From Photobacterium sp. DA100 (GTDB lineage: Bacteria > Pseudomonadota > Gammaproteobacteria > Enterobacterales > Vibrionaceae), in contig NZ_CP119423.1 in NCBI RefSeq assembly GCF_029223585.1, positions 2,046,001 through 2,110,000 of the forward strand: a DNA stretch of 64,000 bases, read 5' to 3'. Shown piece after piece: positions 1 through 64,000 of this stretch. The notes under the pieces were generated by a model. That model did no database searches. It was not told the origin of the DNA and was given only the letters and a program-made list of their open reading frames with translations. The position numbers and the translations under genes are program-made. Positions within the stretch are counted from its first letter, which is position 1, and each line of letters begins with the position of its first letter.

Positions 1-86
1 GGTAAAAACGCTAACAACCACCATGGCCGCAAAAAGTGAAATTGAGATAGCTCTCCACCATCAAAGAAAATAAATAGATCACTCAC
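1..86 (-). CDS. BatB-like VWA protein, N-terminal part only (cut by window edge)
   Basis: Reading the minus strand from a GTG at 86-84 gives about 28 residues, including the stretch SQFHFLRPWWLLAFL. This matches the start of the complete BatB/BatC-like protein at 19338-21038 (SQFHFIRPLWLLVLVP). A GAGGAGA ribosome-binding site lies inside the end of batA, whose TAG stop is one base away, so the two genes are tightly coupled. The short piece is a hydrophobic membrane anchor; the VWA and TPR parts would lie outside the window. The call rests on homology to the second operon and on identical gene order. Confidence 0.75.
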   Translation of the reverse strand, partial: MSDLFIFFDGGELSQFHFLRPWWLLAFL

Positions 87-87
87 T

Positions 88-1122
88 CTATCTCTCCTCT
101 TTTTGTGCATGCTTCTGGATAGTGTGCATGTTCATTTGACGACGCTTACCCTTGGTAAGACGTACCAGCATAATGAGCATAAGCGCGACTAATTGTGTCA
201 CGAGGCTAAAACCAAATATCCAGTGGTGCAGACTGTACTTAGGCCGATGGGTCAAAACTTCAAACTCCTTCTGTTCCAACTGCTCGATGGCTAAATAGGC
301 TTGCTCCAGCTCAGAGCGATTCATGGCGTGATACATTTGGCCCCCTGTAATTGCTGCCACTTTCTCTAGTGTTGGCAGATCCATTTTGTAACGTCCCTCG
401 GTACTTGGGTCTCCGATTGCGATCGCATAAATTTTCACACCATATTTGGCTGCAATTTCCGCAGCCTTTAAGGGGGGCATTTTAGAGCTGGTGTCGTCGC
501 CATCCGTCAATAGAATCATTACACGCTGCTTGCTCTGCTCTTGCTCAAAAAGCGAGATTGATAACCCAATGGCATCACCAAATGCCGTTTGAAACCCCGC
601 GTACCCCAACTGCACCTGAGTGAGCAAGGATTGCCAAGTCGCAATATCTTCGGTAAAAGGGGCCTGCACGTAAGGCGCATCGGCAAAGAGAATGAGGCCT
701 AAACGATCGTGTTGACGACGAGCAGCAAACTCACCCAACACTTGTTTTGCAACCGTTAGTCGATCGTGTTTATGGCCCTGCTTATCGGTAAAGTCTCTCT
801 CAGACATTGAACCAGAAAGGTCAAGCGCCACCATAATTTCTCTGGCTGATTTCTTTTGCTCGACGGGATCCCCGAGCCACATTGGTTTAGCAAGCGCTAC
901 AACCAGAGCGAGATAGCTTACGATAACTAAGATCCACTGCACTTTACGACGTTGCAAAAGGCTTGCGGCTTCCGACGCTTCTTCACCGGAGATTGATAAC
1001 AGCCGTTCAAAAAACGGGACTTGCAAGGCACTTTTTTGCTCTTTGTAAGGAGAGACGAAACGATATACGAAGTAAGGCAACACAATCAACACAAACGCCC
1101 AAGGCGCATCAAACTCAATCAC
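88..1122 (-). CDS. BatA-like VWA-domain membrane protein (operon 1)
   Basis: A 344-residue protein with membrane segments near residues 8-25 and 62-82, a von Willebrand factor A domain at about 90-280, and a C-terminal membrane helix near 305-325. The metal-binding MIDAS signature is seen as DLSGSMSERD around residue 104, with a later LLTDGDD. BatA proteins are membrane-anchored, with the VWA domain outside the cytoplasmic membrane, and act with MoxR ATPases; in Bacteroides the Bat proteins were linked to aerotolerance, but the mechanism is unclear. The start overlaps the end of the DUF4381 gene by 8 bases, as expected for translational coupling. It is clearly paralogous to the protein at 21031-22074. 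Confidence 0.85.
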   Translation of the reverse strand: MIEFDAPWAFVLIVLPYFVYRFVSPYKEQKSALQVPFFERLLSISGEEASEAASLLQRRKVQWILVIVSYLALVVALAKPMWLGDPVEQKKSAREIMVALDLSGSMSERDFTDKQGHKHDRLTVAKQVLGEFAARRQHDRLGLILFADAPYVQAPFTEDIATWQSLLTQVQLGYAGFQTAFGDAIGLSISLFEQEQSKQRVMILLTDGDDTSSKMPPLKAAEIAAKYGVKIYAIAIGDPSTEGRYKMDLPTLEKVAAITGGQMYHAMNRSELEQAYLAIEQLEQKEFEVLTHRPKYSLHHWIFGFSLVTQLVALMLIMLVRLTKGKRRQMNMHTIQKHAQKEER

Positions 1123-1624
1123 GCTTCACCTCATGATGTTGGATCCAATGACGGACTGCTTTGAAGCATTCCTGCCATTGCAGCTCGGAGTTAGACTCAG
1201 CACGGTTATAAGCTAGCGTGGCGAGCATCCCCGAGTATCGAGTGGAGAATTGACTGTCAGGACAATGGGCATCTAGCCACTTCTCCCAGTCTTGGCCAAT
1301 CAATGGTGCCACCTCTTGACGAGGAAATGCATAAAGCGCAGTCCGTTTAAGTAACTGGGGTAACCGACTAAGACCTACATCCATATGCTGTAACTGCTGA
1401 AGTTCATGTAATGCAGCACGTCGATATGCGTTGGCAATGTATCGCTTGACTCGCAGATAGACTCGAAACGCAATCCAGAAAAGTAAAATAGCCAATAACA
1501 CGAACCAACCGGGCGCATTAGGCAGCCAAGAAATCCGCTCAGGCCCCCCTGCCTCTGCTAGATTACTGAGCAAAGGGTTCGTTCCGAGTGGCAAAATTGT
1601 CTCAAGTGATGTCGATATAGTCAT
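1115..1624 (-). CDS. DUF4381 domain membrane protein (operon 1)
   Basis: A 169-residue protein with one strong membrane segment around residues 38-60 (PGWFVLLAILLFWIAF) followed by a soluble basic helical part. Length, position between DUF58 and BatA, and the segment ISWLPNAPGW match the DUF4381 family that accompanies MoxR/Bat operons. ATG at 1624 is preferred over an upstream TTG because GGGGAGGG lies just before it. The function is unknown beyond membership of the Bat membrane complex. The paralogue in the window is at 22067-22660. Confidence 0.75.
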   Translation of the reverse strand: MTISTSLETILPLGTNPLLSNLAEAGGPERISWLPNAPGWFVLLAILLFWIAFRVYLRVKRYIANAYRRAALHELQQLQHMDVGLSRLPQLLKRTALYAFPRQEVAPLIGQDWEKWLDAHCPDSQFSTRYSGMLATLAYNRAESNSELQWQECFKAVRHWIQHHEVKRD

Positions 1625-1645
1625 ACAACATACCCTCCCCAATCT

Positions 1646-2617
1646 TTAAGCTTGTCGGCAAGCACTGAGTGCTTTTCTGAGTTGGTAATCTGCAGGCACA
1701 ACAGTATTTAATTTCAAAACGGGAATTCGATACTTACGTGCTGTATCGGTGAACTGCTCGATCGCGCGGGTGACATCTCGCGCAAACTCGGCTCTTAACT
1801 CGAGGTCTCGCCCCGATAACACGATTTGGTTGTGACCGTCGCTGAACACCGCCTTTCCTAGCTCAGCCATTTGGTGCTCAAGCGGATCGGATACATGGCA
1901 AAACACAACATCGTTGTGCTGACAAAGTACTTTGAACTGCTCTTCACTGTGCGTGTTGTAGCCGTATCCGTCAGTCACAAAAATCACCAAACTATCATGC
2001 TTGACCAATCGCTTCGCTTGGTGGAATAACTTTGCAAAAGAGCCTTGTTGTGAGTCATTAGCCGCCCCCACTCTCAGCTTGTGATTCATGGTCACTATCT
2101 GGTTGAGAATCTTAAGCACATGATTCGCGCTGCGTTGCGGCGCAATGGGAACGGCTCCGGAGTCGTTATACACAATCGCCCCCACTCTGTCGGTTGAGCC
2201 TACAGCTTTCCAAGCAATAAGTGCCGCCAACTCAGCTGCAATCACCGACTTCATTTTATGGGTGCTGCCAAAAAACATATTGCTTCTTTGGTCAACAAGC
2301 AGAAATACGTTCCGTTCGCGCTCCTCAGAAAATATCTTTACATGCGGCTTACCCGTTCGCATCGTCACTTTCCAGTCCATCGTTCGAATATCGTCACCAA
2401 TTCGATAATGGCGCATCTCTTCAAAGTTCAACCCCCTCCCTCTTAACTTCGACATATGGCGTCCTGCCAATAAACTGTTAATCGGTTGGTGAGGAAGAAA
2501 GTCAAAACCTGTTGCTTTAAACTTCATGCTTTGTAGTGATTTGAGCGATGTATAGATATTGGGATCTGGTTCGGACGGCTTTGTTGCCGAGGCTCTTACA
2601 AAAGAACGTAACGTCAT
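1646..2617 (-). CDS. DUF58 domain protein (operon 1)
   Basis: A soluble DUF58 protein of about 323 residues. The family hallmark GRGLNFEEMRHYRIGDDIR and the following DWKVTMRTGKPHVK segment are both present near residues 60-95, and a degenerate VWA fold follows (FLLVDQRSNMFF, later VIFVTDGYGY). DUF58 proteins are encoded beside MoxR ATPases and are thought to be their partners or substrates. The gene starts 11 bases after the moxR stop. ATG at 2617 has AAGGGC upstream; an in-frame GTG two codons earlier is the alternative. The same hallmark occurs in the paralogue at 22663-23625. Confidence 0.88.
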   Translation of the reverse strand: MTLRSFVRASATKPSEPDPNIYTSLKSLQSMKFKATGFDFLPHQPINSLLAGRHMSKLRGRGLNFEEMRHYRIGDDIRTMDWKVTMRTGKPHVKIFSEERERNVFLLVDQRSNMFFGSTHKMKSVIAAELAALIAWKAVGSTDRVGAIVYNDSGAVPIAPQRSANHVLKILNQIVTMNHKLRVGAANDSQQGSFAKLFHQAKRLVKHDSLVIFVTDGYGYNTHSEEQFKVLCQHNDVVFCHVSDPLEHQMAELGKAVFSDGHNQIVLSGRDLELRAEFARDVTRAIEQFTDTARKYRIPVLKLNTVVPADYQLRKALSACRQA

Positions 2618-2628
2618 GCCCACTGCCC

Positions 2629-3597
2629 TTATGCCACTGCAACTTGTGTAAGAATTTCATCAATGACGCGGTCAGGGCTGATACCTTCTGCCAATGCATC
2701 GTATGAGAGGATGAGCCGGTGTCGTAACACACTGTGAGCGACTGTTCGAACATCATCAGGATCGACAAACTGCTTCCCTTTAAGCCAGGCCATAGCGCGG
2801 GCACATTTATCTAATGCGATAGTTGCACGGGGACTAGAACCGACAGCAATCCAGTTCGCCAATTCAGATTCGCTGTAATTCTCAGGCTCTCGAGTAGCAA
2901 CAATGATGGCGACGATGTATTTCAATACAGCGTCGCTGCAGTGAATCTCGCGTATCTGTTTTCTAGCGTCAAAAATACACCGAGGGTCAATAGGTTGAAT
3001 CTCATTACCTTGAGGTTCCTCCTCTTCTCGAACCATCTTGATGATCCGCTCTTCTGCCATAAAATCGGGATAATCGAGATTAATTTTCATGATGAAGCGG
3101 TCCATCTGAGCTTCTGGCAAAGGATACGTCCCCTCTTGCTCTACCGGGTTCTGTGTTGCAAGCACCATGAATGGTTCTGGTAGTCGGTAGGTTTTACCCG
3201 CTACCGTCACTTGTCGTTCTTCCATAGCTTCTAGTAAGGCGGCTTGAACTTTGGCCGGGGAACGGTTGATTTCATCTGCCAGCAATAAATTGTTGAATAC
3301 AGGGCCTGCTTGAAACGTCAGCGTCGGTTTACCATCAACATCTTGATATACCTCAGTACCTGTTACATCTGACGGCAAAAGGTCAGGTGTAAATTGCACG
3401 CGCCCCAAACTAACATCCAAGATCTTAGATAGCGCTTTTATAGAGCGTGTCTTGGCAGTACCAGGTAAGCCCTCAAGTAAAACATTACCATTCGTCAGCA
3501 AAGCAATTAATAAGGTGTCTACCATATTTTCTTGACCAATCACTGATTTCGTTAACTGCTCCTTAATAAAGAGCATTTTATTTAATGATGTATTCAA
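2629..3597 (-). CDS. MoxR-family AAA+ ATPase (operon 1)
   Basis: A 322-residue AAA+ ATPase with Walker A GLPGTAKT (about residues 43-50), Walker B LLLADEINRSP, and the MoxR segments LATQNPVEQEGTYPLPEAQ and VGSSPRATIALDKCARA. MoxR proteins are cytoplasmic chaperone-like ATPases that act on VWA proteins. This is the first gene of the operon. The start is a TTG at 3597: from it, the distance to the conserved KSVIGQ is exactly that of the paralogue at 23638-24624, whereas the next ATG at 3576 has no ribosome-binding site. The start codon remains an inference; the family call is firm. Confidence 0.9.
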   Translation of the reverse strand: MNTSLNKMLFIKEQLTKSVIGQENMVDTLLIALLTNGNVLLEGLPGTAKTRSIKALSKILDVSLGRVQFTPDLLPSDVTGTEVYQDVDGKPTLTFQAGPVFNNLLLADEINRSPAKVQAALLEAMEERQVTVAGKTYRLPEPFMVLATQNPVEQEGTYPLPEAQMDRFIMKINLDYPDFMAEERIIKMVREEEEPQGNEIQPIDPRCIFDARKQIREIHCSDAVLKYIVAIIVATREPENYSESELANWIAVGSSPRATIALDKCARAMAWLKGKQFVDPDDVRTVAHSVLRHRLILSYDALAEGISPDRVIDEILTQVAVA

Positions 3598-3866
3598 ACT
3601 AATCTACCACCAATAATAAACTTCATGACAAATAAAACATAAACACTTACTATTTAAAATAAACCATATATCTAAGAAAAAGTTAAATAGATAGAATAAG
3701 TATCATCCAATAATCATCAGACAGTCAATGAAACTTACATTAATCTCTATGCAAATTAGTCATATCAATTATCAGCATTAATCGCTTCAACAAAGTTAAA
3801 AACTAAAATATCATTGATATCGTGTTATTTAGCCCCTTTTAAATCCAATAATTTTTAGGAATAAAA

Positions 3867-4922
3867 ATGAAAAAGATAGCAATTGCCGTCGCGGCTGGAC
3901 TCAGCCTTTTATCACTTCCAACACTGTCTGCGGAAGTAAGTACCTTGAGTGATTACTTCAACCAAGATGGCGTTATCGCAACATCAGAAAACTACCCTAC
4001 CCTTGAGTCCGCTCGTCAGTTTGTTAAAAACCAAGAAGTTGTTGGGGTAAACAATTTTCGCCATAAGCGTGAGCTAACACCACTGGATGAACAGGATGTG
4101 GTGCGAATGAATAGAGACACTTATTACTCCTTGGCAGTAATAGATGTATCAGAGGGCGCAACAGTTACTCTGCCAGAAATCCCAAAAGGGAAATACATGT
4201 CTATTCAAGGTGTCACGGAAGATCACCGCATTCTGCCAATGAAATATGGTGCAGGTACATTTGAGCTCAACACGACAAAAGGCGATCACCTCTACATTAT
4301 TGTCCGTCTTGACTCAACCTTTACAAAATCTGAAGCTCACGCAATACAAGACAAAATGGTCATTACGGCTCAGTCAAACAAGGTGTTCACGGCAGAACAG
4401 GTCAACAAAGCATCTTTTGAGCAGACGGAAAATGCATTGAAAGCCCAGATGCCTGCCATTTTCAAACGTGACGGAGCAACAGCATTAGTAGGAATGTTTA
4501 CCGCGCCAAATGATGCGTCAAAAGAGCTCTTCACTAAGGAGAAATATGCTGTTGGTGCCGCTGTTGGTTGGGGTGGTGCACAAATAGTTGATAACATTTA
4601 CGAAGTATCAGGTAACTACCCAGCCAACAAGTGTTATCAAGCAACGTTTGAAGATCCTCAAGACCAAGCTTTTTGGTCTGTAACTGTTTACAACAAACAA
4701 GGCTTCATGTTCAATGATGTGGCCAATATCAGCTCAAATACTGCGGATCGCAATACAGATGGCACCTACACGGTAAGCTTTGGTTGTGGTTCTGGTGCAC
4801 CAAATAACTTAGAAACTCAAAATAAGTCCGGTGAGTTTAACTTAGCATTCCGTCATTACATCCCTAGCCAAAAGGTAAAAGACGGCTACCGAATCTTACC
4901 ATTCGTAAAAGAAAAACAATAA
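3867..4922 (+). CDS. Secreted DUF1254/DUF1214 protein
   Basis: A 351-residue protein with a cleavable signal peptide (about residues 1-22, ending LPTLSA). The N-terminal half carries the DUF1254 pattern (VGVNNFRHKRELTPLDEQDVVRMNRDTYYSLAVIDV) and the C-terminal half DUF1214 (CYQATFEDPQDQAFWSVTVYN, then DGTYTVSFGCG). These domains usually occur together in periplasmic or cell-surface proteins of unknown biochemical role. This is the short form; the versions at 40072-43137 are about 500 residues. It stands alone, with its own terminator and a LysR gene directly after it, an arrangement repeated at 41644-44194. Confidence 0.82.
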   Translation: MKKIAIAVAAGLSLLSLPTLSAEVSTLSDYFNQDGVIATSENYPTLESARQFVKNQEVVGVNNFRHKRELTPLDEQDVVRMNRDTYYSLAVIDVSEGATVTLPEIPKGKYMSIQGVTEDHRILPMKYGAGTFELNTTKGDHLYIIVRLDSTFTKSEAHAIQDKMVITAQSNKVFTAEQVNKASFEQTENALKAQMPAIFKRDGATALVGMFTAPNDASKELFTKEKYAVGAAVGWGGAQIVDNIYEVSGNYPANKCYQATFEDPQDQAFWSVTVYNKQGFMFNDVANISSNTADRNTDGTYTVSFGCGSGAPNNLETQNKSGEFNLAFRHYIPSQKVKDGYRILPFVKEKQ

Positions 4923-4928
4923 AATAAT

Positions 4929-4958
4929 AAAGGCCACTCAACGTGGCCTTTATTATTT
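4929..4958 (+). terminator. Intrinsic terminator after the DUF1254 gene
   Basis: A perfect 9-bp stem AAAGGCCAC / GTGGCCTTT with a 5-base loop, followed by a T-rich stretch, begins six bases after the stop codon. It separates the DUF1254 gene from the LysR gene. Confidence 0.85.
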
Positions 4959-5118
4959 TATCGTCAATCAAGAATATTAAGCTAAAGGTATTAATAATTA
5001 AAATAACCTCCTCTGTTCAAAGACTTTGAACCCAAGCCTACCTTAAATAAAGAAGCTATCCTATAATTCAAAAACATCTGTATTGGCTTGCTTAAAATGA
5101 ACATTTTCTAAGGATAAT

Positions 5119-6060
5119 ATGAAAACTATCGAACAAGAGTTATCACGTATTGATCTTAACCTTCTGGTATCTTTAAGTGTTCTATTAAAAGAGAGGAACG
5201 TAACCCGGGCCGCTTCCGCCCTCTATCTCTCTCAGTCAGCCATGAGTCGAATCTTAGGTAAACTAAGAGATATCTTTCATGACCCTCTCTTTTATAGAGA
5301 ACCTAGTGGCCTAGTGCCTACTCAAAAGGCATTGGAGCTCGAAGCTGCGCTCAATGAGGCTCTATTCAATATAAAAAACATTGTAGATTCCTGCAGTTTC
5401 AGCCCTAAAAGCTGCAAACATACTTTTGCTGTCTCAGCCCCTCCTCTAATGAGCGAGTTGATATGTGGAAAACTCGGCGTAGCACTTTTCAACCAAGCAC
5501 CTAAAGCGAGCCTGGTCGAGTTCCCCACTACCAGGAACCCGACTCAGCAGTTAGTCGAGAGAACCATTGACTTTACTCTTCACATAGAAAAACCAATCAA
5601 CAAAGTGGATTTCATTTGTACTGAGATAGGCAAAATCCATCCAACATTTTATGTTTGTAGGCATCATCCTTTGGCCAGTCAAGAGGCTGTTACACTTGAG
5701 GAGTGCCTTGGTTATCGGTTTGTGGACCTCACGTTGGATATCCGCTCAATATCTGCGAGCCACAACCCAGTAGATCAATACTTAGAAAGCCATGGCCTCT
5801 ATAGAGATATCGCATTTAAAAGTGGTCAACTTAATTCCCTCATTAAGGTAATGAAACAAACCCCGACGATATTAGTATCTTCTAACTTACTTGCTAAAGT
5901 GAGTAATGAACTCATACCTTTAACATTGACGAAAGACAGCCTAGAGTTAAACTTTTCCATTTACTTAATTGAGCATAAGAGGACCTTAAATAGCCCTGCA
6001 CATCAATGGTTTAGAGAACTTGTACTTGAGCAAACAAAATCGGTACTAGTTGACGCTTAG
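5119..6060 (+). CDS. LysR-family transcriptional regulator paired with DUF1254
   Basis: A 313-residue LysR-type regulator. The N-terminal winged helix-turn-helix is at about residues 10-70 (NVTRAASALYLSQSAMSRILGKLRDIF, DPLFYRE), followed by the periplasmic-binding-like effector domain. An AAGGA site lies just before the ATG. It is homologous to the LysR regulator at 43265, which is also adjacent to DUF1254 genes; both begin with the unusual SRIDLNLL. It probably controls the preceding DUF1254 gene and itself, but the effector is unknown. Confidence 0.88.
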   Translation: MKTIEQELSRIDLNLLVSLSVLLKERNVTRAASALYLSQSAMSRILGKLRDIFHDPLFYREPSGLVPTQKALELEAALNEALFNIKNIVDSCSFSPKSCKHTFAVSAPPLMSELICGKLGVALFNQAPKASLVEFPTTRNPTQQLVERTIDFTLHIEKPINKVDFICTEIGKIHPTFYVCRHHPLASQEAVTLEECLGYRFVDLTLDIRSISASHNPVDQYLESHGLYRDIAFKSGQLNSLIKVMKQTPTILVSSNLLAKVSNELIPLTLTKDSLELNFSIYLIEHKRTLNSPAHQWFRELVLEQTKSVLVDA

Positions 6061-6110
6061 TCGCGGTGAGAAACACAAAGTAGCAAACTTAAACGCTTCT
6101 TGAAGAGATA

Positions 6111-6172
6111 TAAAAGGCCACTTATCAGAAATGTCGAAATTGATGAGTTCTCCTCATCTCTCTGGGCCTTTA
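6111..6172. terminator. Probable bidirectional terminator between convergent genes
   Basis: TAAAAGGCC at 6111 is complementary to GGCCTTTA ending at 6172, enclosing an inner GATGAG/CTCATC hairpin. It sits between the ends of two convergent genes (LysR and the diguanylate cyclase). The long loop makes it less certain than the other terminators here. Confidence 0.5.
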
Positions 6173-6181
6173 ATTAACCAA

Positions 6182-7312
6182 TCACTTTGTTATCGACTCG
6201 ATGTAATACCCATCCCGCCCACGGGACTTCACTTTATACATACAGTTATCTGCGATATCGAGATAAGCCTTAACTGGCTCGGTGGGTACCTCTATGTATA
6301 CACCCCCTGCACTGATACTCAAAGTCGCTTGGCGAGGATGCTGCAAACCTAATTGTCTCACAGCCTCACAAGCTTGGCTGGCTAAGATGTCCAGCCCCGA
6401 CTCCATCGGACCCGTCAAAAGCACAACGATTTCTTCACCACCATAGCGGGCAATCACATCCGAATGCCGTTTGAAGACAGTCCGTAGGGCCTGAGATACT
6501 TGCTTCAGGTAGGTATCCCCTATGGCATGGCCATAAACATCATTAACCTGTTTGAAATGGTCAATATCGATAAGTAATACACCAAGCTGGCATGATTGGC
6601 GGTCTTGGTTTAGCAAGGTCATTCTCTCTTGCAGATACCTTCTGTTGTATAAGCCGGTTACCTCGTCAATATAAGCATGGTAATTGAGCATGATATTTTT
6701 AGCTTCTATTTCCCTATTTAAAAGTACTGCTCTTGCCATCAATGTTTTTTTCTTCTGTTCATACAAATAGTCATTAACAAAGCACTTATAATTATTGATG
6801 GATAAATAGTTTAGCCAGAGGTACGTTGCAGACAATGAAAAATAATAGTTAGAATATAAAACAATATCAGAATGAAAAACAACAACCATTATATTAGCTT
6901 GAAAAACATAACTTGCATAAACCAACAATGAAAAAGCTGGTGAAAAAATCAATAATTTTGCTACCAAGGTTATCAGTATCAAACTAATTATTGAAATATC
7001 TGAAAACATGGATATGGATAAAGTGTGTATGGTAGCAACAATACTCACAATGACCAAGATCGCCATTTTCTGATAGATAGCAGCCTGTCCAAAAAATCGG
7101 CCAGCAACAAGCAAACCGATACCAACAAACGGAATAGCTAAAAGAAGTAACTGTTTTACATGCTCTTTTTCAATTTCGTTATCAATAATAATACTCTCAT
7201 CCAACCAGAGTTCAGTCACTTGTGACAAAATCACTGATATAGATATGACAGCAATAATGACCTGAAAGATTGACTTTCCATTATGTTTCTTTATATGTTG
7301 TTCTAGCTTCAT
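6182..7312 (-). CDS. Membrane diguanylate cyclase (GGDEF)
   Basis: A 376-residue protein. Several hydrophobic segments span about residues 15-175, forming a membrane sensor region with no recognised domain, followed by a cytoplasmic GGDEF domain at about 205-370. The active site is GGEEI at 291-295, a functional variant, and the product-inhibition I-site RHSD lies five residues before it (282-285). LLIDIDHFKQVND provides the metal-binding aspartates. It should make cyclic di-GMP from two GTP molecules. An unusual structured leader with a terminator-like hairpin precedes the gene (see 7333-7461), and a LysR gene is divergent. Confidence 0.92.
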   Translation of the reverse strand: MKLEQHIKKHNGKSIFQVIIAVISISVILSQVTELWLDESIIIDNEIEKEHVKQLLLLAIPFVGIGLLVAGRFFGQAAIYQKMAILVIVSIVATIHTLSISMFSDISIISLILITLVAKLLIFSPAFSLLVYASYVFQANIMVVVFHSDIVLYSNYYFSLSATYLWLNYLSINNYKCFVNDYLYEQKKKTLMARAVLLNREIEAKNIMLNYHAYIDEVTGLYNRRYLQERMTLLNQDRQSCQLGVLLIDIDHFKQVNDVYGHAIGDTYLKQVSQALRTVFKRHSDVIARYGGEEIVVLLTGPMESGLDILASQACEAVRQLGLQHPRQATLSISAGGVYIEVPTEPVKAYLDIADNCMYKVKSRGRDGYYIESITK

Positions 7313-7332
7313 ATTTTCCGTAAAACATAAAT

Positions 7333-7461
7333 AAAAAAAGCCTTTACATCATAAACATAAAGGCAAATCCCTAGCATATTGGTTCTTATTTGCTGTCACT
7401 CAGAGCTCTATCTCGAGATAGAAAAGACAGTCTCTCTTTTGCGAATGACGGCGTGATTATA
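7333..7461 (-). promoter_or_regulatory. Structured leader with internal terminator-like hairpin before the GGDEF gene
   Basis: On the minus strand a TATAAT box (7461-7456) predicts a start near 7449. The RNA would hold a 5-bp helix CTGTC/GACAG (7426-7430 with 7393-7397) enclosing a palindromic hairpin CTATCTCGAGATAG (7408-7421). A 7-bp stem GCCTTTA/TAAAGGC (7358-7364 with 7340-7346) follows, with seven U residues directly after it, ending about 20 bases before the cyclase start codon. This could be an attenuator or riboswitch-like element, or a separate small RNA ending before the gene. It does not match the GEMM-I cyclic di-GMP riboswitch motifs I know. Confidence 0.45.
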
Positions 7462-7479
7462 ACTTACTCATAATTATAT

Positions 7480-7500
7480 TTGGAATTACCGTTATTCCAA
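7480..7500. promoter_or_regulatory. Dyad TTGGAAT-N7-ATTCCAA, candidate LysR operator
   Basis: A perfect inverted repeat lies between the divergent diguanylate cyclase and LysR genes, about 80 bp before the LysR start and just upstream of the TATAAT box of the cyclase leader. It has the interrupted-dyad form typical of LysR operators. The most likely ligand is the product of the adjacent gene at 7582; this is inference. Confidence 0.5.
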
Positions 7501-7581
7501 CCAAGCTGTACATCAATCTTCTTTCATTTCACCAAATATTGGTAGATAATTCATTTATGGAATAATAGATATTATTGGATT

Positions 7582-8382
7582 ATGAATGATTTAAATACGC
7601 TCCATGTGTTTCTTGCGCTAATGCAGACTTGCTCTACGACCCGGGCCGCTCAAAAATTGGGGCGCTCTCAGTCTTATGTGTCCAAAGTGCTCGCTCAGCT
7701 ACGTGAAGAATTGGATGACCCGCTTTTTGTTCGAAGTGCGGAAGGGTTGACCCCGACTTCCTATGCAGTAAGTGTTGAGCCGAAGCTTCGTGCTGCTTTA
7801 GAGCAAGTCAACCAAGCCCTTGAGCCTGAGGAGTTTAACCCCAAATTTATCGATAAAATTACTTTACATATTGTCGAACCCTACCTCATTACCATTGGTA
7901 AAGATATCATTGATGCCATTCGCAAAGAATGCGATGCAGTCATTGATATTCGTCAGTGGAATGCACTTAGCGAAACAATGATACAACAAGAAGTTGTAGA
8001 CATCGGGATACATCTCTTAAGTAATAAAGCACAAACACTACATCAAAAACCACTTTTCAGAGGCTGTGCTTATTTTGAAGGAAACAAGAATGGAGATTAC
8101 ATAAAATACGTTATATCGGGCGTCAATGAGTTTGTTAACCGCTATGAGATGATAGACCCAGCCATTGAGCCGAAAATATACACTGACAACCATATTCTTA
8201 CTACTCAACTGATGGATCAGCACTATACCCTGCGCTATGCCCCAGACAGAGAGCAAAGCTTTGAGCATGACTTAGATCTTACCGTCGCAATCATTACCAA
8301 AGCCTCTCGCCGTCAATCTGAAAAGATTCAATGGCTTACAAAACTGCTAGTGCCCATTATTGAAACCTTCGAAGGCTACTAA
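7582..8382 (+). CDS. LysR-family regulator, short effector domain
   Basis: A 266-residue protein with a clear LysR winged helix-turn-helix at about residues 5-62 (CSTTRAAQKLGRSQSYVSKVLAQLREELDDPLFVRS). The C-terminal domain is shorter than usual (LysR proteins are typically about 300 residues), and its second half (from about 150) is hard to align with standard LysR effector domains. It is divergent from the diguanylate cyclase, with a strong dyad between them, so it may control both. The effector cannot be read from sequence. Confidence 0.85.
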   Translation: MNDLNTLHVFLALMQTCSTTRAAQKLGRSQSYVSKVLAQLREELDDPLFVRSAEGLTPTSYAVSVEPKLRAALEQVNQALEPEEFNPKFIDKITLHIVEPYLITIGKDIIDAIRKECDAVIDIRQWNALSETMIQQEVVDIGIHLLSNKAQTLHQKPLFRGCAYFEGNKNGDYIKYVISGVNEFVNRYEMIDPAIEPKIYTDNHILTTQLMDQHYTLRYAPDREQSFEHDLDLTVAIITKASRRQSEKIQWLTKLLVPIIETFEGY

Positions 8383-8477
8383 CTAAATAGACTATTCTTA
8401 TGGGAATTTCGGATATCATCAATTCCACAATAATCACTTATATAATCCTTTTAAATTTTCAACCTTTTAGATAAGTG

Positions 8478-8582
8478 ATGAACGATTCCCAACGAGTTAA
8501 GTTTTTAGTGCAACAGCACCTAAAAAGTGTCAGAAGCAAAGCATTAGCGCGTAATGCAAAAAAAAACAAAGCCAAATCATAA
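8478..8582 (+). CDS. Possible 34-residue basic protein
   Basis: An ATG at 8478 opens 34 codons ending in TAA at 8580-8582. The product is rich in lysine and arginine (for example VRSKALARNAKKNKAKS at its C-terminus) and predicted helical. The stop codon lies in the loop of the terminator that follows, a tight gene-terminator arrangement that supports expression. The ribosome-binding site is weak. I do not recognise the family. It could also be an untranslated RNA ending at the same terminator. Confidence 0.35.
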   Translation: MNDSQRVKFLVQQHLKSVRSKALARNAKKNKAKS

Positions 8583-8597
8583 AGATTTGGCTTTTTT
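8568..8597. terminator. Bidirectional intrinsic terminator
   Basis: The stem AAAGCCAAATC / GATTTGGCTTT has a 5-base loop, an A-run on the left and T6 on the right, so it can work in both directions. It serves the LysR/small-ORF side on the plus strand and the FadL gene, which ends at 8618, on the minus strand. Confidence 0.85.
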
Positions 8598-8617
8598 AAT
8601 GCGTTAACTCACGTCAT

Positions 8618-9802
8618 TTAATACGTGAAGCTTACCCCCAAAAAGTGAATACGGCCATCAAACGTACCCGTTATGTCATTAAGCACAGGGTTTTGGAACT
8701 GTCGGTCGATGTCAACGTCACCTAAGTCAGTGTACTCGTAGAACATATCAATAGTGACATCATTCCACTTGGTTGCTGCACCGACCGAATAACGGTATTG
8801 CTCGCCGACCGGAACATCTACCCACTGCTTGGTTGGCTCATCTTGTGGTGATGTCTCGTAGGAGAAGCCCGCTTTAAGTCGCCACTGGCTATTGAACTGA
8901 TAATCGGCCCCCAGTGCAAATTTCCACACATCATCCCAATCGCGATCAATTGTTACTGTTTTCGTTCTGTCTGTGACGAAGCCAAACTCCATCACCGTAT
9001 TATCCCACTCACTCCACTGGTGCCACTGCACCGATGCCAGTAGATCTAACTTCGGGTTAACCGCATAACTGGCACTGATATCGGCAATAGCCGGCACGGT
9101 AATATCCGTACGCAGGCTGCTGATAACTGGGCCATTTAAGGGCCCCGATACGCGGGTACCAAATTCATGTTCCAATTTAGTTCGGTAACTCGCGCCGATT
9201 GCCAAGCGCTCATCATGCTGGTACATCACACCAAAATTGGCCCCGAACGCCCAGTCGGTATCTTTATCAATATCGAGCAGGCTTGTTGACTGCTCTAGCG
9301 AGGCCCAACTTAGCTGCACGCCCGCCCCAACCGACCATTGCGGGTTGATTTGATAGCTAATTGCCGGGTTGATTTGCATTGCGGTCAAGGTAATTTCATC
9401 CAACGCTGCCGCACCCGCCCACTCCGTCCCATAAGACAGGCTAGAACCGCCAACCGCACCAAGGGCAAAACCGATATGAATATCATCTGTTAGCTGACGG
9501 GCATGAAATGCACCAGCGGATGGCAGTACCGAGTGCGCTTTGCCATCACCATTATCACCGCTGTCGCGATATTTCATTTCGAGATCAAAGCCGAGCAGAT
9601 TGAATGTAGTTAAACTTTCCCCCATCCCGCTCATTGTCGCAGGGTTTACCCACATCGCCGCCGCCGATCCGGTATAGACACCATCTCCCGCTCCCGCTGT
9701 TCCCGCATTCGCTGTAACTGCTTCTTGAAGGAAAATACCACTCGCATGAACAGGTAAAGACAATACCGACATCACTGCCAGTGCTGATTTTAATGGTCGC
9801 AT
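8618..9802 (-). CDS. FadL/OmpP1/TodX outer-membrane transporter
   Basis: A 394-residue outer-membrane beta-barrel precursor with a signal peptide ending near VHASG. The mature N-terminus SGIFLQEAVTANAGTAGAG, and the NPATMS segment after it, are the FadL-family hatch region; the protein ends in aromatic FLGVSFTY, a typical barrel C-terminus. FadL proteins carry hydrophobic molecules such as fatty acids or aromatics across the outer membrane. It is the third gene of an operon after the sulfatase maturase and a HEAT/TPR protein, so it may admit a hydrophobic sulfate ester. GGGAGC precedes the ATG. A paralogue lies at 37702-38877. Confidence 0.9.
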   Translation of the reverse strand: MRPLKSALAVMSVLSLPVHASGIFLQEAVTANAGTAGAGDGVYTGSAAAMWVNPATMSGMGESLTTFNLLGFDLEMKYRDSGDNGDGKAHSVLPSAGAFHARQLTDDIHIGFALGAVGGSSLSYGTEWAGAAALDEITLTAMQINPAISYQINPQWSVGAGVQLSWASLEQSTSLLDIDKDTDWAFGANFGVMYQHDERLAIGASYRTKLEHEFGTRVSGPLNGPVISSLRTDITVPAIADISASYAVNPKLDLLASVQWHQWSEWDNTVMEFGFVTDRTKTVTIDRDWDDVWKFALGADYQFNSQWRLKAGFSYETSPQDEPTKQWVDVPVGEQYRYSVGAATKWNDVTIDMFYEYTDLGDVDIDRQFQNPVLNDITGTFDGRIHFLGVSFTY

Positions 9803-9842
9803 TTGCTCCCTCTTTATTATTTTTAATTGTCAATAGGGCTTA

Positions 9843-10880
9843 TTAGCCCCGTTTAGATTTTAGTTCGTCTATAACAAAAGCGGGGGCAACTTCACCCAGA
9901 GAGTCCAGGCATGCATCAGCATTGAGATGGTTATACCGCACGTAAATATCACACACGGCATACAATTGCTCGGGCGCCCCTGAGATTTCATAGGCTTTTT
10001 CAAATGATGCTGTTGCCTCATCGACATTGACTGCTTCTTGCAGCACACCATTTAAGTACCAAAAGTAACTATTCTCCGGCGCAAGCTCCGTTGCTTTCTT
10101 CATTGCCTCAGCCGCCTGTGCCTTTTTATTAAGCCTCACCAAAGTCAAGGCCTGTGAATAGAACAGGTTCGCTTCGTCCGGAAATACTTGCTGCGCCTTT
10201 TTTAGAACCTTATTAGCTCGTTGGTCATCCCCTTGGGCTCGGAAGTTATCCGCCAACCCCAGCCATATTTGCGCGGTTTGCTGTTCGCTTTTTTGCAGCG
10301 CAGAGTAGATTTGATGCGCTTCATCAAATTGCTGATGCCAGCGATATATATCGGCCAATAGCAACTGGGTCGGTTGATCGGGTGTCTGCCTGAGGTAATT
10401 GATTAACTCGGCGGCGGCTGGGTCCATCAGCGCTTGCTGCTCAGCGTTCATCTCCCCATAACTGCGAATAAGGTTGGTGGTCGCGGTCAAGCGTACCTGC
10501 TGATCAACATCTTGGAGCAATGGCGAAAGCATGCGCCAACGGTGAGCAAACTGATACGGCTCAGCCCCTATTACCGCAGCTTCGCGCACTCGAGGGTTTT
10601 CATCTTGGAGGCCTCGCGCCACTGCAACCAGGCTGTTTTGGTTAGGGAATCGGGCCAACTGCCTCAATGCATCGGCTCGCTTTCCATCATCTTGACGATG
10701 ATCTTGCGCGATCATCACCCACTGTTGAATCTGTGTTGCTTGCTGTTGTTGGCTAGATGACTGGTTAGCCATACCAGTATCACGACTCAATTGAGGAGTG
10801 CTCTGCAAGGCTGCTGCTCCGGTAAACGACGGCAAGGCTAATGACGTCCCCAAAAGCATAGCAATCACTGTGTTTTTCAT
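9843..10880 (-). CDS. Periplasmic HEAT-repeat/TPR protein
   Basis: A 345-residue protein with a signal peptide (ending near FTGAAA), a HEAT-like part at about 60-150 (DENPRVREAAVIGAE, RWRMLSPLLQDVDQQVRLTATTNL) and TPR-like repeats at about 170-310. The whole mature part is recognisably homologous to the C-terminal third of the octaheme cytochrome at 24727-27069: compare RWQILSPLLTDPVLAVRTETA, and AYEISGAPEQLYAVCDI with AFDISGNPQHLYAQCEV. It contains no CxxCH haem motif. It lies 15 bases after the maturase gene and 40 before fadL, so it is probably cotranscribed. A scaffold or adaptor role in the periplasm is inferred. Confidence 0.75.
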   Translation of the reverse strand: MKNTVIAMLLGTSLALPSFTGAAALQSTPQLSRDTGMANQSSSQQQQATQIQQWVMIAQDHRQDDGKRADALRQLARFPNQNSLVAVARGLQDENPRVREAAVIGAEPYQFAHRWRMLSPLLQDVDQQVRLTATTNLIRSYGEMNAEQQALMDPAAAELINYLRQTPDQPTQLLLADIYRWHQQFDEAHQIYSALQKSEQQTAQIWLGLADNFRAQGDDQRANKVLKKAQQVFPDEANLFYSQALTLVRLNKKAQAAEAMKKATELAPENSYFWYLNGVLQEAVNVDEATASFEKAYEISGAPEQLYAVCDIYVRYNHLNADACLDSLGEVAPAFVIDELKSKRG

Positions 10881-10895
10881 CGTCTTTACCTCACA

Positions 10896-12230
10896 CTAGA
10901 ATCGGGTTGGAAAAAACGGCTGACGTAACGCCGTTTTAGGCATAGCGTTTTTCAGCACAGCATCCGAAAATTTACCGTGGGCAACAGGGTTACCCGTTGC
11001 ACGCAACACCAAGGACAACGCTTTGTCCGCATGCGAGAAAAACTTTTTCCAACCTGCACACAGATAGTTCAGCCCCGGCTCTCCGTCTTTGGTACGGATA
11101 AACCGGTTTTTTGGACATTCGCCATAACACGCAAACTGATAGTCACACTGCTGGCACTGGCTGGTAAGGGTGCGTGATTTAGCAAAGCCAAACTTCTGCT
11201 GCGCTTCGGAGTACGCCATCTCATCTAGTTTCTGATGATGAATATTGCCGACCCGGTAATCAGGGTACACATAATGGTCACAGGTAAATACATCGCCGTT
11301 TGGCTCCATCGCCAACCCTTTACCGCAGATCTCCCCCAAGGTACAAAGTGGATTTTTCCGCCCCATCCAGGTTTCAACACAGGCTTCAAAATACTGCACA
11401 AAGACGTTGCCAATATCGTGCTGCACCCATTCGTCAAACACAGCGATAAGAAAATCACCCCACCCTTCGGCCGATACACACCATGGCTCCACGACAGCGT
11501 TTTTGTGCCATGGATTTAATCTTTTATCTCCCTGGCGAAGCTGCTCTTGCGGTTTCCATTTCTGGGGCGCAGTGGTTCGGAACGTCTTCTGTTCAACAAT
11601 AGGGATAAATTGGATCTGGGGTGAACGTACTTCGTCTCGCAAAAAACGATACACCTCGAGCGGATTCTTGCTGGTCAGATTGTTAATACAGGTCAGCGTG
11701 GCAAATTTCACCCTGTGCTTATGAAGCAGCTCTACCGCCGCCATTACCTGCTTGAAGGTTCCGCGTCCAGCCCGGTTAGTACGGTAGGCATTATGAAGCA
11801 TTTCTGGGCCATCAATACTCAGCCCTACCAAAAAATTGTTCTGTGCCAGAAACTCACACCACTCATCATTGAGTAAAGTGCCATTGGTTTGCAGATCATT
11901 GGAGATAACGATGCCTTGTGGCTGGTATTTTTTTTGCAACTCGACAATCTTTCGAAAATAGTCGACACCGAGCATCGTCGGCTCACCGCCCTGCCATGAG
12001 AAAATGATCTCAGGTGTGTTCTGGCCTTCGATGTATTGCCGTATGTAGGTTTCCAAGGTGTCCTCATCCATTTGCGGTGAGCACCCCTTCTTATATTCAA
12101 GTAAGTCCTGCTTACTCAGGTAATAGCAATAGGTGCAATCAATATTGCACGCGGCACCAATGGGTTTTGCCATCACGTGCAATCGCTTCGATGCCTTGCC
12201 GTTGTATTGCGGGCCCTGAGTAATCAGCAT
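10896..12230 (-). CDS. Anaerobic sulfatase maturase (radical SAM)
   Basis: About 444 residues. The radical SAM cluster motif CNIDCTYC lies near the N-terminus, preceded by RLHVMAKPIGAA, and is followed by FSWQGGEPTM and LQTNGTLL. The C-terminal SPASM region has cysteines in CTLGEICGKGLA, CDHYVYPDYRVGN and CQQCDYQFACYGECPKNRF for auxiliary iron-sulfur clusters. Enzymes of this type oxidise a Cys or Ser of a sulfatase to C-alpha-formylglycine without oxygen, in the cytoplasm. The likely clients are the sulfatases at 27131 and 29013. ATG at 12230 is chosen because AGGTGG lies before it; the ORF extends to a TTG at 12251. It is the first gene of an operon with a HEAT/TPR protein and FadL, and a regulon-type dyad lies at 12305. 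Confidence 0.92.
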   Translation of the reverse strand: MLITQGPQYNGKASKRLHVMAKPIGAACNIDCTYCYYLSKQDLLEYKKGCSPQMDEDTLETYIRQYIEGQNTPEIIFSWQGGEPTMLGVDYFRKIVELQKKYQPQGIVISNDLQTNGTLLNDEWCEFLAQNNFLVGLSIDGPEMLHNAYRTNRAGRGTFKQVMAAVELLHKHRVKFATLTCINNLTSKNPLEVYRFLRDEVRSPQIQFIPIVEQKTFRTTAPQKWKPQEQLRQGDKRLNPWHKNAVVEPWCVSAEGWGDFLIAVFDEWVQHDIGNVFVQYFEACVETWMGRKNPLCTLGEICGKGLAMEPNGDVFTCDHYVYPDYRVGNIHHQKLDEMAYSEAQQKFGFAKSRTLTSQCQQCDYQFACYGECPKNRFIRTKDGEPGLNYLCAGWKKFFSHADKALSLVLRATGNPVAHGKFSDAVLKNAMPKTALRQPFFPTRF

Positions 12231-12251
12231 ATTCCACCTACTTATGAACAA

Positions 12252-12819
12252 TTCAGTAAGCTAATCATAAAACGTGCCACACACAGATGCTCGTTATACC
12301 CCTTATAACCATTAGTTATTGCGGATAAAGCCTCGCCATCCCTAAAAAACAACAACTTAAAACCAACAGAAGATTGATAATACCATCAAGATAGTTAAGC
12401 AAGGCTCAACACGAAAACCGGCAGAGCTTCAATTTGATGATGACAGATGCGCTCTTATCAATTTCAACACATTAAGAAAACAAGAAAAATGAAGGCAACA
12501 GGCATAAACACTCAGTGAAAATGAGCCACCATTCATCGCCAAATGACGTTCAAAGCACAAAAGGTATGCCATAGATCCACAGATCCAGCCCCACCCTTCA
12601 AACGTTGCGACATATTGCATGTATGAAAAAACCCACATAAATGATTTCAACGTATGGATTTTTAGTCATTTGTGAAGTCTGTCATAATAGCACTTATCCG
12701 ATTACTAGATTTGCTTTGATCTACGCACTTTCATGCTCACTTTGTCGCATTGTCCAACCCGATATATATACTTGTTGCGCATTGGTTATACAGGTTAAAA
12801 ATATTGCTTAGTTAAACAT
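12252..12819. other. Gene-poor interval upstream of the maturase
   Basis: It holds the promoter region of the maturase operon, including the dyad at 12305-12319, and the upstream region of the AT-rich small-gene cluster. A 73-codon minus-strand ORF at 12429-12650 has no recognisable features and is not called. A half-site TTGGTTAT occurs near 12783. Confidence 0.5.
12305..12319. promoter_or_regulatory. Regulon-type dyad before the sulfatase maturase operon
   Basis: ATAACCATTAGTTAT is a 5-5-5 interrupted dyad centred 82 bp before the maturase ATG, with a LysR-type T-N11-A core. A TATAAC hexamer lies six bases downstream on the minus strand. Closely related sequences precede three other transcription units of the island (14230, 24693, 28912). 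Confidence 0.6.
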
Positions 12820-13047
12820 ATGATTTATGACACTAAAGATGTTTTAGCGGTCAAGACTCATGCCACTCTGAAAAGAGCTATTGATAACTGTGGAGTTTTG
12901 TCGTTGAAAACTATTGTTAGCTCGCAATACGATGCAAATTATCCTGCGAACATAAGCTTACCTTTTGAGCCGAAGAAAGGGCCATACAAGGAAATGTTGT
13001 TTATAAAAAACCTCTGGATTGACAGTGGCAGAAGGAAAAAATACTAG
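12820..13047 (+). CDS. Small hypothetical protein, first of an AT-rich cluster
   Basis: A 75-residue ORF starting with ATG, ending in a basic tail (SGRRKKY). No family is recognised and it does not share the fold pattern of the three proteins after it. It is in line with them on the same strand and of similar AT-rich composition. It may be a real small protein or the remnant of a longer gene. Confidence 0.35.
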   Translation: MIYDTKDVLAVKTHATLKRAIDNCGVLSLKTIVSSQYDANYPANISLPFEPKKGPYKEMLFIKNLWIDSGRRKKY

Positions 13048-13065
13048 TAATTTAGGTACAATATA

Positions 13066-13443
13066 ATGATTTCAGTTCAAGCGTTGTATATGCAAAACCA
13101 AGTGATCATTGCCAAGCTTACTAAGCTTGGCATCACTGATACTAAATGCATGTTTGAAAATATTGAGGAGTTTTCGGTTACTGGTAGGTTAACCAATGTG
13201 AAAATTAACATTTTAATTAATCGAATTGAAGCAATCAAATCGATGATTACAATCAAATGTATAAACAGTAGTGTTTATGAGTTTAATGCTTTTAATCTTA
13301 AGTATAGTGATGAAAAATCATTAAATCTTTCAAATTGGATTGATATCAATATCAAAAACATAGTATTAATGGATATAAGAATCAATCGAGTAATAAATGA
13401 AATCAGCTTAGAAGAAGCACTAAACCTCACAACTAATCATTAA
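13066..13443 (+). CDS. Small AT-rich paralogue 1 (unknown family)
   Basis: A 125-residue soluble protein with no signal peptide. Its pattern is an N-terminal helix (IIAKLTKLGI), a glycine-containing turn and beta strands (SVTGRLTNVKINILIN), another pair of strands, then SLNLSNWID and a helical C-terminus. The same order recurs in the next two genes, best seen as NWI in paralogue 3 and TWLI in paralogue 2. An AGG lies about ten bases before the ATG. Codon use is strongly AT-biased compared with flanking genes, suggesting horizontal gain. I do not recognise the family. Confidence 0.55.
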   Translation: MISVQALYMQNQVIIAKLTKLGITDTKCMFENIEEFSVTGRLTNVKINILINRIEAIKSMITIKCINSSVYEFNAFNLKYSDEKSLNLSNWIDINIKNIVLMDIRINRVINEISLEEALNLTTNH

Positions 13444-13460
13444 AAAACATTAAGTAAAAC

Positions 13461-13778
13461 ATGGAAAGCAACAAGAAACAGATAATAGAATTAAACCAAA
13501 TCATTAGGATTGCTAAAAAGTTCAACATTGAGATTATTAAAATTCGCGGTTCTACAAATGGGGTTTGTGTTCATGGTGTAATGTCAAACCATCAGTTAAT
13601 CATAAATATAAATGATATCTGTCCCCGGTTAACTTGCGTGGAAATATATAAACCGCAAAGTAACGAAAATAGCCGAATTTTCTTTAACGGCCAAGAGTGC
13701 ATAATGACTTGGCTTATCACTCAATTTAAAGAAGCACATGAAGATTTTTCAAACACAATAAACAGAGATGAAAAATGA
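13461..13778 (+). CDS. Small AT-rich paralogue 2 (unknown family)
   Basis: A 105-residue soluble protein. It begins with a helix (QIIELNQIIRIAKKFNIEIIKI), then a glycine turn and strand (NGVCVHGVMSNHQLIININ), strands, and a C-terminal helix starting at CIMTWLITQFKEAHE. It is diverged but shares the helix-strand-strand-helix order of its neighbours. Its TGA stop overlaps the ATG of the next gene (ATGA), so the two are translationally coupled. Confidence 0.55.
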   Translation: MESNKKQIIELNQIIRIAKKFNIEIIKIRGSTNGVCVHGVMSNHQLIININDICPRLTCVEIYKPQSNENSRIFFNGQECIMTWLITQFKEAHEDFSNTINRDEK

Positions 13779-14134
13779 AAACTGAACAAGCGATAGCTAT
13801 GATGGTTAACCTTGGATGTAAGGAACCATATGTTTTAATGCAAGATAAGGAGGGGTATATCATTAGTAGCTCTTTAATTAATGTTACAGTCTCCGTCAGC
13901 GTTGACTTCACCTACCCTAACGACTCAATATTTGTTATTAAGTCCAAGGCTATAGTGGCAAATTACTCTTGTAGTTTCAAAATAAAATTTAATGATAAAT
14001 TCAGCAATTCCATTACAAATTGGATTGTAAAGGGCATGGCTGAAGCCAAAGAATTAGACATGAAACTGCAACTTTTACAGTTCAAAGATATGACAGTTAA
14101 AAAAGTCAATGATGGAATAAAGTCCGCCTTATAA
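13775..14134 (+). CDS. Small AT-rich paralogue 3 (unknown family)
   Basis: A 119-residue soluble protein. The segment MQDKEGYIISSSLINVTVSV aligns with the corresponding strands of paralogue 1, and KFNDKFSNSITNWIVKGM aligns with its KYSDEKSLNLSNWIDINI. The C-terminus is helical. It overlaps the preceding gene by four bases. An orphan immunity protein or small binding protein is possible, but nothing in the sequence proves a role. Confidence 0.55.
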   Translation: MKTEQAIAMMVNLGCKEPYVLMQDKEGYIISSSLINVTVSVSVDFTYPNDSIFVIKSKAIVANYSCSFKIKFNDKFSNSITNWIVKGMAEAKELDMKLQLLQFKDMTVKKVNDGIKSAL

Positions 14135-14229
14135 TCAATTTTCAGGAAGTAATGTTAGAACCCACAAATCAACACCAATAATTAATTATTAAATTCAACA
14201 ACTTAACTCAATATCGAGTTATACAGCAT

Positions 14230-14244
14230 ATAACCTTTAGGAAT
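14230..14244. promoter_or_regulatory. Regulon-type site before the FGE-like/phosphatase unit
   Basis: ATAACCTTTAGGAAT keeps the ATAACC-N2-TA half of the island dyad but has a degenerate second arm. It is centred 73 bp before the ATG at 14310, and a TACAAT hexamer follows 12 bases downstream, the same 12-base gap as at 24693. Weaker than the other three sites. Confidence 0.4.
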
Positions 14245-14309
14245 GGGAATTTTGCTTACAATAGACCTCTAAATTCAATGATCTGCTTGTTGATTCACGG
14301 AGGCCTCTT

Positions 14310-15116
14310 ATGCCATCAGCAACATTTAAGCGAGTTGCATGTTTCACCCTATCCGGACTCATCTTGATAGCTGCTACGTCTTGGGTCAACAATGAACTGT
14401 TTGCCTCTCCGCCCCACCCTGTGATGCAGCAAATAGAAGCGGACATGGTGTTGGTCGAGGGCGGGACATTCAAAATGGGGTCGAACTTACCAGAAGCTAG
14501 CAGGGCCGAAACGCCGGCAAGAACCGTTTCGGTCGATAGCTTCTACATCTCAAAGTTCGAAGTCACGCAGTCGTTATTTGAAAGTGTAATGGGCTCTTCG
14601 ATGAGTTATTTCAGCGATCCCGACGTGCCGGTCAACAATCTAAGCTGGCAGCAAGCCAATTACTTTATCGAACAGCTAAATAGCCTGACCGGAGCCAACT
14701 ACCGCCTGCCTACAGAAGCCGAATGGGAGTATGCCGCCAAAGGTGGAAACAAGAGTCAAGGTTTTATTTACAGCGGCTCTGACAATATTGATGACGTTGC
14801 TTGGTATTCCGAAAATGCCAACAACCGCGCCCACCCGGTCGGCCAAAAAAAACCTAACGAACTTGGCCTCTATGATATGACAGGTAACGTTGGGGAGTTT
14901 GTCATCGATGCCTACGACGAAGGCTTCTATCGCTACGGCCCAACCGATAATCCGAATAATGCACAAGACTCCAAAATCGGCCTTGCGCACAAGTCTGTTC
15001 GCGGTGGCAGCTTTGCCTATGACGAAACCCTGTCTGAAAGTTACCGGCGAGATTTTGCCAGCCAAAACATCATTATGGCCGACATGGGGTTACGGCTAGT
15101 GCGCGACACCAAATAG
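14310..15116 (+). CDS. FGE/SUMF1-fold secreted protein lacking the catalytic cysteines
   Basis: A 268-residue protein with an N-terminal signal or anchor (about 1-32) and a formylglycine-generating-enzyme fold: MVLVEGGTFKMGS, YRLPTEAEWEYAAKGG, ELGLYDMTGNVGEFV and SVRGGSFA are in the expected order. Active aerobic FGE has a cysteine pair after the GGS motif; here that stretch is YDETLSESYRRDF with no cysteine, and the mature protein has none. It is therefore unlikely to be a copper-dependent sulfatase-activating oxidase and may be a binding or accessory member. GGAGG lies six bases before the ATG. It precedes the phosphatase gene, probably in one transcript. Confidence 0.78.
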   Translation: MPSATFKRVACFTLSGLILIAATSWVNNELFASPPHPVMQQIEADMVLVEGGTFKMGSNLPEASRAETPARTVSVDSFYISKFEVTQSLFESVMGSSMSYFSDPDVPVNNLSWQQANYFIEQLNSLTGANYRLPTEAEWEYAAKGGNKSQGFIYSGSDNIDDVAWYSENANNRAHPVGQKKPNELGLYDMTGNVGEFVIDAYDEGFYRYGPTDNPNNAQDSKIGLAHKSVRGGSFAYDETLSESYRRDFASQNIIMADMGLRLVRDTK

Positions 15117-15206
15117 TCCCCTAAATTAATGGCCCTGGATGTCAGGCCCATTGTTTTCTCTTCTACACTTCAAGTGTTCGATTTCACCAGAATGGAGCTT
15201 CTATCA

Positions 15207-16907
15207 ATGAAGATAGCAACAGTACCTCGCCTGTTATGTCTTAGCTTAAGTTTAATCAGCGTAAATGCCGTCGCCGCACCTCCGCCAGCGCCAAAACTGG
15301 TACTTCAGATCACTGTCGATGGCCTACGCGGTGATTTGCTGGACCGCTATAAACACAACTTTGGCGATAAGGGCTTTCGTTATCTCATGGATGAAGGCAC
15401 CTATTACACCAATGCTCATTACCAGCATGGCAACACTGAAACCATTGTTGGCCACGTATCACTGGCTACCGGAGCGCCGCCTAGTGTACACGGCATGGTG
15501 GGTAACGTTTGGTACGATCGCCAAAAAGAGCGTTTGGTTTACAACGTTGAAGACGGCGACTACACCATGTTGACACAGGGTGCAGGGGTTAACCAATCCA
15601 CAGAGATCGACCCCACTCAAAAAACCGCGAAACTTGATGGCCGATCACCTGTCCCTATCCTATCAACTACCTTCAGCGATGAGCTGGCGGTTGCCAGCAA
15701 CGGTGAATCGAAAATCTTCTCGGTCTCCGTTAAAGACCGCGGTGCCATATCGCTGGCAGGCCACTCAGGCAAGGCCTTCTGGTTCTCTAAGGCCCAATCC
15801 GAGTTTGTCACCAGTAATTATTATTTTGATGAATACCCTGAATGGGTGACAGCTTGGAATACCGAAGGCTATCCTGCCCGCTATAGCAAGCAAAAATGGG
15901 AACTCAGCCTTGAAAGGGATAAGTACACCCTTAAGGAAGGCCCTCAAGAGCACAAGGTTGACCTTGCTGGCTTTAAACGTACTTTCCCCCATCCTTACGG
16001 CCCTTCGAGCTTCCAGTATTACAGCACCATGCTGACCTTAAGCCCGGCAGGTGATGAGCTTACTGCGGATTTTGCCGCAGCCCTTATGGAGCAAGAGAAA
16101 CTTGGCCAAGGTGACTTTACCGACTACCTCGCCGTGAGCTTTTCCTCCAATGATTATGTCATCCATATGTACGGGCCATCGAGCCTGGAAACGGAGGATA
16201 ACTTAATCCGCCTAGACCGCACGCTTGCAAACTTGCTGGCCGATGTCGAAAAGCAGGTCGGGCTGGATAATACCTTAATCGTCCTGTCCGCCGATCATGG
16301 AGTGCCGGAAGCTGCACCGACGGTAAATGCGCTAGGTTACAAAACAGCTAAGTACTTCAACCAGGATGCCTTAATCAACGAGCAGCTTGTCAGCCGATTA
16401 AACAAGGAGTTTGGCCTGGATGAAAACGCGGTGCGCTTGTACTCACAGCCTTATGTTTACCTCAACCATGAGGTTATTAAGGCCAAGGGCGCTTCTCTTG
16501 AAGCTGTCCAGAGGGTAGTTGCTGAGGAAATAACAAAGATCAAAGGAATAGAGCAAGCAGTTACAAGTACAGACGTCATGCAAAATAACCTACCCAATAC
16601 TCGCTTGATGCAACTGGTAAAAAACAACTTTCACCCACAGCGCTCCGGTGATATTTACCTGGTATTTACCCCACGTACCTATATCAATGATATGGACGGA
16701 TTGACCATTGCTTCAACTCACGGCTCACCTTGGCGATACGATACCCATGTACCGGTCATTTTTGCCGGTTACCAGATAGACGCCCAAAAGGTGTCTCGTG
16801 AAATAACCCCTTATGATATTGCCCCAACTCTGTCGAATGTGCTGGGCATTACCCAGCCAAGCGGGGCTACGGGTAAAGTCTTGAAAGAAATCAATTCTAA
16901 CCACTGA
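15207..16907 (+). CDS. Secreted PafA-like alkaline phosphatase/phosphodiesterase
   Basis: About 566 residues with a signal peptide ending at AVAA. Alkaline-phosphatase-superfamily features are ITVDGLRGD (metal aspartate), TETIVGHVS (nucleophile threonine region, as in PafA-type enzymes), MVGNVWYDR, DYVIHMYGPSSLETED, LSADHG and STHGSPWRYDTHVPVIF (metal-binding His). It should hydrolyse phosphate monoesters or diesters in the periplasm. ATG at 15207 has GGAG nine bases upstream; the longer ORF from 15129 has no such site. The sulfatases in the island belong to the same superfamily but use a different nucleophile. It follows the FGE-like gene by about 90 bp. Confidence 0.85.
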   Translation: MKIATVPRLLCLSLSLISVNAVAAPPPAPKLVLQITVDGLRGDLLDRYKHNFGDKGFRYLMDEGTYYTNAHYQHGNTETIVGHVSLATGAPPSVHGMVGNVWYDRQKERLVYNVEDGDYTMLTQGAGVNQSTEIDPTQKTAKLDGRSPVPILSTTFSDELAVASNGESKIFSVSVKDRGAISLAGHSGKAFWFSKAQSEFVTSNYYFDEYPEWVTAWNTEGYPARYSKQKWELSLERDKYTLKEGPQEHKVDLAGFKRTFPHPYGPSSFQYYSTMLTLSPAGDELTADFAAALMEQEKLGQGDFTDYLAVSFSSNDYVIHMYGPSSLETEDNLIRLDRTLANLLADVEKQVGLDNTLIVLSADHGVPEAAPTVNALGYKTAKYFNQDALINEQLVSRLNKEFGLDENAVRLYSQPYVYLNHEVIKAKGASLEAVQRVVAEEITKIKGIEQAVTSTDVMQNNLPNTRLMQLVKNNFHPQRSGDIYLVFTPRTYINDMDGLTIASTHGSPWRYDTHVPVIFAGYQIDAQKVSREITPYDIAPTLSNVLGITQPSGATGKVLKEINSNH

Positions 16908-16927
16908 TCAGGCTGCAGCGCATACAT

Positions 16928-16956
16928 AAAGAGCCTACTAAAACAGTAGGCTCTTT
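16928..16956. terminator. Bidirectional terminator between phosphatase and LysR genes
   Basis: A perfect 12-bp stem AAAGAGCCTACT / AGTAGGCTCTTT with a 5-base loop lies between two convergent genes. Confidence 0.85.
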
Positions 16957-17044
16957 GAGTTTCAGGCAAAACATTTATGGATTACTGGACCACACCTAAC
17001 TTAACCAATATCCGAAGGAAGCAGGCTACGGTTATATCGATAAG

Positions 17045-17962
17045 CTAGAGGAAATTTTCTTTTACCACTTTAAACAACAGCTGCCTCAACCAGCGGTGAC
17101 TGGTTTCTGTCGTACGACTTGGGTGCCATATCGCACAAAGATCATAAAGATCCTGGCCAAACGGCATCGGCAAAGCCTTGATCGCATAAAACTCCGAAAA
17201 AGATTCAATAGTGGACTTTGGCAACATACCAATGATGTCTGAACCGGCAATAATTGGCAGCATTTCCACCGCTCCCGGTGCTCGAACAACAATATTACGC
17301 TGATCAAGCTCCGGAATATCTTCGGCATTTAATAAGCTGCCACGGGCATGCCATCGGGCAACGACGACGTGATCCTCGGCAAGGAACTGCTCGATGGTGA
17401 CCGAGTCCGTCAAACGAGGGTGATGTTTGCAACACACCACACTCAATTCTTCCGAATACAAAACCTGCGATTTGAGCAGGCTGCGACCTCGTGGTGGTAA
17501 ATCTATCACCAAGTCATAACGTTGCAAACGTAGGTCTGCCTCCATATCCTCGGTAAACAACGGGTGAATTTCCAGTGCGATGTTCGGTGCTTCCAGGCGA
17601 ATTTGCTCGACCAAAACGGGGATAATACTGAAGCTAGCAACCGATACACAGGCAATCGAAAATATCCGCCTTGATGTTTTTGGATCAAACTCCCTTGAAG
17701 CTGATAACGTAGAACTGAAATTCTTCAGAGATGCCGCCAATGCCGGATAAATATCACTGGCAAAAGCGGTTGGTTCCACGCCATTAGCATTGCGATGAAA
17801 CAGGGGATCATCATAAATCTCCCGCAGACGCTTTAACCCCTTACTCACAGCTGGCTGGCTAACATCCATACGAACCGCCGCCTTTGACAGACTCTGCTCT
17901 TCATATACAGCGACAAATATGGGGATGAGGTTAAGATCAGTACTTTTCATCTCTCTTGCCAT
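17045..17962 (-). CDS. LysR-family regulator at the end of Bat operon 2
   Basis: A 305-residue LysR regulator with its helix-turn-helix at about residues 15-75 (QSLSKAAVRMDVSQPAVSKGLKRLREIYDDPLFHRN), then an effector-binding domain. It starts 56 bases after the batD-like gene on the same strand and may be cotranscribed with the Bat operon. Because it is embedded in the sulfatase island, it is the best candidate to bind the ATAAC-N5-GTTAT dyads (a T-N11-A LysR form); this is inference. Start choice between Met 1 and Met 5 is open. Confidence 0.88.
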   Translation of the reverse strand: MAREMKSTDLNLIPIFVAVYEEQSLSKAAVRMDVSQPAVSKGLKRLREIYDDPLFHRNANGVEPTAFASDIYPALAASLKNFSSTLSASREFDPKTSRRIFSIACVSVASFSIIPVLVEQIRLEAPNIALEIHPLFTEDMEADLRLQRYDLVIDLPPRGRSLLKSQVLYSEELSVVCCKHHPRLTDSVTIEQFLAEDHVVVARWHARGSLLNAEDIPELDQRNIVVRAPGAVEMLPIIAGSDIIGMLPKSTIESFSEFYAIKALPMPFGQDLYDLCAIWHPSRTTETSHRWLRQLLFKVVKENFL

Positions 17963-18018
17963 TTTAATATTTCAATACCCTTCCAATGATAGACATTAAT
18001 TATCAGTAACTTGAAGTA

Positions 18019-19341
18019 CTAATATCGCGCCTTGTGAACCTCATCTAGCTTAGGTAATACTTTTGGCAGCTTAAACCTTCCACCAGATTGCCGCTGGGCA
18101 CGGATCAACCGCCACATTTTCTTAAACACGTGCGCTTTCTCATCGCCAGCCTGGAGCTGACCACTTGTTATCAACCAGTCGCTAGTATCCTTTGCTTTAT
18201 TCATTTCAAGCTGATTGGTTAAAAGGCGCAATTGCCGATAAAGTTTCGTCCTGGCCTGAGCCCACTTTCCTCCCCTGACATCAAGCCAGAACAGAAGCCA
18301 TGGTGGTCTGGGGCGAGTGCGATAATAACGTCGGCCAAGCGAGAAAGCGGTTAGCACGATGCCCATTGTGGTCATGGCAGCAATCAGGATACGCAGGTTC
18401 GCTTTCACAAATGAGGCTGGTGTATGGCGGGCGTGGAATTGCTTACCCTCAACGGTAACGGTTTCCAGTTGATTAGTTTGGGCATTCCACCACTGAAATT
18501 GCTGATCTGGGAAACTAAAGTCGCCACCCTGCTGGATCACATACACGGTTTCCTCAACCCTGGAAGACTGATAGTTTCCTCGGGTTTGTGAGTCTTCCAA
18601 ACGATGAGGCTGGGGATAAGCTTGAAAGTAATCTGACGCTTCCCTTGTGAGCAGGTTTGGCAGGAGGACGGAAAGCGTGTCCTGGGCCTGAATCGTCACT
18701 TTGCGGGTAATTGCATCGCCGACTTTCAGCTCTTCGCTCGATTGCTGCCACTCCTGTTTGACTTGCACATTTGTGGCAGTAAACCAAGGCGTTTGATCAC
18801 TGAGCAACCCTGACGGCAGGTTGACATCAAAAGCCAAAGGCTGGGTATACATGGTACCCGATACATTGGAACCATCAGGTGCTGACACTTGTACATTCAC
18901 CGCCAGCGAAGGTACTGAATAGGAACCGGACTTTATCGGGTACAAGGTGATTTCCCACCGTTGCCGTGACCATGTTACCCCCCCTTTTCGCTCGGTATAA
19001 TTGGTCGCGAGCTGATTGCGCTGCTTGGCAATTACATTGGGGATCTCCACTGGCTCTATCTGCGTTCCGCCGGTAAACCAACGCGGGGTCGCAACTTCAA
19101 TGTATAAAATCACCTGTTCATTTACACTAAAGGAAGGCACTTTCTTACCGGACTCATCGGTACTGTTTACTGCCAGCCATGCCTTAATCTCGACATCATT
19201 GCTACGCTGTAAATCCGGAATCGTTACAGCGTAACTCAAACTACTGGCAAGAGAGGCAAAAAAGACAAAAATAATGGCGGCTACAGAGGTTAAATATTTC
19301 TGCCAATGTGGTAACCACGTTGCTGGAAATAGCGATGTCAT
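18019..19341 (-). CDS. BatD-like membrane protein (operon 2)
   Basis: A 440-residue protein with an N-terminal signal/membrane segment (about 18-38), an extracytoplasmic beta-rich region with BatD-type segments (NEQVILYIEVATPRWFTGGTQIEP, YPIKSGSYSVPSLAVNV), and a membrane helix near 318-338 followed by a cytoplasmic tail. BatD proteins are partners of BatA and BatB in the membrane. The ATG overlaps the stop of the VWA/TPR gene (ATGA), showing coupling. Its equivalent for operon 1 would lie outside the window. Confidence 0.78.
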   Translation of the reverse strand: MTSLFPATWLPHWQKYLTSVAAIIFVFFASLASSLSYAVTIPDLQRSNDVEIKAWLAVNSTDESGKKVPSFSVNEQVILYIEVATPRWFTGGTQIEPVEIPNVIAKQRNQLATNYTERKGGVTWSRQRWEITLYPIKSGSYSVPSLAVNVQVSAPDGSNVSGTMYTQPLAFDVNLPSGLLSDQTPWFTATNVQVKQEWQQSSEELKVGDAITRKVTIQAQDTLSVLLPNLLTREASDYFQAYPQPHRLEDSQTRGNYQSSRVEETVYVIQQGGDFSFPDQQFQWWNAQTNQLETVTVEGKQFHARHTPASFVKANLRILIAAMTTMGIVLTAFSLGRRYYRTRPRPPWLLFWLDVRGGKWAQARTKLYRQLRLLTNQLEMNKAKDTSDWLITSGQLQAGDEKAHVFKKMWRLIRAQRQSGGRFKLPKVLPKLDEVHKARY

Positions 19342-21038
19342 TGCTGCAATTCTCCGCCTTCCTTTGGTTGATTTGATTGATTACGTTGGATCTGGAATTT
19401 TGCCCGCAAGAAATACTTTGGATCGGCCTCGACCCGCTTCAACCACTTGTCAGCGAGCTCATTGCTCCCCAAGATCTCATTAGCATTCAGTGTTTCTTTA
19501 ATCATTAATTCAGCTGCAGTCTGCTCATCGGCACCTTCCGCTGTGCGAGGTTTGTCATCACTTAGTTCGAAGGACTCTTCCGGCCCATCTGTGGTCCCGG
19601 CCTGGCTCTCACTGGTACGGTTGATTTCATCGACAATACCGCTAATGACTTTTAGGTTATGCTCAACACTTGGTCGCAGCTCAGTCGACAAGGTATCCTT
19701 CTCTGCCAAGGACCGTAATAAATCTCTTGCCGCTAGATACTCACGTTCTCGAGCCAACGCACTGGCGGCATTGTATAAGCCAAAGTCGGTATCCATTTGC
19801 AAAAAAACACGGTGGGCTTGCTTATACTCACTGGCGTAATAGTAGGCGGTTCCCTTCCTCAGTGGGTCAACAAAATGTTTTGCCGCTTCAAGATATTGTC
19901 CTTGGTTGAACAGGCGCTGGCCTTGCTGATCGGGAGTTAACCACAAATCCCACCACCCTTGAACCGTTTTGTCCCAAATTGTCACTTGTTCAGCGGGTTC
20001 CGCAGTTTGCGCCTTGGATGCAATAATGGTTTCAGCATTAACCGCAGGCGCCGCCAATAGCGTTCCGGTCAGTGACAGTACGACGCACCATTGCACCAAC
20101 CAGCCTTTTCGAAACCAAAGCAGCATCGCCAAAGCAATCGGTAACAACAGCTGATAGCCCATATCTTGCCAGGGCATAGAAGACTCGCCATTTAGCTGCA
20201 TATTTCGCTCGACTGTGCGGTTGAGCCTTTCAACATCGCTATTGTCTACCGTGATTTCGATGAAACGCCCCCCAACTTCGCTCGCCAACTGGCGTAGGGA
20301 AGCAAAGTCAGCAGGGGCACTACTGACAACATCCCGATTGCCCGCGCCCAGAATCATTAACTGGTAAGGCTTGTCGCTGAAAAATGCGTTAAAAGCAGCA
20401 ATGGTATTAGGATTTGCACCATCAGATACCAACAATACCGTCGAACCGGGTCTTCCCTGCAGCAACTGCTCGATAAGCGGTAAGGTTTTTTCGGCAAATT
20501 TACCCTCCGCCGGCATGATATCAGGAGAAATTGCAGCCAAAATCGGCTCGAACACCTTGGTATCCTGAGTCATCGGCATTGCGACATGGGCAGATCCGGC
20601 ATACACAACCAACCCCGTGCTCCCTCCCTGTCGTAACTCGAGTAGATCGCGCACCTTCTGCTTGGCACGCTCCAGTCGACTTGGCGGCAGGTCTTGCTGC
20701 AACATTGACTCACTGCTGTCGAGCAACACCAGCAATGACGCTTTGTCTTCACCAAACGGAGAGGCTTGGCGTTGCCAGGTCGGCCCAGCACAGATCAGGA
20801 TGGCCATCGCAATAATCACCATCAGCAATTTAAGGGGGAGTTGCTTGCTCCAACCTTTTTCCCCAATGGTTAATACCTGACGGAGGTGCTTGGGCAATAC
20901 TTCTTGCCAGCCCGGTTGGTTGGCTTCACGCCAGCGGAGCCAGAACAACAGTCCCATCGGTACAAGCACCAACAGCCACAACGGCCTGATGAAATGAAAT
21001 TGGCTGATCGCCTGCTGCAGGCTGAGACTATCAAACAT
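19338..21038 (-). CDS. BatB/BatC-like fusion: VWA domain plus TPR region (operon 2)
   Basis: About 566 residues from the ATG at 21038, which has GGAG upstream. Order: membrane segments (about 18-35 and 55-75), a VWA domain (LLDSSESMLQQDLPPSR, LLVSDGANPN), a membrane helix pair near 290-330, then a periplasmic TPR-like region (GQRLFNQGQYLEAAKHF, YYYASEYKQAHRVF) and an acidic/charged tail. In some organisms the VWA (BatB) and TPR (BatC) parts are separate genes; here they are one chain. The MIDAS DSSES is conserved. It overlaps both neighbours slightly. Confidence 0.85.
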   Translation of the reverse strand: MFDSLSLQQAISQFHFIRPLWLLVLVPMGLLFWLRWREANQPGWQEVLPKHLRQVLTIGEKGWSKQLPLKLLMVIIAMAILICAGPTWQRQASPFGEDKASLLVLLDSSESMLQQDLPPSRLERAKQKVRDLLELRQGGSTGLVVYAGSAHVAMPMTQDTKVFEPILAAISPDIMPAEGKFAEKTLPLIEQLLQGRPGSTVLLVSDGANPNTIAAFNAFFSDKPYQLMILGAGNRDVVSSAPADFASLRQLASEVGGRFIEITVDNSDVERLNRTVERNMQLNGESSMPWQDMGYQLLLPIALAMLLWFRKGWLVQWCVVLSLTGTLLAAPAVNAETIIASKAQTAEPAEQVTIWDKTVQGWWDLWLTPDQQGQRLFNQGQYLEAAKHFVDPLRKGTAYYYASEYKQAHRVFLQMDTDFGLYNAASALAREREYLAARDLLRSLAEKDTLSTELRPSVEHNLKVISGIVDEINRTSESQAGTTDGPEESFELSDDKPRTAEGADEQTAAELMIKETLNANEILGSNELADKWLKRVEADPKYFLRAKFQIQRNQSNQPKEGGELQQ

Positions 21039-22074
21039 TGTTTTTCTCCATGCCCTGACCAAGCCTTCTACCACGGTTCAGCGTCGCCATGGTAAAGGCA
21101 ATAAGGTACATCACCACGACTATTGCAATCAGGTAGTGGTGAATACTTTGTTTAGGGCGGTAGGTCGAACTCTCATAGAGCTGAGGTTCTAGCTTGCCGA
21201 TTTCTTGATAAGCCCCCAGCAGCGATTCACGGTCGAGCGCAACAAATGCCTGCCCGCCAGATTCATTGGCAACACGATTGATTGTTGCCATATCCAATGC
21301 AGCCTCGCCAACCGTTTGCGGATCCCCCATCGCTATCATATGGATCCTGACACCCTTAGCTTTAGCCACTTTGGCTGCTTCTATCGGTTCAACAAAACTT
21401 CCAGTGTCATTGCCGTCGGTCAGCACAATCGCCACCTTTTCCCGGTCTTCGTCCCCTTTTTCTTGATGGCTTTGATCAAACACCTTTATTGCCAGTCCCA
21501 TGGCATCACCTAGATGGGTACTCTGACCGGCCATCGCTACTTCTGTTTGATTAAGCAGCGCAAGCCATACGTCTTGATCGGCGGTAAACGGGGTCTGCAA
21601 AAAAGCGGCATCACCAAACAAAATGAGCCCCAAGCGGTCGCCCTGTCGTGTTTTGGCAAAGTCGGCCAGTACTTCCTTGGCGGCATCCAGGCGGGAGACA
21701 TTGTTTCCCGTTGAAGAGGAGAAATCCCGCTCGGCCATCGAACCAGACAGATCAACCAACACCATCACGTCCCTACCGAAGCTCTCCCGGATCTGTGGCG
21801 CTCCCAGTATTGTCGGTTTGGCCAAAGCGGTAATCACCAATATCCAAGAAATCACCAGAGTCATTCGCTGCCACCAGGATGGTGACAGCTGGCTTGCCCC
21901 CGCTGACGGCACTTCGCCCAGGGCTTCTATAAGCTGACTGAAAAAAGGCACTTTTATTGCGCTTTGCTTGGTGCGGTATGCCGGCACGAAATAGAAGACA
22001 ATCAAGGGGAATGGCAACGCCAAAAACCACCATGGGTAAACGAACTCCAGATCGAACAATGAGAAATTAAACAT
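21031..22074 (-). CDS. BatA-like VWA-domain membrane protein (operon 2)
   Basis: About 347 residues from the ATG at 22074, preceded by AAGGGGAAGG. It begins with a membrane segment (YPWWFLALPFPLIVFYFVP), has a second near residues 60-80, a VWA domain with intact MIDAS DLSGSMAERD and VLTDGNDTGS, and a C-terminal membrane helix (HHYLIAIVVVMYLIAF). It is very similar in layout to the protein at 88-1122. Role as for that protein: the membrane part of a MoxR-driven Bat complex. Confidence 0.88.
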   Translation of the reverse strand: MFNFSLFDLEFVYPWWFLALPFPLIVFYFVPAYRTKQSAIKVPFFSQLIEALGEVPSAGASQLSPSWWQRMTLVISWILVITALAKPTILGAPQIRESFGRDVMVLVDLSGSMAERDFSSSTGNNVSRLDAAKEVLADFAKTRQGDRLGLILFGDAAFLQTPFTADQDVWLALLNQTEVAMAGQSTHLGDAMGLAIKVFDQSHQEKGDEDREKVAIVLTDGNDTGSFVEPIEAAKVAKAKGVRIHMIAMGDPQTVGEAALDMATINRVANESGGQAFVALDRESLLGAYQEIGKLEPQLYESSTYRPKQSIHHYLIAIVVVMYLIAFTMATLNRGRRLGQGMEKNNV

Positions 22075-22660
22075 GGTGGCCTTCCCCTTGTTTTTTATTT
22101 CCATTGAGCAGCTTGGCCAAAGCCGCTCTGAGCGAGACATGTTTCGTCATTGACCGGCCTTCGTGCTCCCGAATCCAGCACAAAGCTTTCTCGCGTAGCA
22201 GTGCTTGTTCTTCCCTACCAAGGGTGATTGAAGGGTCAACCAATGACTGAACCCACCGGGTACCAAGCTCATCCTGGAAGGTCACTCTGCCATTGCCTAG
22301 CTCATCAAGCTTTTGCAAAAAGGCGTGACCAAATAGCTTAGCGTTGGCTGGCTCCAAATAAACCAGAACAATTTTCAGTATTGAAAATAAAGCACCGTCG
22401 AAAGCGCCACTATCTACACTGCCTTCAAGGCCTCGATGCATAGGCAAGCGAGTAACCGCTGTCCGCGCCTCAGCTCGATAACGGTTATGCCACCAGCGTA
22501 CTAGCCGGCGATAGCAAAGGTAGCCGGCAATAACGCACAACAAGACAAGCAGGACTTTCCAGCCTATCGTCTGTGGTATCCAACTGACGCTTTCAGGTAC
22601 GGTAACATCATACAATTCACGCAGAATGTAGGTGCTAGGAGGCGAATGTTCGATGCTCAT
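22067..22660 (-). CDS. DUF4381 domain membrane protein (operon 2)
   Basis: A 197-residue protein with a single membrane segment at about 32-50 (VLLVLLCVIAGYLCY), preceded by SWIPQTIGWK, which corresponds to SWLPNAPGW in operon 1, and a soluble C-terminal part. It overlaps the batA-like gene and starts just after the DUF58 stop. Function unknown beyond the Bat context. Confidence 0.75.
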   Translation of the reverse strand: MSIEHSPPSTYILRELYDVTVPESVSWIPQTIGWKVLLVLLCVIAGYLCYRRLVRWWHNRYRAEARTAVTRLPMHRGLEGSVDSGAFDGALFSILKIVLVYLEPANAKLFGHAFLQKLDELGNGRVTFQDELGTRWVQSLVDPSITLGREEQALLREKALCWIREHEGRSMTKHVSLRAALAKLLNGNKKQGEGHHV

Positions 22661-22662
22661 GG

Positions 22663-23625
22663 CTACTGCCTCCCAACAAGCCGCTGGAACTGGGCGATAT
22701 GTGATCCCGAGGTATCCAGCTCAATAAACGGTAATTGCTTCAACGCCATCAGGCGGGTCAGAGACTGGCGAGTAAGCACACTGCGCTCGCTCAAAGTCGC
22801 ACTGGCCTGAGCGACTTTTTCCTTGCTATCAAGAGTCAGCTGATACTGGCCATCCCCCACAACCCAGTTCGACTTGGCCAGCTCTCCCGGCAGGGTTTGC
22901 TCAAGCGGATCGTTAACCAGCACGGCCAACACATCATTATGGATTTGCAGCTGCTTGAGCTGCTCGAGGTGATGCTCGTCGCAATCACGCCAATCGGTAA
23001 TAAAAACCAGGGTTGATTGGGCTAAATTCATCCGCTTAAGCTGTTCCAGCCAAAGTGAAAAGCTCACCCTTTCACTATTGGTGGTATCAACACTTAACTG
23101 CTGGTTAGCTTTCGCCAATAATTTGAGCTGCGCCATGAACGCATGCTGCGAGCGCTGGGACTGACAGTGATAGATTTTCTCTGCGGAAGCGACAACCACA
23201 CCGACACGATCGCCATCTTTCAAAACCCGCCAGCCACACATGGCGGCGATTTCCGCTGCAATGACCGACTTCATCACCTGGGTTGACGAAAAAAACATTT
23301 GGCTACGCTGATCGACACAGATGATCACATTGCGGTCTTTTTCTTCGGTATAGCTACGTACATGCGGTTTGCCGGTACGCAATGTGACTTTCCAGTCTAG
23401 GTTTCGAATATCGTCACCCAGTTGGTAATGGCGAAGTTCTTCGAAGTTCAAACCTCGGCCGCGAAACAAAGAATTGTGCCTGCCCGATAGTACACTGCCG
23501 GCTTTCAAGTGCGGAAGTAGACTAAAGGTTCCGACTTGGGACTGCAGACGCACCAAGCGCGAATAATCACAATAAATCCGACCATCGAGCCCTTTTGATT
23601 GAGGAGCAATGTTTGGCTTTGCCAT
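22663..23625 (-). CDS. DUF58 domain protein (operon 2)
   Basis: A 320-residue protein with the DUF58 hallmark GRGLNFEELRHYQLGDDIR and DWKVTLRTGKPHVR near residues 57-92, then a VWA-like fold (VIICVDQRSQMFF, LVFITDWRDCD). It starts 12 bases after the moxR stop. It is strongly similar to the operon 1 protein at 1646-2617. Confidence 0.88.
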   Translation of the reverse strand: MAKPNIAPQSKGLDGRIYCDYSRLVRLQSQVGTFSLLPHLKAGSVLSGRHNSLFRGRGLNFEELRHYQLGDDIRNLDWKVTLRTGKPHVRSYTEEKDRNVIICVDQRSQMFFSSTQVMKSVIAAEIAAMCGWRVLKDGDRVGVVVASAEKIYHCQSQRSQHAFMAQLKLLAKANQQLSVDTTNSERVSFSLWLEQLKRMNLAQSTLVFITDWRDCDEHHLEQLKQLQIHNDVLAVLVNDPLEQTLPGELAKSNWVVGDGQYQLTLDSKEKVAQASATLSERSVLTRQSLTRLMALKQLPFIELDTSGSHIAQFQRLVGRQ

Positions 23626-23637
23626 AGTGCCCCCCGA

Positions 23638-24624
23638 TTATCCGATCTCTACATGGTCAAGCAGCTCTTCGACAATCCTCAGATGATTAATTCCGTCAGC
23701 CAGTGCATCGTAGGTCAGTGTAAAACGGTGCCCCAGTACCATGGGTGCCATGGCACGTACATCATCAGGCAAAACATGATCACGCCCCTGTAGCCATGCA
23801 TAAGCACGGGCACATTTATCCAAGGCGATGGAGGCTCGAGGGCTCGAGCCGACCTCAATCCATTTGACCAAATTGGAGTCGGGGTAACGTTCTGGTTTAC
23901 GGGTCGCCATAACCAAAGCGACAATATAACGCTCAACCAGATCAGAAACGGCAATGTGGGGAAGTTGGCGGCGGGCTTCGAGTACCACATCAGCGTCGAT
24001 ATTTCCCAGCGCTTCATCTTGCGCTCGGGCAGCCTCGGTACCTAACTCTTCTCCTCGGACTAAACGGATAATGTCACGCTCTGCATCATCCTCAGGGTAT
24101 TCGACGGTAACCTTCATCATAAAGCGGTCCATCTGTGCTTCCGGCAACGGATATGTCCCTTCTTGCTCTACAGGGTTCTGGGTTGCCAGCACCATAAAAA
24201 GTTCAGGCAGTTGATGAGTCGTATCGCCTACGGTAATTGTTCCCTCAGCCATAGCTTCGAGCAAAGCCGCCTGGACTTTTGCCGGTGCACGGTTGACCTC
24301 ATCGGCCAGGACAATGCTATTGAAGATTGGCCCTGGTTGAAAATGCAGCTGAGGTTTACCGTCGAGATCCTGATAGATCTCTGTTCCTGTCACATCCGAT
24401 GGCAAGAGATCTGGAGTAAACTGAATTCGTCCGAAATCAGTGTTGAGCAAATTTGCCAATGATTTTACCGACCGTGTTTTAGCCGTACCGGGTAGCCCCT
24501 CTAGCAAGATATGACCGTTAGCCACTAACCCAATAACCAAAGCTTCAACAACATGGCGTTGACCAATCACACTTTTTTCTGTTTGCTCAATGAGCTGCTT
24601 GATAGCCTGTTGTGCTTGGTTCAT
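23638..24624 (-). CDS. MoxR-family AAA+ ATPase (operon 2)
   Basis: A 328-residue AAA+ ATPase with Walker A GLPGTAKT, Walker B VLADEVNRAP, and the MoxR segments LATQNPVEQEGTYPLPEAQ and VGSSPRASIALDKCARA. GAGGGTAAG lies before the ATG. First gene of a six-gene operon MoxR, DUF58, DUF4381, BatA, BatB/C, BatD, with a LysR gene after it. An ATAAC-N5-GTTAT dyad is centred 76 bp before the ATG, unlike operon 1, where no such site is seen. Confidence 0.92.
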   Translation of the reverse strand: MNQAQQAIKQLIEQTEKSVIGQRHVVEALVIGLVANGHILLEGLPGTAKTRSVKSLANLLNTDFGRIQFTPDLLPSDVTGTEIYQDLDGKPQLHFQPGPIFNSIVLADEVNRAPAKVQAALLEAMAEGTITVGDTTHQLPELFMVLATQNPVEQEGTYPLPEAQMDRFMMKVTVEYPEDDAERDIIRLVRGEELGTEAARAQDEALGNIDADVVLEARRQLPHIAVSDLVERYIVALVMATRKPERYPDSNLVKWIEVGSSPRASIALDKCARAYAWLQGRDHVLPDDVRAMAPMVLGHRFTLTYDALADGINHLRIVEELLDHVEIG

Positions 24625-24692
24625 GACTTACCCTCACCTATGTTACGTAATTACGCCATTGTTCAATTGCCACTATCGTACCTGCAAGACCG

Positions 24693-24707
24693 ATAACTAT
24701 TGGTTAT
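24693..24707. promoter_or_regulatory. Regulon-type dyad before Bat operon 2
   Basis: ATAACTATTGGTTAT is a perfect 5-bp inverted repeat with a 5-base spacer and a T-N11-A core. On the minus strand a TACGAT hexamer follows 12 bases downstream, so the dyad would sit at about the -35 region of the operon promoter. Confidence 0.6.
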
Positions 24708-24726
24708 AATAGCCATTACAGCCAAG

Positions 24727-27069
24727 CTAATTTCCAGCCCGTACTTTCAACTGTTTAACAACCTCCGGCGCAACGATTTGACCAAGTTGTTGAGTGCAGC
24801 TTTCAAATTCCGCAGCCACTTCACCCAACTGGTAATTTCGTGCCAATACTTCACACTGAGCATATAGGTGTTGCGGGTTGCCACTGATATCAAACGCAGA
24901 AGACAATGCCCGGCTTGAGGCCAGCACATCACTTTTTTCCAACGCCAAACCATAGACATACCAGTAATGCGCATTTCCAACGGCCTTTTCAGCAGCTCGT
25001 TTCAAATACTGGTTCGCTTTTCCCGCCTTACCCGTCCGAAGCAGTGCTAAACCTGCACTGTAAGGGAGCGCACTGTCATTCGGCTGGGCTTCCATCCCCT
25101 GCTGCAAAACTTGCAAGGCAAGCTCGTCGTTATTCTGGCTTCGGTACAGATCCGCCAGATTGACGTAACTATTAGCAAAGTAAGGCTCAACCTCGATAGC
25201 CCCCTGATACCATAAAACCGCTTTGTCCATCTCCCCCATCGCACGATACACATTGGCCAAATTGGTCCGGCCAAAGCCTCTATCGGCGTTAAATTTCTGG
25301 ATTTCGATATACTCTTGCAGCGGCCCGTTGAGACGGTCTCTTTGTTGCAGCGGCATCTGCTGCCAAAACTCGACCAAAGCCCCGGCCGTTTCTGTCCTTA
25401 CTGCCAGTACCGGGTCTGTTAACAAGGGCGATAGGATCTGCCATCGCTCCGGCCAGCCGTATCCCGACGCCCCCTCAATCGCACCCAACCGGATCAGCTC
25501 ACTGTCATGCTTTACCGCTCGCGCCAACGCTACCAGGGTATTTTGTCCGGTATTACCAGCCATTCGGGACAATGCCGAGCCGCGAATAATGTCGCTCAGG
25601 CTTGAGTCTTGTGCGGTATACGAAAGTGCGTCGGGAGCGGCTTGGTGATTGATGCTGTCGGCATAGAACGCGACACCGAAATGCTGCTGATGGCGGTAGG
25701 CCGAGTTGGGGAAACGCTTGCCTAACTCTTTGTCCGCCCACAGGTTGGTTTTATCTTGATGGCAACCGGTACACACATTGGGCGTCTTTATATGCTGGCT
25801 CAAATCAGGTCGAGGAACATGCCAGCTGTGATCCCGCCTCGGGTCAATTTGCATATACGTCGTCTCTGGCATGTGGCAGGTCGTACACTTGGCCGCTTCG
25901 GTTCCCGGCTGGTGCAAGGTGTGCTCACTTGACGCATATTCGGGTGATACATGGCACTGGCTGCAGACCGCTTCCTCAGCAACGGTTAGTTTTGCCGTAT
26001 GGGGATCATGGCAGTTGGTGCAGGTCACCCCTTTTTGGGCCATCCGTGATTGCAGAAACGAGCCATACACATAGTCCTCATCATAAATTTGGCCATCGTG
26101 ATAATAAAGCTCCGGGGTGATCAAGCTCAGGCGATACCTATCCAGAAAAGAGCCTTTAACATGATCGGCTGTCTGGTTGAGTTGGGTTCGCCGGCTATGG
26201 CATTGAGCACAGGTCTGCGTTTGTTCTGTCGGTTCTATTAATTGGGGCTGTAATGTCTTATCGCCCTCCCTTGCAACCCATTGTTTGACCTGTACGCCAA
26301 GATCTCGGGTGAACCCCACTTGTCGTGCATCCATTAGGCCTTCTGATTCTGACGTAGACTGTTCACCCTTTCCCCTTGCAATGTAATCAATATGACCACT
26401 CGCCGGGCCATGACAAGCTTCACAGCCAACATTGATGTCAGACCACGTCGTATCGTATGAATTGGACCCTTCATTGTAGTTTTTCTTGATGTTGGTTGAG
26501 TGGCAATCCGCACACATAAAATTCCAATTTTGCCCCGCATTGGTCCAGTAGAACTCATCCGCTGGTGTCAGCTCTGGGTATAAATGAAACCAACGCTGCC
26601 CCCCTTTCTCCGGCGCGCGGGAATCCCATGCAAAGGGAATTAGCTGAATCCGGCCATCGGGAAACTCAACCATATATTGCTGTAGAGGGTAGACACCAAA
26701 GGTATAGCTAATTTTGAAATCAGCAAACTTTTGATCAGCCCCCGCAATATTGACCCAATATTCCCCGTTTTTGCTGAAAAAGCGGTTTGTTTTGCCATCG
26801 TGCTGCAAACTCTGATCGGAAAAATTGCCCAACACCGATGTGGCAGTGGCATGCTTCATTGCCATCTCGTGGTGCGAACCTCGCCACGCCTCTACTTGTC
26901 GGTTATGACAATCGATACAGGCTTCACTGCCCACATAATTCACTGACTGTGCTGTTGCCGGCTGCGTCATGACGAAAACTATCAACCAGCACAGCGGCAA
27001 TGCCATCAACATTCCGATTTGCGCTTTTATCATCCTTGAATAGGCTTCCATGAAAGATTGTTGTGCCAT
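24727..27069 (-). CDS. Octaheme c-type cytochrome with C-terminal HEAT/TPR region
   Basis: A protein of up to 780 residues (Met 13 at 27033 is a likely alternative start) with a signal peptide ending near ATAQS. Eight CxxCH haem motifs occur between about residues 51 and 450: CIDCH, CADCH, CEACH, CAQCH, CTNCH, CSQCH, CTTCH and CTGCH. The last third has no haem motif and consists of HEAT-like (about 510-590) and TPR-like repeats (about 600-760), homologous to the stand-alone protein at 9843-10880. It should be a periplasmic electron carrier or redox enzyme; partner and substrate are unknown. It follows the sulfatase gene on the same strand, across a terminator. Confidence 0.85.
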   Translation of the reverse strand: MAQQSFMEAYSRMIKAQIGMLMALPLCWLIVFVMTQPATAQSVNYVGSEACIDCHNRQVEAWRGSHHEMAMKHATATSVLGNFSDQSLQHDGKTNRFFSKNGEYWVNIAGADQKFADFKISYTFGVYPLQQYMVEFPDGRIQLIPFAWDSRAPEKGGQRWFHLYPELTPADEFYWTNAGQNWNFMCADCHSTNIKKNYNEGSNSYDTTWSDINVGCEACHGPASGHIDYIARGKGEQSTSESEGLMDARQVGFTRDLGVQVKQWVAREGDKTLQPQLIEPTEQTQTCAQCHSRRTQLNQTADHVKGSFLDRYRLSLITPELYYHDGQIYDEDYVYGSFLQSRMAQKGVTCTNCHDPHTAKLTVAEEAVCSQCHVSPEYASSEHTLHQPGTEAAKCTTCHMPETTYMQIDPRRDHSWHVPRPDLSQHIKTPNVCTGCHQDKTNLWADKELGKRFPNSAYRHQQHFGVAFYADSINHQAAPDALSYTAQDSSLSDIIRGSALSRMAGNTGQNTLVALARAVKHDSELIRLGAIEGASGYGWPERWQILSPLLTDPVLAVRTETAGALVEFWQQMPLQQRDRLNGPLQEYIEIQKFNADRGFGRTNLANVYRAMGEMDKAVLWYQGAIEVEPYFANSYVNLADLYRSQNNDELALQVLQQGMEAQPNDSALPYSAGLALLRTGKAGKANQYLKRAAEKAVGNAHYWYVYGLALEKSDVLASSRALSSAFDISGNPQHLYAQCEVLARNYQLGEVAAEFESCTQQLGQIVAPEVVKQLKVRAGN

Positions 27070-27093
27070 TGATTAAAGATAGAGCATGGAGAC

Positions 27094-27118
27094 AAAAAAA
27101 AGGGCTCCGAAGAGCCCT
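27094..27118 (-). terminator. Intrinsic terminator between sulfatase and cytochrome genes
   Basis: The minus-strand stem AGGGCTC / GAGCCCT with a TTCG tetraloop is followed by at least seven T residues. It lies just after the sulfatase stop and 25 bp before the cytochrome ORF, so cytochrome expression needs read-through or its own start inside this short gap. Confidence 0.85.
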
Positions 27119-27130
27119 AAATTCAACATC

Positions 27131-28678
27131 TTATTTATTTGGCGGCTGCTGGAGTTTTTCCATCACCTGATCGAGAGAGAAACTTGCCGCTTTTTGCCTT
27201 GGCGGAAACGCCTTGAATGTTTCTAGGAACTTAGCCACGTAGGCTTGTGCTGGTACCAGCATAAAGGCACGGTCTAGCATCCAGTCGTAATAAGAATTGG
27301 AGGTTATATCGGCCACCTCGTAAGGATCCATCCTCAAGTTGAAGATCTTTGGTACACGGAGCGGGGTAAAAGGTTCAGCCCAAATCCGCAGTGTCCCTTT
27401 GGCTCGCTGCTCCAAGAAAACAATCTTCCAGTTGTTGTAGCGCAGTGAACTCAGATCGCCGTCATCGGTAAAATAGAAGATCTCTTCTCGTGGACCAGTA
27501 TCGACTTCCCCGGTTAAATAAGGCAAGAAGTTGTACCCATCAAGATGGACTTTAAAATTCTTGTCACCCGCCTGATAGCCTTCTATCAATTTCTCTTTGA
27601 TCTGATCATCACCGGCGGCGGCGAGGAAAGTTGGCATCCAGTCCATATGGTGCATGATTTCGTTGGACACACTACCCGGCTTGATCTTGCCCGGCCAGCG
27701 CACCATGGCAGGCACTCGGTATGCCCCTTCCCAGTTGGTATTTTTCTCACCACGGAATGGGGTTAAACCGGCATCAGGCCACGAGTTCATGTGTGGGCCG
27801 TTATCGGTCGAATAGAAAACAATTGTATTGTCCTTGATACCGAGATCATCGACTTTCTTCAGCAGCACACCGACGTGGTTGTCATGCTCAACCATACCGT
27901 CGGCATAGAAGCTAATACCCGTCTTACCCGAATTCTCTTCTTTTACATGGGTCCGGAAATGCATACGGGTCGCATTCCACCATACAAAAAAAGGCTTCTC
28001 GGCTTTAACTGCACGATCCATAAAGTCCAATGCCGCTTCAAGGGTTTCATCATCGACAGTTTCCATCCGTTTACGGGTCAACGGGCCGGTATCTTCGATT
28101 TTGCCATCAGCGTAGGAGCGAATCACACCACGTGGCCCGAATTTCTTGCGAAACTCAGGGTTTTTAGGGTAATCGACATTTTCGGGTTCTTCTTCTGCGT
28201 TGAGGTGATAGAGATTGCCGAAGAACTCATCGAAACCGTGGTTGGTCGGCAGGTGTTCATCTTTATCGCCAAGGTGGTTCTTGCCAAACTGCCCTGTCAT
28301 ATAACCCAGGGGTTTCAATAGCTCAGCGATAGTGGCATCTTCCGCCTGCAAGCCGAGATCTGCACCAGGCAGGCCCACTTTACTTAGACCAGTTCGCAAT
28401 ACCGTTTGCCCGGTAATAAACGTCGAACGACCGGCGGTACAGGACTGTTCACCGTAGTAATCGGTAAACATCATCCCTTCTTTGGCAATGCTATCGATGT
28501 TCGGCGTGTTATAACCAACCAACCCAAAGGTGTAGGCACTAAGATTGGTCTGCCCGATGTCATCCCCCCAAATAACCAAAATATTGGGTTTCTCTGCTGC
28601 GATACTACTGCTTGCGGCACTGACCAACAGGGTCGCAAGTATCATTATTCGGCTTTTGAAGCCTTTTCTCGCTGTCAT
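27131..28678 (-). CDS. Secreted type I sulfatase (CTAGR active site), copy 1
   Basis: About 515 residues from the ATG at 28678 (GAGG upstream), with a signal peptide ending at SIAA. Sulfatase features are NILVIWGDDIG (calcium aspartates), the formylglycine site CTAGRSTFITGQ with Cys near residue 80, GKNHLGD, and STDNGPHMNSW. The usual core is C/S-x-P-x-R; here Ala replaces Pro (CxAxR). It should hydrolyse a sulfate ester in the periplasm once the Cys is converted, probably by the maturase at 10896. It is closely similar to the divergent copy at 29013. Substrate not readable from sequence. Confidence 0.9.
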   Translation of the reverse strand: MTARKGFKSRIMILATLLVSAASSSIAAEKPNILVIWGDDIGQTNLSAYTFGLVGYNTPNIDSIAKEGMMFTDYYGEQSCTAGRSTFITGQTVLRTGLSKVGLPGADLGLQAEDATIAELLKPLGYMTGQFGKNHLGDKDEHLPTNHGFDEFFGNLYHLNAEEEPENVDYPKNPEFRKKFGPRGVIRSYADGKIEDTGPLTRKRMETVDDETLEAALDFMDRAVKAEKPFFVWWNATRMHFRTHVKEENSGKTGISFYADGMVEHDNHVGVLLKKVDDLGIKDNTIVFYSTDNGPHMNSWPDAGLTPFRGEKNTNWEGAYRVPAMVRWPGKIKPGSVSNEIMHHMDWMPTFLAAAGDDQIKEKLIEGYQAGDKNFKVHLDGYNFLPYLTGEVDTGPREEIFYFTDDGDLSSLRYNNWKIVFLEQRAKGTLRIWAEPFTPLRVPKIFNLRMDPYEVADITSNSYYDWMLDRAFMLVPAQAYVAKFLETFKAFPPRQKAASFSLDQVMEKLQQPPNK

Positions 28679-28825
28679 ATAAACCTCAGTCACTAAGTTA
28701 AAATGGTGCCGTGCAACAAAAATTAATAGCTCACAATGAGTCGTTCCGCGACTTACATCGGTAAAATTAATGGCGTTTATTTACCGGGAAATACACCGCG
28801 CTAAAAAAGCAACGCAGAAAGATGA

Positions 28826-28841
28826 TGTGACAAATATCACA
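28826..28841. promoter_or_regulatory. CRP site between the divergent sulfatases
   Basis: TGTGACAAATATCACA matches the CRP consensus TGTGA-N6-TCACA at all ten specific bases. It lies about midway between the two sulfatase start codons and could activate either or both when cyclic AMP is high. Confidence 0.8.
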
Positions 28842-28911
28842 AACAGGATTTTGCTCACCTTGCCTCTTACATCAAATAAAGCCATATAAAACAGAGCATT
28901 ACATCAGCCAC

Positions 28912-28926
28912 TTAACTAAAGGTTAT
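28912..28926. promoter_or_regulatory. Regulon-type dyad before sulfatase copy 2
   Basis: TTAACTAAAGGTTAT keeps the TA-N2-GGTTAT block of the island motif and an almost complete left arm. It is centred 94 bp before the ATG at 29013, and TATAAA follows six bases downstream. Confidence 0.55.
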
Positions 28927-29012
28927 AACTGCTATAAAGCGACAGAGACCCTTAGTTGCCAGTAACTTAGCCCCAACAACAAATCAACTCTCTAATTTTG
29001 CATGGAGTTACT

Positions 29013-30578
29013 ATGGCAAACCAAGTAAGTAAACTGGCCGTCGGTTTCGGGGTGCTTGCAACCTCCGGTGCTGCCGTTGCGGCAGACCAACCAAATATCC
29101 TGGCGATTTTCGGTGATGATGTCGGTTACTGGAACATCAGTGCCTACAACCAGGGTATGATGGGTTACGAAACCCCTAATATCGACCGTATCGCTAATGA
29201 AGGTGCACTGTTTACCGATCACTACGGACAGCAATCTTGTACTGCAGGTCGTGCGTCATTTATTACCGGGCAGGAACCTTTCCGTACCGGCCTTCTTACT
29301 ATTGGTATGCCAGGCTCAACACACGGTATTCCTGACTGGGCTCCAACCATTGCTGACTTGCTAAAAGAGCAAGGTTACATGACCGCGCAATTTGGCAAGA
29401 ACCACCTAGGTGATCAAGACCAACACTTACCGACTGCCCACGGCTTTGATGAGTTCTTTGGCAACCTCTACCACCTCAACGCAGAAGAAGAGCCTGAAAC
29501 CTACTACTATCCGAAAGATCCTGAGTTCCGCAAAAACTATGGTCCACGCGGTGTGATCAAGTCTTACGCGGATGGCAAGATTGAGGACACTGGCCCGATG
29601 ACTCGCAAGCGTATGGAACATGCGGATGAGGAGTTCTTGGAAGCATCACTTGCCTTTATGGAAAAAGCGGTAAAAGCCGACAAGCCTTTCTTCATTTGGC
29701 ACAACACTACCCGCATGCACGTTTGGACGCGCCTACAAGAGAAGTACCAAGGCAAATCGGGGATCAGTATTTACGCCGATGGCATGCTAGAGCATGATGA
29801 TCATGTTGGTATCTTGCTCGACAAGCTAGACGAGCTAAAAATTGCCGATAACACCATCGTTATTTACTCAACGGATAACGGTGCTGAAACCGCAACATGG
29901 CCTGATGGCGGTGCAACCCCATTCCATGGTGAAAAAGGTACAACCTGGGAAGGCGGTATGCGCGTACCTCAGCTTGTACGTTGGCCGGGTGTTATTGAAC
30001 CAGGCTCTCGCTTCAATGACATGATGGCTCACCAAGATTGGCTACCAACGCTAATGGCTGCTGCCGGTGTACCGGATGTCAAAGAAAAACTGGCTGACGG
30101 CTATAAAGCTAACGGTAAGGAATGGCGAGTTCACATTGATGGCTATAACTTCAAACCTTATTTTGAAGGTAAAGAAGACAAAGGCCCTCGTGAATCCTTG
30201 CTTTACTTCTCTGCCAATGGTGAGCTGAATGCGGTTCGCTGGCATGATTGGAAGCTGAACTTTGCCGTCATGAAAGGTAACATTTCTGATGCTGTTCGCT
30301 TTGAGCAGAACTGGCCGCAGATCATTCACCTACGTGCTGACCCATTTGAAAAAGCACCACATGAATCTGGTATGTACCTACGCTGGATGGCGGACAACAT
30401 GTGGCTATTCGTACCGATTCAGGACGTGATCGGTGATTTCTTCAAGACACTGCCTGATTACCCAATGCAGCAAGGCCAGTTGATGAACCCAGCATCTATC
30501 AACTACCAATCTATGGGCCTTCAGGGCAAGATAAAACAGCTGGATGCTCTACAGCAGAAAGTTGAAACCATGAAGTAA
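29013..30578 (+). CDS. Secreted type I sulfatase (CTAGR active site), copy 2
   Basis: A 521-residue protein from the ATG at 29013, which has GGAG five bases upstream; signal peptide ends at AAVAA. It has NILAIFGDDVG, the formylglycine site CTAGRASFITGQ (Cys near residue 76), GKNHLGD and YSTDNGAETATWPDGG. Long stretches are nearly the same as in copy 1 (HGFDEFFGNLYHLNAEEEPE in both). C-terminal region differs more, so the two may prefer different substrates. It is the single gene of its transcript, ending at a strong terminator. Confidence 0.9.
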   Translation: MANQVSKLAVGFGVLATSGAAVAADQPNILAIFGDDVGYWNISAYNQGMMGYETPNIDRIANEGALFTDHYGQQSCTAGRASFITGQEPFRTGLLTIGMPGSTHGIPDWAPTIADLLKEQGYMTAQFGKNHLGDQDQHLPTAHGFDEFFGNLYHLNAEEEPETYYYPKDPEFRKNYGPRGVIKSYADGKIEDTGPMTRKRMEHADEEFLEASLAFMEKAVKADKPFFIWHNTTRMHVWTRLQEKYQGKSGISIYADGMLEHDDHVGILLDKLDELKIADNTIVIYSTDNGAETATWPDGGATPFHGEKGTTWEGGMRVPQLVRWPGVIEPGSRFNDMMAHQDWLPTLMAAAGVPDVKEKLADGYKANGKEWRVHIDGYNFKPYFEGKEDKGPRESLLYFSANGELNAVRWHDWKLNFAVMKGNISDAVRFEQNWPQIIHLRADPFEKAPHESGMYLRWMADNMWLFVPIQDVIGDFFKTLPDYPMQQGQLMNPASINYQSMGLQGKIKQLDALQQKVETMK

Positions 30579-30603
30579 TTGTCCTTCCTGTTGGATAATC
30601 ACT

Positions 30604-30636
30604 AAAACGCCCGCTCTATGAATGCGGGCGTTTTGT
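30604..30636 (+). terminator. Intrinsic terminator after sulfatase copy 2
   Basis: An 11-bp stem AAAACGCCCGC / GCGGGCGTTTT with a 9-base loop, followed by a T-rich run. Confidence 0.9.
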
Positions 30637-31051
30637 TTTACTTTCAGGAACGGCATGATATTTATCAATAAATCTAGCCTTTACATTACGCAGGTGATTG
30701 GCACTTTTCCTCTGCACAAGGTTTCGAGTCCGTTCTTTGTCCAAGCTCAAAGCCTGAACTCCCTATAACAGCAGTTACACCGATAAACCTGCTTATAAAA
30801 AAACCTTTGCCACCATCTTCTCTTAATTCTTACCACAACTTTGTGCTTACAGTTTTCAGCCATTACTTTTCAACACTACCAACCAACACTGACCATCATG
30901 ACAATGTCATGAAGCCGGCGAGAGTATAAGCAGTTGTCCGTCACCAATAAACCAGCCCAAATGGAACGCTTCGTTCTAAGATACAGAACGATAATTGAAT
31001 TGTTGTTTGATAAACTAGAACCGAGTACAACAAACTGAAGCCAAACATTGA
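30637..31051. other. Intergenic region upstream of a LysR gene
   Basis: No ORF of note. It holds the perfect 15-base palindrome CATGACAATGTCATG at 30897-30911, about 150 bp before the LysR start, which may be an operator. Otherwise nothing recognisable. Confidence 0.4.
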
Positions 31052-31990
31052 ATGAAAACTGAAGACATTAAACTATTTCACAAAGTAGCAGAGTTTGGCT
31101 CACTGACAGAAACCGCCAAATGGCTAGATTTACCTAAATCCAATATCAGCCGACGGATTAAACAGCTGGAAAGTGACTTAAAAATCAAACTCTTTCACCG
31201 CCATAGTCGCCATATTACGCTCACAGCTGCCGGAAATGACTTTTATAACGCAACCGTGGGCCTCATTCATACTCTAGATAAAACAATCAGTAAGCTTCAG
31301 CACCCCGAAAAAGAACTCGTTGGCCGGCTTAAAATCATGATCTCACCAGTGATGATGAATATCGGAAAATTGGTATTGGAGTTTATGCAGTTGCACCCAG
31401 CCATCAATGTGGAAGTCATTAGCTCCAACGATGAACTGGATCTGATTAAGAATGAAATTGATGTTGCTTTCCGGGTTGTGAATACTCGAACAGAAGAAAA
31501 CCTGATTGCCCACAAAATACAAGAAGAGCCATATGGGCTTTACGCCTCACCTCAGTACCTATTAAACCACGGCACTCCAGCCAGTTTGGATCAGTTACCT
31601 GAGCACAATTTCATCATCTATCGCTTCAGTAATGGTGAGCTGCTTAACAAACTATCTCATGATAACGGCCAATCAATTCAACTCTCGAGTAATTTGACAG
31701 TTAACAGTGTTCCTCTGCTGATCGAAAGCGCGATCCAAGGCCATGGCCTGATATTGATCTCACAAAGAGTTGGCGACTTATTCGCCCAAAAGAATCTTCT
31801 CGAACAAGTCATCCATAGCTATTCGCCCAACTATAACTTCGGTTGGATTGTGCATCCCCCCCGCCAATATTTATCGTTGGTCACTCAAGAGTTTCTCAAC
31901 TTTGTTCTGCTTCGGATAAAACGATTAGGTTATGACGATAAGGACGCTATGAACGTATTTAGACTGCCTTTTCCACCGCTAACCAGTTAA
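31052..31990 (+). CDS. LysR-family regulator
   Basis: A 312-residue LysR protein of the GcvA/AphB-like type: helix-turn-helix at about residues 1-60 (GSLTETAKWLDLPKSNISRRIKQLESDLKIKLFHRHSRHITLTAAG), then an effector domain containing LKIMISPVMMN and ESAIQGHGLILISQRV. It stands between sulfatase copy 2 and the malic enzyme gene, all on the plus strand but separated by a terminator. It is an alternative candidate to control the sulfatase island. Target and effector unknown. Confidence 0.88.
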   Translation: MKTEDIKLFHKVAEFGSLTETAKWLDLPKSNISRRIKQLESDLKIKLFHRHSRHITLTAAGNDFYNATVGLIHTLDKTISKLQHPEKELVGRLKIMISPVMMNIGKLVLEFMQLHPAINVEVISSNDELDLIKNEIDVAFRVVNTRTEENLIAHKIQEEPYGLYASPQYLLNHGTPASLDQLPEHNFIIYRFSNGELLNKLSHDNGQSIQLSSNLTVNSVPLLIESAIQGHGLILISQRVGDLFAQKNLLEQVIHSYSPNYNFGWIVHPPRQYLSLVTQEFLNFVLLRIKRLGYDDKDAMNVFRLPFPPLTS

Positions 31991-32367
31991 AACAAATCAA
32001 CCACAAACAACCACAACAAAATAAACATAACGGCAACAAAACAAACAAAATACACACAAACACAACACCACACCAACGCAACATTGTATGCAGATGTAAC
32101 AGCGAGAAAACACACCATTTCGCGCAACATAAGATCAAACAAAATCAAAACATGACAAACACTAGCAAAACATAAATATCTTTTGCATTACAAAATAAAT
32201 TTATACCGTGTTAATGACGATAAAAACCCATCCAAAACTTGATCTAGGCCTCGAAATTTCTGCGCTTTCCCTTTGAATAATCAGCACGGTAGATCTACGA
32301 TTAGCGCCTAAATGGAAAAGCTTACGGCAGCCCATTTCTTTACTACCAACGAAACAGAGTCTATTGC
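31991..32367 (+). other. A/C-rich, G-poor stretch and malic enzyme leader
   Basis: The first 180 bases after the LysR stop are almost free of G and T and rich in CAA/ACA triplets, the composition of a Rho utilisation site. No stem-loop terminator is seen here, so Rho-dependent termination of the LysR transcript is likely. The remainder is the malic enzyme leader and contains the palindrome GTAGATCTAC near 32288. Confidence 0.45.
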
Positions 32368-34056
32368 ATGAATAACGATAAACGCCCACTCTATATCCCT
32401 TACGCTGGCCCTGCGTTACTAGAAACTCCCCTACTTAACAAAGGTAGTGCATTCTCTGTCGAAGAGCGCATGTTCTTCAACTTGGAAGGCTTGCTTCCAG
32501 AAGCAATCGAAACCATTGAAGAACAAACTGAACGTGCTTATCAGCAGTTTTTGAAATTCGAAAACGACATGGACAAGCACATTTACCTGCGTAATATCCA
32601 AGATACCAATGAGACCCTATTCTACCGTTTGGTTGAAAACCACATCACAGAGATGATGCCAATCATCTACACCCCAACTGTTGGTGCGGCATGTGAAGAT
32701 TTCTCCAACATCTACCGCCGTGGCCGTGGCCTATTCATCTCTTACCCTAACCGTGACCGCATTGAAGACATGCTAAACAATGCATCGCGCCACAACGTAA
32801 AGGTAATTGTTGTGACTGACGGTGAACGTATTCTTGGTTTGGGCGACCAGGGTATCGGTGGTATGGGTATTCCAATCGGTAAGCTTTCTCTTTATACCGC
32901 GTGTGGTGGTATCAGTCCGGCATACACACTACCTGTTGTGCTGGATGTAGGTACAAACAACCCTCAGCGTCTGTCTGACCCTATGTACATGGGCTGGCGT
33001 CATCCTCGTATTTCTGGACAGGAATACGACAACTTCGTTGACGAATTCATCCAGGCAGTCAAGCAACGTTGGCCTGATGCACTAATCCAGTTCGAAGACT
33101 TTGCTCAGAAAAACGCAATGCCACTGCTTGAGCGTTACAAGGACAAGGTTTGCTGCTTTAACGATGACATCCAAGGTACAGCCGCCGTTACTGTTGGCTC
33201 GCTCCTAGCGGCTTGTAAAGCGGCGGGTAGCAAACTATCTCAGCAGCGTGTGACATTCCTAGGTGCTGGCTCTGCCGGTTGTGGTATTGCTGAAGCCATC
33301 ATTGCACAAATGGTATCTGAGGGTATTTCTGAACAGCAAGCCCGCAGCCAGGTTTACATGGTTGATCGCTGGGGTCTGCTGGTTGATGACATGCCGAACC
33401 TGATCAACTTCCAGAAGAAGCTGGTACAGCCTCGTGCAATCATCAACGAGTGGGATACAGAAGACAACAACATCTCACTACTGGATGTCATGCGTAATGC
33501 CAAGCCAACTGTACTGATCGGCGTGTCTGGCGTACCGGGCCTATTTAGCGAAGAAGTGATCCGCGAAATGCACCAGCACTGCGAGCGACCAATCATCTTC
33601 CCACTATCAAACCCAACCAGCCGTGTTGAAGCCACACCGGCTGATCTTATCCGCTGGACTGATGGTCATGCACTTGTTGCTACCGGCTCCCCATTCGAGC
33701 CTGTGGTCCACAACGGTAAGACTTACCCGATTGCTCAATGTAACAACAGCTACATCTTCCCAGGTATCGGCCTAGGTGTTCTGGCTGTCGGTGCACGCCG
33801 TGTTACAGACGAAATGTTGATGGAAAGTAGCCGTGCGCTGGCTGAGTGCTCGCCACTAGCGATTAACGGTAAAGGTGCCCTACTTCCACCACTGGAAGAG
33901 ATCCAGAACGTTTCTCGCCACATTGCGTTTGCTGTCGCTAAGAAAGCGGTTGAGCAGCGTAAAGCGCCGAAGAATACTGATGATCGTATCAAAGAGAAGA
34001 TTAACGATAACTTCTGGGATGCTGAGTACCGCCGTTACAAGCGTACTTCATTCTAA
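32368..34056 (+). CDS. maeA: NAD-dependent malic enzyme (malate dehydrogenase, decarboxylating)
   Basis: A 562-residue protein, the full length of the bacterial ScfA/MaeA type. It has the malic enzyme signature [19 protein letters not shown], the YTPTVG segment near residue 104, the nucleotide-binding loop [15 protein letters not shown] and [16 protein letters not shown]. It converts malate to pyruvate and CO2 with NAD in the cytoplasm. Codon use appears strongly biased, as in highly expressed genes. Single-gene transcript with its own terminator. Confidence 0.95.
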
Positions 34057-34120
34057 TATTCGATTGCATTAGCCAAGCGATTACAGAGTAGGATCTGCCA
34101 CAAGGCTATCTCTTATAAAC

Positions 34121-34152
34121 AAATCCCCAAGCTTATCGCTCGGGGATTTTTT
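34121..34152 (+). terminator. Intrinsic terminator after malic enzyme
   Basis: AAATCCCC / GGGGATTT stem with a 13-base loop and six T residues. Confidence 0.8.
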
Positions 34153-34380
34153 AACATCTTGATAAACTGTATACTGTTTAATTAACTCTGCATTATTGGC
34201 TGTAATTTAAATAATAATCAAGTGGCGAAAACAATCTCAAGCTAATTGAATAAATTTCCAATTCAAATTCACTTTAGCTTTTAAAGTTTGAAAAAACAAT
34301 AAAACCTCTTGAACTTCTATGTAAATTCAAAAGGTATAATTAATAAAGTTTTATAGATATTATCTCATAATAGTTATTGA
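34153..34380. other. AT-rich spacer, nothing recognised
   Basis: An AT-rich stretch between the malic enzyme terminator and a DUF1214 remnant. No ORF, dyad or promoter stands out. Confidence 0.3.
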
Positions 34381-34990
34381 CTAACGTTCTACTGTGTGAA
34401 AAGAGGCAATAGGATTCCACTTGCCCGCTTTTACTTTATAGGATGAACCATAAGCTCTCCACATCCAGTTAAAGATTTTGTCAGTCCCATTCTCAATGGT
34501 TATTTGGTGCATCACCACCACACGATACAGTGTAAGTGCCATCTTCATTTTGAATTGCTTCACGAGAGTTCAAAACAGTTCTCATGTCTACAAGGAACAA
34601 CCAACTATCTTCGACATAAACTGTAATTGACCAAAACTCGTCTACTTTTGCTCTTCGAAAGTAGTCTGATAGCACTTACCATTTTCAGTCCTGTGATACC
34701 TGATAAGAGTTAATTCTAAAGTCCGCACCCAACCGACAGGATCAGACATACGCTTTGTTTCAGTATAAATACGTCCTTCAGTGTAGCCATAGTCAAGGAC
34801 TATGCCTCCGTCAATCGCTTTTTGCATGTACTCCTTGTGGAGTTGTTCGTACTGTTTTTTATCAAAAAGTTTTGGCTCCCAGACACCGTTTCCTTGTCCT
34901 GAAACATTCAGTGTCTTTTGAACTTTTCGAGCCTCCTCTATACCGTGTTCAAGACCAGTTAGGGATAATACCCATACAAATTTCCCATTT
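34381..34990 (-). pseudogene. Frameshifted DUF1254/DUF1214 C-terminal remnant
   Basis: Three minus-strand frames together spell the C-terminal half of a DUF1254/DUF1214 protein: GKCYQTTFEEQ, then VDEFWSITVYVEDSWLFLVD with EDGTYTVSCGGDAPNNH, then DKIFNWMWRAYG with a stop at 34381. The frame changes near 34650 and again near 34500. The first frame can be read back to about 34985 (VWVLSLTGLEHGIEEARK), directly against the left end of the insertion element, and the N-terminal half is missing. The closest relative in the window is the 351-residue protein at 3867 (CYQATFEDPQDQAFWSVTVYN). Confidence 0.75.
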
Positions 34991-35003
34991 TGCGGGGGTA
35001 AGA

Positions 35004-35020
35004 GGCTTTGTTGCGTAAAT
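35004..35020 (+). repeat. Left terminal inverted repeat of the IS5-family element
   Basis: The 17 bases GGCTTTGTTGCGTAAAT match the right end perfectly in reverse orientation. Confidence 0.85.
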
Positions 35021-35041
35021 CAGTTTGTACTCTTTCCGAAA

Positions 35042-35904
35042 GTGGCGATCTGGATTGATGAAGAAGCGATATCGTCATGGGAGTGTAATTCCCACCATGG
35101 TGGGCGTGGTTCCAGTAATCAATATTCTGACCTATCCATCACTACAGCATTGATCATTAAGCTAATTTACAGACTATCACTGCGTGCTACGGAAGACTTT
35201 ATCAACTCGATGCTGACATTAATGGATGTGTCACTATGTTGCCCAAGCTACACTCGTATCAGTCGAAGAGCGAAGGACGTCGATGTTTCGATCAAAATGC
35301 CTGTCAGAGGTGAAATTCGTCATCTAACTATTGATGTAACTGGGCCAAATGTGGTCGGTGATGGCAAATGGAAAGCCAAGAAGCATGGTGCAGAAAAGCG
35401 GCGTTTATGGCGTAAGCTGCACCTTGCTGTTGACGCTGATACTCATCAGGTTGTTAGTGCAGAACTTTCTCTTTCAACGGTTACTGATGGTGAAGTTCTT
35501 CCCGAGTTATTAAAGAAAGCTCAGCGTAAAATCCAGTCAGTATCGGGCGATGGTGCCTACGATACACGGCTATGTTATCAAGCAATTAAGCGTAAAAAAG
35601 CACAGCCACTCATTCCACCAAGAAGTGGGGCTACATACTGGGAAGACGGGCCTCGAGAAACCAAGTTGTTGCTTACCAACGTATCTATGAAAGCAATGAG
35701 CATTGGAAGAAAACATCTGGCTATCACTCACGATCGATATCTGAAACTGCGATGTCGAGATATAAACGACTCCTTGAGACTGTCCTTGGTTCAAGCTTGA
35801 GCCTTCGAGGTTATAATGCCCAGGTTGGCGAATCCTTTGCCGCTGTTCCTGCTTTAAATAAGTTGTAGAGCCTTGGCATGCCTCAAACAACCACAATTGA
35901 TTAA
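35042..35904 (+). pseudogene. IS5-family transposase, frameshifted
   Basis: The first frame (252 codons from a GTG at 35042) has the IS903-type text WIDEEAISSW, QYSDLSITTALIIK, LTIDVTGPNVVGDGKWK (first catalytic Asp) and SVSGDGAYDT (second Asp). Near 35650, after ATYWEDG, it loses homology; the third frame then reads RNQVVAYQRIYESNEHW and SISETAMSRYKRLL, which carries the catalytic Glu. An in-frame TAG at 35866 precedes the family's expected C-terminus GMPQT. The N-terminus is also shorter than usual. No functional transposase can be made without frameshifting. Confidence 0.8.
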
Positions 35905-35941
35905 CCAATCAACAACGATGGCTTCGCTCGTATTCATTTCA

Positions 35942-35958
35942 ATTTACGCAACAAAGCC
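35942..35958 (-). repeat. Right terminal inverted repeat of the IS5-family element
   Basis: Exact reverse complement of the left end. It marks the right boundary of the element; about 200 bp without recognised features follow to the HlyD terminator. Confidence 0.85.
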
Positions 35959-36154
35959 CATAATTGGTGAACCGACCTTCACGACGAAACAGAACATCAA
36001 TACGCTGATACCTACTTTTAACAGAACAGCTTTAAACAACAAAGCTCGGTTACACCACCGCTCCAATTTTGAGGGAAAAGATCATTCAATGCTGACTCTC
36101 TGCCCCTTAATATGGCACCCACAAAACGATGTCTCCAACACTTCGTTCAGATGT

Positions 36155-36177
36155 AAAAAAGGCCGCTTAATGCGGCC
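36155..36177 (-). terminator. Intrinsic terminator after the HlyD gene
   Basis: On the minus strand GGCCGC / GCGGCC with a 5-base loop is followed by six T residues. It ends the DUF1254-FadL-HlyD cluster transcript. Confidence 0.85.
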
Positions 36178-36195
36178 ATGATTATTCAACTGTCA

Positions 36196-37227
36196 TTATA
36201 TAGCATTGAGGTACGACTTTAGCGCTTTCAAGCGAACCGTCGCCCCGCCAATGATATCCATAAAGCCTAAGATCGGATGAGGCTTAGTCGCCGAAATCCA
36301 ACCAGCACCTGTTGCACCTATTGGTATGGAATACCCTTCAGGCTCTTTAAATTCTATGATAACTGTCCGGCCATGTGAGCCCATATTTTGAGCCACATGC
36401 TGATTAACACTTTTAGAGCCATTTAAAACCGAGACTTGAGCCTCACCAGTACCACTCGTGATACTGTGAACCTTCCCTCGAAATACCTCACCAGGATGTG
36501 AGTTTACATAAAACTCCGCAAACTGACCGACTTTAATGTAACGATAAGCTTGGTCGCTAACACGCATCTCTAAGAATTTTTTTCTCGTGTCATAGATATG
36601 CATATTGCCGGTTCGAGTGCCCTCGGCTAGATTGACAACCCCCATCTGACCATCAAATGGAGCAACAACATTATTCAACTCGTTTAGCCATTGGCTTTCC
36701 GAAATCTGAGCTTTAATGTTCACCATCTGAGCACTCAGTTCAGACAATTCAGAATAGCCCTGCTGAATTGTATTGGTTAAGTCATCACGCTCTTTCTCGC
36801 TACTGTATTCATCTAATTGTTTCAGGCGAGCTAAATTCTTCTCATCGGTTTTTAATTGAGATTTGGTCGATTCTTTTTGATGCTTCAACGCTTCAAGTTG
36901 TGCATACAGCCCTTTGATTTGCTCCTGTGAGTCCGTAGATTCCAGCGTGTAAAGTAAGTCGCCCTTTTTCACCATTTGGTTGTGGGTGACATAGACCTCT
37001 TTCACCTTTTGACCGACGAGCGGGCTCAGCACTGCGTGTGGCGCTTTGACGGTACTGCTATCGGTCAAATCTACTGGAGCCCAAAATCGACTAACCGTAA
37101 ATAAGGTAGTGGCCAAGAACGCCCCAAAAGAGACTATCATGGTTGCATTGCGTAGGTTCCATTTTATGACCCCGGCTTTGACCAGAACCCACATTATGAA
37201 AACATAAGGTAGCATTATCTCTTTCAT
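36196..37227 (-). CDS. HlyD-type membrane fusion protein
   Basis: A 343-residue protein with membrane segments near residues 5-18 and 30-48 and a periplasmic part: a lipoyl-like half (VLSPLVGQKVKEVYVTHNQMVKKGDLLYTLE), a coiled coil at about 105-170, the second lipoyl half (NNVVAPFDGQMGVVNLAEG) and a barrel domain. It resembles YiaV/YibH-like proteins that form small pumps with a short inner-membrane partner rather than with an ABC or RND pump. Its ATG overlaps the TGA of the preceding membrane-protein gene, so the two form a pair. Substrate unknown; the cluster context suggests a hydrophobic compound or lipid. Confidence 0.82.
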   Translation of the reverse strand: MKEIMLPYVFIMWVLVKAGVIKWNLRNATMIVSFGAFLATTLFTVSRFWAPVDLTDSSTVKAPHAVLSPLVGQKVKEVYVTHNQMVKKGDLLYTLESTDSQEQIKGLYAQLEALKHQKESTKSQLKTDEKNLARLKQLDEYSSEKERDDLTNTIQQGYSELSELSAQMVNIKAQISESQWLNELNNVVAPFDGQMGVVNLAEGTRTGNMHIYDTRKKFLEMRVSDQAYRYIKVGQFAEFYVNSHPGEVFRGKVHSITSGTGEAQVSVLNGSKSVNQHVAQNMGSHGRTVIIEFKEPEGYSIPIGATGAGWISATKPHPILGFMDIIGGATVRLKALKSYLNAI

Positions 37228-37688
37228 TGTTTAGAATCCTCTGAAGAAAGCCTAGAACCAGATACGCCCTTACGGATAACACCACTTAACGCGTCACCAA
37301 TAACATCCCAACGGGTAAAGGCAATTATTAGAGCTAAAACCCACCAAACTTTGTTGATCATTAAGCCACACAGAGAAAGTGCAAAAACAAGGGTTGTGTG
37401 CGCGCTTTTTTGATGTTCACTTTCATGAACCGCAACCTCATGGAGTCGCCAAAATAGATAGCCTACATATGAAAATATTGAAATAGTAACGACAAAGATC
37501 ACCCCCATGAAAACTTCCGAGTTCAGTAACTTTATTATGGTTGGGTTACCACCAACAAAATCACTAGCAGGCATTGCTTTGCCATGTATTTTCGACAGCG
37601 TAGAAAAAAAGAGAGAACAGCCGACCAAACACGATAAAACGAACATCGCTTTAACCAACCATTTAACAAAACCAATAAGTTTCTTCAT
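37224..37688 (-). CDS. Small inner-membrane protein, partner of HlyD
   Basis: A 154-residue protein from the ATG at 37688 (AAGGAAG upstream). Hydrophobic segments lie at about residues 8-30, 55-78, 98-112 and 114-128, and a charged tail follows. The arrangement of a short multispan protein directly before HlyD resembles yiaW-yiaV of enterobacteria, but I cannot confirm that it belongs to the same family (DUF3302). It overlaps hlyD by four bases. Confidence 0.6.
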   Translation of the reverse strand: MKKLIGFVKWLVKAMFVLSCLVGCSLFFSTLSKIHGKAMPASDFVGGNPTIIKLLNSEVFMGVIFVVTISIFSYVGYLFWRLHEVAVHESEHQKSAHTTLVFALSLCGLMINKVWWVLALIIAFTRWDVIGDALSGVIRKGVSGSRLSSEDSKQ

Positions 37689-37701
37689 AGTAACTTCCTT
37701 G

Positions 37702-38877
37702 TTAGAATGTATATGCCGCACCAATAAAGTGAACCGTCCCGGTAAAGTGGCCATTCAGAGAGAAAAGTTCGCGCATTGATTCTTGCTTAATATCAATTTT
37801 ACCGAAGTCAGCAAGTTCGTAATAAATATCCAGCTTGCTCTCATCGAACTTTTTGCTTAGACCAATAGAATATCGATGTTGCTCACCTACAGGTAAGTCC
37901 GGTGATTGCTTTGAAGGATCATCTAAAGGAGAAGATTCATAAGCGTATCCCGCTTTTAGACTCCAGCCTTGATGAAGTTGATACTCCCCCCCCAAAGACA
38001 CGCGCCACACATCATCCCAATCTCTGTCTATCGTATATGGAATGAGTTGATTACCTATCGTCATATTAATATCGGTGGACTCCATCGCTGACCAATGGTG
38101 ATTTTGGATAGAACTCATCAAGGAGAGTTGCGGACTTAGTTGATATGATACACTTAAATCAGAAATAGCCGGAGATGGCAAAGAAGTCTTATATGTACCA
38201 GATGCACGCTGCGTATACACATCACCTTCAAACTCATGGGTAAGTTCCGAGCGATACGAAAGACCTAGCTTGAGCTTTTCGGTTGCTTGAACAACAGTGC
38301 CAATATTGTACCCAAACGCCCAACTGGTTGAGGTATCTAGCTCTATACTAGCAGTGTTGCCTTGTAAAAAAGCGTAGTTAACCTGAACACCACCAGCGAC
38401 GGACCATTGCTCATTCACTCTATAACTTAGTGTCGGGTTAAATTGATAAGTTAGCAATGCAACATCCGTCAGCTGAGCCCTTCCCCGCCATTCATTACCA
38501 TAATCCAATGTCGCTCCACCTAGAGAGCCTAATGCGAGGCCAGCTTTAAAATCATTACCTAAGTCAATGACGTGAAAAAAACCCGCAACCGGTAATGTCG
38601 AGCTGGATTTACCATCCCGACCGTTACCATCGTCGTAGTAATTAATCTCTAGATTTAATAACGTTCCGGTAACTGTGGTTAACTCATCCTCAATATGGGA
38701 CATTACCGCCGGATTGGTCCAAATGGAAGTAGCGGACTCGATATAGACCCCATCACCCGCACCAGCCGTCCCCAAGTTCGAATAAGTAGCCTCTTGAAGA
38801 AAAATACCACTAGCAAATGTTATAGGAGTAACGCTTGCCCCCACGATAAAAGCCCCTATAGGGTACTTTTTTGTCAT
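37702..38877 (-). CDS. FadL/OmpP1 outer-membrane transporter, second copy
   Basis: A 391-residue precursor from the ATG at 38877, with a signal peptide ending at TFA. The mature start SGIFLQEATYSNLGTAGAGDG and NPAVMS are FadL signatures; the protein ends in FIGAAYTF. It aligns along its whole length with the protein at 8618-9802 (for example IDRDWDDVW and PVGEQ-RYS in both). It lies in the DUF1254 cluster, 13 bp before the small membrane protein gene. It should import a hydrophobic compound. Confidence 0.88.
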   Translation of the reverse strand: MTKKYPIGAFIVGASVTPITFASGIFLQEATYSNLGTAGAGDGVYIESATSIWTNPAVMSHIEDELTTVTGTLLNLEINYYDDGNGRDGKSSSTLPVAGFFHVIDLGNDFKAGLALGSLGGATLDYGNEWRGRAQLTDVALLTYQFNPTLSYRVNEQWSVAGGVQVNYAFLQGNTASIELDTSTSWAFGYNIGTVVQATEKLKLGLSYRSELTHEFEGDVYTQRASGTYKTSLPSPAISDLSVSYQLSPQLSLMSSIQNHHWSAMESTDINMTIGNQLIPYTIDRDWDDVWRVSLGGEYQLHQGWSLKAGYAYESSPLDDPSKQSPDLPVGEQHRYSIGLSKKFDESKLDIYYELADFGKIDIKQESMRELFSLNGHFTGTVHFIGAAYTF

Positions 38878-39134
38878 GTCGATACCTGCCTCTTTTATTG
38901 ATAAGAGGAAGATTAAGGCGTTAACAATGACACCACCAATCATTTAACCACATATCAGATATTAACTAACTGCATAACCCTTTAAAATCAGGGGGAACCA
39001 ATAGTTGCAATTGATTCCACCTGACTTGGCACCAGCCCATTTGATTACCGAATGTTCATTGTCCGTTTTTTATAGTCTCAGCTGTTGATTGGAGGTGTTT
39101 GTTTAGTAAAATTACAATATAAATAAATGCGCTT

Positions 39135-39947
39135 TTATGTTCTTGGCAAAAGGATGTACAAGTTGAGGTTTAGGGTTGCTCCCTCCGGATCGTACTCTGC
39201 CGATTCAGCCCAATATTTCACCCCTCCCCCAAGCAACATAGGTATATTTTCTAGCTCGAAATACTGAGAAGCCGTTAACGTGACCGGCACTGACCACTGA
39301 TCACTATTCAACTCATAGGCGGTTTCTGATGTCAGCTCAAAAGTGGTGCCCCACTCTGTCGTATAGTCAATAAAGGGCTGCACAAATGTTGTGCTATATG
39401 TATCGCCAATACCCTCCTCAACCGAGTAGGTATGGCTTGCCAAAAATCCCACCGTCCAAGGGCCCAGTACGGTAAGGCCGACATAAGATAACCCGATACC
39501 CGTTTCATTTGTGCCAAGCGCTTCATGGCTTGCAGTATCAAAGTTAAATGTCGGACCAAAGCCATGCGTCCACACGCCGCCAACCGCTTCTGTCGGTGAG
39601 AAAAAAAACGTCGAATTGATATCCCCAAGACCTGATTCACTTTCACCAGCACGAGTAACATCGCTTTGAGAAATAATAGGAATAATGGTTCGAGTAATTA
39701 GATTCCAATCCTTGGAAAGTTCGAATGGAATAATAGGCTGTATATTCGTTGTATGCCTAGTCCCCTTATTTGGACCTACATTTTCACTGTATTCATACTG
39801 AATCGGAATCCAATAGCTGGTAGTCAACGGGTTCACTGCTGATTGAGCAGCTTGCTGCTCTTTGGTCTTAATTTCTTCTGATGAGTAAACATTGGCAGAA
39901 AGAGCTGCTGTAAAAACAAACAACAGCGTCATATGATGATTTTTCAT
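39135..39947 (-). CDS. Outer-membrane beta-barrel protein (MetA-pathway/transporter-like)
   Basis: A 270-residue protein with a signal peptide ending near YSSEE. The body has alternating barrel-like strands (NIQPIIPFELSKDWNLITRTIIPII, SGLGDINSTFFFSP) of the kind found in the Pfam family Phenol_MetA_deg and related short porins. Such proteins are common next to hydrophobic-compound catabolic genes. It lies between the DUF1254 genes and fadL. A surface or outer-membrane channel is likely, the specific role unknown. Confidence 0.6.
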   Translation of the reverse strand: MKNHHMTLLFVFTAALSANVYSSEEIKTKEQQAAQSAVNPLTTSYWIPIQYEYSENVGPNKGTRHTTNIQPIIPFELSKDWNLITRTIIPIISQSDVTRAGESESGLGDINSTFFFSPTEAVGGVWTHGFGPTFNFDTASHEALGTNETGIGLSYVGLTVLGPWTVGFLASHTYSVEEGIGDTYSTTFVQPFIDYTTEWGTTFELTSETAYELNSDQWSVPVTLTASQYFELENIPMLLGGGVKYWAESAEYDPEGATLNLNLYILLPRT

Positions 39948-40071
39948 CTTATATCCAGTTATATTTATTGCTAAGTAATTTTAATTAGGATTTAAGCCAT
40001 ATTCTTATAATTAGCGGTATTTCTAGAAGGGAAATTAATAAGAGGCAGTATTACTGCCTCTTATTAACCAT

Positions 40072-41568
40072 TTAGTTTATTTTCTCTAGATCGCCCAACA
40101 TCCAGGTTTTATAGAAGTCTTTTGTTTTTGGCCCATACAGGCGGAACAGTAAGAAGAAATCTTCACCATTGGTCGGCACCCAGTTTTCTTCCATTCCTTC
40201 TGGAGCCTTGGGACCAAAGTAAATGTCGTAAGAGCCATCGCCATTCACTTTCATCGTATCTTGGTTGCGAGAAGACAAGCCGACACGATCCACGTTCTTG
40301 ACGAAGTTTTTAGTCTCCATGCTATAAACAATCACTGACCAGAAATCTTTTACCGGCGTATCCTTCGGAACATTAAGCTTGTACGTCGATTCACCATCTA
40401 ACATGTCACCATTACTGTCTTTCACGCCAGTAAGATAGAATGTTTCCCCGCCAAACTTCTTAGGCAGGTAAGTGACGTAGAAATACGAACTCGCTCGCTT
40501 ATCAACAAGCACTTCGTTTTCTTCTTCAAAGGTAAAACCTTTGTATGGTTGGTCACCAAAGTTCCAAAATGCCCAATTTGATAGCGGCTGCCCTTCTTTA
40601 TCTCTCCACAACGGTGAGATAGTATCACCATCAGTGACAAAGCGTTTTTGCATATGAGCATATACTAGCAACAAGCCCTCTCTCATTGCATTCAGCTGCT
40701 TCTCAGTAGGATTAAATGGCTTCCCTTTCTCTATCCCAAGCTCCTTAAGTAGAGAAACCATCACTTTGTCTTGTTCGCGAATTGGGTTGTTTTGCACAAC
40801 ATCATTCACATCTTCGAAGAAGGTCTCGTTGTAGTAAGGCAAACAGTCATAATCAACATTTGTAGCGTTGAGGTAATCTGTTTCAGGGGGATTAGAGGCA
40901 TCTTTCAGCTCATAGATTTTAATGCCTTTTGCATAATCCCCTGCGTCTTTATCGGTCGCGCCATTATATAGGCGTGGGCGAAACGCAAAGCCATAATCCA
41001 ACGTCTCTGTTTCAGAAACAATGTAACCTTCGGCCTCCAAATCCGCTTTTGAAGGCGTACCTTCATAGTTTGGTGGCAAGAAGACATATTTTCCGCCTTT
41101 ACCTTGGTCTGCACCAGCAGGGCCAACATCCACAATAGGTTGCTCCCATTGGTTGACCACGGAGCCAAAGTAACTCACTTTGTCTGAAGCTGCCGGCACT
41201 TCAATAACGATAGGGCCATTGCGTGATGTAATGGTTCCCCAAGCATACGCGGCTACGTCATTGGCCGTTAAAAAGCCTTTGTTTGAAGCAAATGGCTTAT
41301 TGATGTAAACCACGTCGTTGTAGTCACCACCAAGATCGCGGCGCGTCGCTTTGAGAAAATCAACTTGAGTAACTGCTGGCATCGCCCAGATTGCGGTCTG
41401 AGTTGCTCTTTACACCATGATCTTATATTCAAGATCCTCAATTTGAGATGCTCGAGCCAGTATATTGTCCGTATTGTCAAAAGATTGGTTTGTTACAGAT
41501 GCGTGCACGTGACCCGTCATAAGGGTCGTCGCGTCCAATAGGCTTAGAGCCAAAGACTTCAATTTCAT
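40072..41568 (-). pseudogene. DUF1254/DUF1214 protein interrupted by an in-frame stop
   Basis: An ATG at 41568 starts a signal peptide (MKLKSLALSLLDATTLMTGH) and continues to LEYKIMV, where a TAA at 41412-41410 interrupts. The same frame resumes at once as RATQTAIWAMPAVTQVDFLKATRR and stays open for over 430 codons through DUF1254 (YNDVVYINKPFASNKGF) and DUF1214 (TYKLNVPKDTPVKDFWSVIVYSMETKNFV, GSYDIYFGPKAPEG) to 40072. DUF1254 proteins usually read an uninterrupted RGYQ/AYxWALP-like segment here, so a CAA-to-TAA change is the simplest explanation. The whole would be 498 residues. Either a fresh pseudogene or a sequencing error; restart at the ATG at 41382 would lack export. Confidence 0.78.
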
Positions 41569-41643
41569 AGTATGTACCTTTCTGAATGATAAATTGGCGA
41601 CCACCTCGTCCTTGAGGTGATGCTGAACTGGATTTCGATGTCG

Positions 41644-43137
41644 TTACTCAGAACGGGTTATCTTCTGAAAATCTGATGGTTTCCAAGAGCCATCAAACCA
41701 AGCTTCAGTTGGTCCATACATACGAAACAATACGTTGAAACCTTTACCTGGTACGGTTTGAACCCAGTTTTTCTCATAACCTTTTGGCGCAACCGGTGCG
41801 AAATGAATCGTAATCGATCCATCTTCATTTTTGCGAAGCCCCTTACTGAGCCCATCTATGCCTGCGCTTGCTTGATCAGTCTCTAACATGGATCTGGTTT
41901 GATTGTCGTAGACCATAAACGACCAAAACTTAGTGGCTGGCGCATTTGGTGGTAGCGTCACAGTGTAGTGCTCGGAACCATCCAGTAATTGATTGTCACT
42001 ATCTCGGTTGCCGACTCGGTAATCAGAACCCCGGCCGACTGTTTTTGTTACCATATCTGGCGTGATACCCGTTGCCATGAAGTGGAACATCGCTCGATCA
42101 TCGGCATTGATGACACCATTTTCATCATGGAACTCATGGCCATTAATCAAAGGAGTAAACCAGTTGCTATCCTCGTAAGTAATGAGTGATTCATCAGGGT
42201 AGAAGTAATAACTCCTCGCTTCTGCTGTCGCGATTTTAGCGGCTTCCTCAAGAATGCCTTGCATACGGGCATCAGGCTGGAACGGCTTGCCTTTTTCAAT
42301 ACCAATTCTTTTCGCTAACGATAGCCATTCAGGATCAAATATTTCCTTAGGTTCATACTGAATCAGTGCATTAATTTCGTCATAGAACTCGTGGTTCATT
42401 GCATGTACGGTGTTGTACTTAATACCGGTAATATTCAAGAACTCCGTTTGGTTCTTTTTGCCATACGGATACAGCTTCATTGTTTTTTTCAGCTGGCTGA
42501 CGTCATGTTCTAACGTGGAAGGCGTTGTGATAATACGAACTAGCAACCAATGTTGATAACCGTCTGTTTTGACGTGGATATAACCTTTTGGCAGCTCGCC
42601 TTGATAAGATGTGTGATAGAAGAAATATTTGCCACCCTTCCCTTGATCTTGAGGATGGGTAACACCTACTCGGGATGTGAACTTAAACGCAGCGTTATCC
42701 ACCAAACCGAGTATTGGCGTACCGACCTCTAGCACCACGGGGCCATCTTTCACATCAATTTCTGACGAAACATATGGGGTTGTCGTATTTGCGGTAAGCC
42801 AAATACTGTTCGCATTTAGCATCCCTTCAGAGATGGCAATGGTTTTGTTGGGCTCCATACCAACACTTTCATGGCCGAGTAACAGCCCTTGTATAGACGC
42901 AACCGGTATACCAGATAGAAAAACACGAACGGCATCTGCAGTGTCAACAAAGTCTGACGCTTTAAGGTGTGTGTCCAGCGATGGGGCGCCATCTGTATAA
43001 TTGAGTTCACCTAAATACTTAGATTCAACATGGTTAGGAGTAATAATAGAAGGCGGAACATCTGCTTCAAACGTCGCAGCTGTCGCTGAAGAAATAGTAT
43101 TAACAAATACTAGGGTAGAGAGTAATTTATATTTCAT
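41644..43137 (-). CDS. Secreted DUF1254/DUF1214 protein, long form
   Basis: A 497-residue protein with a signal peptide ending at SATA. DUF1254 spans about 55-190 (ADAVRVFLSGIPVASIQGLL, TANTTTPYVSSEIDVKDGPVVLEV) and DUF1214 about 370-485 (HYTVTLPPNAPATKFWSFMVYDNQTRSML, GSITIHFAPVAPKGYEKNWV). ATG at 43137 has GAGG upstream, better than a TTG two codons earlier. First gene of the minus-strand cluster, divergent from a LysR gene. Biochemical activity of the family is not established. Confidence 0.85.
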   Translation of the reverse strand: MKYKLLSTLVFVNTISSATAATFEADVPPSIITPNHVESKYLGELNYTDGAPSLDTHLKASDFVDTADAVRVFLSGIPVASIQGLLLGHESVGMEPNKTIAISEGMLNANSIWLTANTTTPYVSSEIDVKDGPVVLEVGTPILGLVDNAAFKFTSRVGVTHPQDQGKGGKYFFYHTSYQGELPKGYIHVKTDGYQHWLLVRIITTPSTLEHDVSQLKKTMKLYPYGKKNQTEFLNITGIKYNTVHAMNHEFYDEINALIQYEPKEIFDPEWLSLAKRIGIEKGKPFQPDARMQGILEEAAKIATAEARSYYFYPDESLITYEDSNWFTPLINGHEFHDENGVINADDRAMFHFMATGITPDMVTKTVGRGSDYRVGNRDSDNQLLDGSEHYTVTLPPNAPATKFWSFMVYDNQTRSMLETDQASAGIDGLSKGLRKNEDGSITIHFAPVAPKGYEKNWVQTVPGKGFNVLFRMYGPTEAWFDGSWKPSDFQKITRSE

Positions 43138-43264
43138 ACTCAACCTCTTTAATATATATTTCTAGTTGATGAGGTTGATACTAGTATTATTCTAAATTTG
43201 CATCTAACTACTTATAGTAATATGCTGACATTACCGAAGTGAATAATTATCTCATAGCCACCCG

Positions 43265-44194
43265 ATGAATAAGCAGCTATCAAGAATCGACTTAAACTTG
43301 TTGATTACGTTAGATACTTTACTCAAAGAGAAAAACGTAACACGCACTGCAGAGGTCCTTTTTGTCTCCCAGCCCGCGGTAAGTAGAGCGCTCGGCCGGC
43401 TACGAGAAACATTCGACGATCCTCTGTTTACTCGGGTCTCCAATGGGTTAATTCCAACCGAAAAAGCCCTGCACATCGGCAAGCAACTTGAAGTCATCAT
43501 CCCTCTTCTACAAGGTGTATTCCTATCCGAAGACTTTACCCCTGAGAAATGTGATTATAGCTTCTCAATTGCATTACCAGCCTTTCTTTCTAGCGTTCTC
43601 CTGCCCAAACTCGTGTTAGAAATAAATCGCGTTGCCCCCAAGGCTCGAATCACAGAACTGCCTGCAAAAGCAAACCCTTACCCTTTAATTGATCAGGGAA
43701 ATCTAGATTTTTCGATCCATTACGCTCCCTCTCCTAACGAAAAATACCTTTCCACAGAAATCGGTATATTAAAGCCTCAACTTTTTGCTAGGAAAGCACA
43801 CCCTCTATTCAAGAAAGAAGACCTTAAGCTTGATGATACTTCCGACTACCCACTAATAGGAATGCTGGTAGAAGAGGACCAATATCAATCTTTTAGCGCA
43901 CCAATCATGAATATATACCGAGATCTGATGCTAGATAAGAAACCAATGCTGAGAAGCTCTCAGACACAAGTTCTCGTGGACGTGATGAAGGACTCGGACT
44001 CCATTATGTTTGGTACTAACTGTGTAAGCGCCCTGAGTAGTTTCGGCAACGAATTCGACCTACTACTCTCACTCGATCATAAAGACGAACACCACGTACC
44101 TATTTATCTGGTTCAGCATACGAGAAACAGAAACAACCCCGCTCACCTATGGTTTTCTAGCCTTATCGTCAAAGAGATATGCAAGATAATCTAA
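43265..44194 (+). CDS. LysR-family regulator, divergent from the DUF1254 cluster
   Basis: A 309-residue LysR protein, helix-turn-helix at about residues 8-65 (NVTRTAEVLFVSQPAVSRALGRLRETFDDPLFTRV). It is homologous to the LysR at 5119, also a neighbour of a DUF1254 gene. The 127-bp divergent gap with the DUF1254 gene is typical for LysR control of the opposite operon. Effector unknown. Confidence 0.88.
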   Translation: MNKQLSRIDLNLLITLDTLLKEKNVTRTAEVLFVSQPAVSRALGRLRETFDDPLFTRVSNGLIPTEKALHIGKQLEVIIPLLQGVFLSEDFTPEKCDYSFSIALPAFLSSVLLPKLVLEINRVAPKARITELPAKANPYPLIDQGNLDFSIHYAPSPNEKYLSTEIGILKPQLFARKAHPLFKKEDLKLDDTSDYPLIGMLVEEDQYQSFSAPIMNIYRDLMLDKKPMLRSSQTQVLVDVMKDSDSIMFGTNCVSALSSFGNEFDLLLSLDHKDEHHVPIYLVQHTRNRNNPAHLWFSSLIVKEICKII

Positions 44195-44473
44195 AAAGCA
44201 TCTCAACATGAAGGCTTGACCCATCACAAGTTCTCGCGCTGGACTTGTGATTAAAAGAGCCGCCTGTTGACGAGCCTTCTTCCACCTTCCCTCTATACAA
44301 TCTTTTTTGTATATGCAAACTTGCCCTAACCCCATCTTCTTTATTTTTGTGTTTCCTCTAAAAAATACATTAAGTCGATACTCAATAAATTACAGTGCAA
44401 TTACTATGGACTGGTGGTATGGCTTTTAGCCTGCCACTATCTGTAAGTTATAAATAGAGGTATTGGAAACAGT

Positions 44474-44689
44474 ATGCAGGATCTGCCAACTTGCTCTCAG
44501 TGCGGCCAAGATGAAGAGTTTCTGGTTACAGAAACGGGGGGCTATGTGTGTATCTGCGGCCACCGATTCGAAATGATGGCGCTTGATACAAATAATGATG
44601 AAACCCAACCTTTTACCTATCAGGAAGATAAACATTCCTCTGGTAAAGTGCCATATCAACACAACTCCTCTTGCTCCCTCCTTCATTAA
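44474..44689 (+). CDS. Small zinc-ribbon-like protein
   Basis: A 71-residue protein. CSQCG near residue 7 and CICGH near residue 27, separated by about 20 residues, form a plausible zinc ribbon (CxxC...CxC plus His); the rest is polar and probably disordered. GGA lies about ten bases before the ATG, and an intrinsic terminator follows, supporting a real gene. No family recognised. Confidence 0.5.
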   Translation: MQDLPTCSQCGQDEEFLVTETGGYVCICGHRFEMMALDTNNDETQPFTYQEDKHSSGKVPYQHNSSCSLLH

Positions 44690-44719
44690 CACACGCTGTT
44701 AAATTGCACTTAACTGGTT

Positions 44720-44745
44720 AAAACCGCTTTTACAGAGCGGTTTTT
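44720..44745 (+). terminator. Intrinsic terminator after the zinc-ribbon gene
   Basis: AAAACCGCT / AGCGGTTTTT with a 7-base loop and T5. Confidence 0.8.
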
Positions 44746-45027
44746 GATTAACTTAATCATGAAATAATATTCATCAATCCATTCAAAAAGCTTTACAGCC
44801 ATTCTCAAATGTTAAGAATAATCGAAATTCAACCAACATCCAGCGGTTAAATATTCTGCATTTTTTGGTTAACGCAGAGTAAAAAACAAAAATATCATCA
44901 ATTGAACACCATTCAGTTGACACCCTTCCAAAATCTCACAACACCAAGATAAAATACTGAAATTAAATAACCAATTAAACAGAATGAAGTACTGCAAGCC
45001 AAATCCTCACAATTCTCATTCATAAAG

Positions 45028-45043
45028 CGTGACATATATCACA
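45028..45043. promoter_or_regulatory. CRP-type site upstream of the AGCS symporter
   Basis: CGTGACATATATCACA matches nine of the ten specific bases of the CRP consensus TGTGA-N6-TCACA. Confidence 0.65.
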
Positions 45044-45116
45044 CTGAAACAGGCAAATTTCGTGCTAACTTACAGCCCCGTCTACAGATGAAACACCTGA
45101 TTCTATGTTTCACAAT

Positions 45117-45136
45117 TGTAACTTCAACAAGTTACA
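45117..45136. promoter_or_regulatory. Perfect dyad in the AGCS leader
   Basis: TGTAACTT-CAAC-AAGTTACA is an 8-bp inverted repeat with a 4-base loop. It recalls TyrR boxes (TGTAAA-N6-TTTACA) but does not match exactly. Operator or leader hairpin. Confidence 0.4.
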
Positions 45137-45266
45137 CATGGCTGGATCTAACCAGCAAATAACAAATATAAATTCAGAATCATATTCATGAACTGTCATG
45201 TAAATGGACGTTTCAGTTTGCTTAACCAACCGCTAATTGGTTGAGTGTCATATACAGGAAATTAGT

Positions 45267-46754
45267 ATGAGTGTTACAAACGAAACTTGGTTGACCTCGC
45301 TGAACGATGGTTTAGAAACTATCATCGGCGCAATTAACGGTGTACTTTGGGGCCAACTCCTTGTTTACCTACTGGTAGCAGTCGGTATTTACTTCACTTT
45401 ACGTCTCGGCTTTATCCAAATTCGCCAATTCCGCCATTCTGTTGATGTCCTTAAAAGCGGTAAAGATGTTGATAACGGTATCAGCTCTTACCAAGTGTTC
45501 TGTACATCAATGGCAGCCCGTGTAGGTACTGGTAACATGGCTGGTGTCGCCGTTGCTCTGACAGTCGGTGGCCCAGGTGCTATCTTCTGGATGTGGCTGA
45601 TTGCCCTATTCGGTATGTCTACAGCCTTCATCGAGTCAACACTGGCACAGATCTACAAGACTAAAGATATCGATGGCCAATACCGTGGTGGCCCTGCCTA
45701 CTACATGGAGAAAGGCCTGGGTATGCGCTGGATGGGTTCACTGTTCTCTGTGTTCCTGATCATTGCATTCGGTCTTGTCTTCAACGCCGTTCAGGCAAAC
45801 ACTATCACCGATGCGCTAAGCCACTCTTTCGGCTTGGACGAAACCATGATGGGTATTGTGATTGTTGCTTTCTCTGGCTTCTTCATCATGGGTGGCCTGC
45901 GTAAGATTGCAGCGGCTTCGGCGAAGATTGTTCCAGTTATGGCAATTGGCTACCTAGCAATCGCACTCATCATCGTGATCATGAACATCACTGAGCTTCC
46001 AGCTGTTCTAGCGCTAATCGTTAAGAGCGCATTTGGCTGGCAGGAAGCAGCAGCCGGTGGTGTGGCTTACACCATTGCTCAGGCAATGCAAAGCGGTATC
46101 GCACGTGGTCTTTTCTCGAACGAAGCAGGTATGGGCTCTGCAGCTAACGTCGCAGCAAGTGCTACGCCAAACCCGAACCACCCAGCGTCACAAGGTTTCG
46201 TTCAGATGCTAGGTGTGTTCGTTGATACTATCGTTATCTGTTCAGCATCTGCAGCAATGATTATGCTAAGCGGTGTGATGGATCAGCCAAACGCAGCAAC
46301 CGGTATCAGCCTGCTTCAGCAAGCCCTGACCAACGAGCTTGGTAGCTGGACAACCTACTTCATGGCTGCAGCGATTCTACTGTTCTGTTTCTCGTCTATC
46401 ATCGCGAACTACAGCTACGCTGAAACTAACGTTATGTTCCTGAACGGTAACACCAAGAAAGGCCTATTCGCCTTCCGCGTATGTGTACTTATCATGGTAA
46501 TGTTCGGCTCTGTTGCTTCACTACCAGTTGTTTGGAACCTGGCCGATGCCTCAATGGGTATGATGGCGCTGATCAACATCGTTGCTCTAGTTATGCTGTC
46601 TAAGCTGGCAATCAAGGTTATCAAGGACTACGAGACACAGCTGAAGGCTGGTAAGACACCTGAATTCGACCGCTCTAAGTTCCCTGAGCTGGACGATCTA
46701 GACGGCGCATGGCACCCAGAAGGCACTGAGCCTGTGGCTGCTACCAGCAAGTAA
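45267..46754 (+). CDS. Sodium:alanine/glycine symporter (AGCS family)
   Basis: A 495-residue inner-membrane protein with about ten hydrophobic segments. AGCS signatures are TSMAARVGTGNMAGVAVALTVGGPGAIFWMW, FSNEAGMGSAANVAASA and GGPAYYMEKGLG. It imports alanine or glycine with sodium. ATG at 45267 has AGGA upstream; a longer ORF starts with TTG at 45237. Strong codon bias suggests high expression. CRP-type control is likely. Confidence 0.92.
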   Translation: MSVTNETWLTSLNDGLETIIGAINGVLWGQLLVYLLVAVGIYFTLRLGFIQIRQFRHSVDVLKSGKDVDNGISSYQVFCTSMAARVGTGNMAGVAVALTVGGPGAIFWMWLIALFGMSTAFIESTLAQIYKTKDIDGQYRGGPAYYMEKGLGMRWMGSLFSVFLIIAFGLVFNAVQANTITDALSHSFGLDETMMGIVIVAFSGFFIMGGLRKIAAASAKIVPVMAIGYLAIALIIVIMNITELPAVLALIVKSAFGWQEAAAGGVAYTIAQAMQSGIARGLFSNEAGMGSAANVAASATPNPNHPASQGFVQMLGVFVDTIVICSASAAMIMLSGVMDQPNAATGISLLQQALTNELGSWTTYFMAAAILLFCFSSIIANYSYAETNVMFLNGNTKKGLFAFRVCVLIMVMFGSVASLPVVWNLADASMGMMALINIVALVMLSKLAIKVIKDYETQLKAGKTPEFDRSKFPELDDLDGAWHPEGTEPVAATSK

Positions 46755-46775
46755 TTCTATCTTAGAATCAAAAAC

Positions 46776-46810
46776 AAAGAGCCAGCGTTCAGAAACGCTG
46801 GCTCTTTTCT
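46776..46810. terminator. Intrinsic terminator between symporter and peptidase T
   Basis: A 14-bp stem AAAGAGCCAGCGTT / AACGCTGGCTCTTT with a 4-base loop between convergent genes. Confidence 0.9.
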
Positions 46811-46849
46811 TTTATCGGATAGCTAAGTCTGTGGTCCCCCACCTTGAGC

Positions 46850-48091
46850 TTACTTGGCAAACCTCTCGGCCGTAATGCGGATCACATCCACCACGACATC
46901 ACTCGCCGCCTGCAATGAATTCACCGGCAAATATTCGTAGATCGAATGGAAGTTGTGCGCACCAGTAAAGATATTCGGGCATGGGAGGCCTTTTTGCGAT
47001 AGCACCGCCCCATCATAGCCCCCTCGCATTGGAATCGCCCTCATCTCGATACCGTTGCGCTGATAGGCCTCTTTAGCGATATCGATAGGGAAGCCAGCCT
47101 CTCCCTCCAAACTATTGGCTACGTTCTCGTAACGGTCAGACAGCTCGATATCGATACGCCCCTCTCCCCATAGCGCTTGGCAGCTATCGGCAAGTTGCTG
47201 CAAGAAGGCCATACGATCCGCATAACCCTGCTGACTAAAGTCACGAATGTCCATCTTCAGCACTGTCTTAGCACTGTTACCTGCCATTTCTTTCACCCAA
47301 TAATACCCTTCTCGTCCTTCGGTATACTCAGGTGCCTCGCCCGCAGGCAGCATGGCGATGAACTTATGCGCCATCAACAGCGAGTTCTTGAGCTTACCTT
47401 TCGCTGACATCGGGTGGGCAGATTGACCGGTGAAGGTTACAACCGCATTGCCGGCATTCCAGTTTTCATGGACAAACTCGCCAATACCGCAACAGTCGAG
47501 GGTATAGCCAAAGTCAGCGCCGAAGCTTTCCACATCAAACGCCTTGGCACCACGCAACCCTTGCTCTTCATCAGGCAAAAACGCCACTTTCACCGAGCCG
47601 TGCTCGATCTCTGGATTGGCTTTCAATACTTGAAGCGCATGCATAATCGCTGCAATGGCTGCTTTATCATCAGCGCCCAGCAAACTGGTTCCATCCGTCA
47701 CAATGATTTCCTGCCCTTGATATTGGGCGATTTCCGGAAACTCTGCCTCCTTGAGCACAATATCCAATGCAGGGTTCAACACAATGTCGCCCCCCTGGTA
47801 GGACACAATATTGGCCTTGGTGTCACTGGTTTGTTCGGCACTGGTATCGAGATGGGCAAAGAAAGAAACCGTTGGCAGATCTTTATTGGTATTTGCCGGC
47901 AGCGTAGCGGTGAGAATCGCCGTATCGCGCAACACGATATCTTCCAGACCAAGCCCTGCTAGTTCGGTCTTGATCAGCGTTGCCAATTCCATCTGTCCCG
48001 GAGAGGAAGGCATGATACCAGCGGCACCTTTCTCACGACTTGTTGTGGTATTGATACGGGTATAATTGATAAATCTTTCGACAATATTCAT
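46850..48091 (-). CDS. pepT: Peptidase T (tripeptide aminopeptidase)
   Basis: A 413-residue M20 zinc peptidase, the normal length of PepT. Metal-site segments are FFAHLDTSA, TSLLGADDKAAIA, LPDEEQGLRGA and the family's YTLDCCGIGEF. It removes N-terminal residues from tripeptides in the cytoplasm. ATG at 48091 is chosen because MNIVERFINYTRINTTT is the usual N-terminus; the ORF runs further upstream. It follows the DcuC-type gene by 77 bp across a strong hairpin. Confidence 0.95.
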   Translation of the reverse strand: MNIVERFINYTRINTTTSREKGAAGIMPSSPGQMELATLIKTELAGLGLEDIVLRDTAILTATLPANTNKDLPTVSFFAHLDTSAEQTSDTKANIVSYQGGDIVLNPALDIVLKEAEFPEIAQYQGQEIIVTDGTSLLGADDKAAIAAIMHALQVLKANPEIEHGSVKVAFLPDEEQGLRGAKAFDVESFGADFGYTLDCCGIGEFVHENWNAGNAVVTFTGQSAHPMSAKGKLKNSLLMAHKFIAMLPAGEAPEYTEGREGYYWVKEMAGNSAKTVLKMDIRDFSQQGYADRMAFLQQLADSCQALWGEGRIDIELSDRYENVANSLEGEAGFPIDIAKEAYQRNGIEMRAIPMRGGYDGAVLSQKGLPCPNIFTGAHNFHSIYEYLPVNSLQAASDVVVDVIRITAERFAK

Positions 48092-48115
48092 TTTCAGCTC
48101 CGTTCTGAATCGACA

Positions 48116-48142
48116 ATACGGCAGAGGTTCACTCTGCCGTAT
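48116..48142 (-). other. Intercistronic hairpin between dcuC-type and pepT genes
   Basis: ATACGGCAGAG / CTCTGCCGTAT form a perfect 11-bp stem with a 5-base loop. No T-run follows on the minus strand, so it is more likely an RNA-stabilising or processing element than a terminator. Confidence 0.5.
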
Positions 48143-48168
48143 GATTGTTATTCTTTTATGCTTATTGC

Positions 48169-49530
48169 TTACACAATCACTTGGGAGCAAATCATCACGG
48201 TAAGCAGGCCACCAAGCATTGGGATTGCTGTTCGCTTGGCCAGTTCAATCGGCGACACATTGGCAACAGCCGCACAGGCAATAACCACCCCGGCTACCGG
48301 TGAAGCTGAACGCATCAAGCCTGCTGACAACTGCATCGGAAGCGCGACATGCGCTGCAGCCGTACCCACCTGAGAAGCAACATCTGGTGCAAGGTTTGAG
48401 AAGCTAAAGAATGCCGCATTACCCGAGCCAGAAAGCATGGTGATAGTGATGATAATACCCACCAGCATCACAACCATGGCTGAATAGCCAAGACCCAGGT
48501 TAGCCGCAGAGTTAAGCAGCAGGTCGATAAAACCAATTGCGCTTAGGCCAACCACGAACACTTGCGCGGCAATAATCAGGGTTACTACACCCGCAAACAC
48601 ACCGCCCATGCCTTCCAGGTACACTTTCAGTGATGCCGCCACCGTTTTACCGTCTCGGGTATAGATGAAGTCACACACCATAGAAACAAACAAGGCAATG
48701 AACATCGCGGTGACCACATCCATCTTGATCGACGTAATGGCGAACTTACTGAAGGTCAACAGCAACATCAAAGGCAGGACAGGCAGGATAGCGAACCATT
48801 TTGGCGCTTCACGCTGCTCTTTAGAATCCAGGTTGAACTCATGGGTCACACCGTTTTCCTGATCCTTGCGGTCAAAGTAACGCTGACAGAAGAAGTGGAG
48901 CACAGCAATCACCGCCATGGCTGCCAGCGATACCGGTAGCTGGTAGCTCGCAAAGTAAGTGGCAACATCAATACCTGACACTTCTGCCGCTTTATTCGCC
49001 GCTGATGACGCAGGGCCAAGATCCAAACAGCCCGTGGTCGCGACAACAGCCGCCGCGGCCGCTGGGTTACAACCGACACCGACCAAAACCGGGTACATGG
49101 CCACCAATAGCAATAGCGCTAACCCTGTAGCACTTGGAATAAAGATATTAATCAGCTGGCCAATAATATAGGCCATCGCCAATACCACATATGGGTTTTT
49201 GACATAAGACAGCGGTTTGGTCGCGATTTGCACCATGGCATTGGCCGCCCCAATGTGTCCCATATATTTAGAGAAGCCACCAACAGCCATGATGATCAGA
49301 CCCAGCTTGGCCAGCGTGGTCGATGAAATCACTTTGATCACTTCAAAAAAGTCGACAATAACCGAACCAGTATGTGCCCCGCCCTTTGGCATGAAATCGG
49401 TGTTACCGCTTATCACCCCTAGAGCAATCATTAGCAAGCCGGCCAAAAACAAGACAGCCTGTGTATTATATTTTTTGACGATAAAATATCCCACACCAAA
49501 TATGGATGGAAGAGCAAGGTATGTAATCAT
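48169..49530 (-). CDS. DcuC-family C4-dicarboxylate (or related) carrier
   Basis: A 453-residue inner-membrane protein with about twelve hydrophobic segments and DcuC-family text: MPKGGAHTGSVIVDFFEVIK, NIFIPSATGLALLL, GCLDLGPASSAANKAAEV and SGSGNAAFFSFSNLAPD. The classical member exports succinate in anaerobic growth, but many relatives sit next to peptidases and may carry peptides or amino acids; the pepT neighbour fits that. The RpiR regulator upstream on the same strand may control it. Confidence 0.85.
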   Translation of the reverse strand: MITYLALPSIFGVGYFIVKKYNTQAVLFLAGLLMIALGVISGNTDFMPKGGAHTGSVIVDFFEVIKVISSTTLAKLGLIIMAVGGFSKYMGHIGAANAMVQIATKPLSYVKNPYVVLAMAYIIGQLINIFIPSATGLALLLLVAMYPVLVGVGCNPAAAAAVVATTGCLDLGPASSAANKAAEVSGIDVATYFASYQLPVSLAAMAVIAVLHFFCQRYFDRKDQENGVTHEFNLDSKEQREAPKWFAILPVLPLMLLLTFSKFAITSIKMDVVTAMFIALFVSMVCDFIYTRDGKTVAASLKVYLEGMGGVFAGVVTLIIAAQVFVVGLSAIGFIDLLLNSAANLGLGYSAMVVMLVGIIITITMLSGSGNAAFFSFSNLAPDVASQVGTAAAHVALPMQLSAGLMRSASPVAGVVIACAAVANVSPIELAKRTAIPMLGGLLTVMICSQVIV

Positions 49531-49713
49531 TTATAACCCCTTCAATAGAGAAGCAATGGAATTGTATTTATTTCACAAATGGTTTTAATTTTATAAACAC
49601 AACAGCGCAACAACGGATTAGCTCGGCTCCCTGCAGGGATATATACCCACAACAAGAAGTAACGCGTAGCCTGCACTGCTGAATTAATTAAAATATTTTA
49701 AAGTGGAGAGTTG

Positions 49714-50574
49714 TTAGCTTTTAAATACACTGAACTCGTCGAATAATCCTTCTATTCGTTTAAATCGATTATCTTTTTCTTGATGCAGAGAAAGACCTTT
49801 AATAAACGCCTCAATCAATGCAAAGCCCGCAGCCCGATTATTGAAGAACCCCCTCCCTGCACTTTCAACAATAAACTGTACATCGCAATATGACACGAAC
49901 GGGTTTACCGGTTGATCCGTCACCAATATGTTATGCCCACCGCACTCATGGAACCACCTCACCAGCTTGATCGTAATCGAGGAATAACGGTGGTATGAAA
50001 TCGCTAACAGCACATCATCTTTACTCACATCGACCAATTGATGCGGCAGTGTTGAGATATCCGCTTTCAACAGCACCACATCTTTACGTAAGTATCTCGC
50101 CAATAAGTAGAAATATGTCGCCAGTGCTTCTGATGAGGCACTTCCCATGACATAGAGCTTGCCTGTTGTATGGCGCATCAGTTTCATGGCTGATTTAAAG
50201 TCTTGCTCCGATAATCCATTGAATGTCTTATCAACATTATCTATTGTTTCTTGATAATGGTTCGCAAGCAGACCTTCTATCGTATCCTGTGATGGTTCAT
50301 GGGTATGATATTCATAGCGCTCGATAGGCGTTGTTAACGTCTGCGCCAAGTCATCAGAGACTTCTTTTTTAAATTGAATAAAACCGCTAAATCCTAACCG
50401 TTGCAGAAAGCGCCCTAATGTCGCCTTGCCTACCCCAATTTGTTTGCAGAGTTCATCGATTTTTGCAAACGGCAACATGGTGTAGTGGTCCATAAAATAT
50501 GCCGCAATTCGTTTTTCTGCAGCTGTATATGAATCAAATTTATTGACCGCACTGATAAACTCTTGCTTATTCAT
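49714..50574 (-). CDS. MurR/RpiR-family transcriptional regulator
   Basis: A 286-residue protein with an N-terminal RpiR helix-turn-helix (about 1-75: TAAEKRIAAYFMDHYTMLPFAKIDELCKQIGVGKATLGRFLQRLGFSGF) and a C-terminal SIS sugar-phosphate-binding domain (about 120-260: KLYVMGSASSEALATYF, LLAISYHRYSSITIKLVRW). These proteins usually respond to phosphosugars. Several GGGAAA/TTTCCC dyads lie upstream (50603-50899). It precedes the dcuC-type/pepT genes on the same strand, 183 bp away. Confidence 0.88.
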   Translation of the reverse strand: MNKQEFISAVNKFDSYTAAEKRIAAYFMDHYTMLPFAKIDELCKQIGVGKATLGRFLQRLGFSGFIQFKKEVSDDLAQTLTTPIERYEYHTHEPSQDTIEGLLANHYQETIDNVDKTFNGLSEQDFKSAMKLMRHTTGKLYVMGSASSEALATYFYLLARYLRKDVVLLKADISTLPHQLVDVSKDDVLLAISYHRYSSITIKLVRWFHECGGHNILVTDQPVNPFVSYCDVQFIVESAGRGFFNNRAAGFALIEAFIKGLSLHQEKDNRFKRIEGLFDEFSVFKS

Positions 50575-50602
50575 GGGTTTTATTTCCCGTGATTCTCTTT
50601 AT

Positions 50603-50619
50603 GTGGGAAATTTTTCCAC
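50603..50619. promoter_or_regulatory. GGGAAA/TTTCCC-type dyad 1
   Basis: GTGGGAAATTTTTCCAC, 30 bp before the RpiR start codon; probable autoregulatory operator. Confidence 0.45.
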
Positions 50620-50638
50620 TCAGACGAAAAATAGGCAA

Positions 50639-50655
50639 GGGAATACGATTTTCCC
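50639..50655. promoter_or_regulatory. GGGAA/TTCCC-type dyad 2
   Basis: GGGAATACGATTTTCCC, 20 bp beyond dyad 1; the same arms with a 7-base spacer. Confidence 0.4.
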
Positions 50656-50659
50656 AGCA

Positions 50660-51239
50660 TAATTTTGTGATCACCCGCTTAAGCAATACACGTCATCATC
50701 AAGCTTTAAACCTTTCTTGATTATCCCATCACAAAAAGTTAACAGCCAATGCTTATAGAGAATGTCATTTGGGCCCCAGCATAATGCTATTTTCTTATTT
50801 CTTTTGAAACACAATAAGGAGCATTTAAAATACAGGTTATATTTTGAGTTAAATCAATTTAGATAATATGGGGAATTTTATTCACGGGATATTTTTCCCA
50901 ATGCGGCCACCATGGTCAATTAAGCAACGCCATATTGCTCACATAAGCAGCAGCGCAATTTTCAGTACACTTCGTTACAAGTTTATACATCACCAAACAA
51001 AGCCAGATTTTTCGCCCCCTGTCCTTTACATTCAATAACCTGCAATCATCTAGCAAACGATAAGCACAAACGTTTGCTCTGGATTGAAAAACTGAGAAAT
51101 TATGTCTCCGTTTTGTAATTGCCCCTCTGTTTTATCTCGTATATAGTTCGCAAGCCTTGCTTATTTAAGGCTTTTCTCAGGGATAAATCGCCACTCACTC
51201 CGATTTATCATCAACAGATAATTATAAATAGGTTGTCTA
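50660..51239. other. Divergent intergenic region between rpiR-type and nucleotidase genes
   Basis: No ORF is supported. A third dyad GGGATATTTTTCCC lies at 50886-50899 with a related half-site (GGGGAA) just before it, and a PurR-like box at 51064-51079. Probable promoters of both flanking genes lie here. Confidence 0.45.
51064..51079. promoter_or_regulatory. PurR-like box before the 5'-nucleotidase
   Basis: GCACAAACGTTTGCTC agrees with the PurR palindrome ACGCAAACGTTTGCGT at 12 of 16 positions, including the whole CAAACGTTTG core. Purine control of a nucleotide-scavenging enzyme would make sense, but the outer bases are imperfect. Confidence 0.45.
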
Positions 51240-53225
51240 ATGAACTTTTCTAAGCCTCTTATTGCGCTTTCTGTCGCCGCTGCACTGGCCGGTTGTGCTC
51301 AGTCCACTGTCGAGACAGGAGATTCTTTTACCCTGACCGTCGCGCATATCAACGATACGCATTCAAATTTCGACCCAGTCAAATCGAGTTTCAAGGCCAA
51401 TGACACCCTAGTGTACAACGAGTTTGGTGGCTTCCCGCGATTACAGACCATGGCTGATGAATACAAGAAAGCAGCCGAAGATAATAACCAAAGCTTTCTT
51501 TTCCTTCACGGCGGTGACGCATGGCAAGGCAGTGCTTACTTCAAGTTAAACGAAGGTGCTATGAATGCCGAACTACTCAGCCGATTGGGGCTAGATGCAA
51601 TGGCTCTGGGCAATCACGAGTTTGACCTGAACAACACAAAGCTCAACCAGTTCATCAGTGACATTAACTTCCCAGTTCTTGCAGCTAATATCGACACCAG
51701 CAACGATCCAGACCTCAAAGATCAAACCAACCTCAAGCCTTACATTGTTTTCGCCTTCGACGGTAATCAGAAAACAAAAATCACCGACCTAGATAACCTA
51801 CCTGCAGACAAAGACCTTGTTGCGGTATTCGGTATCGCGCTAGACGACATGCCAAACATTGCACCTAACACGGGTAAGGTCGAATTCCACAACATGGTGG
51901 AATCCTCGCAGGCAACCGTTGACATGCTGCAAGCCAAAGGGATCAACAATATCATCGCGGTGACCCACATTGGTAACGCCGTTGATGTTGAGGTCGCCTC
52001 ACAAGTAAACGGTATCGACCTGATCGTTGGTGGCCACTCCCACACCCTACTGGGTGACTTCACCAACCTTGGCCACAACCACGGTGGCGAATACGCCCAA
52101 ATGGTTCAGAACCCGAATGGCCAAAGCCAAACCTGTGTAGTACAAGCAGGCCAGTATGCCCAAGCCATCGGTCAGCTAGACGTAACATTTGACGCTGACG
52201 GCCAAGTTACCAACTGTGCCGGCTTGAATGTACTTCTAAGTAACGATGAATACTTCCATTCCCCGATGCGTGAAGCTGGCAGTGAATTCAGCGCAACTGA
52301 AACAGCGTCTGTCGTTAGTTTCATCGAAGGTGAAGACAACATCACCATTACTGAAGAAGAAGCAGTAATGCGCCAAATCATCGACACTAAGTACAAGCCA
52401 GCTGTCGACGAAGCTTACGGTAAAGTGATTGCTCAAGTTCCAGAAGAAATCAACCATGAGCGTCGCCCTGGTGACGGAGGCACAGACGCGCACGGCTCTG
52501 ATGTTGCCCCTATCCTGGCCGCTGGCCAATACTACTGGGCTAACTCTCCGGAAGTGGTTGCTGTTACTGGCATGAAAGTTGACTTCTCGTTGATTGGGGC
52601 CGGTGGTATTCGCACCAACATCGAAGCAGGAGAATACCGTGAGGGTAATGTATCGCTAGAGCTACTCCCTTTCTCTAACTTCATGTCTGTTGTTCCGGTG
52701 AAAGGCAAGTACATCAAAGAGCTGATCGACGGTACTGTCACTGCGACACTACCTGAAGGCTCTCACGCAGGTAAGTTCCCATACGGCGGCCACATCCGTT
52801 ACCAGTACACCGAAACCACGCCTTACCAAAGCGGCAAACTGGATTACGTGGAAGTAATGACCGGCACCGCTGATGCGCCTATCTGGACACCAATTGAAGA
52901 CAACAAGACCTACAACGTCGCTATCAACAACTACAATGCAACGGGTAACGATGGCTGGACTCCGCTCTTTACTGCCCAGCAGAAGTCTTCAGGCCGTGTC
53001 GACCTTGCCTATGTCGATGGCAAGCTAACAGGCTTCAAAGTGAAAAACATCGTAGAGGCCGGCGGCCGATTCAAGGTGAACTACCAAGGCGAAGCGCCGA
53101 ACTGTAAGGCTGACAACGTCCGCTGCAATACCGATGCACAGGCTGTTATCGACTACATCGCTGACAACATGCCGACTCTTAAGCCGCTTGAGTACAATGT
53201 GGTGACATTGAATCGCGCAAACTAA
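51240..53225 (+). CDS. Lipoprotein 5'-nucleotidase/phosphoesterase (UshA/NutA type)
   Basis: A 661-residue precursor with lipobox LAGC at about residues 16-19. The metallophosphoesterase domain has VAHINDTHSNFD, LHGGDAWQGSAYF, LGNHEFDLN, VTHIGN and VGGHSHTLLG; the C-terminal nucleotide-binding domain has GAGGIRTNIEAG and INNYNATGNDGWTP. It should hydrolyse extracellular nucleotides to nucleosides at the cell surface or periplasm, as Vibrio NutA does. A PurR-like box lies upstream; terminator directly after. Confidence 0.92.
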   Translation: MNFSKPLIALSVAAALAGCAQSTVETGDSFTLTVAHINDTHSNFDPVKSSFKANDTLVYNEFGGFPRLQTMADEYKKAAEDNNQSFLFLHGGDAWQGSAYFKLNEGAMNAELLSRLGLDAMALGNHEFDLNNTKLNQFISDINFPVLAANIDTSNDPDLKDQTNLKPYIVFAFDGNQKTKITDLDNLPADKDLVAVFGIALDDMPNIAPNTGKVEFHNMVESSQATVDMLQAKGINNIIAVTHIGNAVDVEVASQVNGIDLIVGGHSHTLLGDFTNLGHNHGGEYAQMVQNPNGQSQTCVVQAGQYAQAIGQLDVTFDADGQVTNCAGLNVLLSNDEYFHSPMREAGSEFSATETASVVSFIEGEDNITITEEEAVMRQIIDTKYKPAVDEAYGKVIAQVPEEINHERRPGDGGTDAHGSDVAPILAAGQYYWANSPEVVAVTGMKVDFSLIGAGGIRTNIEAGEYREGNVSLELLPFSNFMSVVPVKGKYIKELIDGTVTATLPEGSHAGKFPYGGHIRYQYTETTPYQSGKLDYVEVMTGTADAPIWTPIEDNKTYNVAINNYNATGNDGWTPLFTAQQKSSGRVDLAYVDGKLTGFKVKNIVEAGGRFKVNYQGEAPNCKADNVRCNTDAQAVIDYIADNMPTLKPLEYNVVTLNRAN

Positions 53226-53261
53226 TATCAGTTAATTCACTATTACTGGTTAATACTAGAT

Positions 53262-53288
53262 GAAGGGCCTTAGGGCCCTTCTTTTTTG
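53262..53288 (+). terminator. Intrinsic terminator after the nucleotidase gene
   Basis: GAAGGGCC / GGCCCTTC with a tight 4-base loop and six T residues. Confidence 0.88.
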
Positions 53289-53470
53289 TCTCCCACACCA
53301 GAAGAAAAAATTTCATTTAAATAAATCAATTACAACAACAAGTTAAAACAAACCTGCTTGCTAAAAAATACGATTAAATATAATTGGCGCAATTTGGTAA
53401 GAATCACCAATAAACATTAAATATACTCCCCGGCGCAAACAATAACTTATTATTTTGTACAGGAAGCAAC

Positions 53471-54010
53471 ATGAACAACATCGTATTAAAAGCGGTAGGA
53501 ATAACATTATTTGCATCAGCACTGACCGGGTGTGTGGGAAGTAATGCGGTGACCGGAAAAGTAATGAAATTTAATGTTGAAGCTGTTGATAACCGCTATG
53601 CTCGTGCTGGTGTTAACTTTCTTCTCGCGCCTGTCTACGGCATTACCAGTGCGGCAGACTACGTCGTATTTAACTCTTTGGAGTTTTGGACCGGTAAAAA
53701 CCCAATTACGGATTCTCCACATATCTTTGACAGTAAGGTTGAGACACATATCAAGGTTAATGACGATCTTGACCCAAGCCTGCAAGAGGCTCCTATTAGC
53801 CCTATTTCAAACAACCGACAGATTGATACCGGAGAGATGATTCAGGCTGACGAGAACTCTGTCAAAATGCATATTGTCTACAACAATGGCGAGACCGCTG
53901 TGCTTGAAGGATTCAAGAATGGTGAGAACGTCAGCTACTACATGGATGGCAAACTGGTCGCCCAAACCACCATTGCCAAGCTAGCAGCGCTCAACAGCCA
54001 CGCAGTGTAA
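53471..54010 (+). CDS. DUF3332 lipoprotein
   Basis: A 179-residue protein with lipobox LTGC (Cys near residue 21) and the DUF3332 pattern NAVTGKVMKFNVEAVDNRYARAGVNFLLAPVYG followed by FNSLEFWTGKNP. The family is common in Vibrionaceae and relatives; its function is unknown. AGGAAG lies just before the ATG. A terminator follows. Confidence 0.8.
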   Translation: MNNIVLKAVGITLFASALTGCVGSNAVTGKVMKFNVEAVDNRYARAGVNFLLAPVYGITSAADYVVFNSLEFWTGKNPITDSPHIFDSKVETHIKVNDDLDPSLQEAPISPISNNRQIDTGEMIQADENSVKMHIVYNNGETAVLEGFKNGENVSYYMDGKLVAQTTIAKLAALNSHAV

Positions 54011-54033
54011 AACCCCCAACGAATCCTTTTGGG

Positions 54034-54067
54034 AAAGCTCCTGACATATGCCATTAGGAGCTTTCTT
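54034..54067 (+). terminator. Intrinsic terminator after the DUF3332 gene
   Basis: AAAGCTCCT / AGGAGCTTT with a 13-base loop, followed by CTTTC. Confidence 0.7.
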
Positions 54068-54165
54068 TCATACCACAACGACGTCAGCCTCTCTCCCCCA
54101 AGCCTAGCCTCCTATCACCAAGCACGCTACACTACCCCACTTTGAACACAGTCACTGATTCACCG

Positions 54166-54441
54166 ATGAACAAAAACTCTTCATTATGGCAACGCCTCAA
54201 AACAGCCGCCGCAGACGTCCTTGATTTTCAATCACGCGTTTGGGTTGTCAATATTCGTAGCAGTACCTTTCAAGATGAGTCATTTGTGGTCAGCGAGGAT
54301 AGTTTCAACCAGCCATTGCAGTGGATGAAGAAGAAGCAATTTGATGCTGAGATGCTAGAAAAGGTTGAAGCGATGAAAGTATCACAGGTATTGGTATTTC
54401 ATATAGAGGACGTGAGATACCGGTTGCTTCGGGTGAAATAA
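54166..54441 (+). CDS. Conserved-looking small hypothetical protein
   Basis: A 91-residue soluble protein from the ATG at 54166 (an in-frame TTG at 54142 is possible). It has a mixed alpha/beta pattern, with LWQRLKTAAADVLDFQSRVWVVNI at the start and SQVLVFHIEDVRYRLLRVK at the end. No signal or membrane segment and no family recognised. It ends seven bases before the end of the convergent transporter gene. Confidence 0.5.
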   Translation: MNKNSSLWQRLKTAAADVLDFQSRVWVVNIRSSTFQDESFVVSEDSFNQPLQWMKKKQFDAEMLEKVEAMKVSQVLVFHIEDVRYRLLRVK

Positions 54442-54448
54442 ACAAACA

Positions 54449-55333
54449 TCACTGATTGCTTCTTGCCGCAAATACCAGTGCAATACCGCCTAGGATAAGC
54501 GTTGTCGCAATTGCTGTGGAGATGGTAATTTTCTCACTCAACACTATCCAGCCCGCGATACTGGCCAATGCTGGAACAGAGAGTTGGACAACTGACGCCT
54601 TCAATATCGACAACGCTGGCAATACCGCATACCAGATGGCGTAACCGATCCCGGAAGCCACCGCGCCAGAAGTCACGGCAAGTATTACTCCGCGATATGA
54701 AAGACTGGCAGCGGCCGCCAGATAAGGAAACGACACTGCCGCTATCAGCCCGCCAAGCAGTGTTGCCAGTGCAAAACTCATGGCCATGGTGACCATTGCG
54801 GGCCGTTCACTGAAACTCTTCCCCAAAATAGTAAAAGCCGCCCAGCATATTCCGGCTATGGCCATCAACGCCGCCGCGAGCAGATCGGGCCGTGAGGCAT
54901 GGGGAACAAGCAGATAACCAAACCCACTCAGTGATAGCCCAAGCCCGATACACTCCCAAAACTGTAGTTTGTTGCCACTGAATAGGTGATACCCAATCAT
55001 GGTGAATTGGACTGAAGCAAACAGAATTAATGCCCCTGTACCTGTTGTGATGTTGATATACGAGAAAGAAAAGGCTGCCGCATAACCAAGTAACATCAGC
55101 GCACCCAGCATGTCGGATTTATGCCAGTTCGACGGCGAATAAGAAGCCTTTGAGTACATAGCTAGCGTTAACAGCACTAGCGTGACAGCGCCGGACACCA
55201 ATCGGATCAAAGTAAAACTACCCGCGTCAATAAAGCCTTCTGCTAACGCCAGTCGACATAATATGGAATTTCCGGCAAACGCCAGCATGGCGCAAGTGAC
55301 AAGAAACACAATTCTCAGCGGCGATTTATGCAA
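54449..55333 (-). CDS. EamA/DMT-family inner-membrane transporter
   Basis: A 294-residue protein with ten hydrophobic segments arranged as two EamA repeats; FAGNSILCRLALAEG at the start and SVQLSVPALASIAGWIVLSEKIT near the end are typical. It probably exports a small metabolite or amino acid. The start is a TTG at 55333, because the first ATG lies inside the first membrane segment. Confidence 0.85.
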   Translation of the reverse strand: MHKSPLRIVFLVTCAMLAFAGNSILCRLALAEGFIDAGSFTLIRLVSGAVTLVLLTLAMYSKASYSPSNWHKSDMLGALMLLGYAAAFSFSYINITTGTGALILFASVQFTMIGYHLFSGNKLQFWECIGLGLSLSGFGYLLVPHASRPDLLAAALMAIAGICWAAFTILGKSFSERPAMVTMAMSFALATLLGGLIAAVSFPYLAAAASLSYRGVILAVTSGAVASGIGYAIWYAVLPALSILKASVVQLSVPALASIAGWIVLSEKITISTAIATTLILGGIALVFAARSNQ

Positions 55334-55385
55334 TGTCGATGGCCTATGTTTTCAATACTCAATGAACATAATAATGGCATAAATA

Positions 55386-55412
55386 AAACAACCGGCAGGG
55401 TGCCGGTTGTTT
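55386..55412 (-). terminator. Intrinsic terminator after the ExeM-type nuclease gene
   Basis: A 12-bp stem AAACAACCGGCA / TGCCGGTTGTTT with a 3-base loop. Confidence 0.85.
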
Positions 55413-55431
55413 TGTTACTTTTCAAACGACG

Positions 55432-57993
55432 TTATTTTTTGCCGTTCTTGTGTTTGTACTCCAGTGTCACAATGATTGGGTCATGATCTGACGACGAATA
55501 AATATTGTCTGATTTTTCCAATTTGCCGGTGTACTTGCTGCTGTACTCAAACAGGTTACTTTCAGCTGCATTGATGTGCCACGCTTCTACTGCTGCCACC
55601 TTATTCACTAGTGATGGGCTGGCCAGTGCATGGTCGAGGCTACCGAGCTCACCCTCAAAGCTATAGCTGTAGTCGGTCTTGTGCTTGAGGTTAACTAAGC
55701 CATAGCCTTTTCTGACTAGCTGCCCTTCTTGCTCAAACACTTTACCGTCCAGTGTAGTATAAGAGGCGGTAAAGATTTTCCCACCACGGTCAGCTTCGTC
55801 GAATGAAGTCAGCGTTAGAATTGGGTCTTCCATACCGTAAGAGTTCAAATCACCCATGACCAGCACGTCGCCCTTAAGATCCTGAACCGCCTCGCCGAGC
55901 ACTTTGGCCGCAGAGACTCGGAAGTTATTACAGCTGCCCTGAACATCTTCCTCGTCACCGAAGATAAAATCGTCTTCCCAGCAGGTTGAACCTTTTGACT
56001 TGAAGTGGTTAACAATGACGGTCAGATCATCCTTGGCCCCAGGGATATTAAACTTCTGCATCATGGCATGGCGCTGATAGGCGCTCTTCACCCCGCCTTC
56101 AGCAAGCGGCGCATGCTGCTCTGGCATCATGATCTGGCGAGCTTGGTTCTTGGCTTTCACTTTGTCATGACGATAGATGATACCGACAGTGATGGCATCC
56201 GTACCGAAGTAGCCGATCTCCTCAAAGCCAGGTTCATCCTTGAATGTCAGATCGGACTTGTGCACTTTCACCGCACGGTAGTGATCTTTCTTGTTCGGCT
56301 GGGCATCATTAAGAGCATTGACCAAAGATGCCAGTGCGCTGTTCTCATCAAAACCGTTATTTTCCAGCTCCATCAAGGTAACGATATCAGCATCCATGGC
56401 CACAATCGCGTTGACTAGCTTGGCTTGCTGCAGGGCAAACTCCTCAACCGATGGCGCGCCGCGGTAGCATTTAGCACCAGGTGTTACCGATGCGTCAGAG
56501 CACATGTAATTAGGATTGCCCGATTCCGCATACGAGGTAAAGTAGTTCAGCACATTGAAGCCAGCAACTTTAAGCCCCTCTTCAGTTGCTGTAACTGGCT
56601 CATCGGCCCTTTCATTTTCAGGCAGACGCAGCAAGTCACCGCTGCCGATTATGTTAGTCGTCACTAGACGGTATTCGCCATAGCTGTAACCGACCATTGC
56701 CGTCAATCCGGTTAGCTTGTCCCCCATACGCATATAGCCATCGACCGGGTTGAAGTTATCGAACCATGGCACTTCTCCGTCTTTGGCCTTGTAATCTGAT
56801 TCAACATATACACGACTTATCGCATTTTCAGCAGCCACATTTTTAGCCGCGTCGGTTTCAGCCGCGTAAAGATGGGTTGGATTATAAAGAGGAGCATTAT
56901 GAGCCAGCATTAAGTTATTGCGGTATGACGCATAGTCAAAACTGAAGTTGCGCGTGATCACCAACGGGCTATCAGCATCAAGCAGCACCTGCATGCCTTC
57001 ATGCCGCTCGAGCGCAGTATGCAGATCTTCCCCTTCTTTCACGCGGAAGCGTGTCGGCGCAGGAATTGGGTTATCCGTACTCAATACTTTGAAGGCGCTA
57101 TCGCGTACATCAAGCTGAGTATTGCCGTAGTATTCCTTAACAGTCGCCTCTAAGCACACCTCTGCACCCGGCTGAATTTCACTTGGTGTGGTACTACCAC
57201 CCAAGAAGACAAAAACCCCATCCGAGGTATTCTCATTACCGTCGCCATACGGGTCTTGCAGGTAGAAGCCCTTATACAAGCTCTCGCCGCGAGCGGTGAC
57301 AACGCCACGGACAAAATATTTTTCCGGGCTTTCGAAGCTTCCCTCTGGTACCAGCGGACTACGGTTGCCATCACCTTGCACGTCATAGATCGGGACGAGG
57401 TTATCGGTATCACACACAAACGGATTCGGTGGCGGAGTAGTACTATCACACGCCTCAAGGCCACTGCAGCCTAGGCCATCGAAGGTATCTGTTGGAAAAG
57501 TCACCCATTCGGCGTTAACGTCAAACTCACTATCTACATCGGTTCTGCCTGAAGTTACAGCCGGCTCCCTGCGAAGCGTGACATCTTTGGCAAAGTCTTC
57601 ACGTACGCCCAGCTGGCCTAGGCTATCAATCAGCTCCTCGCCTTCGAACAAAGCAACCACATCATCGCCGTTGAAACCAAGGCTGCCCGATGATTGATCG
57701 CCGACATCCTTAATATCTTGTGCCGCTGAGCTGTGGTAAAGCACATAACTTTCGCCACCCGCTAGATTTACGTCGTTCAAGTTGATGGTGGTACCAAATG
57801 AATCGGCCCCATTCATCGCAAGCCTAACGCTGTATTCTGAGAGATTAATTCCAGAATCAGCCAAATTAGTGACTTCTATCGCTTTATTATAACTTTTACC
57901 CTCGACGTACTCTGTTATTAATAGCTGTGCAGAAACTGACGATGACATCAAGGCCAGTGCAATAGCACCAGATAATGCGTTTATTCGTGTCAT
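55432..57993 (-). CDS. ExeM/NucH-family extracellular endonuclease
   Basis: An 853-residue precursor from the ATG at 57993 (GGAG upstream), signal peptide ending SVSA. Order: lamin-tail domain (LLITEYVEGKSYNKAIEVTNL), an OB-like middle (YFVRGVVTARGE, GVFVFLGG), and a C-terminal endonuclease/exonuclease/phosphatase domain (VAGFNVLNYF, TLMELENNGFDENSA, VNHFKSKG, VMGDLNSYG, SSDHDPIIVTLE). It should degrade extracellular DNA for nutrients and biofilm turnover, as in Shewanella and Vibrio. Confidence 0.9.
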   Translation of the reverse strand: MTRINALSGAIALALMSSSVSAQLLITEYVEGKSYNKAIEVTNLADSGINLSEYSVRLAMNGADSFGTTINLNDVNLAGGESYVLYHSSAAQDIKDVGDQSSGSLGFNGDDVVALFEGEELIDSLGQLGVREDFAKDVTLRREPAVTSGRTDVDSEFDVNAEWVTFPTDTFDGLGCSGLEACDSTTPPPNPFVCDTDNLVPIYDVQGDGNRSPLVPEGSFESPEKYFVRGVVTARGESLYKGFYLQDPYGDGNENTSDGVFVFLGGSTTPSEIQPGAEVCLEATVKEYYGNTQLDVRDSAFKVLSTDNPIPAPTRFRVKEGEDLHTALERHEGMQVLLDADSPLVITRNFSFDYASYRNNLMLAHNAPLYNPTHLYAAETDAAKNVAAENAISRVYVESDYKAKDGEVPWFDNFNPVDGYMRMGDKLTGLTAMVGYSYGEYRLVTTNIIGSGDLLRLPENERADEPVTATEEGLKVAGFNVLNYFTSYAESGNPNYMCSDASVTPGAKCYRGAPSVEEFALQQAKLVNAIVAMDADIVTLMELENNGFDENSALASLVNALNDAQPNKKDHYRAVKVHKSDLTFKDEPGFEEIGYFGTDAITVGIIYRHDKVKAKNQARQIMMPEQHAPLAEGGVKSAYQRHAMMQKFNIPGAKDDLTVIVNHFKSKGSTCWEDDFIFGDEEDVQGSCNNFRVSAAKVLGEAVQDLKGDVLVMGDLNSYGMEDPILTLTSFDEADRGGKIFTASYTTLDGKVFEQEGQLVRKGYGLVNLKHKTDYSYSFEGELGSLDHALASPSLVNKVAAVEAWHINAAESNLFEYSSKYTGKLEKSDNIYSSSDHDPIIVTLEYKHKNGKK

Positions 57994-58433
57994 GTGTAAA
58001 CTCCGATATAAATAAAACCCAAGCACATCCTGCACTCAGGTTTTTCCAACTGATATTTTCATGCTCAGTGAATAATTATTTAATAAAGATAAGTTTGATT
58101 TTAATTTCAAAAATATCATTATGAGCACGCCTATTTTTATATATCAGTGTTACAAATATCAATTTGAAATGACATGAAACGCAGTTTTTCTTCAACTCCT
58201 GACTCAAGTGCACAAGGTTACACATCAATACAGTTGAAGCTCACAAATAGAAAACCAATTGTTTGATTTTAAAAGCCAAAAATGCAAGCGCACTTTTGCT
58301 CCAGCCCTTTAGATTAAAAATCACAGGTAGCATCGAAAAAGTCACAGGGTAACTCAATCAACTTTATCTCCGCCCCCAAGATACATTAAGAACGTATTTC
58401 TGACAGAATGTTCAATGTTTATATCGCAAATGC
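57994..58433. other. Intergenic region, nothing firm
   Basis: About 440 bp of AT-rich DNA between the nuclease promoter and the end of the glutathione peroxidase gene. No ORF, clear terminator or operator was recognised. Confidence 0.3.
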
Positions 58434-59027
58434 CTATAGCGCTTTCTCAATGGCATCAAGCATGGTAGCGTCCGTAGGTTTGGTCTGGCTAGAAAATACC
58501 GCGATCACTTCACCCTGCCTGTCGATAATATATTTATAAAAATTCCATTTTGGCTGTATTCCCGTTTGTTTCGCTAGGTGCTGAAATACAGGATTCGCCT
58601 TTTCACCTCTTATGTGGGTTCTTTCTAGCATGGGGAAAGTCACCCCGTAATCGAGATAACAGACCTTAGCAGAATTTTCTTCGCTGCCACGATCTTGGTT
58701 GAAGTCATTAGAAGGAAAACCTATGACAGAAAAGCCTTGTTCCTTGTAGTCCTGATATACCGCCTCAAGTTGTTCGAACTGAGGCGTAAAACCACACTGG
58801 CTCGCAGTATTCACCACCAGCAAGACCTGCCCGGCAAACTGCTCGCATAGACGGACTGTCTCAGTGGAATTGAGCTTGTTGAACTGCTGATCAAGCCAAC
58901 TTTCACATTCCGGCTGAGATTGGACTCCTGCCGGACCAGCTAAAAGCGTTGCTATCAGGCCAGCATAAACCAGGAGGCGATGTGGCTTAGCCACTGACAA
59001 CTCCCGCGATATTTGGCGAAGGCGCAT
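58434..59027 (-). CDS. Glutathione peroxidase-like thiol peroxidase, exported
   Basis: A 197-residue protein with an N-terminal signal-like segment (about 17-37, ending VQSQ). The peroxidatic cysteine lies in NTASQCGFT (Cys 78), and KWNFYKYIIDRQG holds the Trp-Asn pair of the active site. The family usually has GFPCNQF with a further cysteine; here it is GFPSNDFNQ. TAGGAG lies before the ATG. It should reduce peroxides, probably in the periplasm, using a thioredoxin-like or other thiol donor. Confidence 0.85.
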   Translation of the reverse strand: MRLRQISRELSVAKPHRLLVYAGLIATLLAGPAGVQSQPECESWLDQQFNKLNSTETVRLCEQFAGQVLLVVNTASQCGFTPQFEQLEAVYQDYKEQGFSVIGFPSNDFNQDRGSEENSAKVCYLDYGVTFPMLERTHIRGEKANPVFQHLAKQTGIQPKWNFYKYIIDRQGEVIAVFSSQTKPTDATMLDAIEKAL

Positions 59028-59215
59028 TGTTGACTCCTACATAGCAAGAAGCTAAAAAAGACGGTAAAACATATGATTGTGTACGCAATTTCACGATGTA
59101 CTGATCACAACCTGCTCGTAAATTAAGCATATACCGCTTCTACCCTTTAACCCTATCGCCGGCTCTATTACACTTGCCCTGTTAAAACTTCTGATACCCC
59201 CGAAGGACAGTTCGA

Positions 59216-59584
59216 ATGCCACAAGTAAACATTGTTCCAAACCCACAAATCGCCATCATTTTCAAAGGTTGGGCTGAAGACTGGGCCAAAGAAGGTCAGA
59301 CTAACCAAAAAGACATGGCCAACAAGTTCCACACCGTGTACCGAATTGCGGCTGACATGTTTATCAAAGGGGGTGAAGTCGATATGGAGTTTCTGTCTGC
59401 TTTGTTTGAAGACTGTAAGCAAAAACTTGAAAATGCCCAGGCGATGAATGCTAAAGTCAAAGCGGCGCTGAGCGAGGATGACGAGCGCGCTGAGGCCATT
59501 ATCAAGAAAATCACCCATGCAGCGCAGGATGCCGCCCATGTGGTTCGCTACCTGGGTGAGCTGCTTAAGCCAGCAACCCGCTAA
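59216..59584 (+). CDS. Conserved hypothetical helical protein
   Basis: A 122-residue soluble, largely helical protein (FKGWAEDWAKEGQTNQKDMANKFHTVYRIAADMF, then charged helices to AAHVVRYLGELLKP). AAGGA precedes the ATG and an intrinsic terminator follows, so it is a single-gene transcript. I do not recognise the family. Confidence 0.65.
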   Translation: MPQVNIVPNPQIAIIFKGWAEDWAKEGQTNQKDMANKFHTVYRIAADMFIKGGEVDMEFLSALFEDCKQKLENAQAMNAKVKAALSEDDERAEAIIKKITHAAQDAAHVVRYLGELLKPATR

Positions 59585-59606
59585 ACGAAAAACCTATCGA
59601 TATAAC

Positions 59607-59632
59607 AAAGCCCGGCTGTTAACCGGGCTTTG
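59607..59632. terminator. Bidirectional terminator between convergent genes
   Basis: AAAGCCCGG / CCGGGCTTT with a 7-base loop between the hypothetical gene and the lipase foldase gene. Confidence 0.8.
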
Positions 59633-59657
59633 TATTTACGACCTAATAACTAATCCA

Positions 59658-60527
59658 TTAGCTGCGCCTGTCATGGATGCGCTCAAGTGCAGCCACCCGC
59701 TTCCATTGTTTAGGTTCAAACGACTGCTGCCTCAGTTGCTCAATTTGGAGCTCCTTCATTTCTTCTCCAACCTGTTCATCAGCCAAAATTACGCTTCTTT
59801 GCGTCAGGTAATCTGCAAGCGACGCCTCAAAGGCTGCCCTTTCCACTTCAACCGCCTCCAAGCGCTGCGCTCCGGCCTCTCCGACCAAGGCTACATGGTG
59901 CAAGTAACGCTCCTGCTGTGACAATTGCTGGTCATTAGACAGTGCTGCCATCAACTGGGTATTTTGCTCACTCCTTCGAATATACCCCGGCTGTTCGGCT
60001 AGCAGCGCCATCCATTGCTCCTCTGCGTCCTGGGCATCAAGCGCATTCTCCTCAATGCGTTTTTTCTCTATTGCCATCGAGCGCAGTCGATTTTCATCAC
60101 CGAATAGCGCGGCAATTTGCTCCGGGGTGAAATACTGCTGCTGTAACGCCAGTAAACCAATATGCAGTTGCTCCATTTCGTCCAGCCCCATCGACTGCCC
60201 CATCGCCAGCTCTTCCAAGCCCATCAAGGCCTTCTTGTACCCGATAAACGCGGCAAGCAACGACTGATCCAATAACGACGTCCCTGAGTGCTCAATATAG
60301 GCCTCTACCCGTTGCTCAATATCCGGCAACGCAATTTCACCCTGGGCCGAGTAGGCATACTCCAGCAATTCTCGGCTCGATGACTCATCCACTTCGGTAT
60401 CTTGCTGGGATGGTGCCTGTACCAGATTTGCCGACGCAGGCGTGCCTGTCTGTTGGATCCACTGGTAGCCAGCCCAACCAACGACAATCGCCAATACACC
60501 AACAATTACTTTTGACCGCTTAGCCAT
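59658..60527 (-). CDS. Lipase-specific foldase (lipase chaperone)
   Basis: A 289-residue protein with an N-terminal membrane anchor (about 7-25) and a long, helical, glutamine- and glutamate-rich periplasmic part typical of Lif foldases (FIGYKKALMGLEELA, YFTPEQIAALFGDENR, LAEQPGYIRRSEQN). It wraps around and folds the secreted lipase in the periplasm. It starts three bases after the lipase stop, the classic lip-lif pair. Confidence 0.85.
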   Translation of the reverse strand: MAKRSKVIVGVLAIVVGWAGYQWIQQTGTPASANLVQAPSQQDTEVDESSSRELLEYAYSAQGEIALPDIEQRVEAYIEHSGTSLLDQSLLAAFIGYKKALMGLEELAMGQSMGLDEMEQLHIGLLALQQQYFTPEQIAALFGDENRLRSMAIEKKRIEENALDAQDAEEQWMALLAEQPGYIRRSEQNTQLMAALSNDQQLSQQERYLHHVALVGEAGAQRLEAVEVERAAFEASLADYLTQRSVILADEQVGEEMKELQIEQLRQQSFEPKQWKRVAALERIHDRRS

Positions 60528-60530
60528 AAC

Positions 60531-61469
60531 CTACAGTCCCTGCAGTTTGAGGCGGTTGGCGTGCTGGCGGTACAAGGTGACGGGATCAGTTTCGAACAAA
60601 TGGTGAATGCCCAGCAGACCGTTAATTTCATCCAAGTGGTTCATTTTGTAGTCATCGCGGATCACTTTGCCCAAGTGGGTACTGCAGGTTCCCACCAAGC
60701 CATCACTAGGCCCATCGAACGCCAGCCCAAGCACCGTCATTGCTGCGTCGCTCGGATCAAGCAGATTGGTGAAGGTTGATGAACCGGTCCATGAATAATA
60801 ATAGACCCCGTTACTGGCCAGAAAATCACCATTGCCGCATTCTGTTGTAGGTACCCCTTCCGGGTAATGCTGGTTAAAGGCCAGAGAGCCTTCGGTCGTC
60901 AGGGCATCAAGCGAGGCCAGTGGATCTTGTTCCAGGTCACTTCCGCCAGAAAGTAGCCCTATCAAAGTAACCAAGCCTTCTGCCAGCTTCACTGACAATG
61001 CTTCTGCAGGCGATCCCGGCTCTACGGTATTGCGCACCAGATCAGCCACATCAGAGCCTTTATGTACGCCGCCGATACTGGTCACTGAAGCAACCAAATC
61101 AGGTCTGACCGAAGCAACATAGCGAACCGTCGGACCACCGTGACTGTGGCCAATCAAGTTCACCTTGCTGCCACCCGTTGCGGCCAATAGACGCTCAACT
61201 TGAGCCAGCAGTTGCTCGCCTCGCACCTCTGTACTATTTGTTGCCGAAACCTGTGCGACGTACACCGTCGCACCATCTTTGGTCAAAGACTGTGGAATAC
61301 CATAGAAGTAATCTACCCCTGCCAATGTATCGAAACCAAACAAGCCATGCACCAGTACGATCGGATATTTCGTTTCGGTATACCCTGTACTGCCTAAATT
61401 CCCGCTACTGGTCGCTGCGGTGACGCCCAGACTGAAAACACATAAAACCACTGCCAACATTTTTTTCAT
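60531..61469 (-). CDS. Secreted triacylglycerol lipase (family I)
   Basis: A 312-residue precursor from the ATG at 61469 (AAGGGAAAG upstream), signal peptide ending at VTAA. Oxyanion-hole text VLVHGLFGFD, nucleophile Ser 109 in IGHSHGG, and the cysteine pair in TTECGNGDF and VGTCSTHLG, typical of Pseudomonas-type lipases, with the catalytic His in the ending GIHHLFETDPVTLYRQHANRL or nearby. It hydrolyses triglycerides outside the cell and needs the adjacent foldase. Confidence 0.92.
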   Translation of the reverse strand: MKKMLAVVLCVFSLGVTAATSSGNLGSTGYTETKYPIVLVHGLFGFDTLAGVDYFYGIPQSLTKDGATVYVAQVSATNSTEVRGEQLLAQVERLLAATGGSKVNLIGHSHGGPTVRYVASVRPDLVASVTSIGGVHKGSDVADLVRNTVEPGSPAEALSVKLAEGLVTLIGLLSGGSDLEQDPLASLDALTTEGSLAFNQHYPEGVPTTECGNGDFLASNGVYYYSWTGSSTFTNLLDPSDAAMTVLGLAFDGPSDGLVGTCSTHLGKVIRDDYKMNHLDEINGLLGIHHLFETDPVTLYRQHANRLKLQGL

Positions 61470-61837
61470 TTTGTCTTTCCCTTTGACTTTTATAAGCAAA
61501 ATAAAGCTAGCAGAGAAATAACAGGTCGGATCTGGCAATTACCAAGCAAAGTGTTTATTTGTGACTGGTTACCAACATTCAACAGGATGATTAAACTGTC
61601 AACAAGAGTAGAGCCAGCATGACGCATGCTAATCAGTCAGAAGAATGCAGCCGCTATGGTTTCGCTCAAGTGCAGCCCCTACTTTTATTATTTAGGTACC
61701 CACAACAACCATCGCTACGTCTCTATTTTCAGCGCCTCATATAAAAAAGCAATAAATTTAATAAATCCGCTCTGCGGCCGTTCTGACTTAAAATGTATTT
61801 AACGAGTGGGGATACTTCGTGATTATTTATTCCTAAG
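61470..61837. other. Lipase promoter region
   Basis: About 370 bp without an ORF. It holds a small CCGC/GCGG hairpin near 61770, which may terminate the gene at 61838 on the minus strand; otherwise nothing specific. Confidence 0.3.
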
Positions 61838-62596
61838 TTAGAAATATACTTTATAAAACGCCCATGCAACCGTTTCATCTATATCAATTTTTGTTTTCGA
61901 TGCTTCCATACTCCCGTATGTATTCTCAATCTTAAATTGGCCCCAGCGCTTGCCATCAGCGGAAAGCGGTGTACCAACCGTTAATGACGTTTTTAATGTT
62001 GTTGTTTCAATACTACCATCCATATATGTATATTCAGGAGAAAGCATTAGGTAGGTACCATCAGCACCAGGCTTCCAAGAAAGGTATGCCGCGGCCATCC
62101 CACCGGTAATGCTGTCATCGGTTTCACCCATCATTTTGGTAAAGCCTTCGTCATACTGTCCAACCAAAGCACCTACACGGCCAAATACCACAAAATTGTC
62201 GATACCTGGATCGAACATTGAAATCGCACCAACTGCTGCCGTGGTAAAGTTATTATTATCAATGAGATCTAAAGAAACAGCTGCGGTTGGTGCAAACTTG
62301 TTACCAGTATTAAATACGTGGAAATACTGTAAGCGGCTATCTTTGTATTTGCCATCATTTCCCATGGTGCCTTCAACCGTACCCATCGCCATTTGACCAT
62401 TATTCAAGCCAAATCCTACCGATGCTGAAAGTTTTACATCACCCTGGTTATTCATACCAACATAGCCTGAGGTACTTACAGCCGTTAGATTAGAGGGATC
62501 AATGTTATTGTTCGCCGCTTCTGCTGCAAACGCAATATTAAGCCCCGCAAGCAAAAGAGTGGTAGCAATTAATGTTTTCGCAAAATATTTCATCAT
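61838..62596 (-). CDS. Exported hypothetical protein, possible outer-membrane barrel
   Basis: A 252-residue protein with a signal peptide ending at IAFAAEAA. The mature part is glycine-rich with alternating strands (GDVKLSASVGFGLNNGQM, TYLMLSPEYTYMDGS) and ends in aromatic AWAFYKVYF, a pattern of small outer-membrane beta-barrels. GGAG precedes the ATG. No family recognised. Confidence 0.55.
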   Translation of the reverse strand: MMKYFAKTLIATTLLLAGLNIAFAAEAANNNIDPSNLTAVSTSGYVGMNNQGDVKLSASVGFGLNNGQMAMGTVEGTMGNDGKYKDSRLQYFHVFNTGNKFAPTAAVSLDLIDNNNFTTAAVGAISMFDPGIDNFVVFGRVGALVGQYDEGFTKMMGETDDSITGGMAAAYLSWKPGADGTYLMLSPEYTYMDGSIETTTLKTSLTVGTPLSADGKRWGQFKIENTYGSMEASKTKIDIDETVAWAFYKVYF

Positions 62597-62960
62597 AGTT
62601 CTCCGGTATTAAAAAACGCGGTGAACTATATGGATTTACATATCGTTCAAGTAGGTCATATCACGCCAAATTTTAATCTGTGTTTTACATCCACAAACAA
62701 ACACCAACCAATGAAATTGGAATTTATTAATTTACAGCCGTAACGCTCTGAGGCTCTTTATTCCATGAATAAGCTTTAACTTGGTCCTTTTTTAACCCGG
62801 CTATTATGATTGGCGCGTTATGACCTAAAATATATTGGTTAAATTCTCTATATTACTCGACACAGCTTAGTTGTAGCAAAAACCTGAACGAATTCTTTTT
62901 AAATCTATTGTTATCAATTTTGATCAACATTACCTCCAATCTCTATCAGGAGCCAAACAG
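62597..62960. other. Divergent intergenic region
   Basis: Promoter region between the exported protein and the amidohydrolase gene. A TTATCAATTTTGATCAA segment near 62910 is partly symmetric but matches no operator that I can name. Confidence 0.3.
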
Positions 62961-64000
62961 ATGAAATCTATGCACTCATGGGCGAAAAAGGCATCAATCC
63001 TAAGCCTTGGCTTGCTATCTCCGTTTGCGATCGCGGCAAACTACGATACGGTGATCCTCAATGGTCGTGTCATTGATCCCGAAACACAATTTGATGCGAT
63101 CGCCAATATCGGTATTAAAGGCAATCAAATCGCGACTATCACCACTGAATCGATTAGCGGTGAAACAACCATCGATGCAACAGGTAAAGTCGTGGCTCCG
63201 GGTTTTATTGACGTTCATGCCCATGGTCAGAACATTGGTGATTACCGTATGCAAGCCATGCAAGGCGTTACCACTATGCTTGAGCTAGAGTCAGGTGTTC
63301 TACCTATTAGTGATTGGTACAAAGCACAGGGTGAAAAAGGCTTGCCCCTCAACTATGGCGCCGCTGCAGGTTGGACGTATGCTCGTATCGCGACATTCAG
63401 CGATACTCAGCCAGAGGCAACCGCAGGTTACTTCCAGAAAGCACAGTCACGTGATGATTGGAAAATGGACATTGCAACCCCAGAACAGCAAGAGAAGATC
63501 CTGAAGCTAATCGAACAGGGCTTGGATGAAGGTGGACTAGGTATTGGTATCAATGCAGGCTATGCACCCGGTCACGGCCAGAAAGAATATTACGCATTAG
63601 CAGAGCTCGCCGCTGAACAAGGCGTGGCCACATATACCCATGTGCGTTATGCCAGCAACGCTGAGCCTCAGAGCTCATTTGAAGCAGTGAAAGAATTGAT
63701 TGGCAATGCGGCGATCACCGGCGCGCACATGCACCTATGCCACATTAACAGTACCTCTTTGAAGGATATCGATAGGATTTTACCTATGGTCGAAAAGGCC
63801 AAAGATCAAGGTATTAACGTTACCGTGGGCGCCTATCCATATGGCGCAGCAAGTACTGTTGTCGGGGCTGCAATGTTCCAAGGTGAAGGTTGGCGTGAAC
63901 GTATGGGCTCAACGGCAGAAAACTTCCAGTTGGGTAAAAAGCGTATGACCGAGGAACAACTGGCAGACTACCAAGAGAACAACCCGGGTACCTTCATCGT
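62961..64000 (+). CDS. Exported amidohydrolase, D-aminoacylase/N-acyl-D-amino acid deacylase-like (3' end outside window)
   Basis: 346 codons, open at the right edge. AGGAG lies before the ATG; signal peptide ends at AIAA. The N-terminal beta domain (YDTVILNGRVIDPETQFDAIANIGIKGNQI) and the metal motif GFIDVHAHGQ are those of the amidohydrolase superfamily; THVRYAS and HMHLCHINST supply later metal ligands. Such enzymes remove acyl groups from D-amino acids or cleave related amides, here probably in the periplasm. Full specificity cannot be judged from the partial sequence. Confidence 0.82.
   Translation, partial: MKSMHSWAKKASILSLGLLSPFAIAANYDTVILNGRVIDPETQFDAIANIGIKGNQIATITTESISGETTIDATGKVVAPGFIDVHAHGQNIGDYRMQAMQGVTTMLELESGVLPISDWYKAQGEKGLPLNYGAAAGWTYARIATFSDTQPEATAGYFQKAQSRDDWKMDIATPEQQEKILKLIEQGLDEGGLGIGINAGYAPGHGQKEYYALAELAAEQGVATYTHVRYASNAEPQSSFEAVKELIGNAAITGAHMHLCHINSTSLKDIDRILPMVEKAKDQGINVTVGAYPYGAASTVVGAAMFQGEGWRERMGSTAENFQLGKKRMTEEQLADYQENNPGTFI

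Follow-up and report, generated by a model that had tools for sequence, protein, structure and literature searches.

Four copies of a 28-bp sequence, lying before four transcription units of a sulfatase gene island in Photobacterium sp. DA100, are very likely the operators of one regulon under the LysR-type regulator LysRa, a prediction drawn from sequence comparison of the window (the whole stretch of 64,000 nucleotides analysed, NZ_CP119423.1 positions 2,046,001 to 2,110,000), the genome and its relatives. Apparently, one conserved site for binding a regulator is present in four copies, so that these marine bacteria probably switch sulfatase, its maturase and the MoxR-Bat machine in concert. 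The regulon itself is new, while its kind, LysR-type, is already known; a survey of the literature by title and start of abstract, with subscription journals mostly outside its coverage and regulon databases outside its scope, found no paper on such a regulon.

The island's maturase gene (10896..12251, reverse strand, probable ATG at 12230) encodes a radical SAM/SPASM protein by Pfam and passes the family cutoff for anaerobic sulfatase maturases (TIGR03942, 497 bits, cutoff 349). The 15-bp gap to the HEAT/TPR gene (9843..10880, reverse strand; Pfam) suggests an operon, which would also include a FadL-type outer membrane protein (8618..9802, reverse strand; PF03349, E 2.1e-56); the HEAT/TPR gene adjoins the maturase in most relatives' loci that also carry FGE. 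The forward strand encodes an FGE-sulfatase-domain protein (14310..15116; PF03781, E 3.6e-44), a phosphodiesterase/phosphatase resembling PafA (15129..16907; PF01663, E 6.8e-49; NF042991 at 451 bits, below the cutoff of 650) and sulfatase 2 (28998..30578, probable ATG at 29013; PF00884, E 2.8e-53), which has the active-site motif CTAGR. Bat operon 2 (18019..24624, reverse strand; Pfam) comprises MoxR (23638-24624), DUF58, DUF4381, BatA-like, vWA and BatD genes. LysRa (17045..17962, reverse strand) follows BatD as the last gene of the MoxR-Bat operon, and has both the LysR HTH domain (HTH_1, PF00126, E 1.2e-17) and the substrate-binding domain (LysR_substrate, PF03466, E 3.8e-21).

The first-pass annotation had placed an ATAAC-N5-GTTAT dyad at 12305, 14230, 24693 and 28912, before four transcription units and centred 73-94 bp from start codons. 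All four are found at those coordinates, they are part of the window's four best operator matches, and their centres lie 82, 73, 76 and 94 bp from the chosen ATGs of operators 1, 2, 3 and 4. Operator 1 (ATAACTAATGGTTATAAGGGGTATAACG; 12292..12319, reverse strand) stands before the maturase-HEAT/TPR-FadL operon, with a matrix score of 39.3, the highest in the window, and the genome's best match to our second model (R1, E 2.2e-5). Operator 2 (ATTCCTAAAGGTTATATGCTGTATAACT; 14217..14244, reverse strand; score 30.0, R1 E 0.013) precedes the FGE-like/phosphatase operon. Operator 3 (ATAACTATTGGTTATAATAGCCATTACA; 24693..24720, forward strand; score 22.5, R1 E 0.0029) lies before MoxR and points away from it, and operator 4 (TTAACTAAAGGTTATAACTGCTATAAAG; 28912..28939, forward strand; score 21.8, R1 E 0.0097) precedes sulfatase 2. 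The description of the 14230 site as degenerate does not hold for the full operator, which the first matrix ranks second in the window and the second matrix third, at 27.3. That no copy precedes Bat operon 1 is true in substance, the best match there being a weak one (6.3 at 3749, second matrix).

The 15-bp dyad must be rejected as a genome-wide pattern, as it is no commoner than chance in window or genome. With up to two mismatches it matches the window 35 times, where shuffles predict 31.35, and in the 6.01-Mb genome its exact form is found at 10 places and a reversed control at 14; CTAWWGGTTAT gives 18 against 20 for its control, four of the 18 being the four sites. Scanned with matrices, as had been suggested, the genome and its relatives reveal a full operator that is far above chance and conserved before orthologous promoters. 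The first matrix was built from 28 distinct FGE/maturase sites of relatives, one of them from the near-identical genome G025; ten of 62 FGE/maturase loci, unmatched by the search expression, were left out (L011, L051-L053, L058-L060, L065, L077 and L079). Over the window, the four sites take the top ranks (39, 30, 22.5 and 21.8), and the next match scores 9.4. Among 1000 column-permuted matrices, two gave a window match of at least 20 and none gave two. R1, which contains no site from G000 or G025, recovers all four sites genome-wide, within its top five matches. The fifth genomic site (C2:47086, E 0.0047) precedes an alkyl sulfatase but was rejected: it falls within a short reading frame that G007 also keeps in frame, and of 25 alkyl sulfatase loci in other genomes just two carry it, one from G025 and one from G007. 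Three further alkyl sulfatase loci have matches of 9.5-14.3, all inside the gene by position. A partial operator match (E 0.084) was also seen before a LamB porin.

The predicted operator is 28 bp long and has three half-sites, ATAAC-N5-GTTATA-N5-TATAAC, here called H1 (ATAAC), H2 (GTTATA) and H3 (TATAAC). The dyad noted earlier is thus part of the site, not the whole. Neighboring half-sites are five bases apart, so that H1-H2 and H2-H3 each have the T-N11-A form and their centres are one helical turn apart. The LysR form claimed for the dyad is therefore present as two overlapping T-N11-A boxes with dyad symmetry, conserved in the target promoters. MoxR has a weak H3, and at FGE/maturase it is H1 that is weaker. 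The TATAA that had been taken for a promoter hexamer is the third half-site and not a -10; more distant hexamers are the likely -10 boxes. These are TATGAT for the maturase (12264..12269, reverse strand; operator positions 51-56), in register in 34 of 36 relatives' sequences; TACAAT for FGE (14257..14262, forward strand; positions -17..-12), in register in 31 of 36; TACGAT for MoxR (24675..24680, reverse strand; positions -17..-12), in 18 of 19 sequences chosen for opposite orientation, distance below 135 bp and identity of at least 70%; and TAACTT for sulfatase 2 (28963..28968, forward strand), with an 18-bp spacer here and, allowing a shift of 1 bp, in register in 31 of 33 relatives. At other offsets, -10 boxes occur at a background rate of 2%-11%. 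Of the five FGE-side misses, three are Aeromonas, in which FGE lacks the divergent arrangement; the other two are a Shewanella and a Psychromonas. The predicted -35 of sulfatase 2, GCGACA (28939..28944, forward strand), abuts H3, and columns 28-33 are conserved in 33 sulfatase-2 sequences.

In the arrangement that we propose, H3 would abut the -35 of the forward promoters (maturase and sulfatase 2), and the -35 of the reverse promoters (FGE and MoxR) would lie between H1 and H2. In relatives, a single operator would serve both divergent FGE and maturase promoters, either -10 being ~34 bp from the H2-H3 centre. In the classical LysR arrangement the regulator gene is divergent from its target, with a primary site near -65 and a second near -35. 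The LysRa gene is not so placed, and the box centres deduced from the conserved -10 boxes, -55/-44 for forward and -32/-43 for reverse promoters, would not match the textbook -65, which we count against the model.

The operator recurs before FGE/maturase, MoxR-Bat and sulfatase 2 in Photobacterium, Vibrio and Aliivibrio; H2 is altered at ten FGE/maturase loci, of which eight carry the name Aliivibrio. Strain emors.2.1 of the squid symbiont Aliivibrio fischeri has the island (L065). In Aeromonas, whose LysRa is 62%-63% identical, it precedes the maturase only, with no site found before FGE or MoxR. Using the first matrix at score 8, we compared 42 stretches from LysRa-bearing genomes (40 hand-picked from 79 genomes, plus the sulfatase-2 stretches L202 and L203) with 11 stretches lacking LysRa, leaving out L199 and L201. 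With LysRa, a site precedes sulfatase 2 in 30/32 and MoxR in 32/37 (24 with their own site, eight using that of sulfatase 2); without LysRa the counts are 0/7 and 0/8, the identity cut-off for sulfatase 2 being 75% in the former set and 60% in the latter. The same matrix scores five MoxR sites at just 5.5-7.6 and gives 4.7-6.8 for two sites of sulfatase 2. The second matrix at score 15 gives 37/37 and 32/32, figures that are not independent, as it was partly trained on the sites scored. In L199 (G211, sulfatase 69%), a site of score 16 lies before a LysRa-like gene. L201, from G070 (LysRa 47% identical), carries maturase, sulfatase 2 and MoxR and has no site of at least 11, the best being 7.9 before FGE.

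Two LysR genes, at 17045 and 31052, had been put forward as candidate regulators. The second, LysRb, is unlikely because its orthologues are present in only 7 of 197 family genomes. The first, LysRa, is likely the regulator that binds the operator, as judged from co-occurrence: strong operators (E<=0.01) are found in 73 of 79 genomes with LysRa and 4 of 118 without, a contrast that is uncorrected for kinship, so that its significance is overstated, and for which part of the data was obtained with stricter filters. The exceptions are six LysRa genomes, G070 among them, with no operator match at E<=0.01 and four genomes without LysRa. G119 has strong sites before MoxR and beside sulfatase 1; these are possibly relics, since this genome lacks sulfatase 2, LysRa and the greater part of FGE. 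G189 has a strong site before an 84%-identical MoxR, G152 a site of E 0.002 before a SulP permease, and G022 a site of E 0.0096. Together with conservation before orthologous promoters and fixed promoter geometry, this co-occurrence strongly supports the single LysR-controlled regulon first suspected from the window.

The sites could be true operators bound by another protein co-inherited with the island, to which we give a small probability: strong sites persist in G119 and G189, which have no orthologue of LysRa, Aeromonas has LysRa yet one site only, and boxes of the LTTR type are a loose consensus. Nevertheless, LysRa travels with the island and shows the association given above, LysRb is rare, and two T-N11-A boxes are the form expected of LysR proteins in the available text of two sources (PMC5002191, PMC4834489). 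It is very improbable that the sites are instead constituents of a conserved core promoter, or remnants of promoters that were duplicated; the -10-like TATAA of H3 may invite such a reading, but separate -10 boxes in fixed register are found beyond the operator's ends, on the strand of whichever gene is served. The flanks of the three site classes have little in common apart from these boxes. Moreover, the operator sequence serves in either orientation, and orthologous promoters in the LysRa-free islands compared have no operator. Chance resemblance among AT-rich intergenic dyads would fit the ordinary frequency of the 15-bp dyad in shuffles and reversed control, but we regard it as scarcely credible for a full operator that is conserved across genera, and it is contradicted by the permuted matrices, the window ranking and the island test.

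With LysRa as the preferred regulator, binding would most likely be as a tetramer. Responding to a ligand, LysRa would probably activate sulfatase 2 and the maturase, perhaps also FGE, and at MoxR it would control its own operon. MoxR-Bat operons are widespread and have, to our knowledge, no settled function. A tight regulon linking one of them to sulfatase and maturase in Vibrio, Photobacterium and Aliivibrio offers a concrete, testable role. The search for the inducing sulfate ester can start from a defined operator and a candidate regulator, with islands lacking both as a natural control. We suggest, as a tentative idea that may well prove wrong, that the MoxR-Bat machine serves this sulfatase system as a chaperone in assembly or quality control, being made with the sulfatases, the radical-SAM maturase and the FGE-like protein, and that the choice of half-sites (H1+H2 at MoxR, H2+H3 at FGE/maturase, all three at sulfatase 2) sets activation versus restraint by LysRa at each promoter.

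Among known systems, the choline-sulfate utilization regulator (TIGR03418) is also a LysR protein tied to a sulfatase, but LysRa does not belong to its family (52.6 bits, cutoff 324.8). The nearest NCBIfam model to LysRa is BsrA (PA2121) of Pseudomonas aeruginosa (186 bits), followed by LeuO (NF007063, 177 bits); it is an equivalog of neither, the cutoffs being 480 and 262. T-N11-A sites are common to BsrA and the proposed LysRa regulon. In the available main text of its paper (PMC8407307), where the word "sulfatase" is absent, BsrA has 765 bound regions that share little sequence apart from T-N11-A; the island motif, in contrast, is long and its set of sites small. A further likeness is to ThnR of tetralin degradation, which, in the part of the paper available (PMC4834489), has T-N11-A sites, regulates several promoters that include a divergent pair lying near each other, and is partly made from a promoter belonging to the regulon. 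Each divergent promoter of the ThnR system has a primary site to itself, and there is a DNA loop (same part of PMC4834489). The island differs in that relatives have a single 28-bp operator between the two promoters, and in that the candidate regulator is encoded at the end of the MoxR-Bat operon.

The sulfatase island, within C1:2046001–2110000 of the DA100 genome, whose nearest named relatives by maturase are Photobacterium species, comprises a maturase–HEAT/TPR–FadL operon (−), the genes for an FGE-like protein and a phosphatase (+), a MoxR-Bat operon whose last gene encodes a LysR protein (−; LysRa, 17045), a cytochrome/TPR gene with sulfatase 1 (−), sulfatase 2 (+), and another LysR gene (+; LysRb, 31052). 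Both sulfatases carry CTAGR, the Cys-type motif on which maturases of the island's kind act. The first-pass annotation placed one dyad, ATAAC-N5-GTTAT, before four of these units, and all four sites are present as described, before maturase (12292–12319, −), FGE (14217–14244, −), MoxR (24693–24720, +), and sulfatase 2 (28912–28939, +). Taken alone, the 15-bp dyad is unremarkable: allowing two mismatches, it has 35 matches in the window versus 31.35 expected, and the genome holds ten exact copies versus 14 of the reversed control. The shared TA-A/T-A/T-GGTTAT is the centre of a 28-bp operator with half-sites H1 (ATAAC), H2 (GTTATA), and H3 (TATAAC), neighbours being separated by 5 bp.

FGE and maturase are divergent in 62 relatives' loci (gap 82–258 bp). 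In Photobacterium and Vibrio this gap repeatedly contains a ATTCCTATTGGTTATAAAGGGTATAACA-like sequence; Shewanella electrodiphila and Psychromonas marina have weaker versions, and ten of the loci, eight of them named Aliivibrio, have an altered one. FGE and maturase are not divergent in three Aeromonas; there the operator precedes maturase (scores 21–36), and none is found before FGE or MoxR. A matrix of 28 distinct FGE–maturase sites, drawn from 52 of the 62 divergent loci and including a single site of G025, a near-identical genome, and none of DA100, scores the window sites at 39.3, 30.0, 22.5, and 21.8; the next window position reaches 9.4. Among 1,000 column-permuted matrices, two had a match of at least 20 in the window and none had two. 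With this matrix and a cut-off of 8, sites precede sulfatase 2 in 30/32 and MoxR in 32/37 stretches from LysRa-bearing genomes, and maturase in 22/22, the last overlapping the training set. In 24 of the 32 MoxR cases the gene has a site to itself; in the other eight, MoxR and sulfatase 2 lie so close together, and divergently, that they share the sulfatase 2 site, and two of the eight have an additional site (20–27 by a second matrix, trained on some sites it then scored). The stretches below cut-off (five MoxR, two sulfatase 2) score 4.7–7.6. In 11 stretches lacking LysRa, no site precedes MoxR (0/8), sulfatase 2 (0/7), or maturase (0/1); the best score is 12.4 (L200), and three of these stretches with MoxR 73%–81% identical (L197, L198, L205) have no site of 11 or more.

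The regulon, probably under a LysR protein, is real, conserved, and narrow. Genome-wide, the four sites rank 1, 2, 4, and 5 in DA100. Rank 3 (C2:47086–47112; L207:5086) is strongly operator-like and lies 314 bp upstream of an alkyl sulfatase, within a 74-aa reading frame that is kept in frame in G007 (L228); it is probably fortuitous. Upstream of the second MoxR/vWA (Bat) operon, at the window's left end (88–3597), the best match is weak (6.3 at 3749).

Either LysR gene had been proposed as the regulator. LysRa orthologues (E ≤ 1e-80) occur in 79 of 197 family genomes, and a sequence-only model built on 36 sites, to which DA100 and G025 contributed none, finds an operator (E ≤ 0.01) in 73 of the 79 and in four of the other 118 (Fisher p 2e-41, treating related genomes as independent). 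LysRb, found in just seven of the 197, is an unlikely candidate. The four sites are thus very probably operators of one regulon under LysRa, the predicted binder. That the operator is real but bound by some other protein co-inherited with the island is improbable; exceptions to the LysRa–operator association include Aeromonas, G070, G119, G189, G152, and G022. The island of G119 (L210, L219) has neither LysRa nor sulfatase 2 and is missing most of FGE; the two strong operators that it keeps may be relics of a regulon lost recently. In G152, also without LysRa, an operator-like site (L212:8465, E 0.002) precedes a SulP sulfate permease.

Promoter geometry suggests how LysRa might act. With the operator numbered 1–28, a −10-like TAnnnT falls at 51–56 (±1) in 34/36 sequences for maturase and 31/33 for sulfatase 2. 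On the opposite strand it falls at −17 to −12 in 31/36 sequences for FGE and 18/19 for MoxR. Other offsets give 2%–11%; the unused sides, as controls, give 8/33 behind sulfatase 2 and 4/19 behind MoxR. The five sequences without the FGE-side box are the three Aeromonas, with no divergent FGE, and those of Shewanella and Psychromonas. Sulfatase 2 sequences also conserve GCGACA at positions 28–33. This register would have H3 touching the −35 of the forward promoters (maturase, sulfatase 2) and would put the −35 of the reverse promoters (FGE, MoxR) between H1 and H2. At maturase/FGE, H1, H2, and H3 average 0.76, 1.34, and 1.38 in information per column; the averages are 1.25, 1.36, and 1.21 at sulfatase 2 and 1.17, 1.16, and 0.51 at MoxR, so H2 is constant and its partner half-site differs by promoter. 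The regulon brings MoxR-Bat together with sulfatase, maturase, the phosphatase, and the FGE-like protein. Because the operator sits directly upstream of the −35, LysRa would activate the enzymes. If, as gene order suggests, the MoxR-Bat genes and LysRa share a transcript, LysRa would also control itself. A sulfate ester is our guess for its ligand.

In L166, L176, L211, and partly L178, a second sulfatase–maturase pair (~60% and 54% identical) lies directly upstream of the orthologous MoxR-Bat operon, with its own LysR (25%–26%) in view in three of the four. That operon is 83%–85% identical and retains the operator at its promoter, and one Bat machine may be common to two sulfatase sets.

Operators 1 and 2 flank an insert (12320–14216) with a GC content of 33.5% (12330–14210) versus 45.8% for the window. 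Its three small reading frames (125, 105, and 119 aa) have no Pfam match; the 125-aa protein was found only in DA100 among 60 genomes and nowhere in the plasmid collection, and the 119-aa protein matches it at 21%. G025 (maturase 99% identical) has one operator and 133 bp in the insert's place. Since both flanks are, by eye, close to G025 as far as the operators, and neither copy is identical to G025's single operator, the insert seems to have arrived with its own operator-like ends.

The profile models closest to LysRa are BsrA and LeuO, with scores far under their cutoffs, and its nearest matches by sequence among LysR-type proteins of known structure include 2uye and 1uth, both of them DntR. 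As far as literature searches show, the sulfatase-island LysR regulon is new, although of a familiar type.
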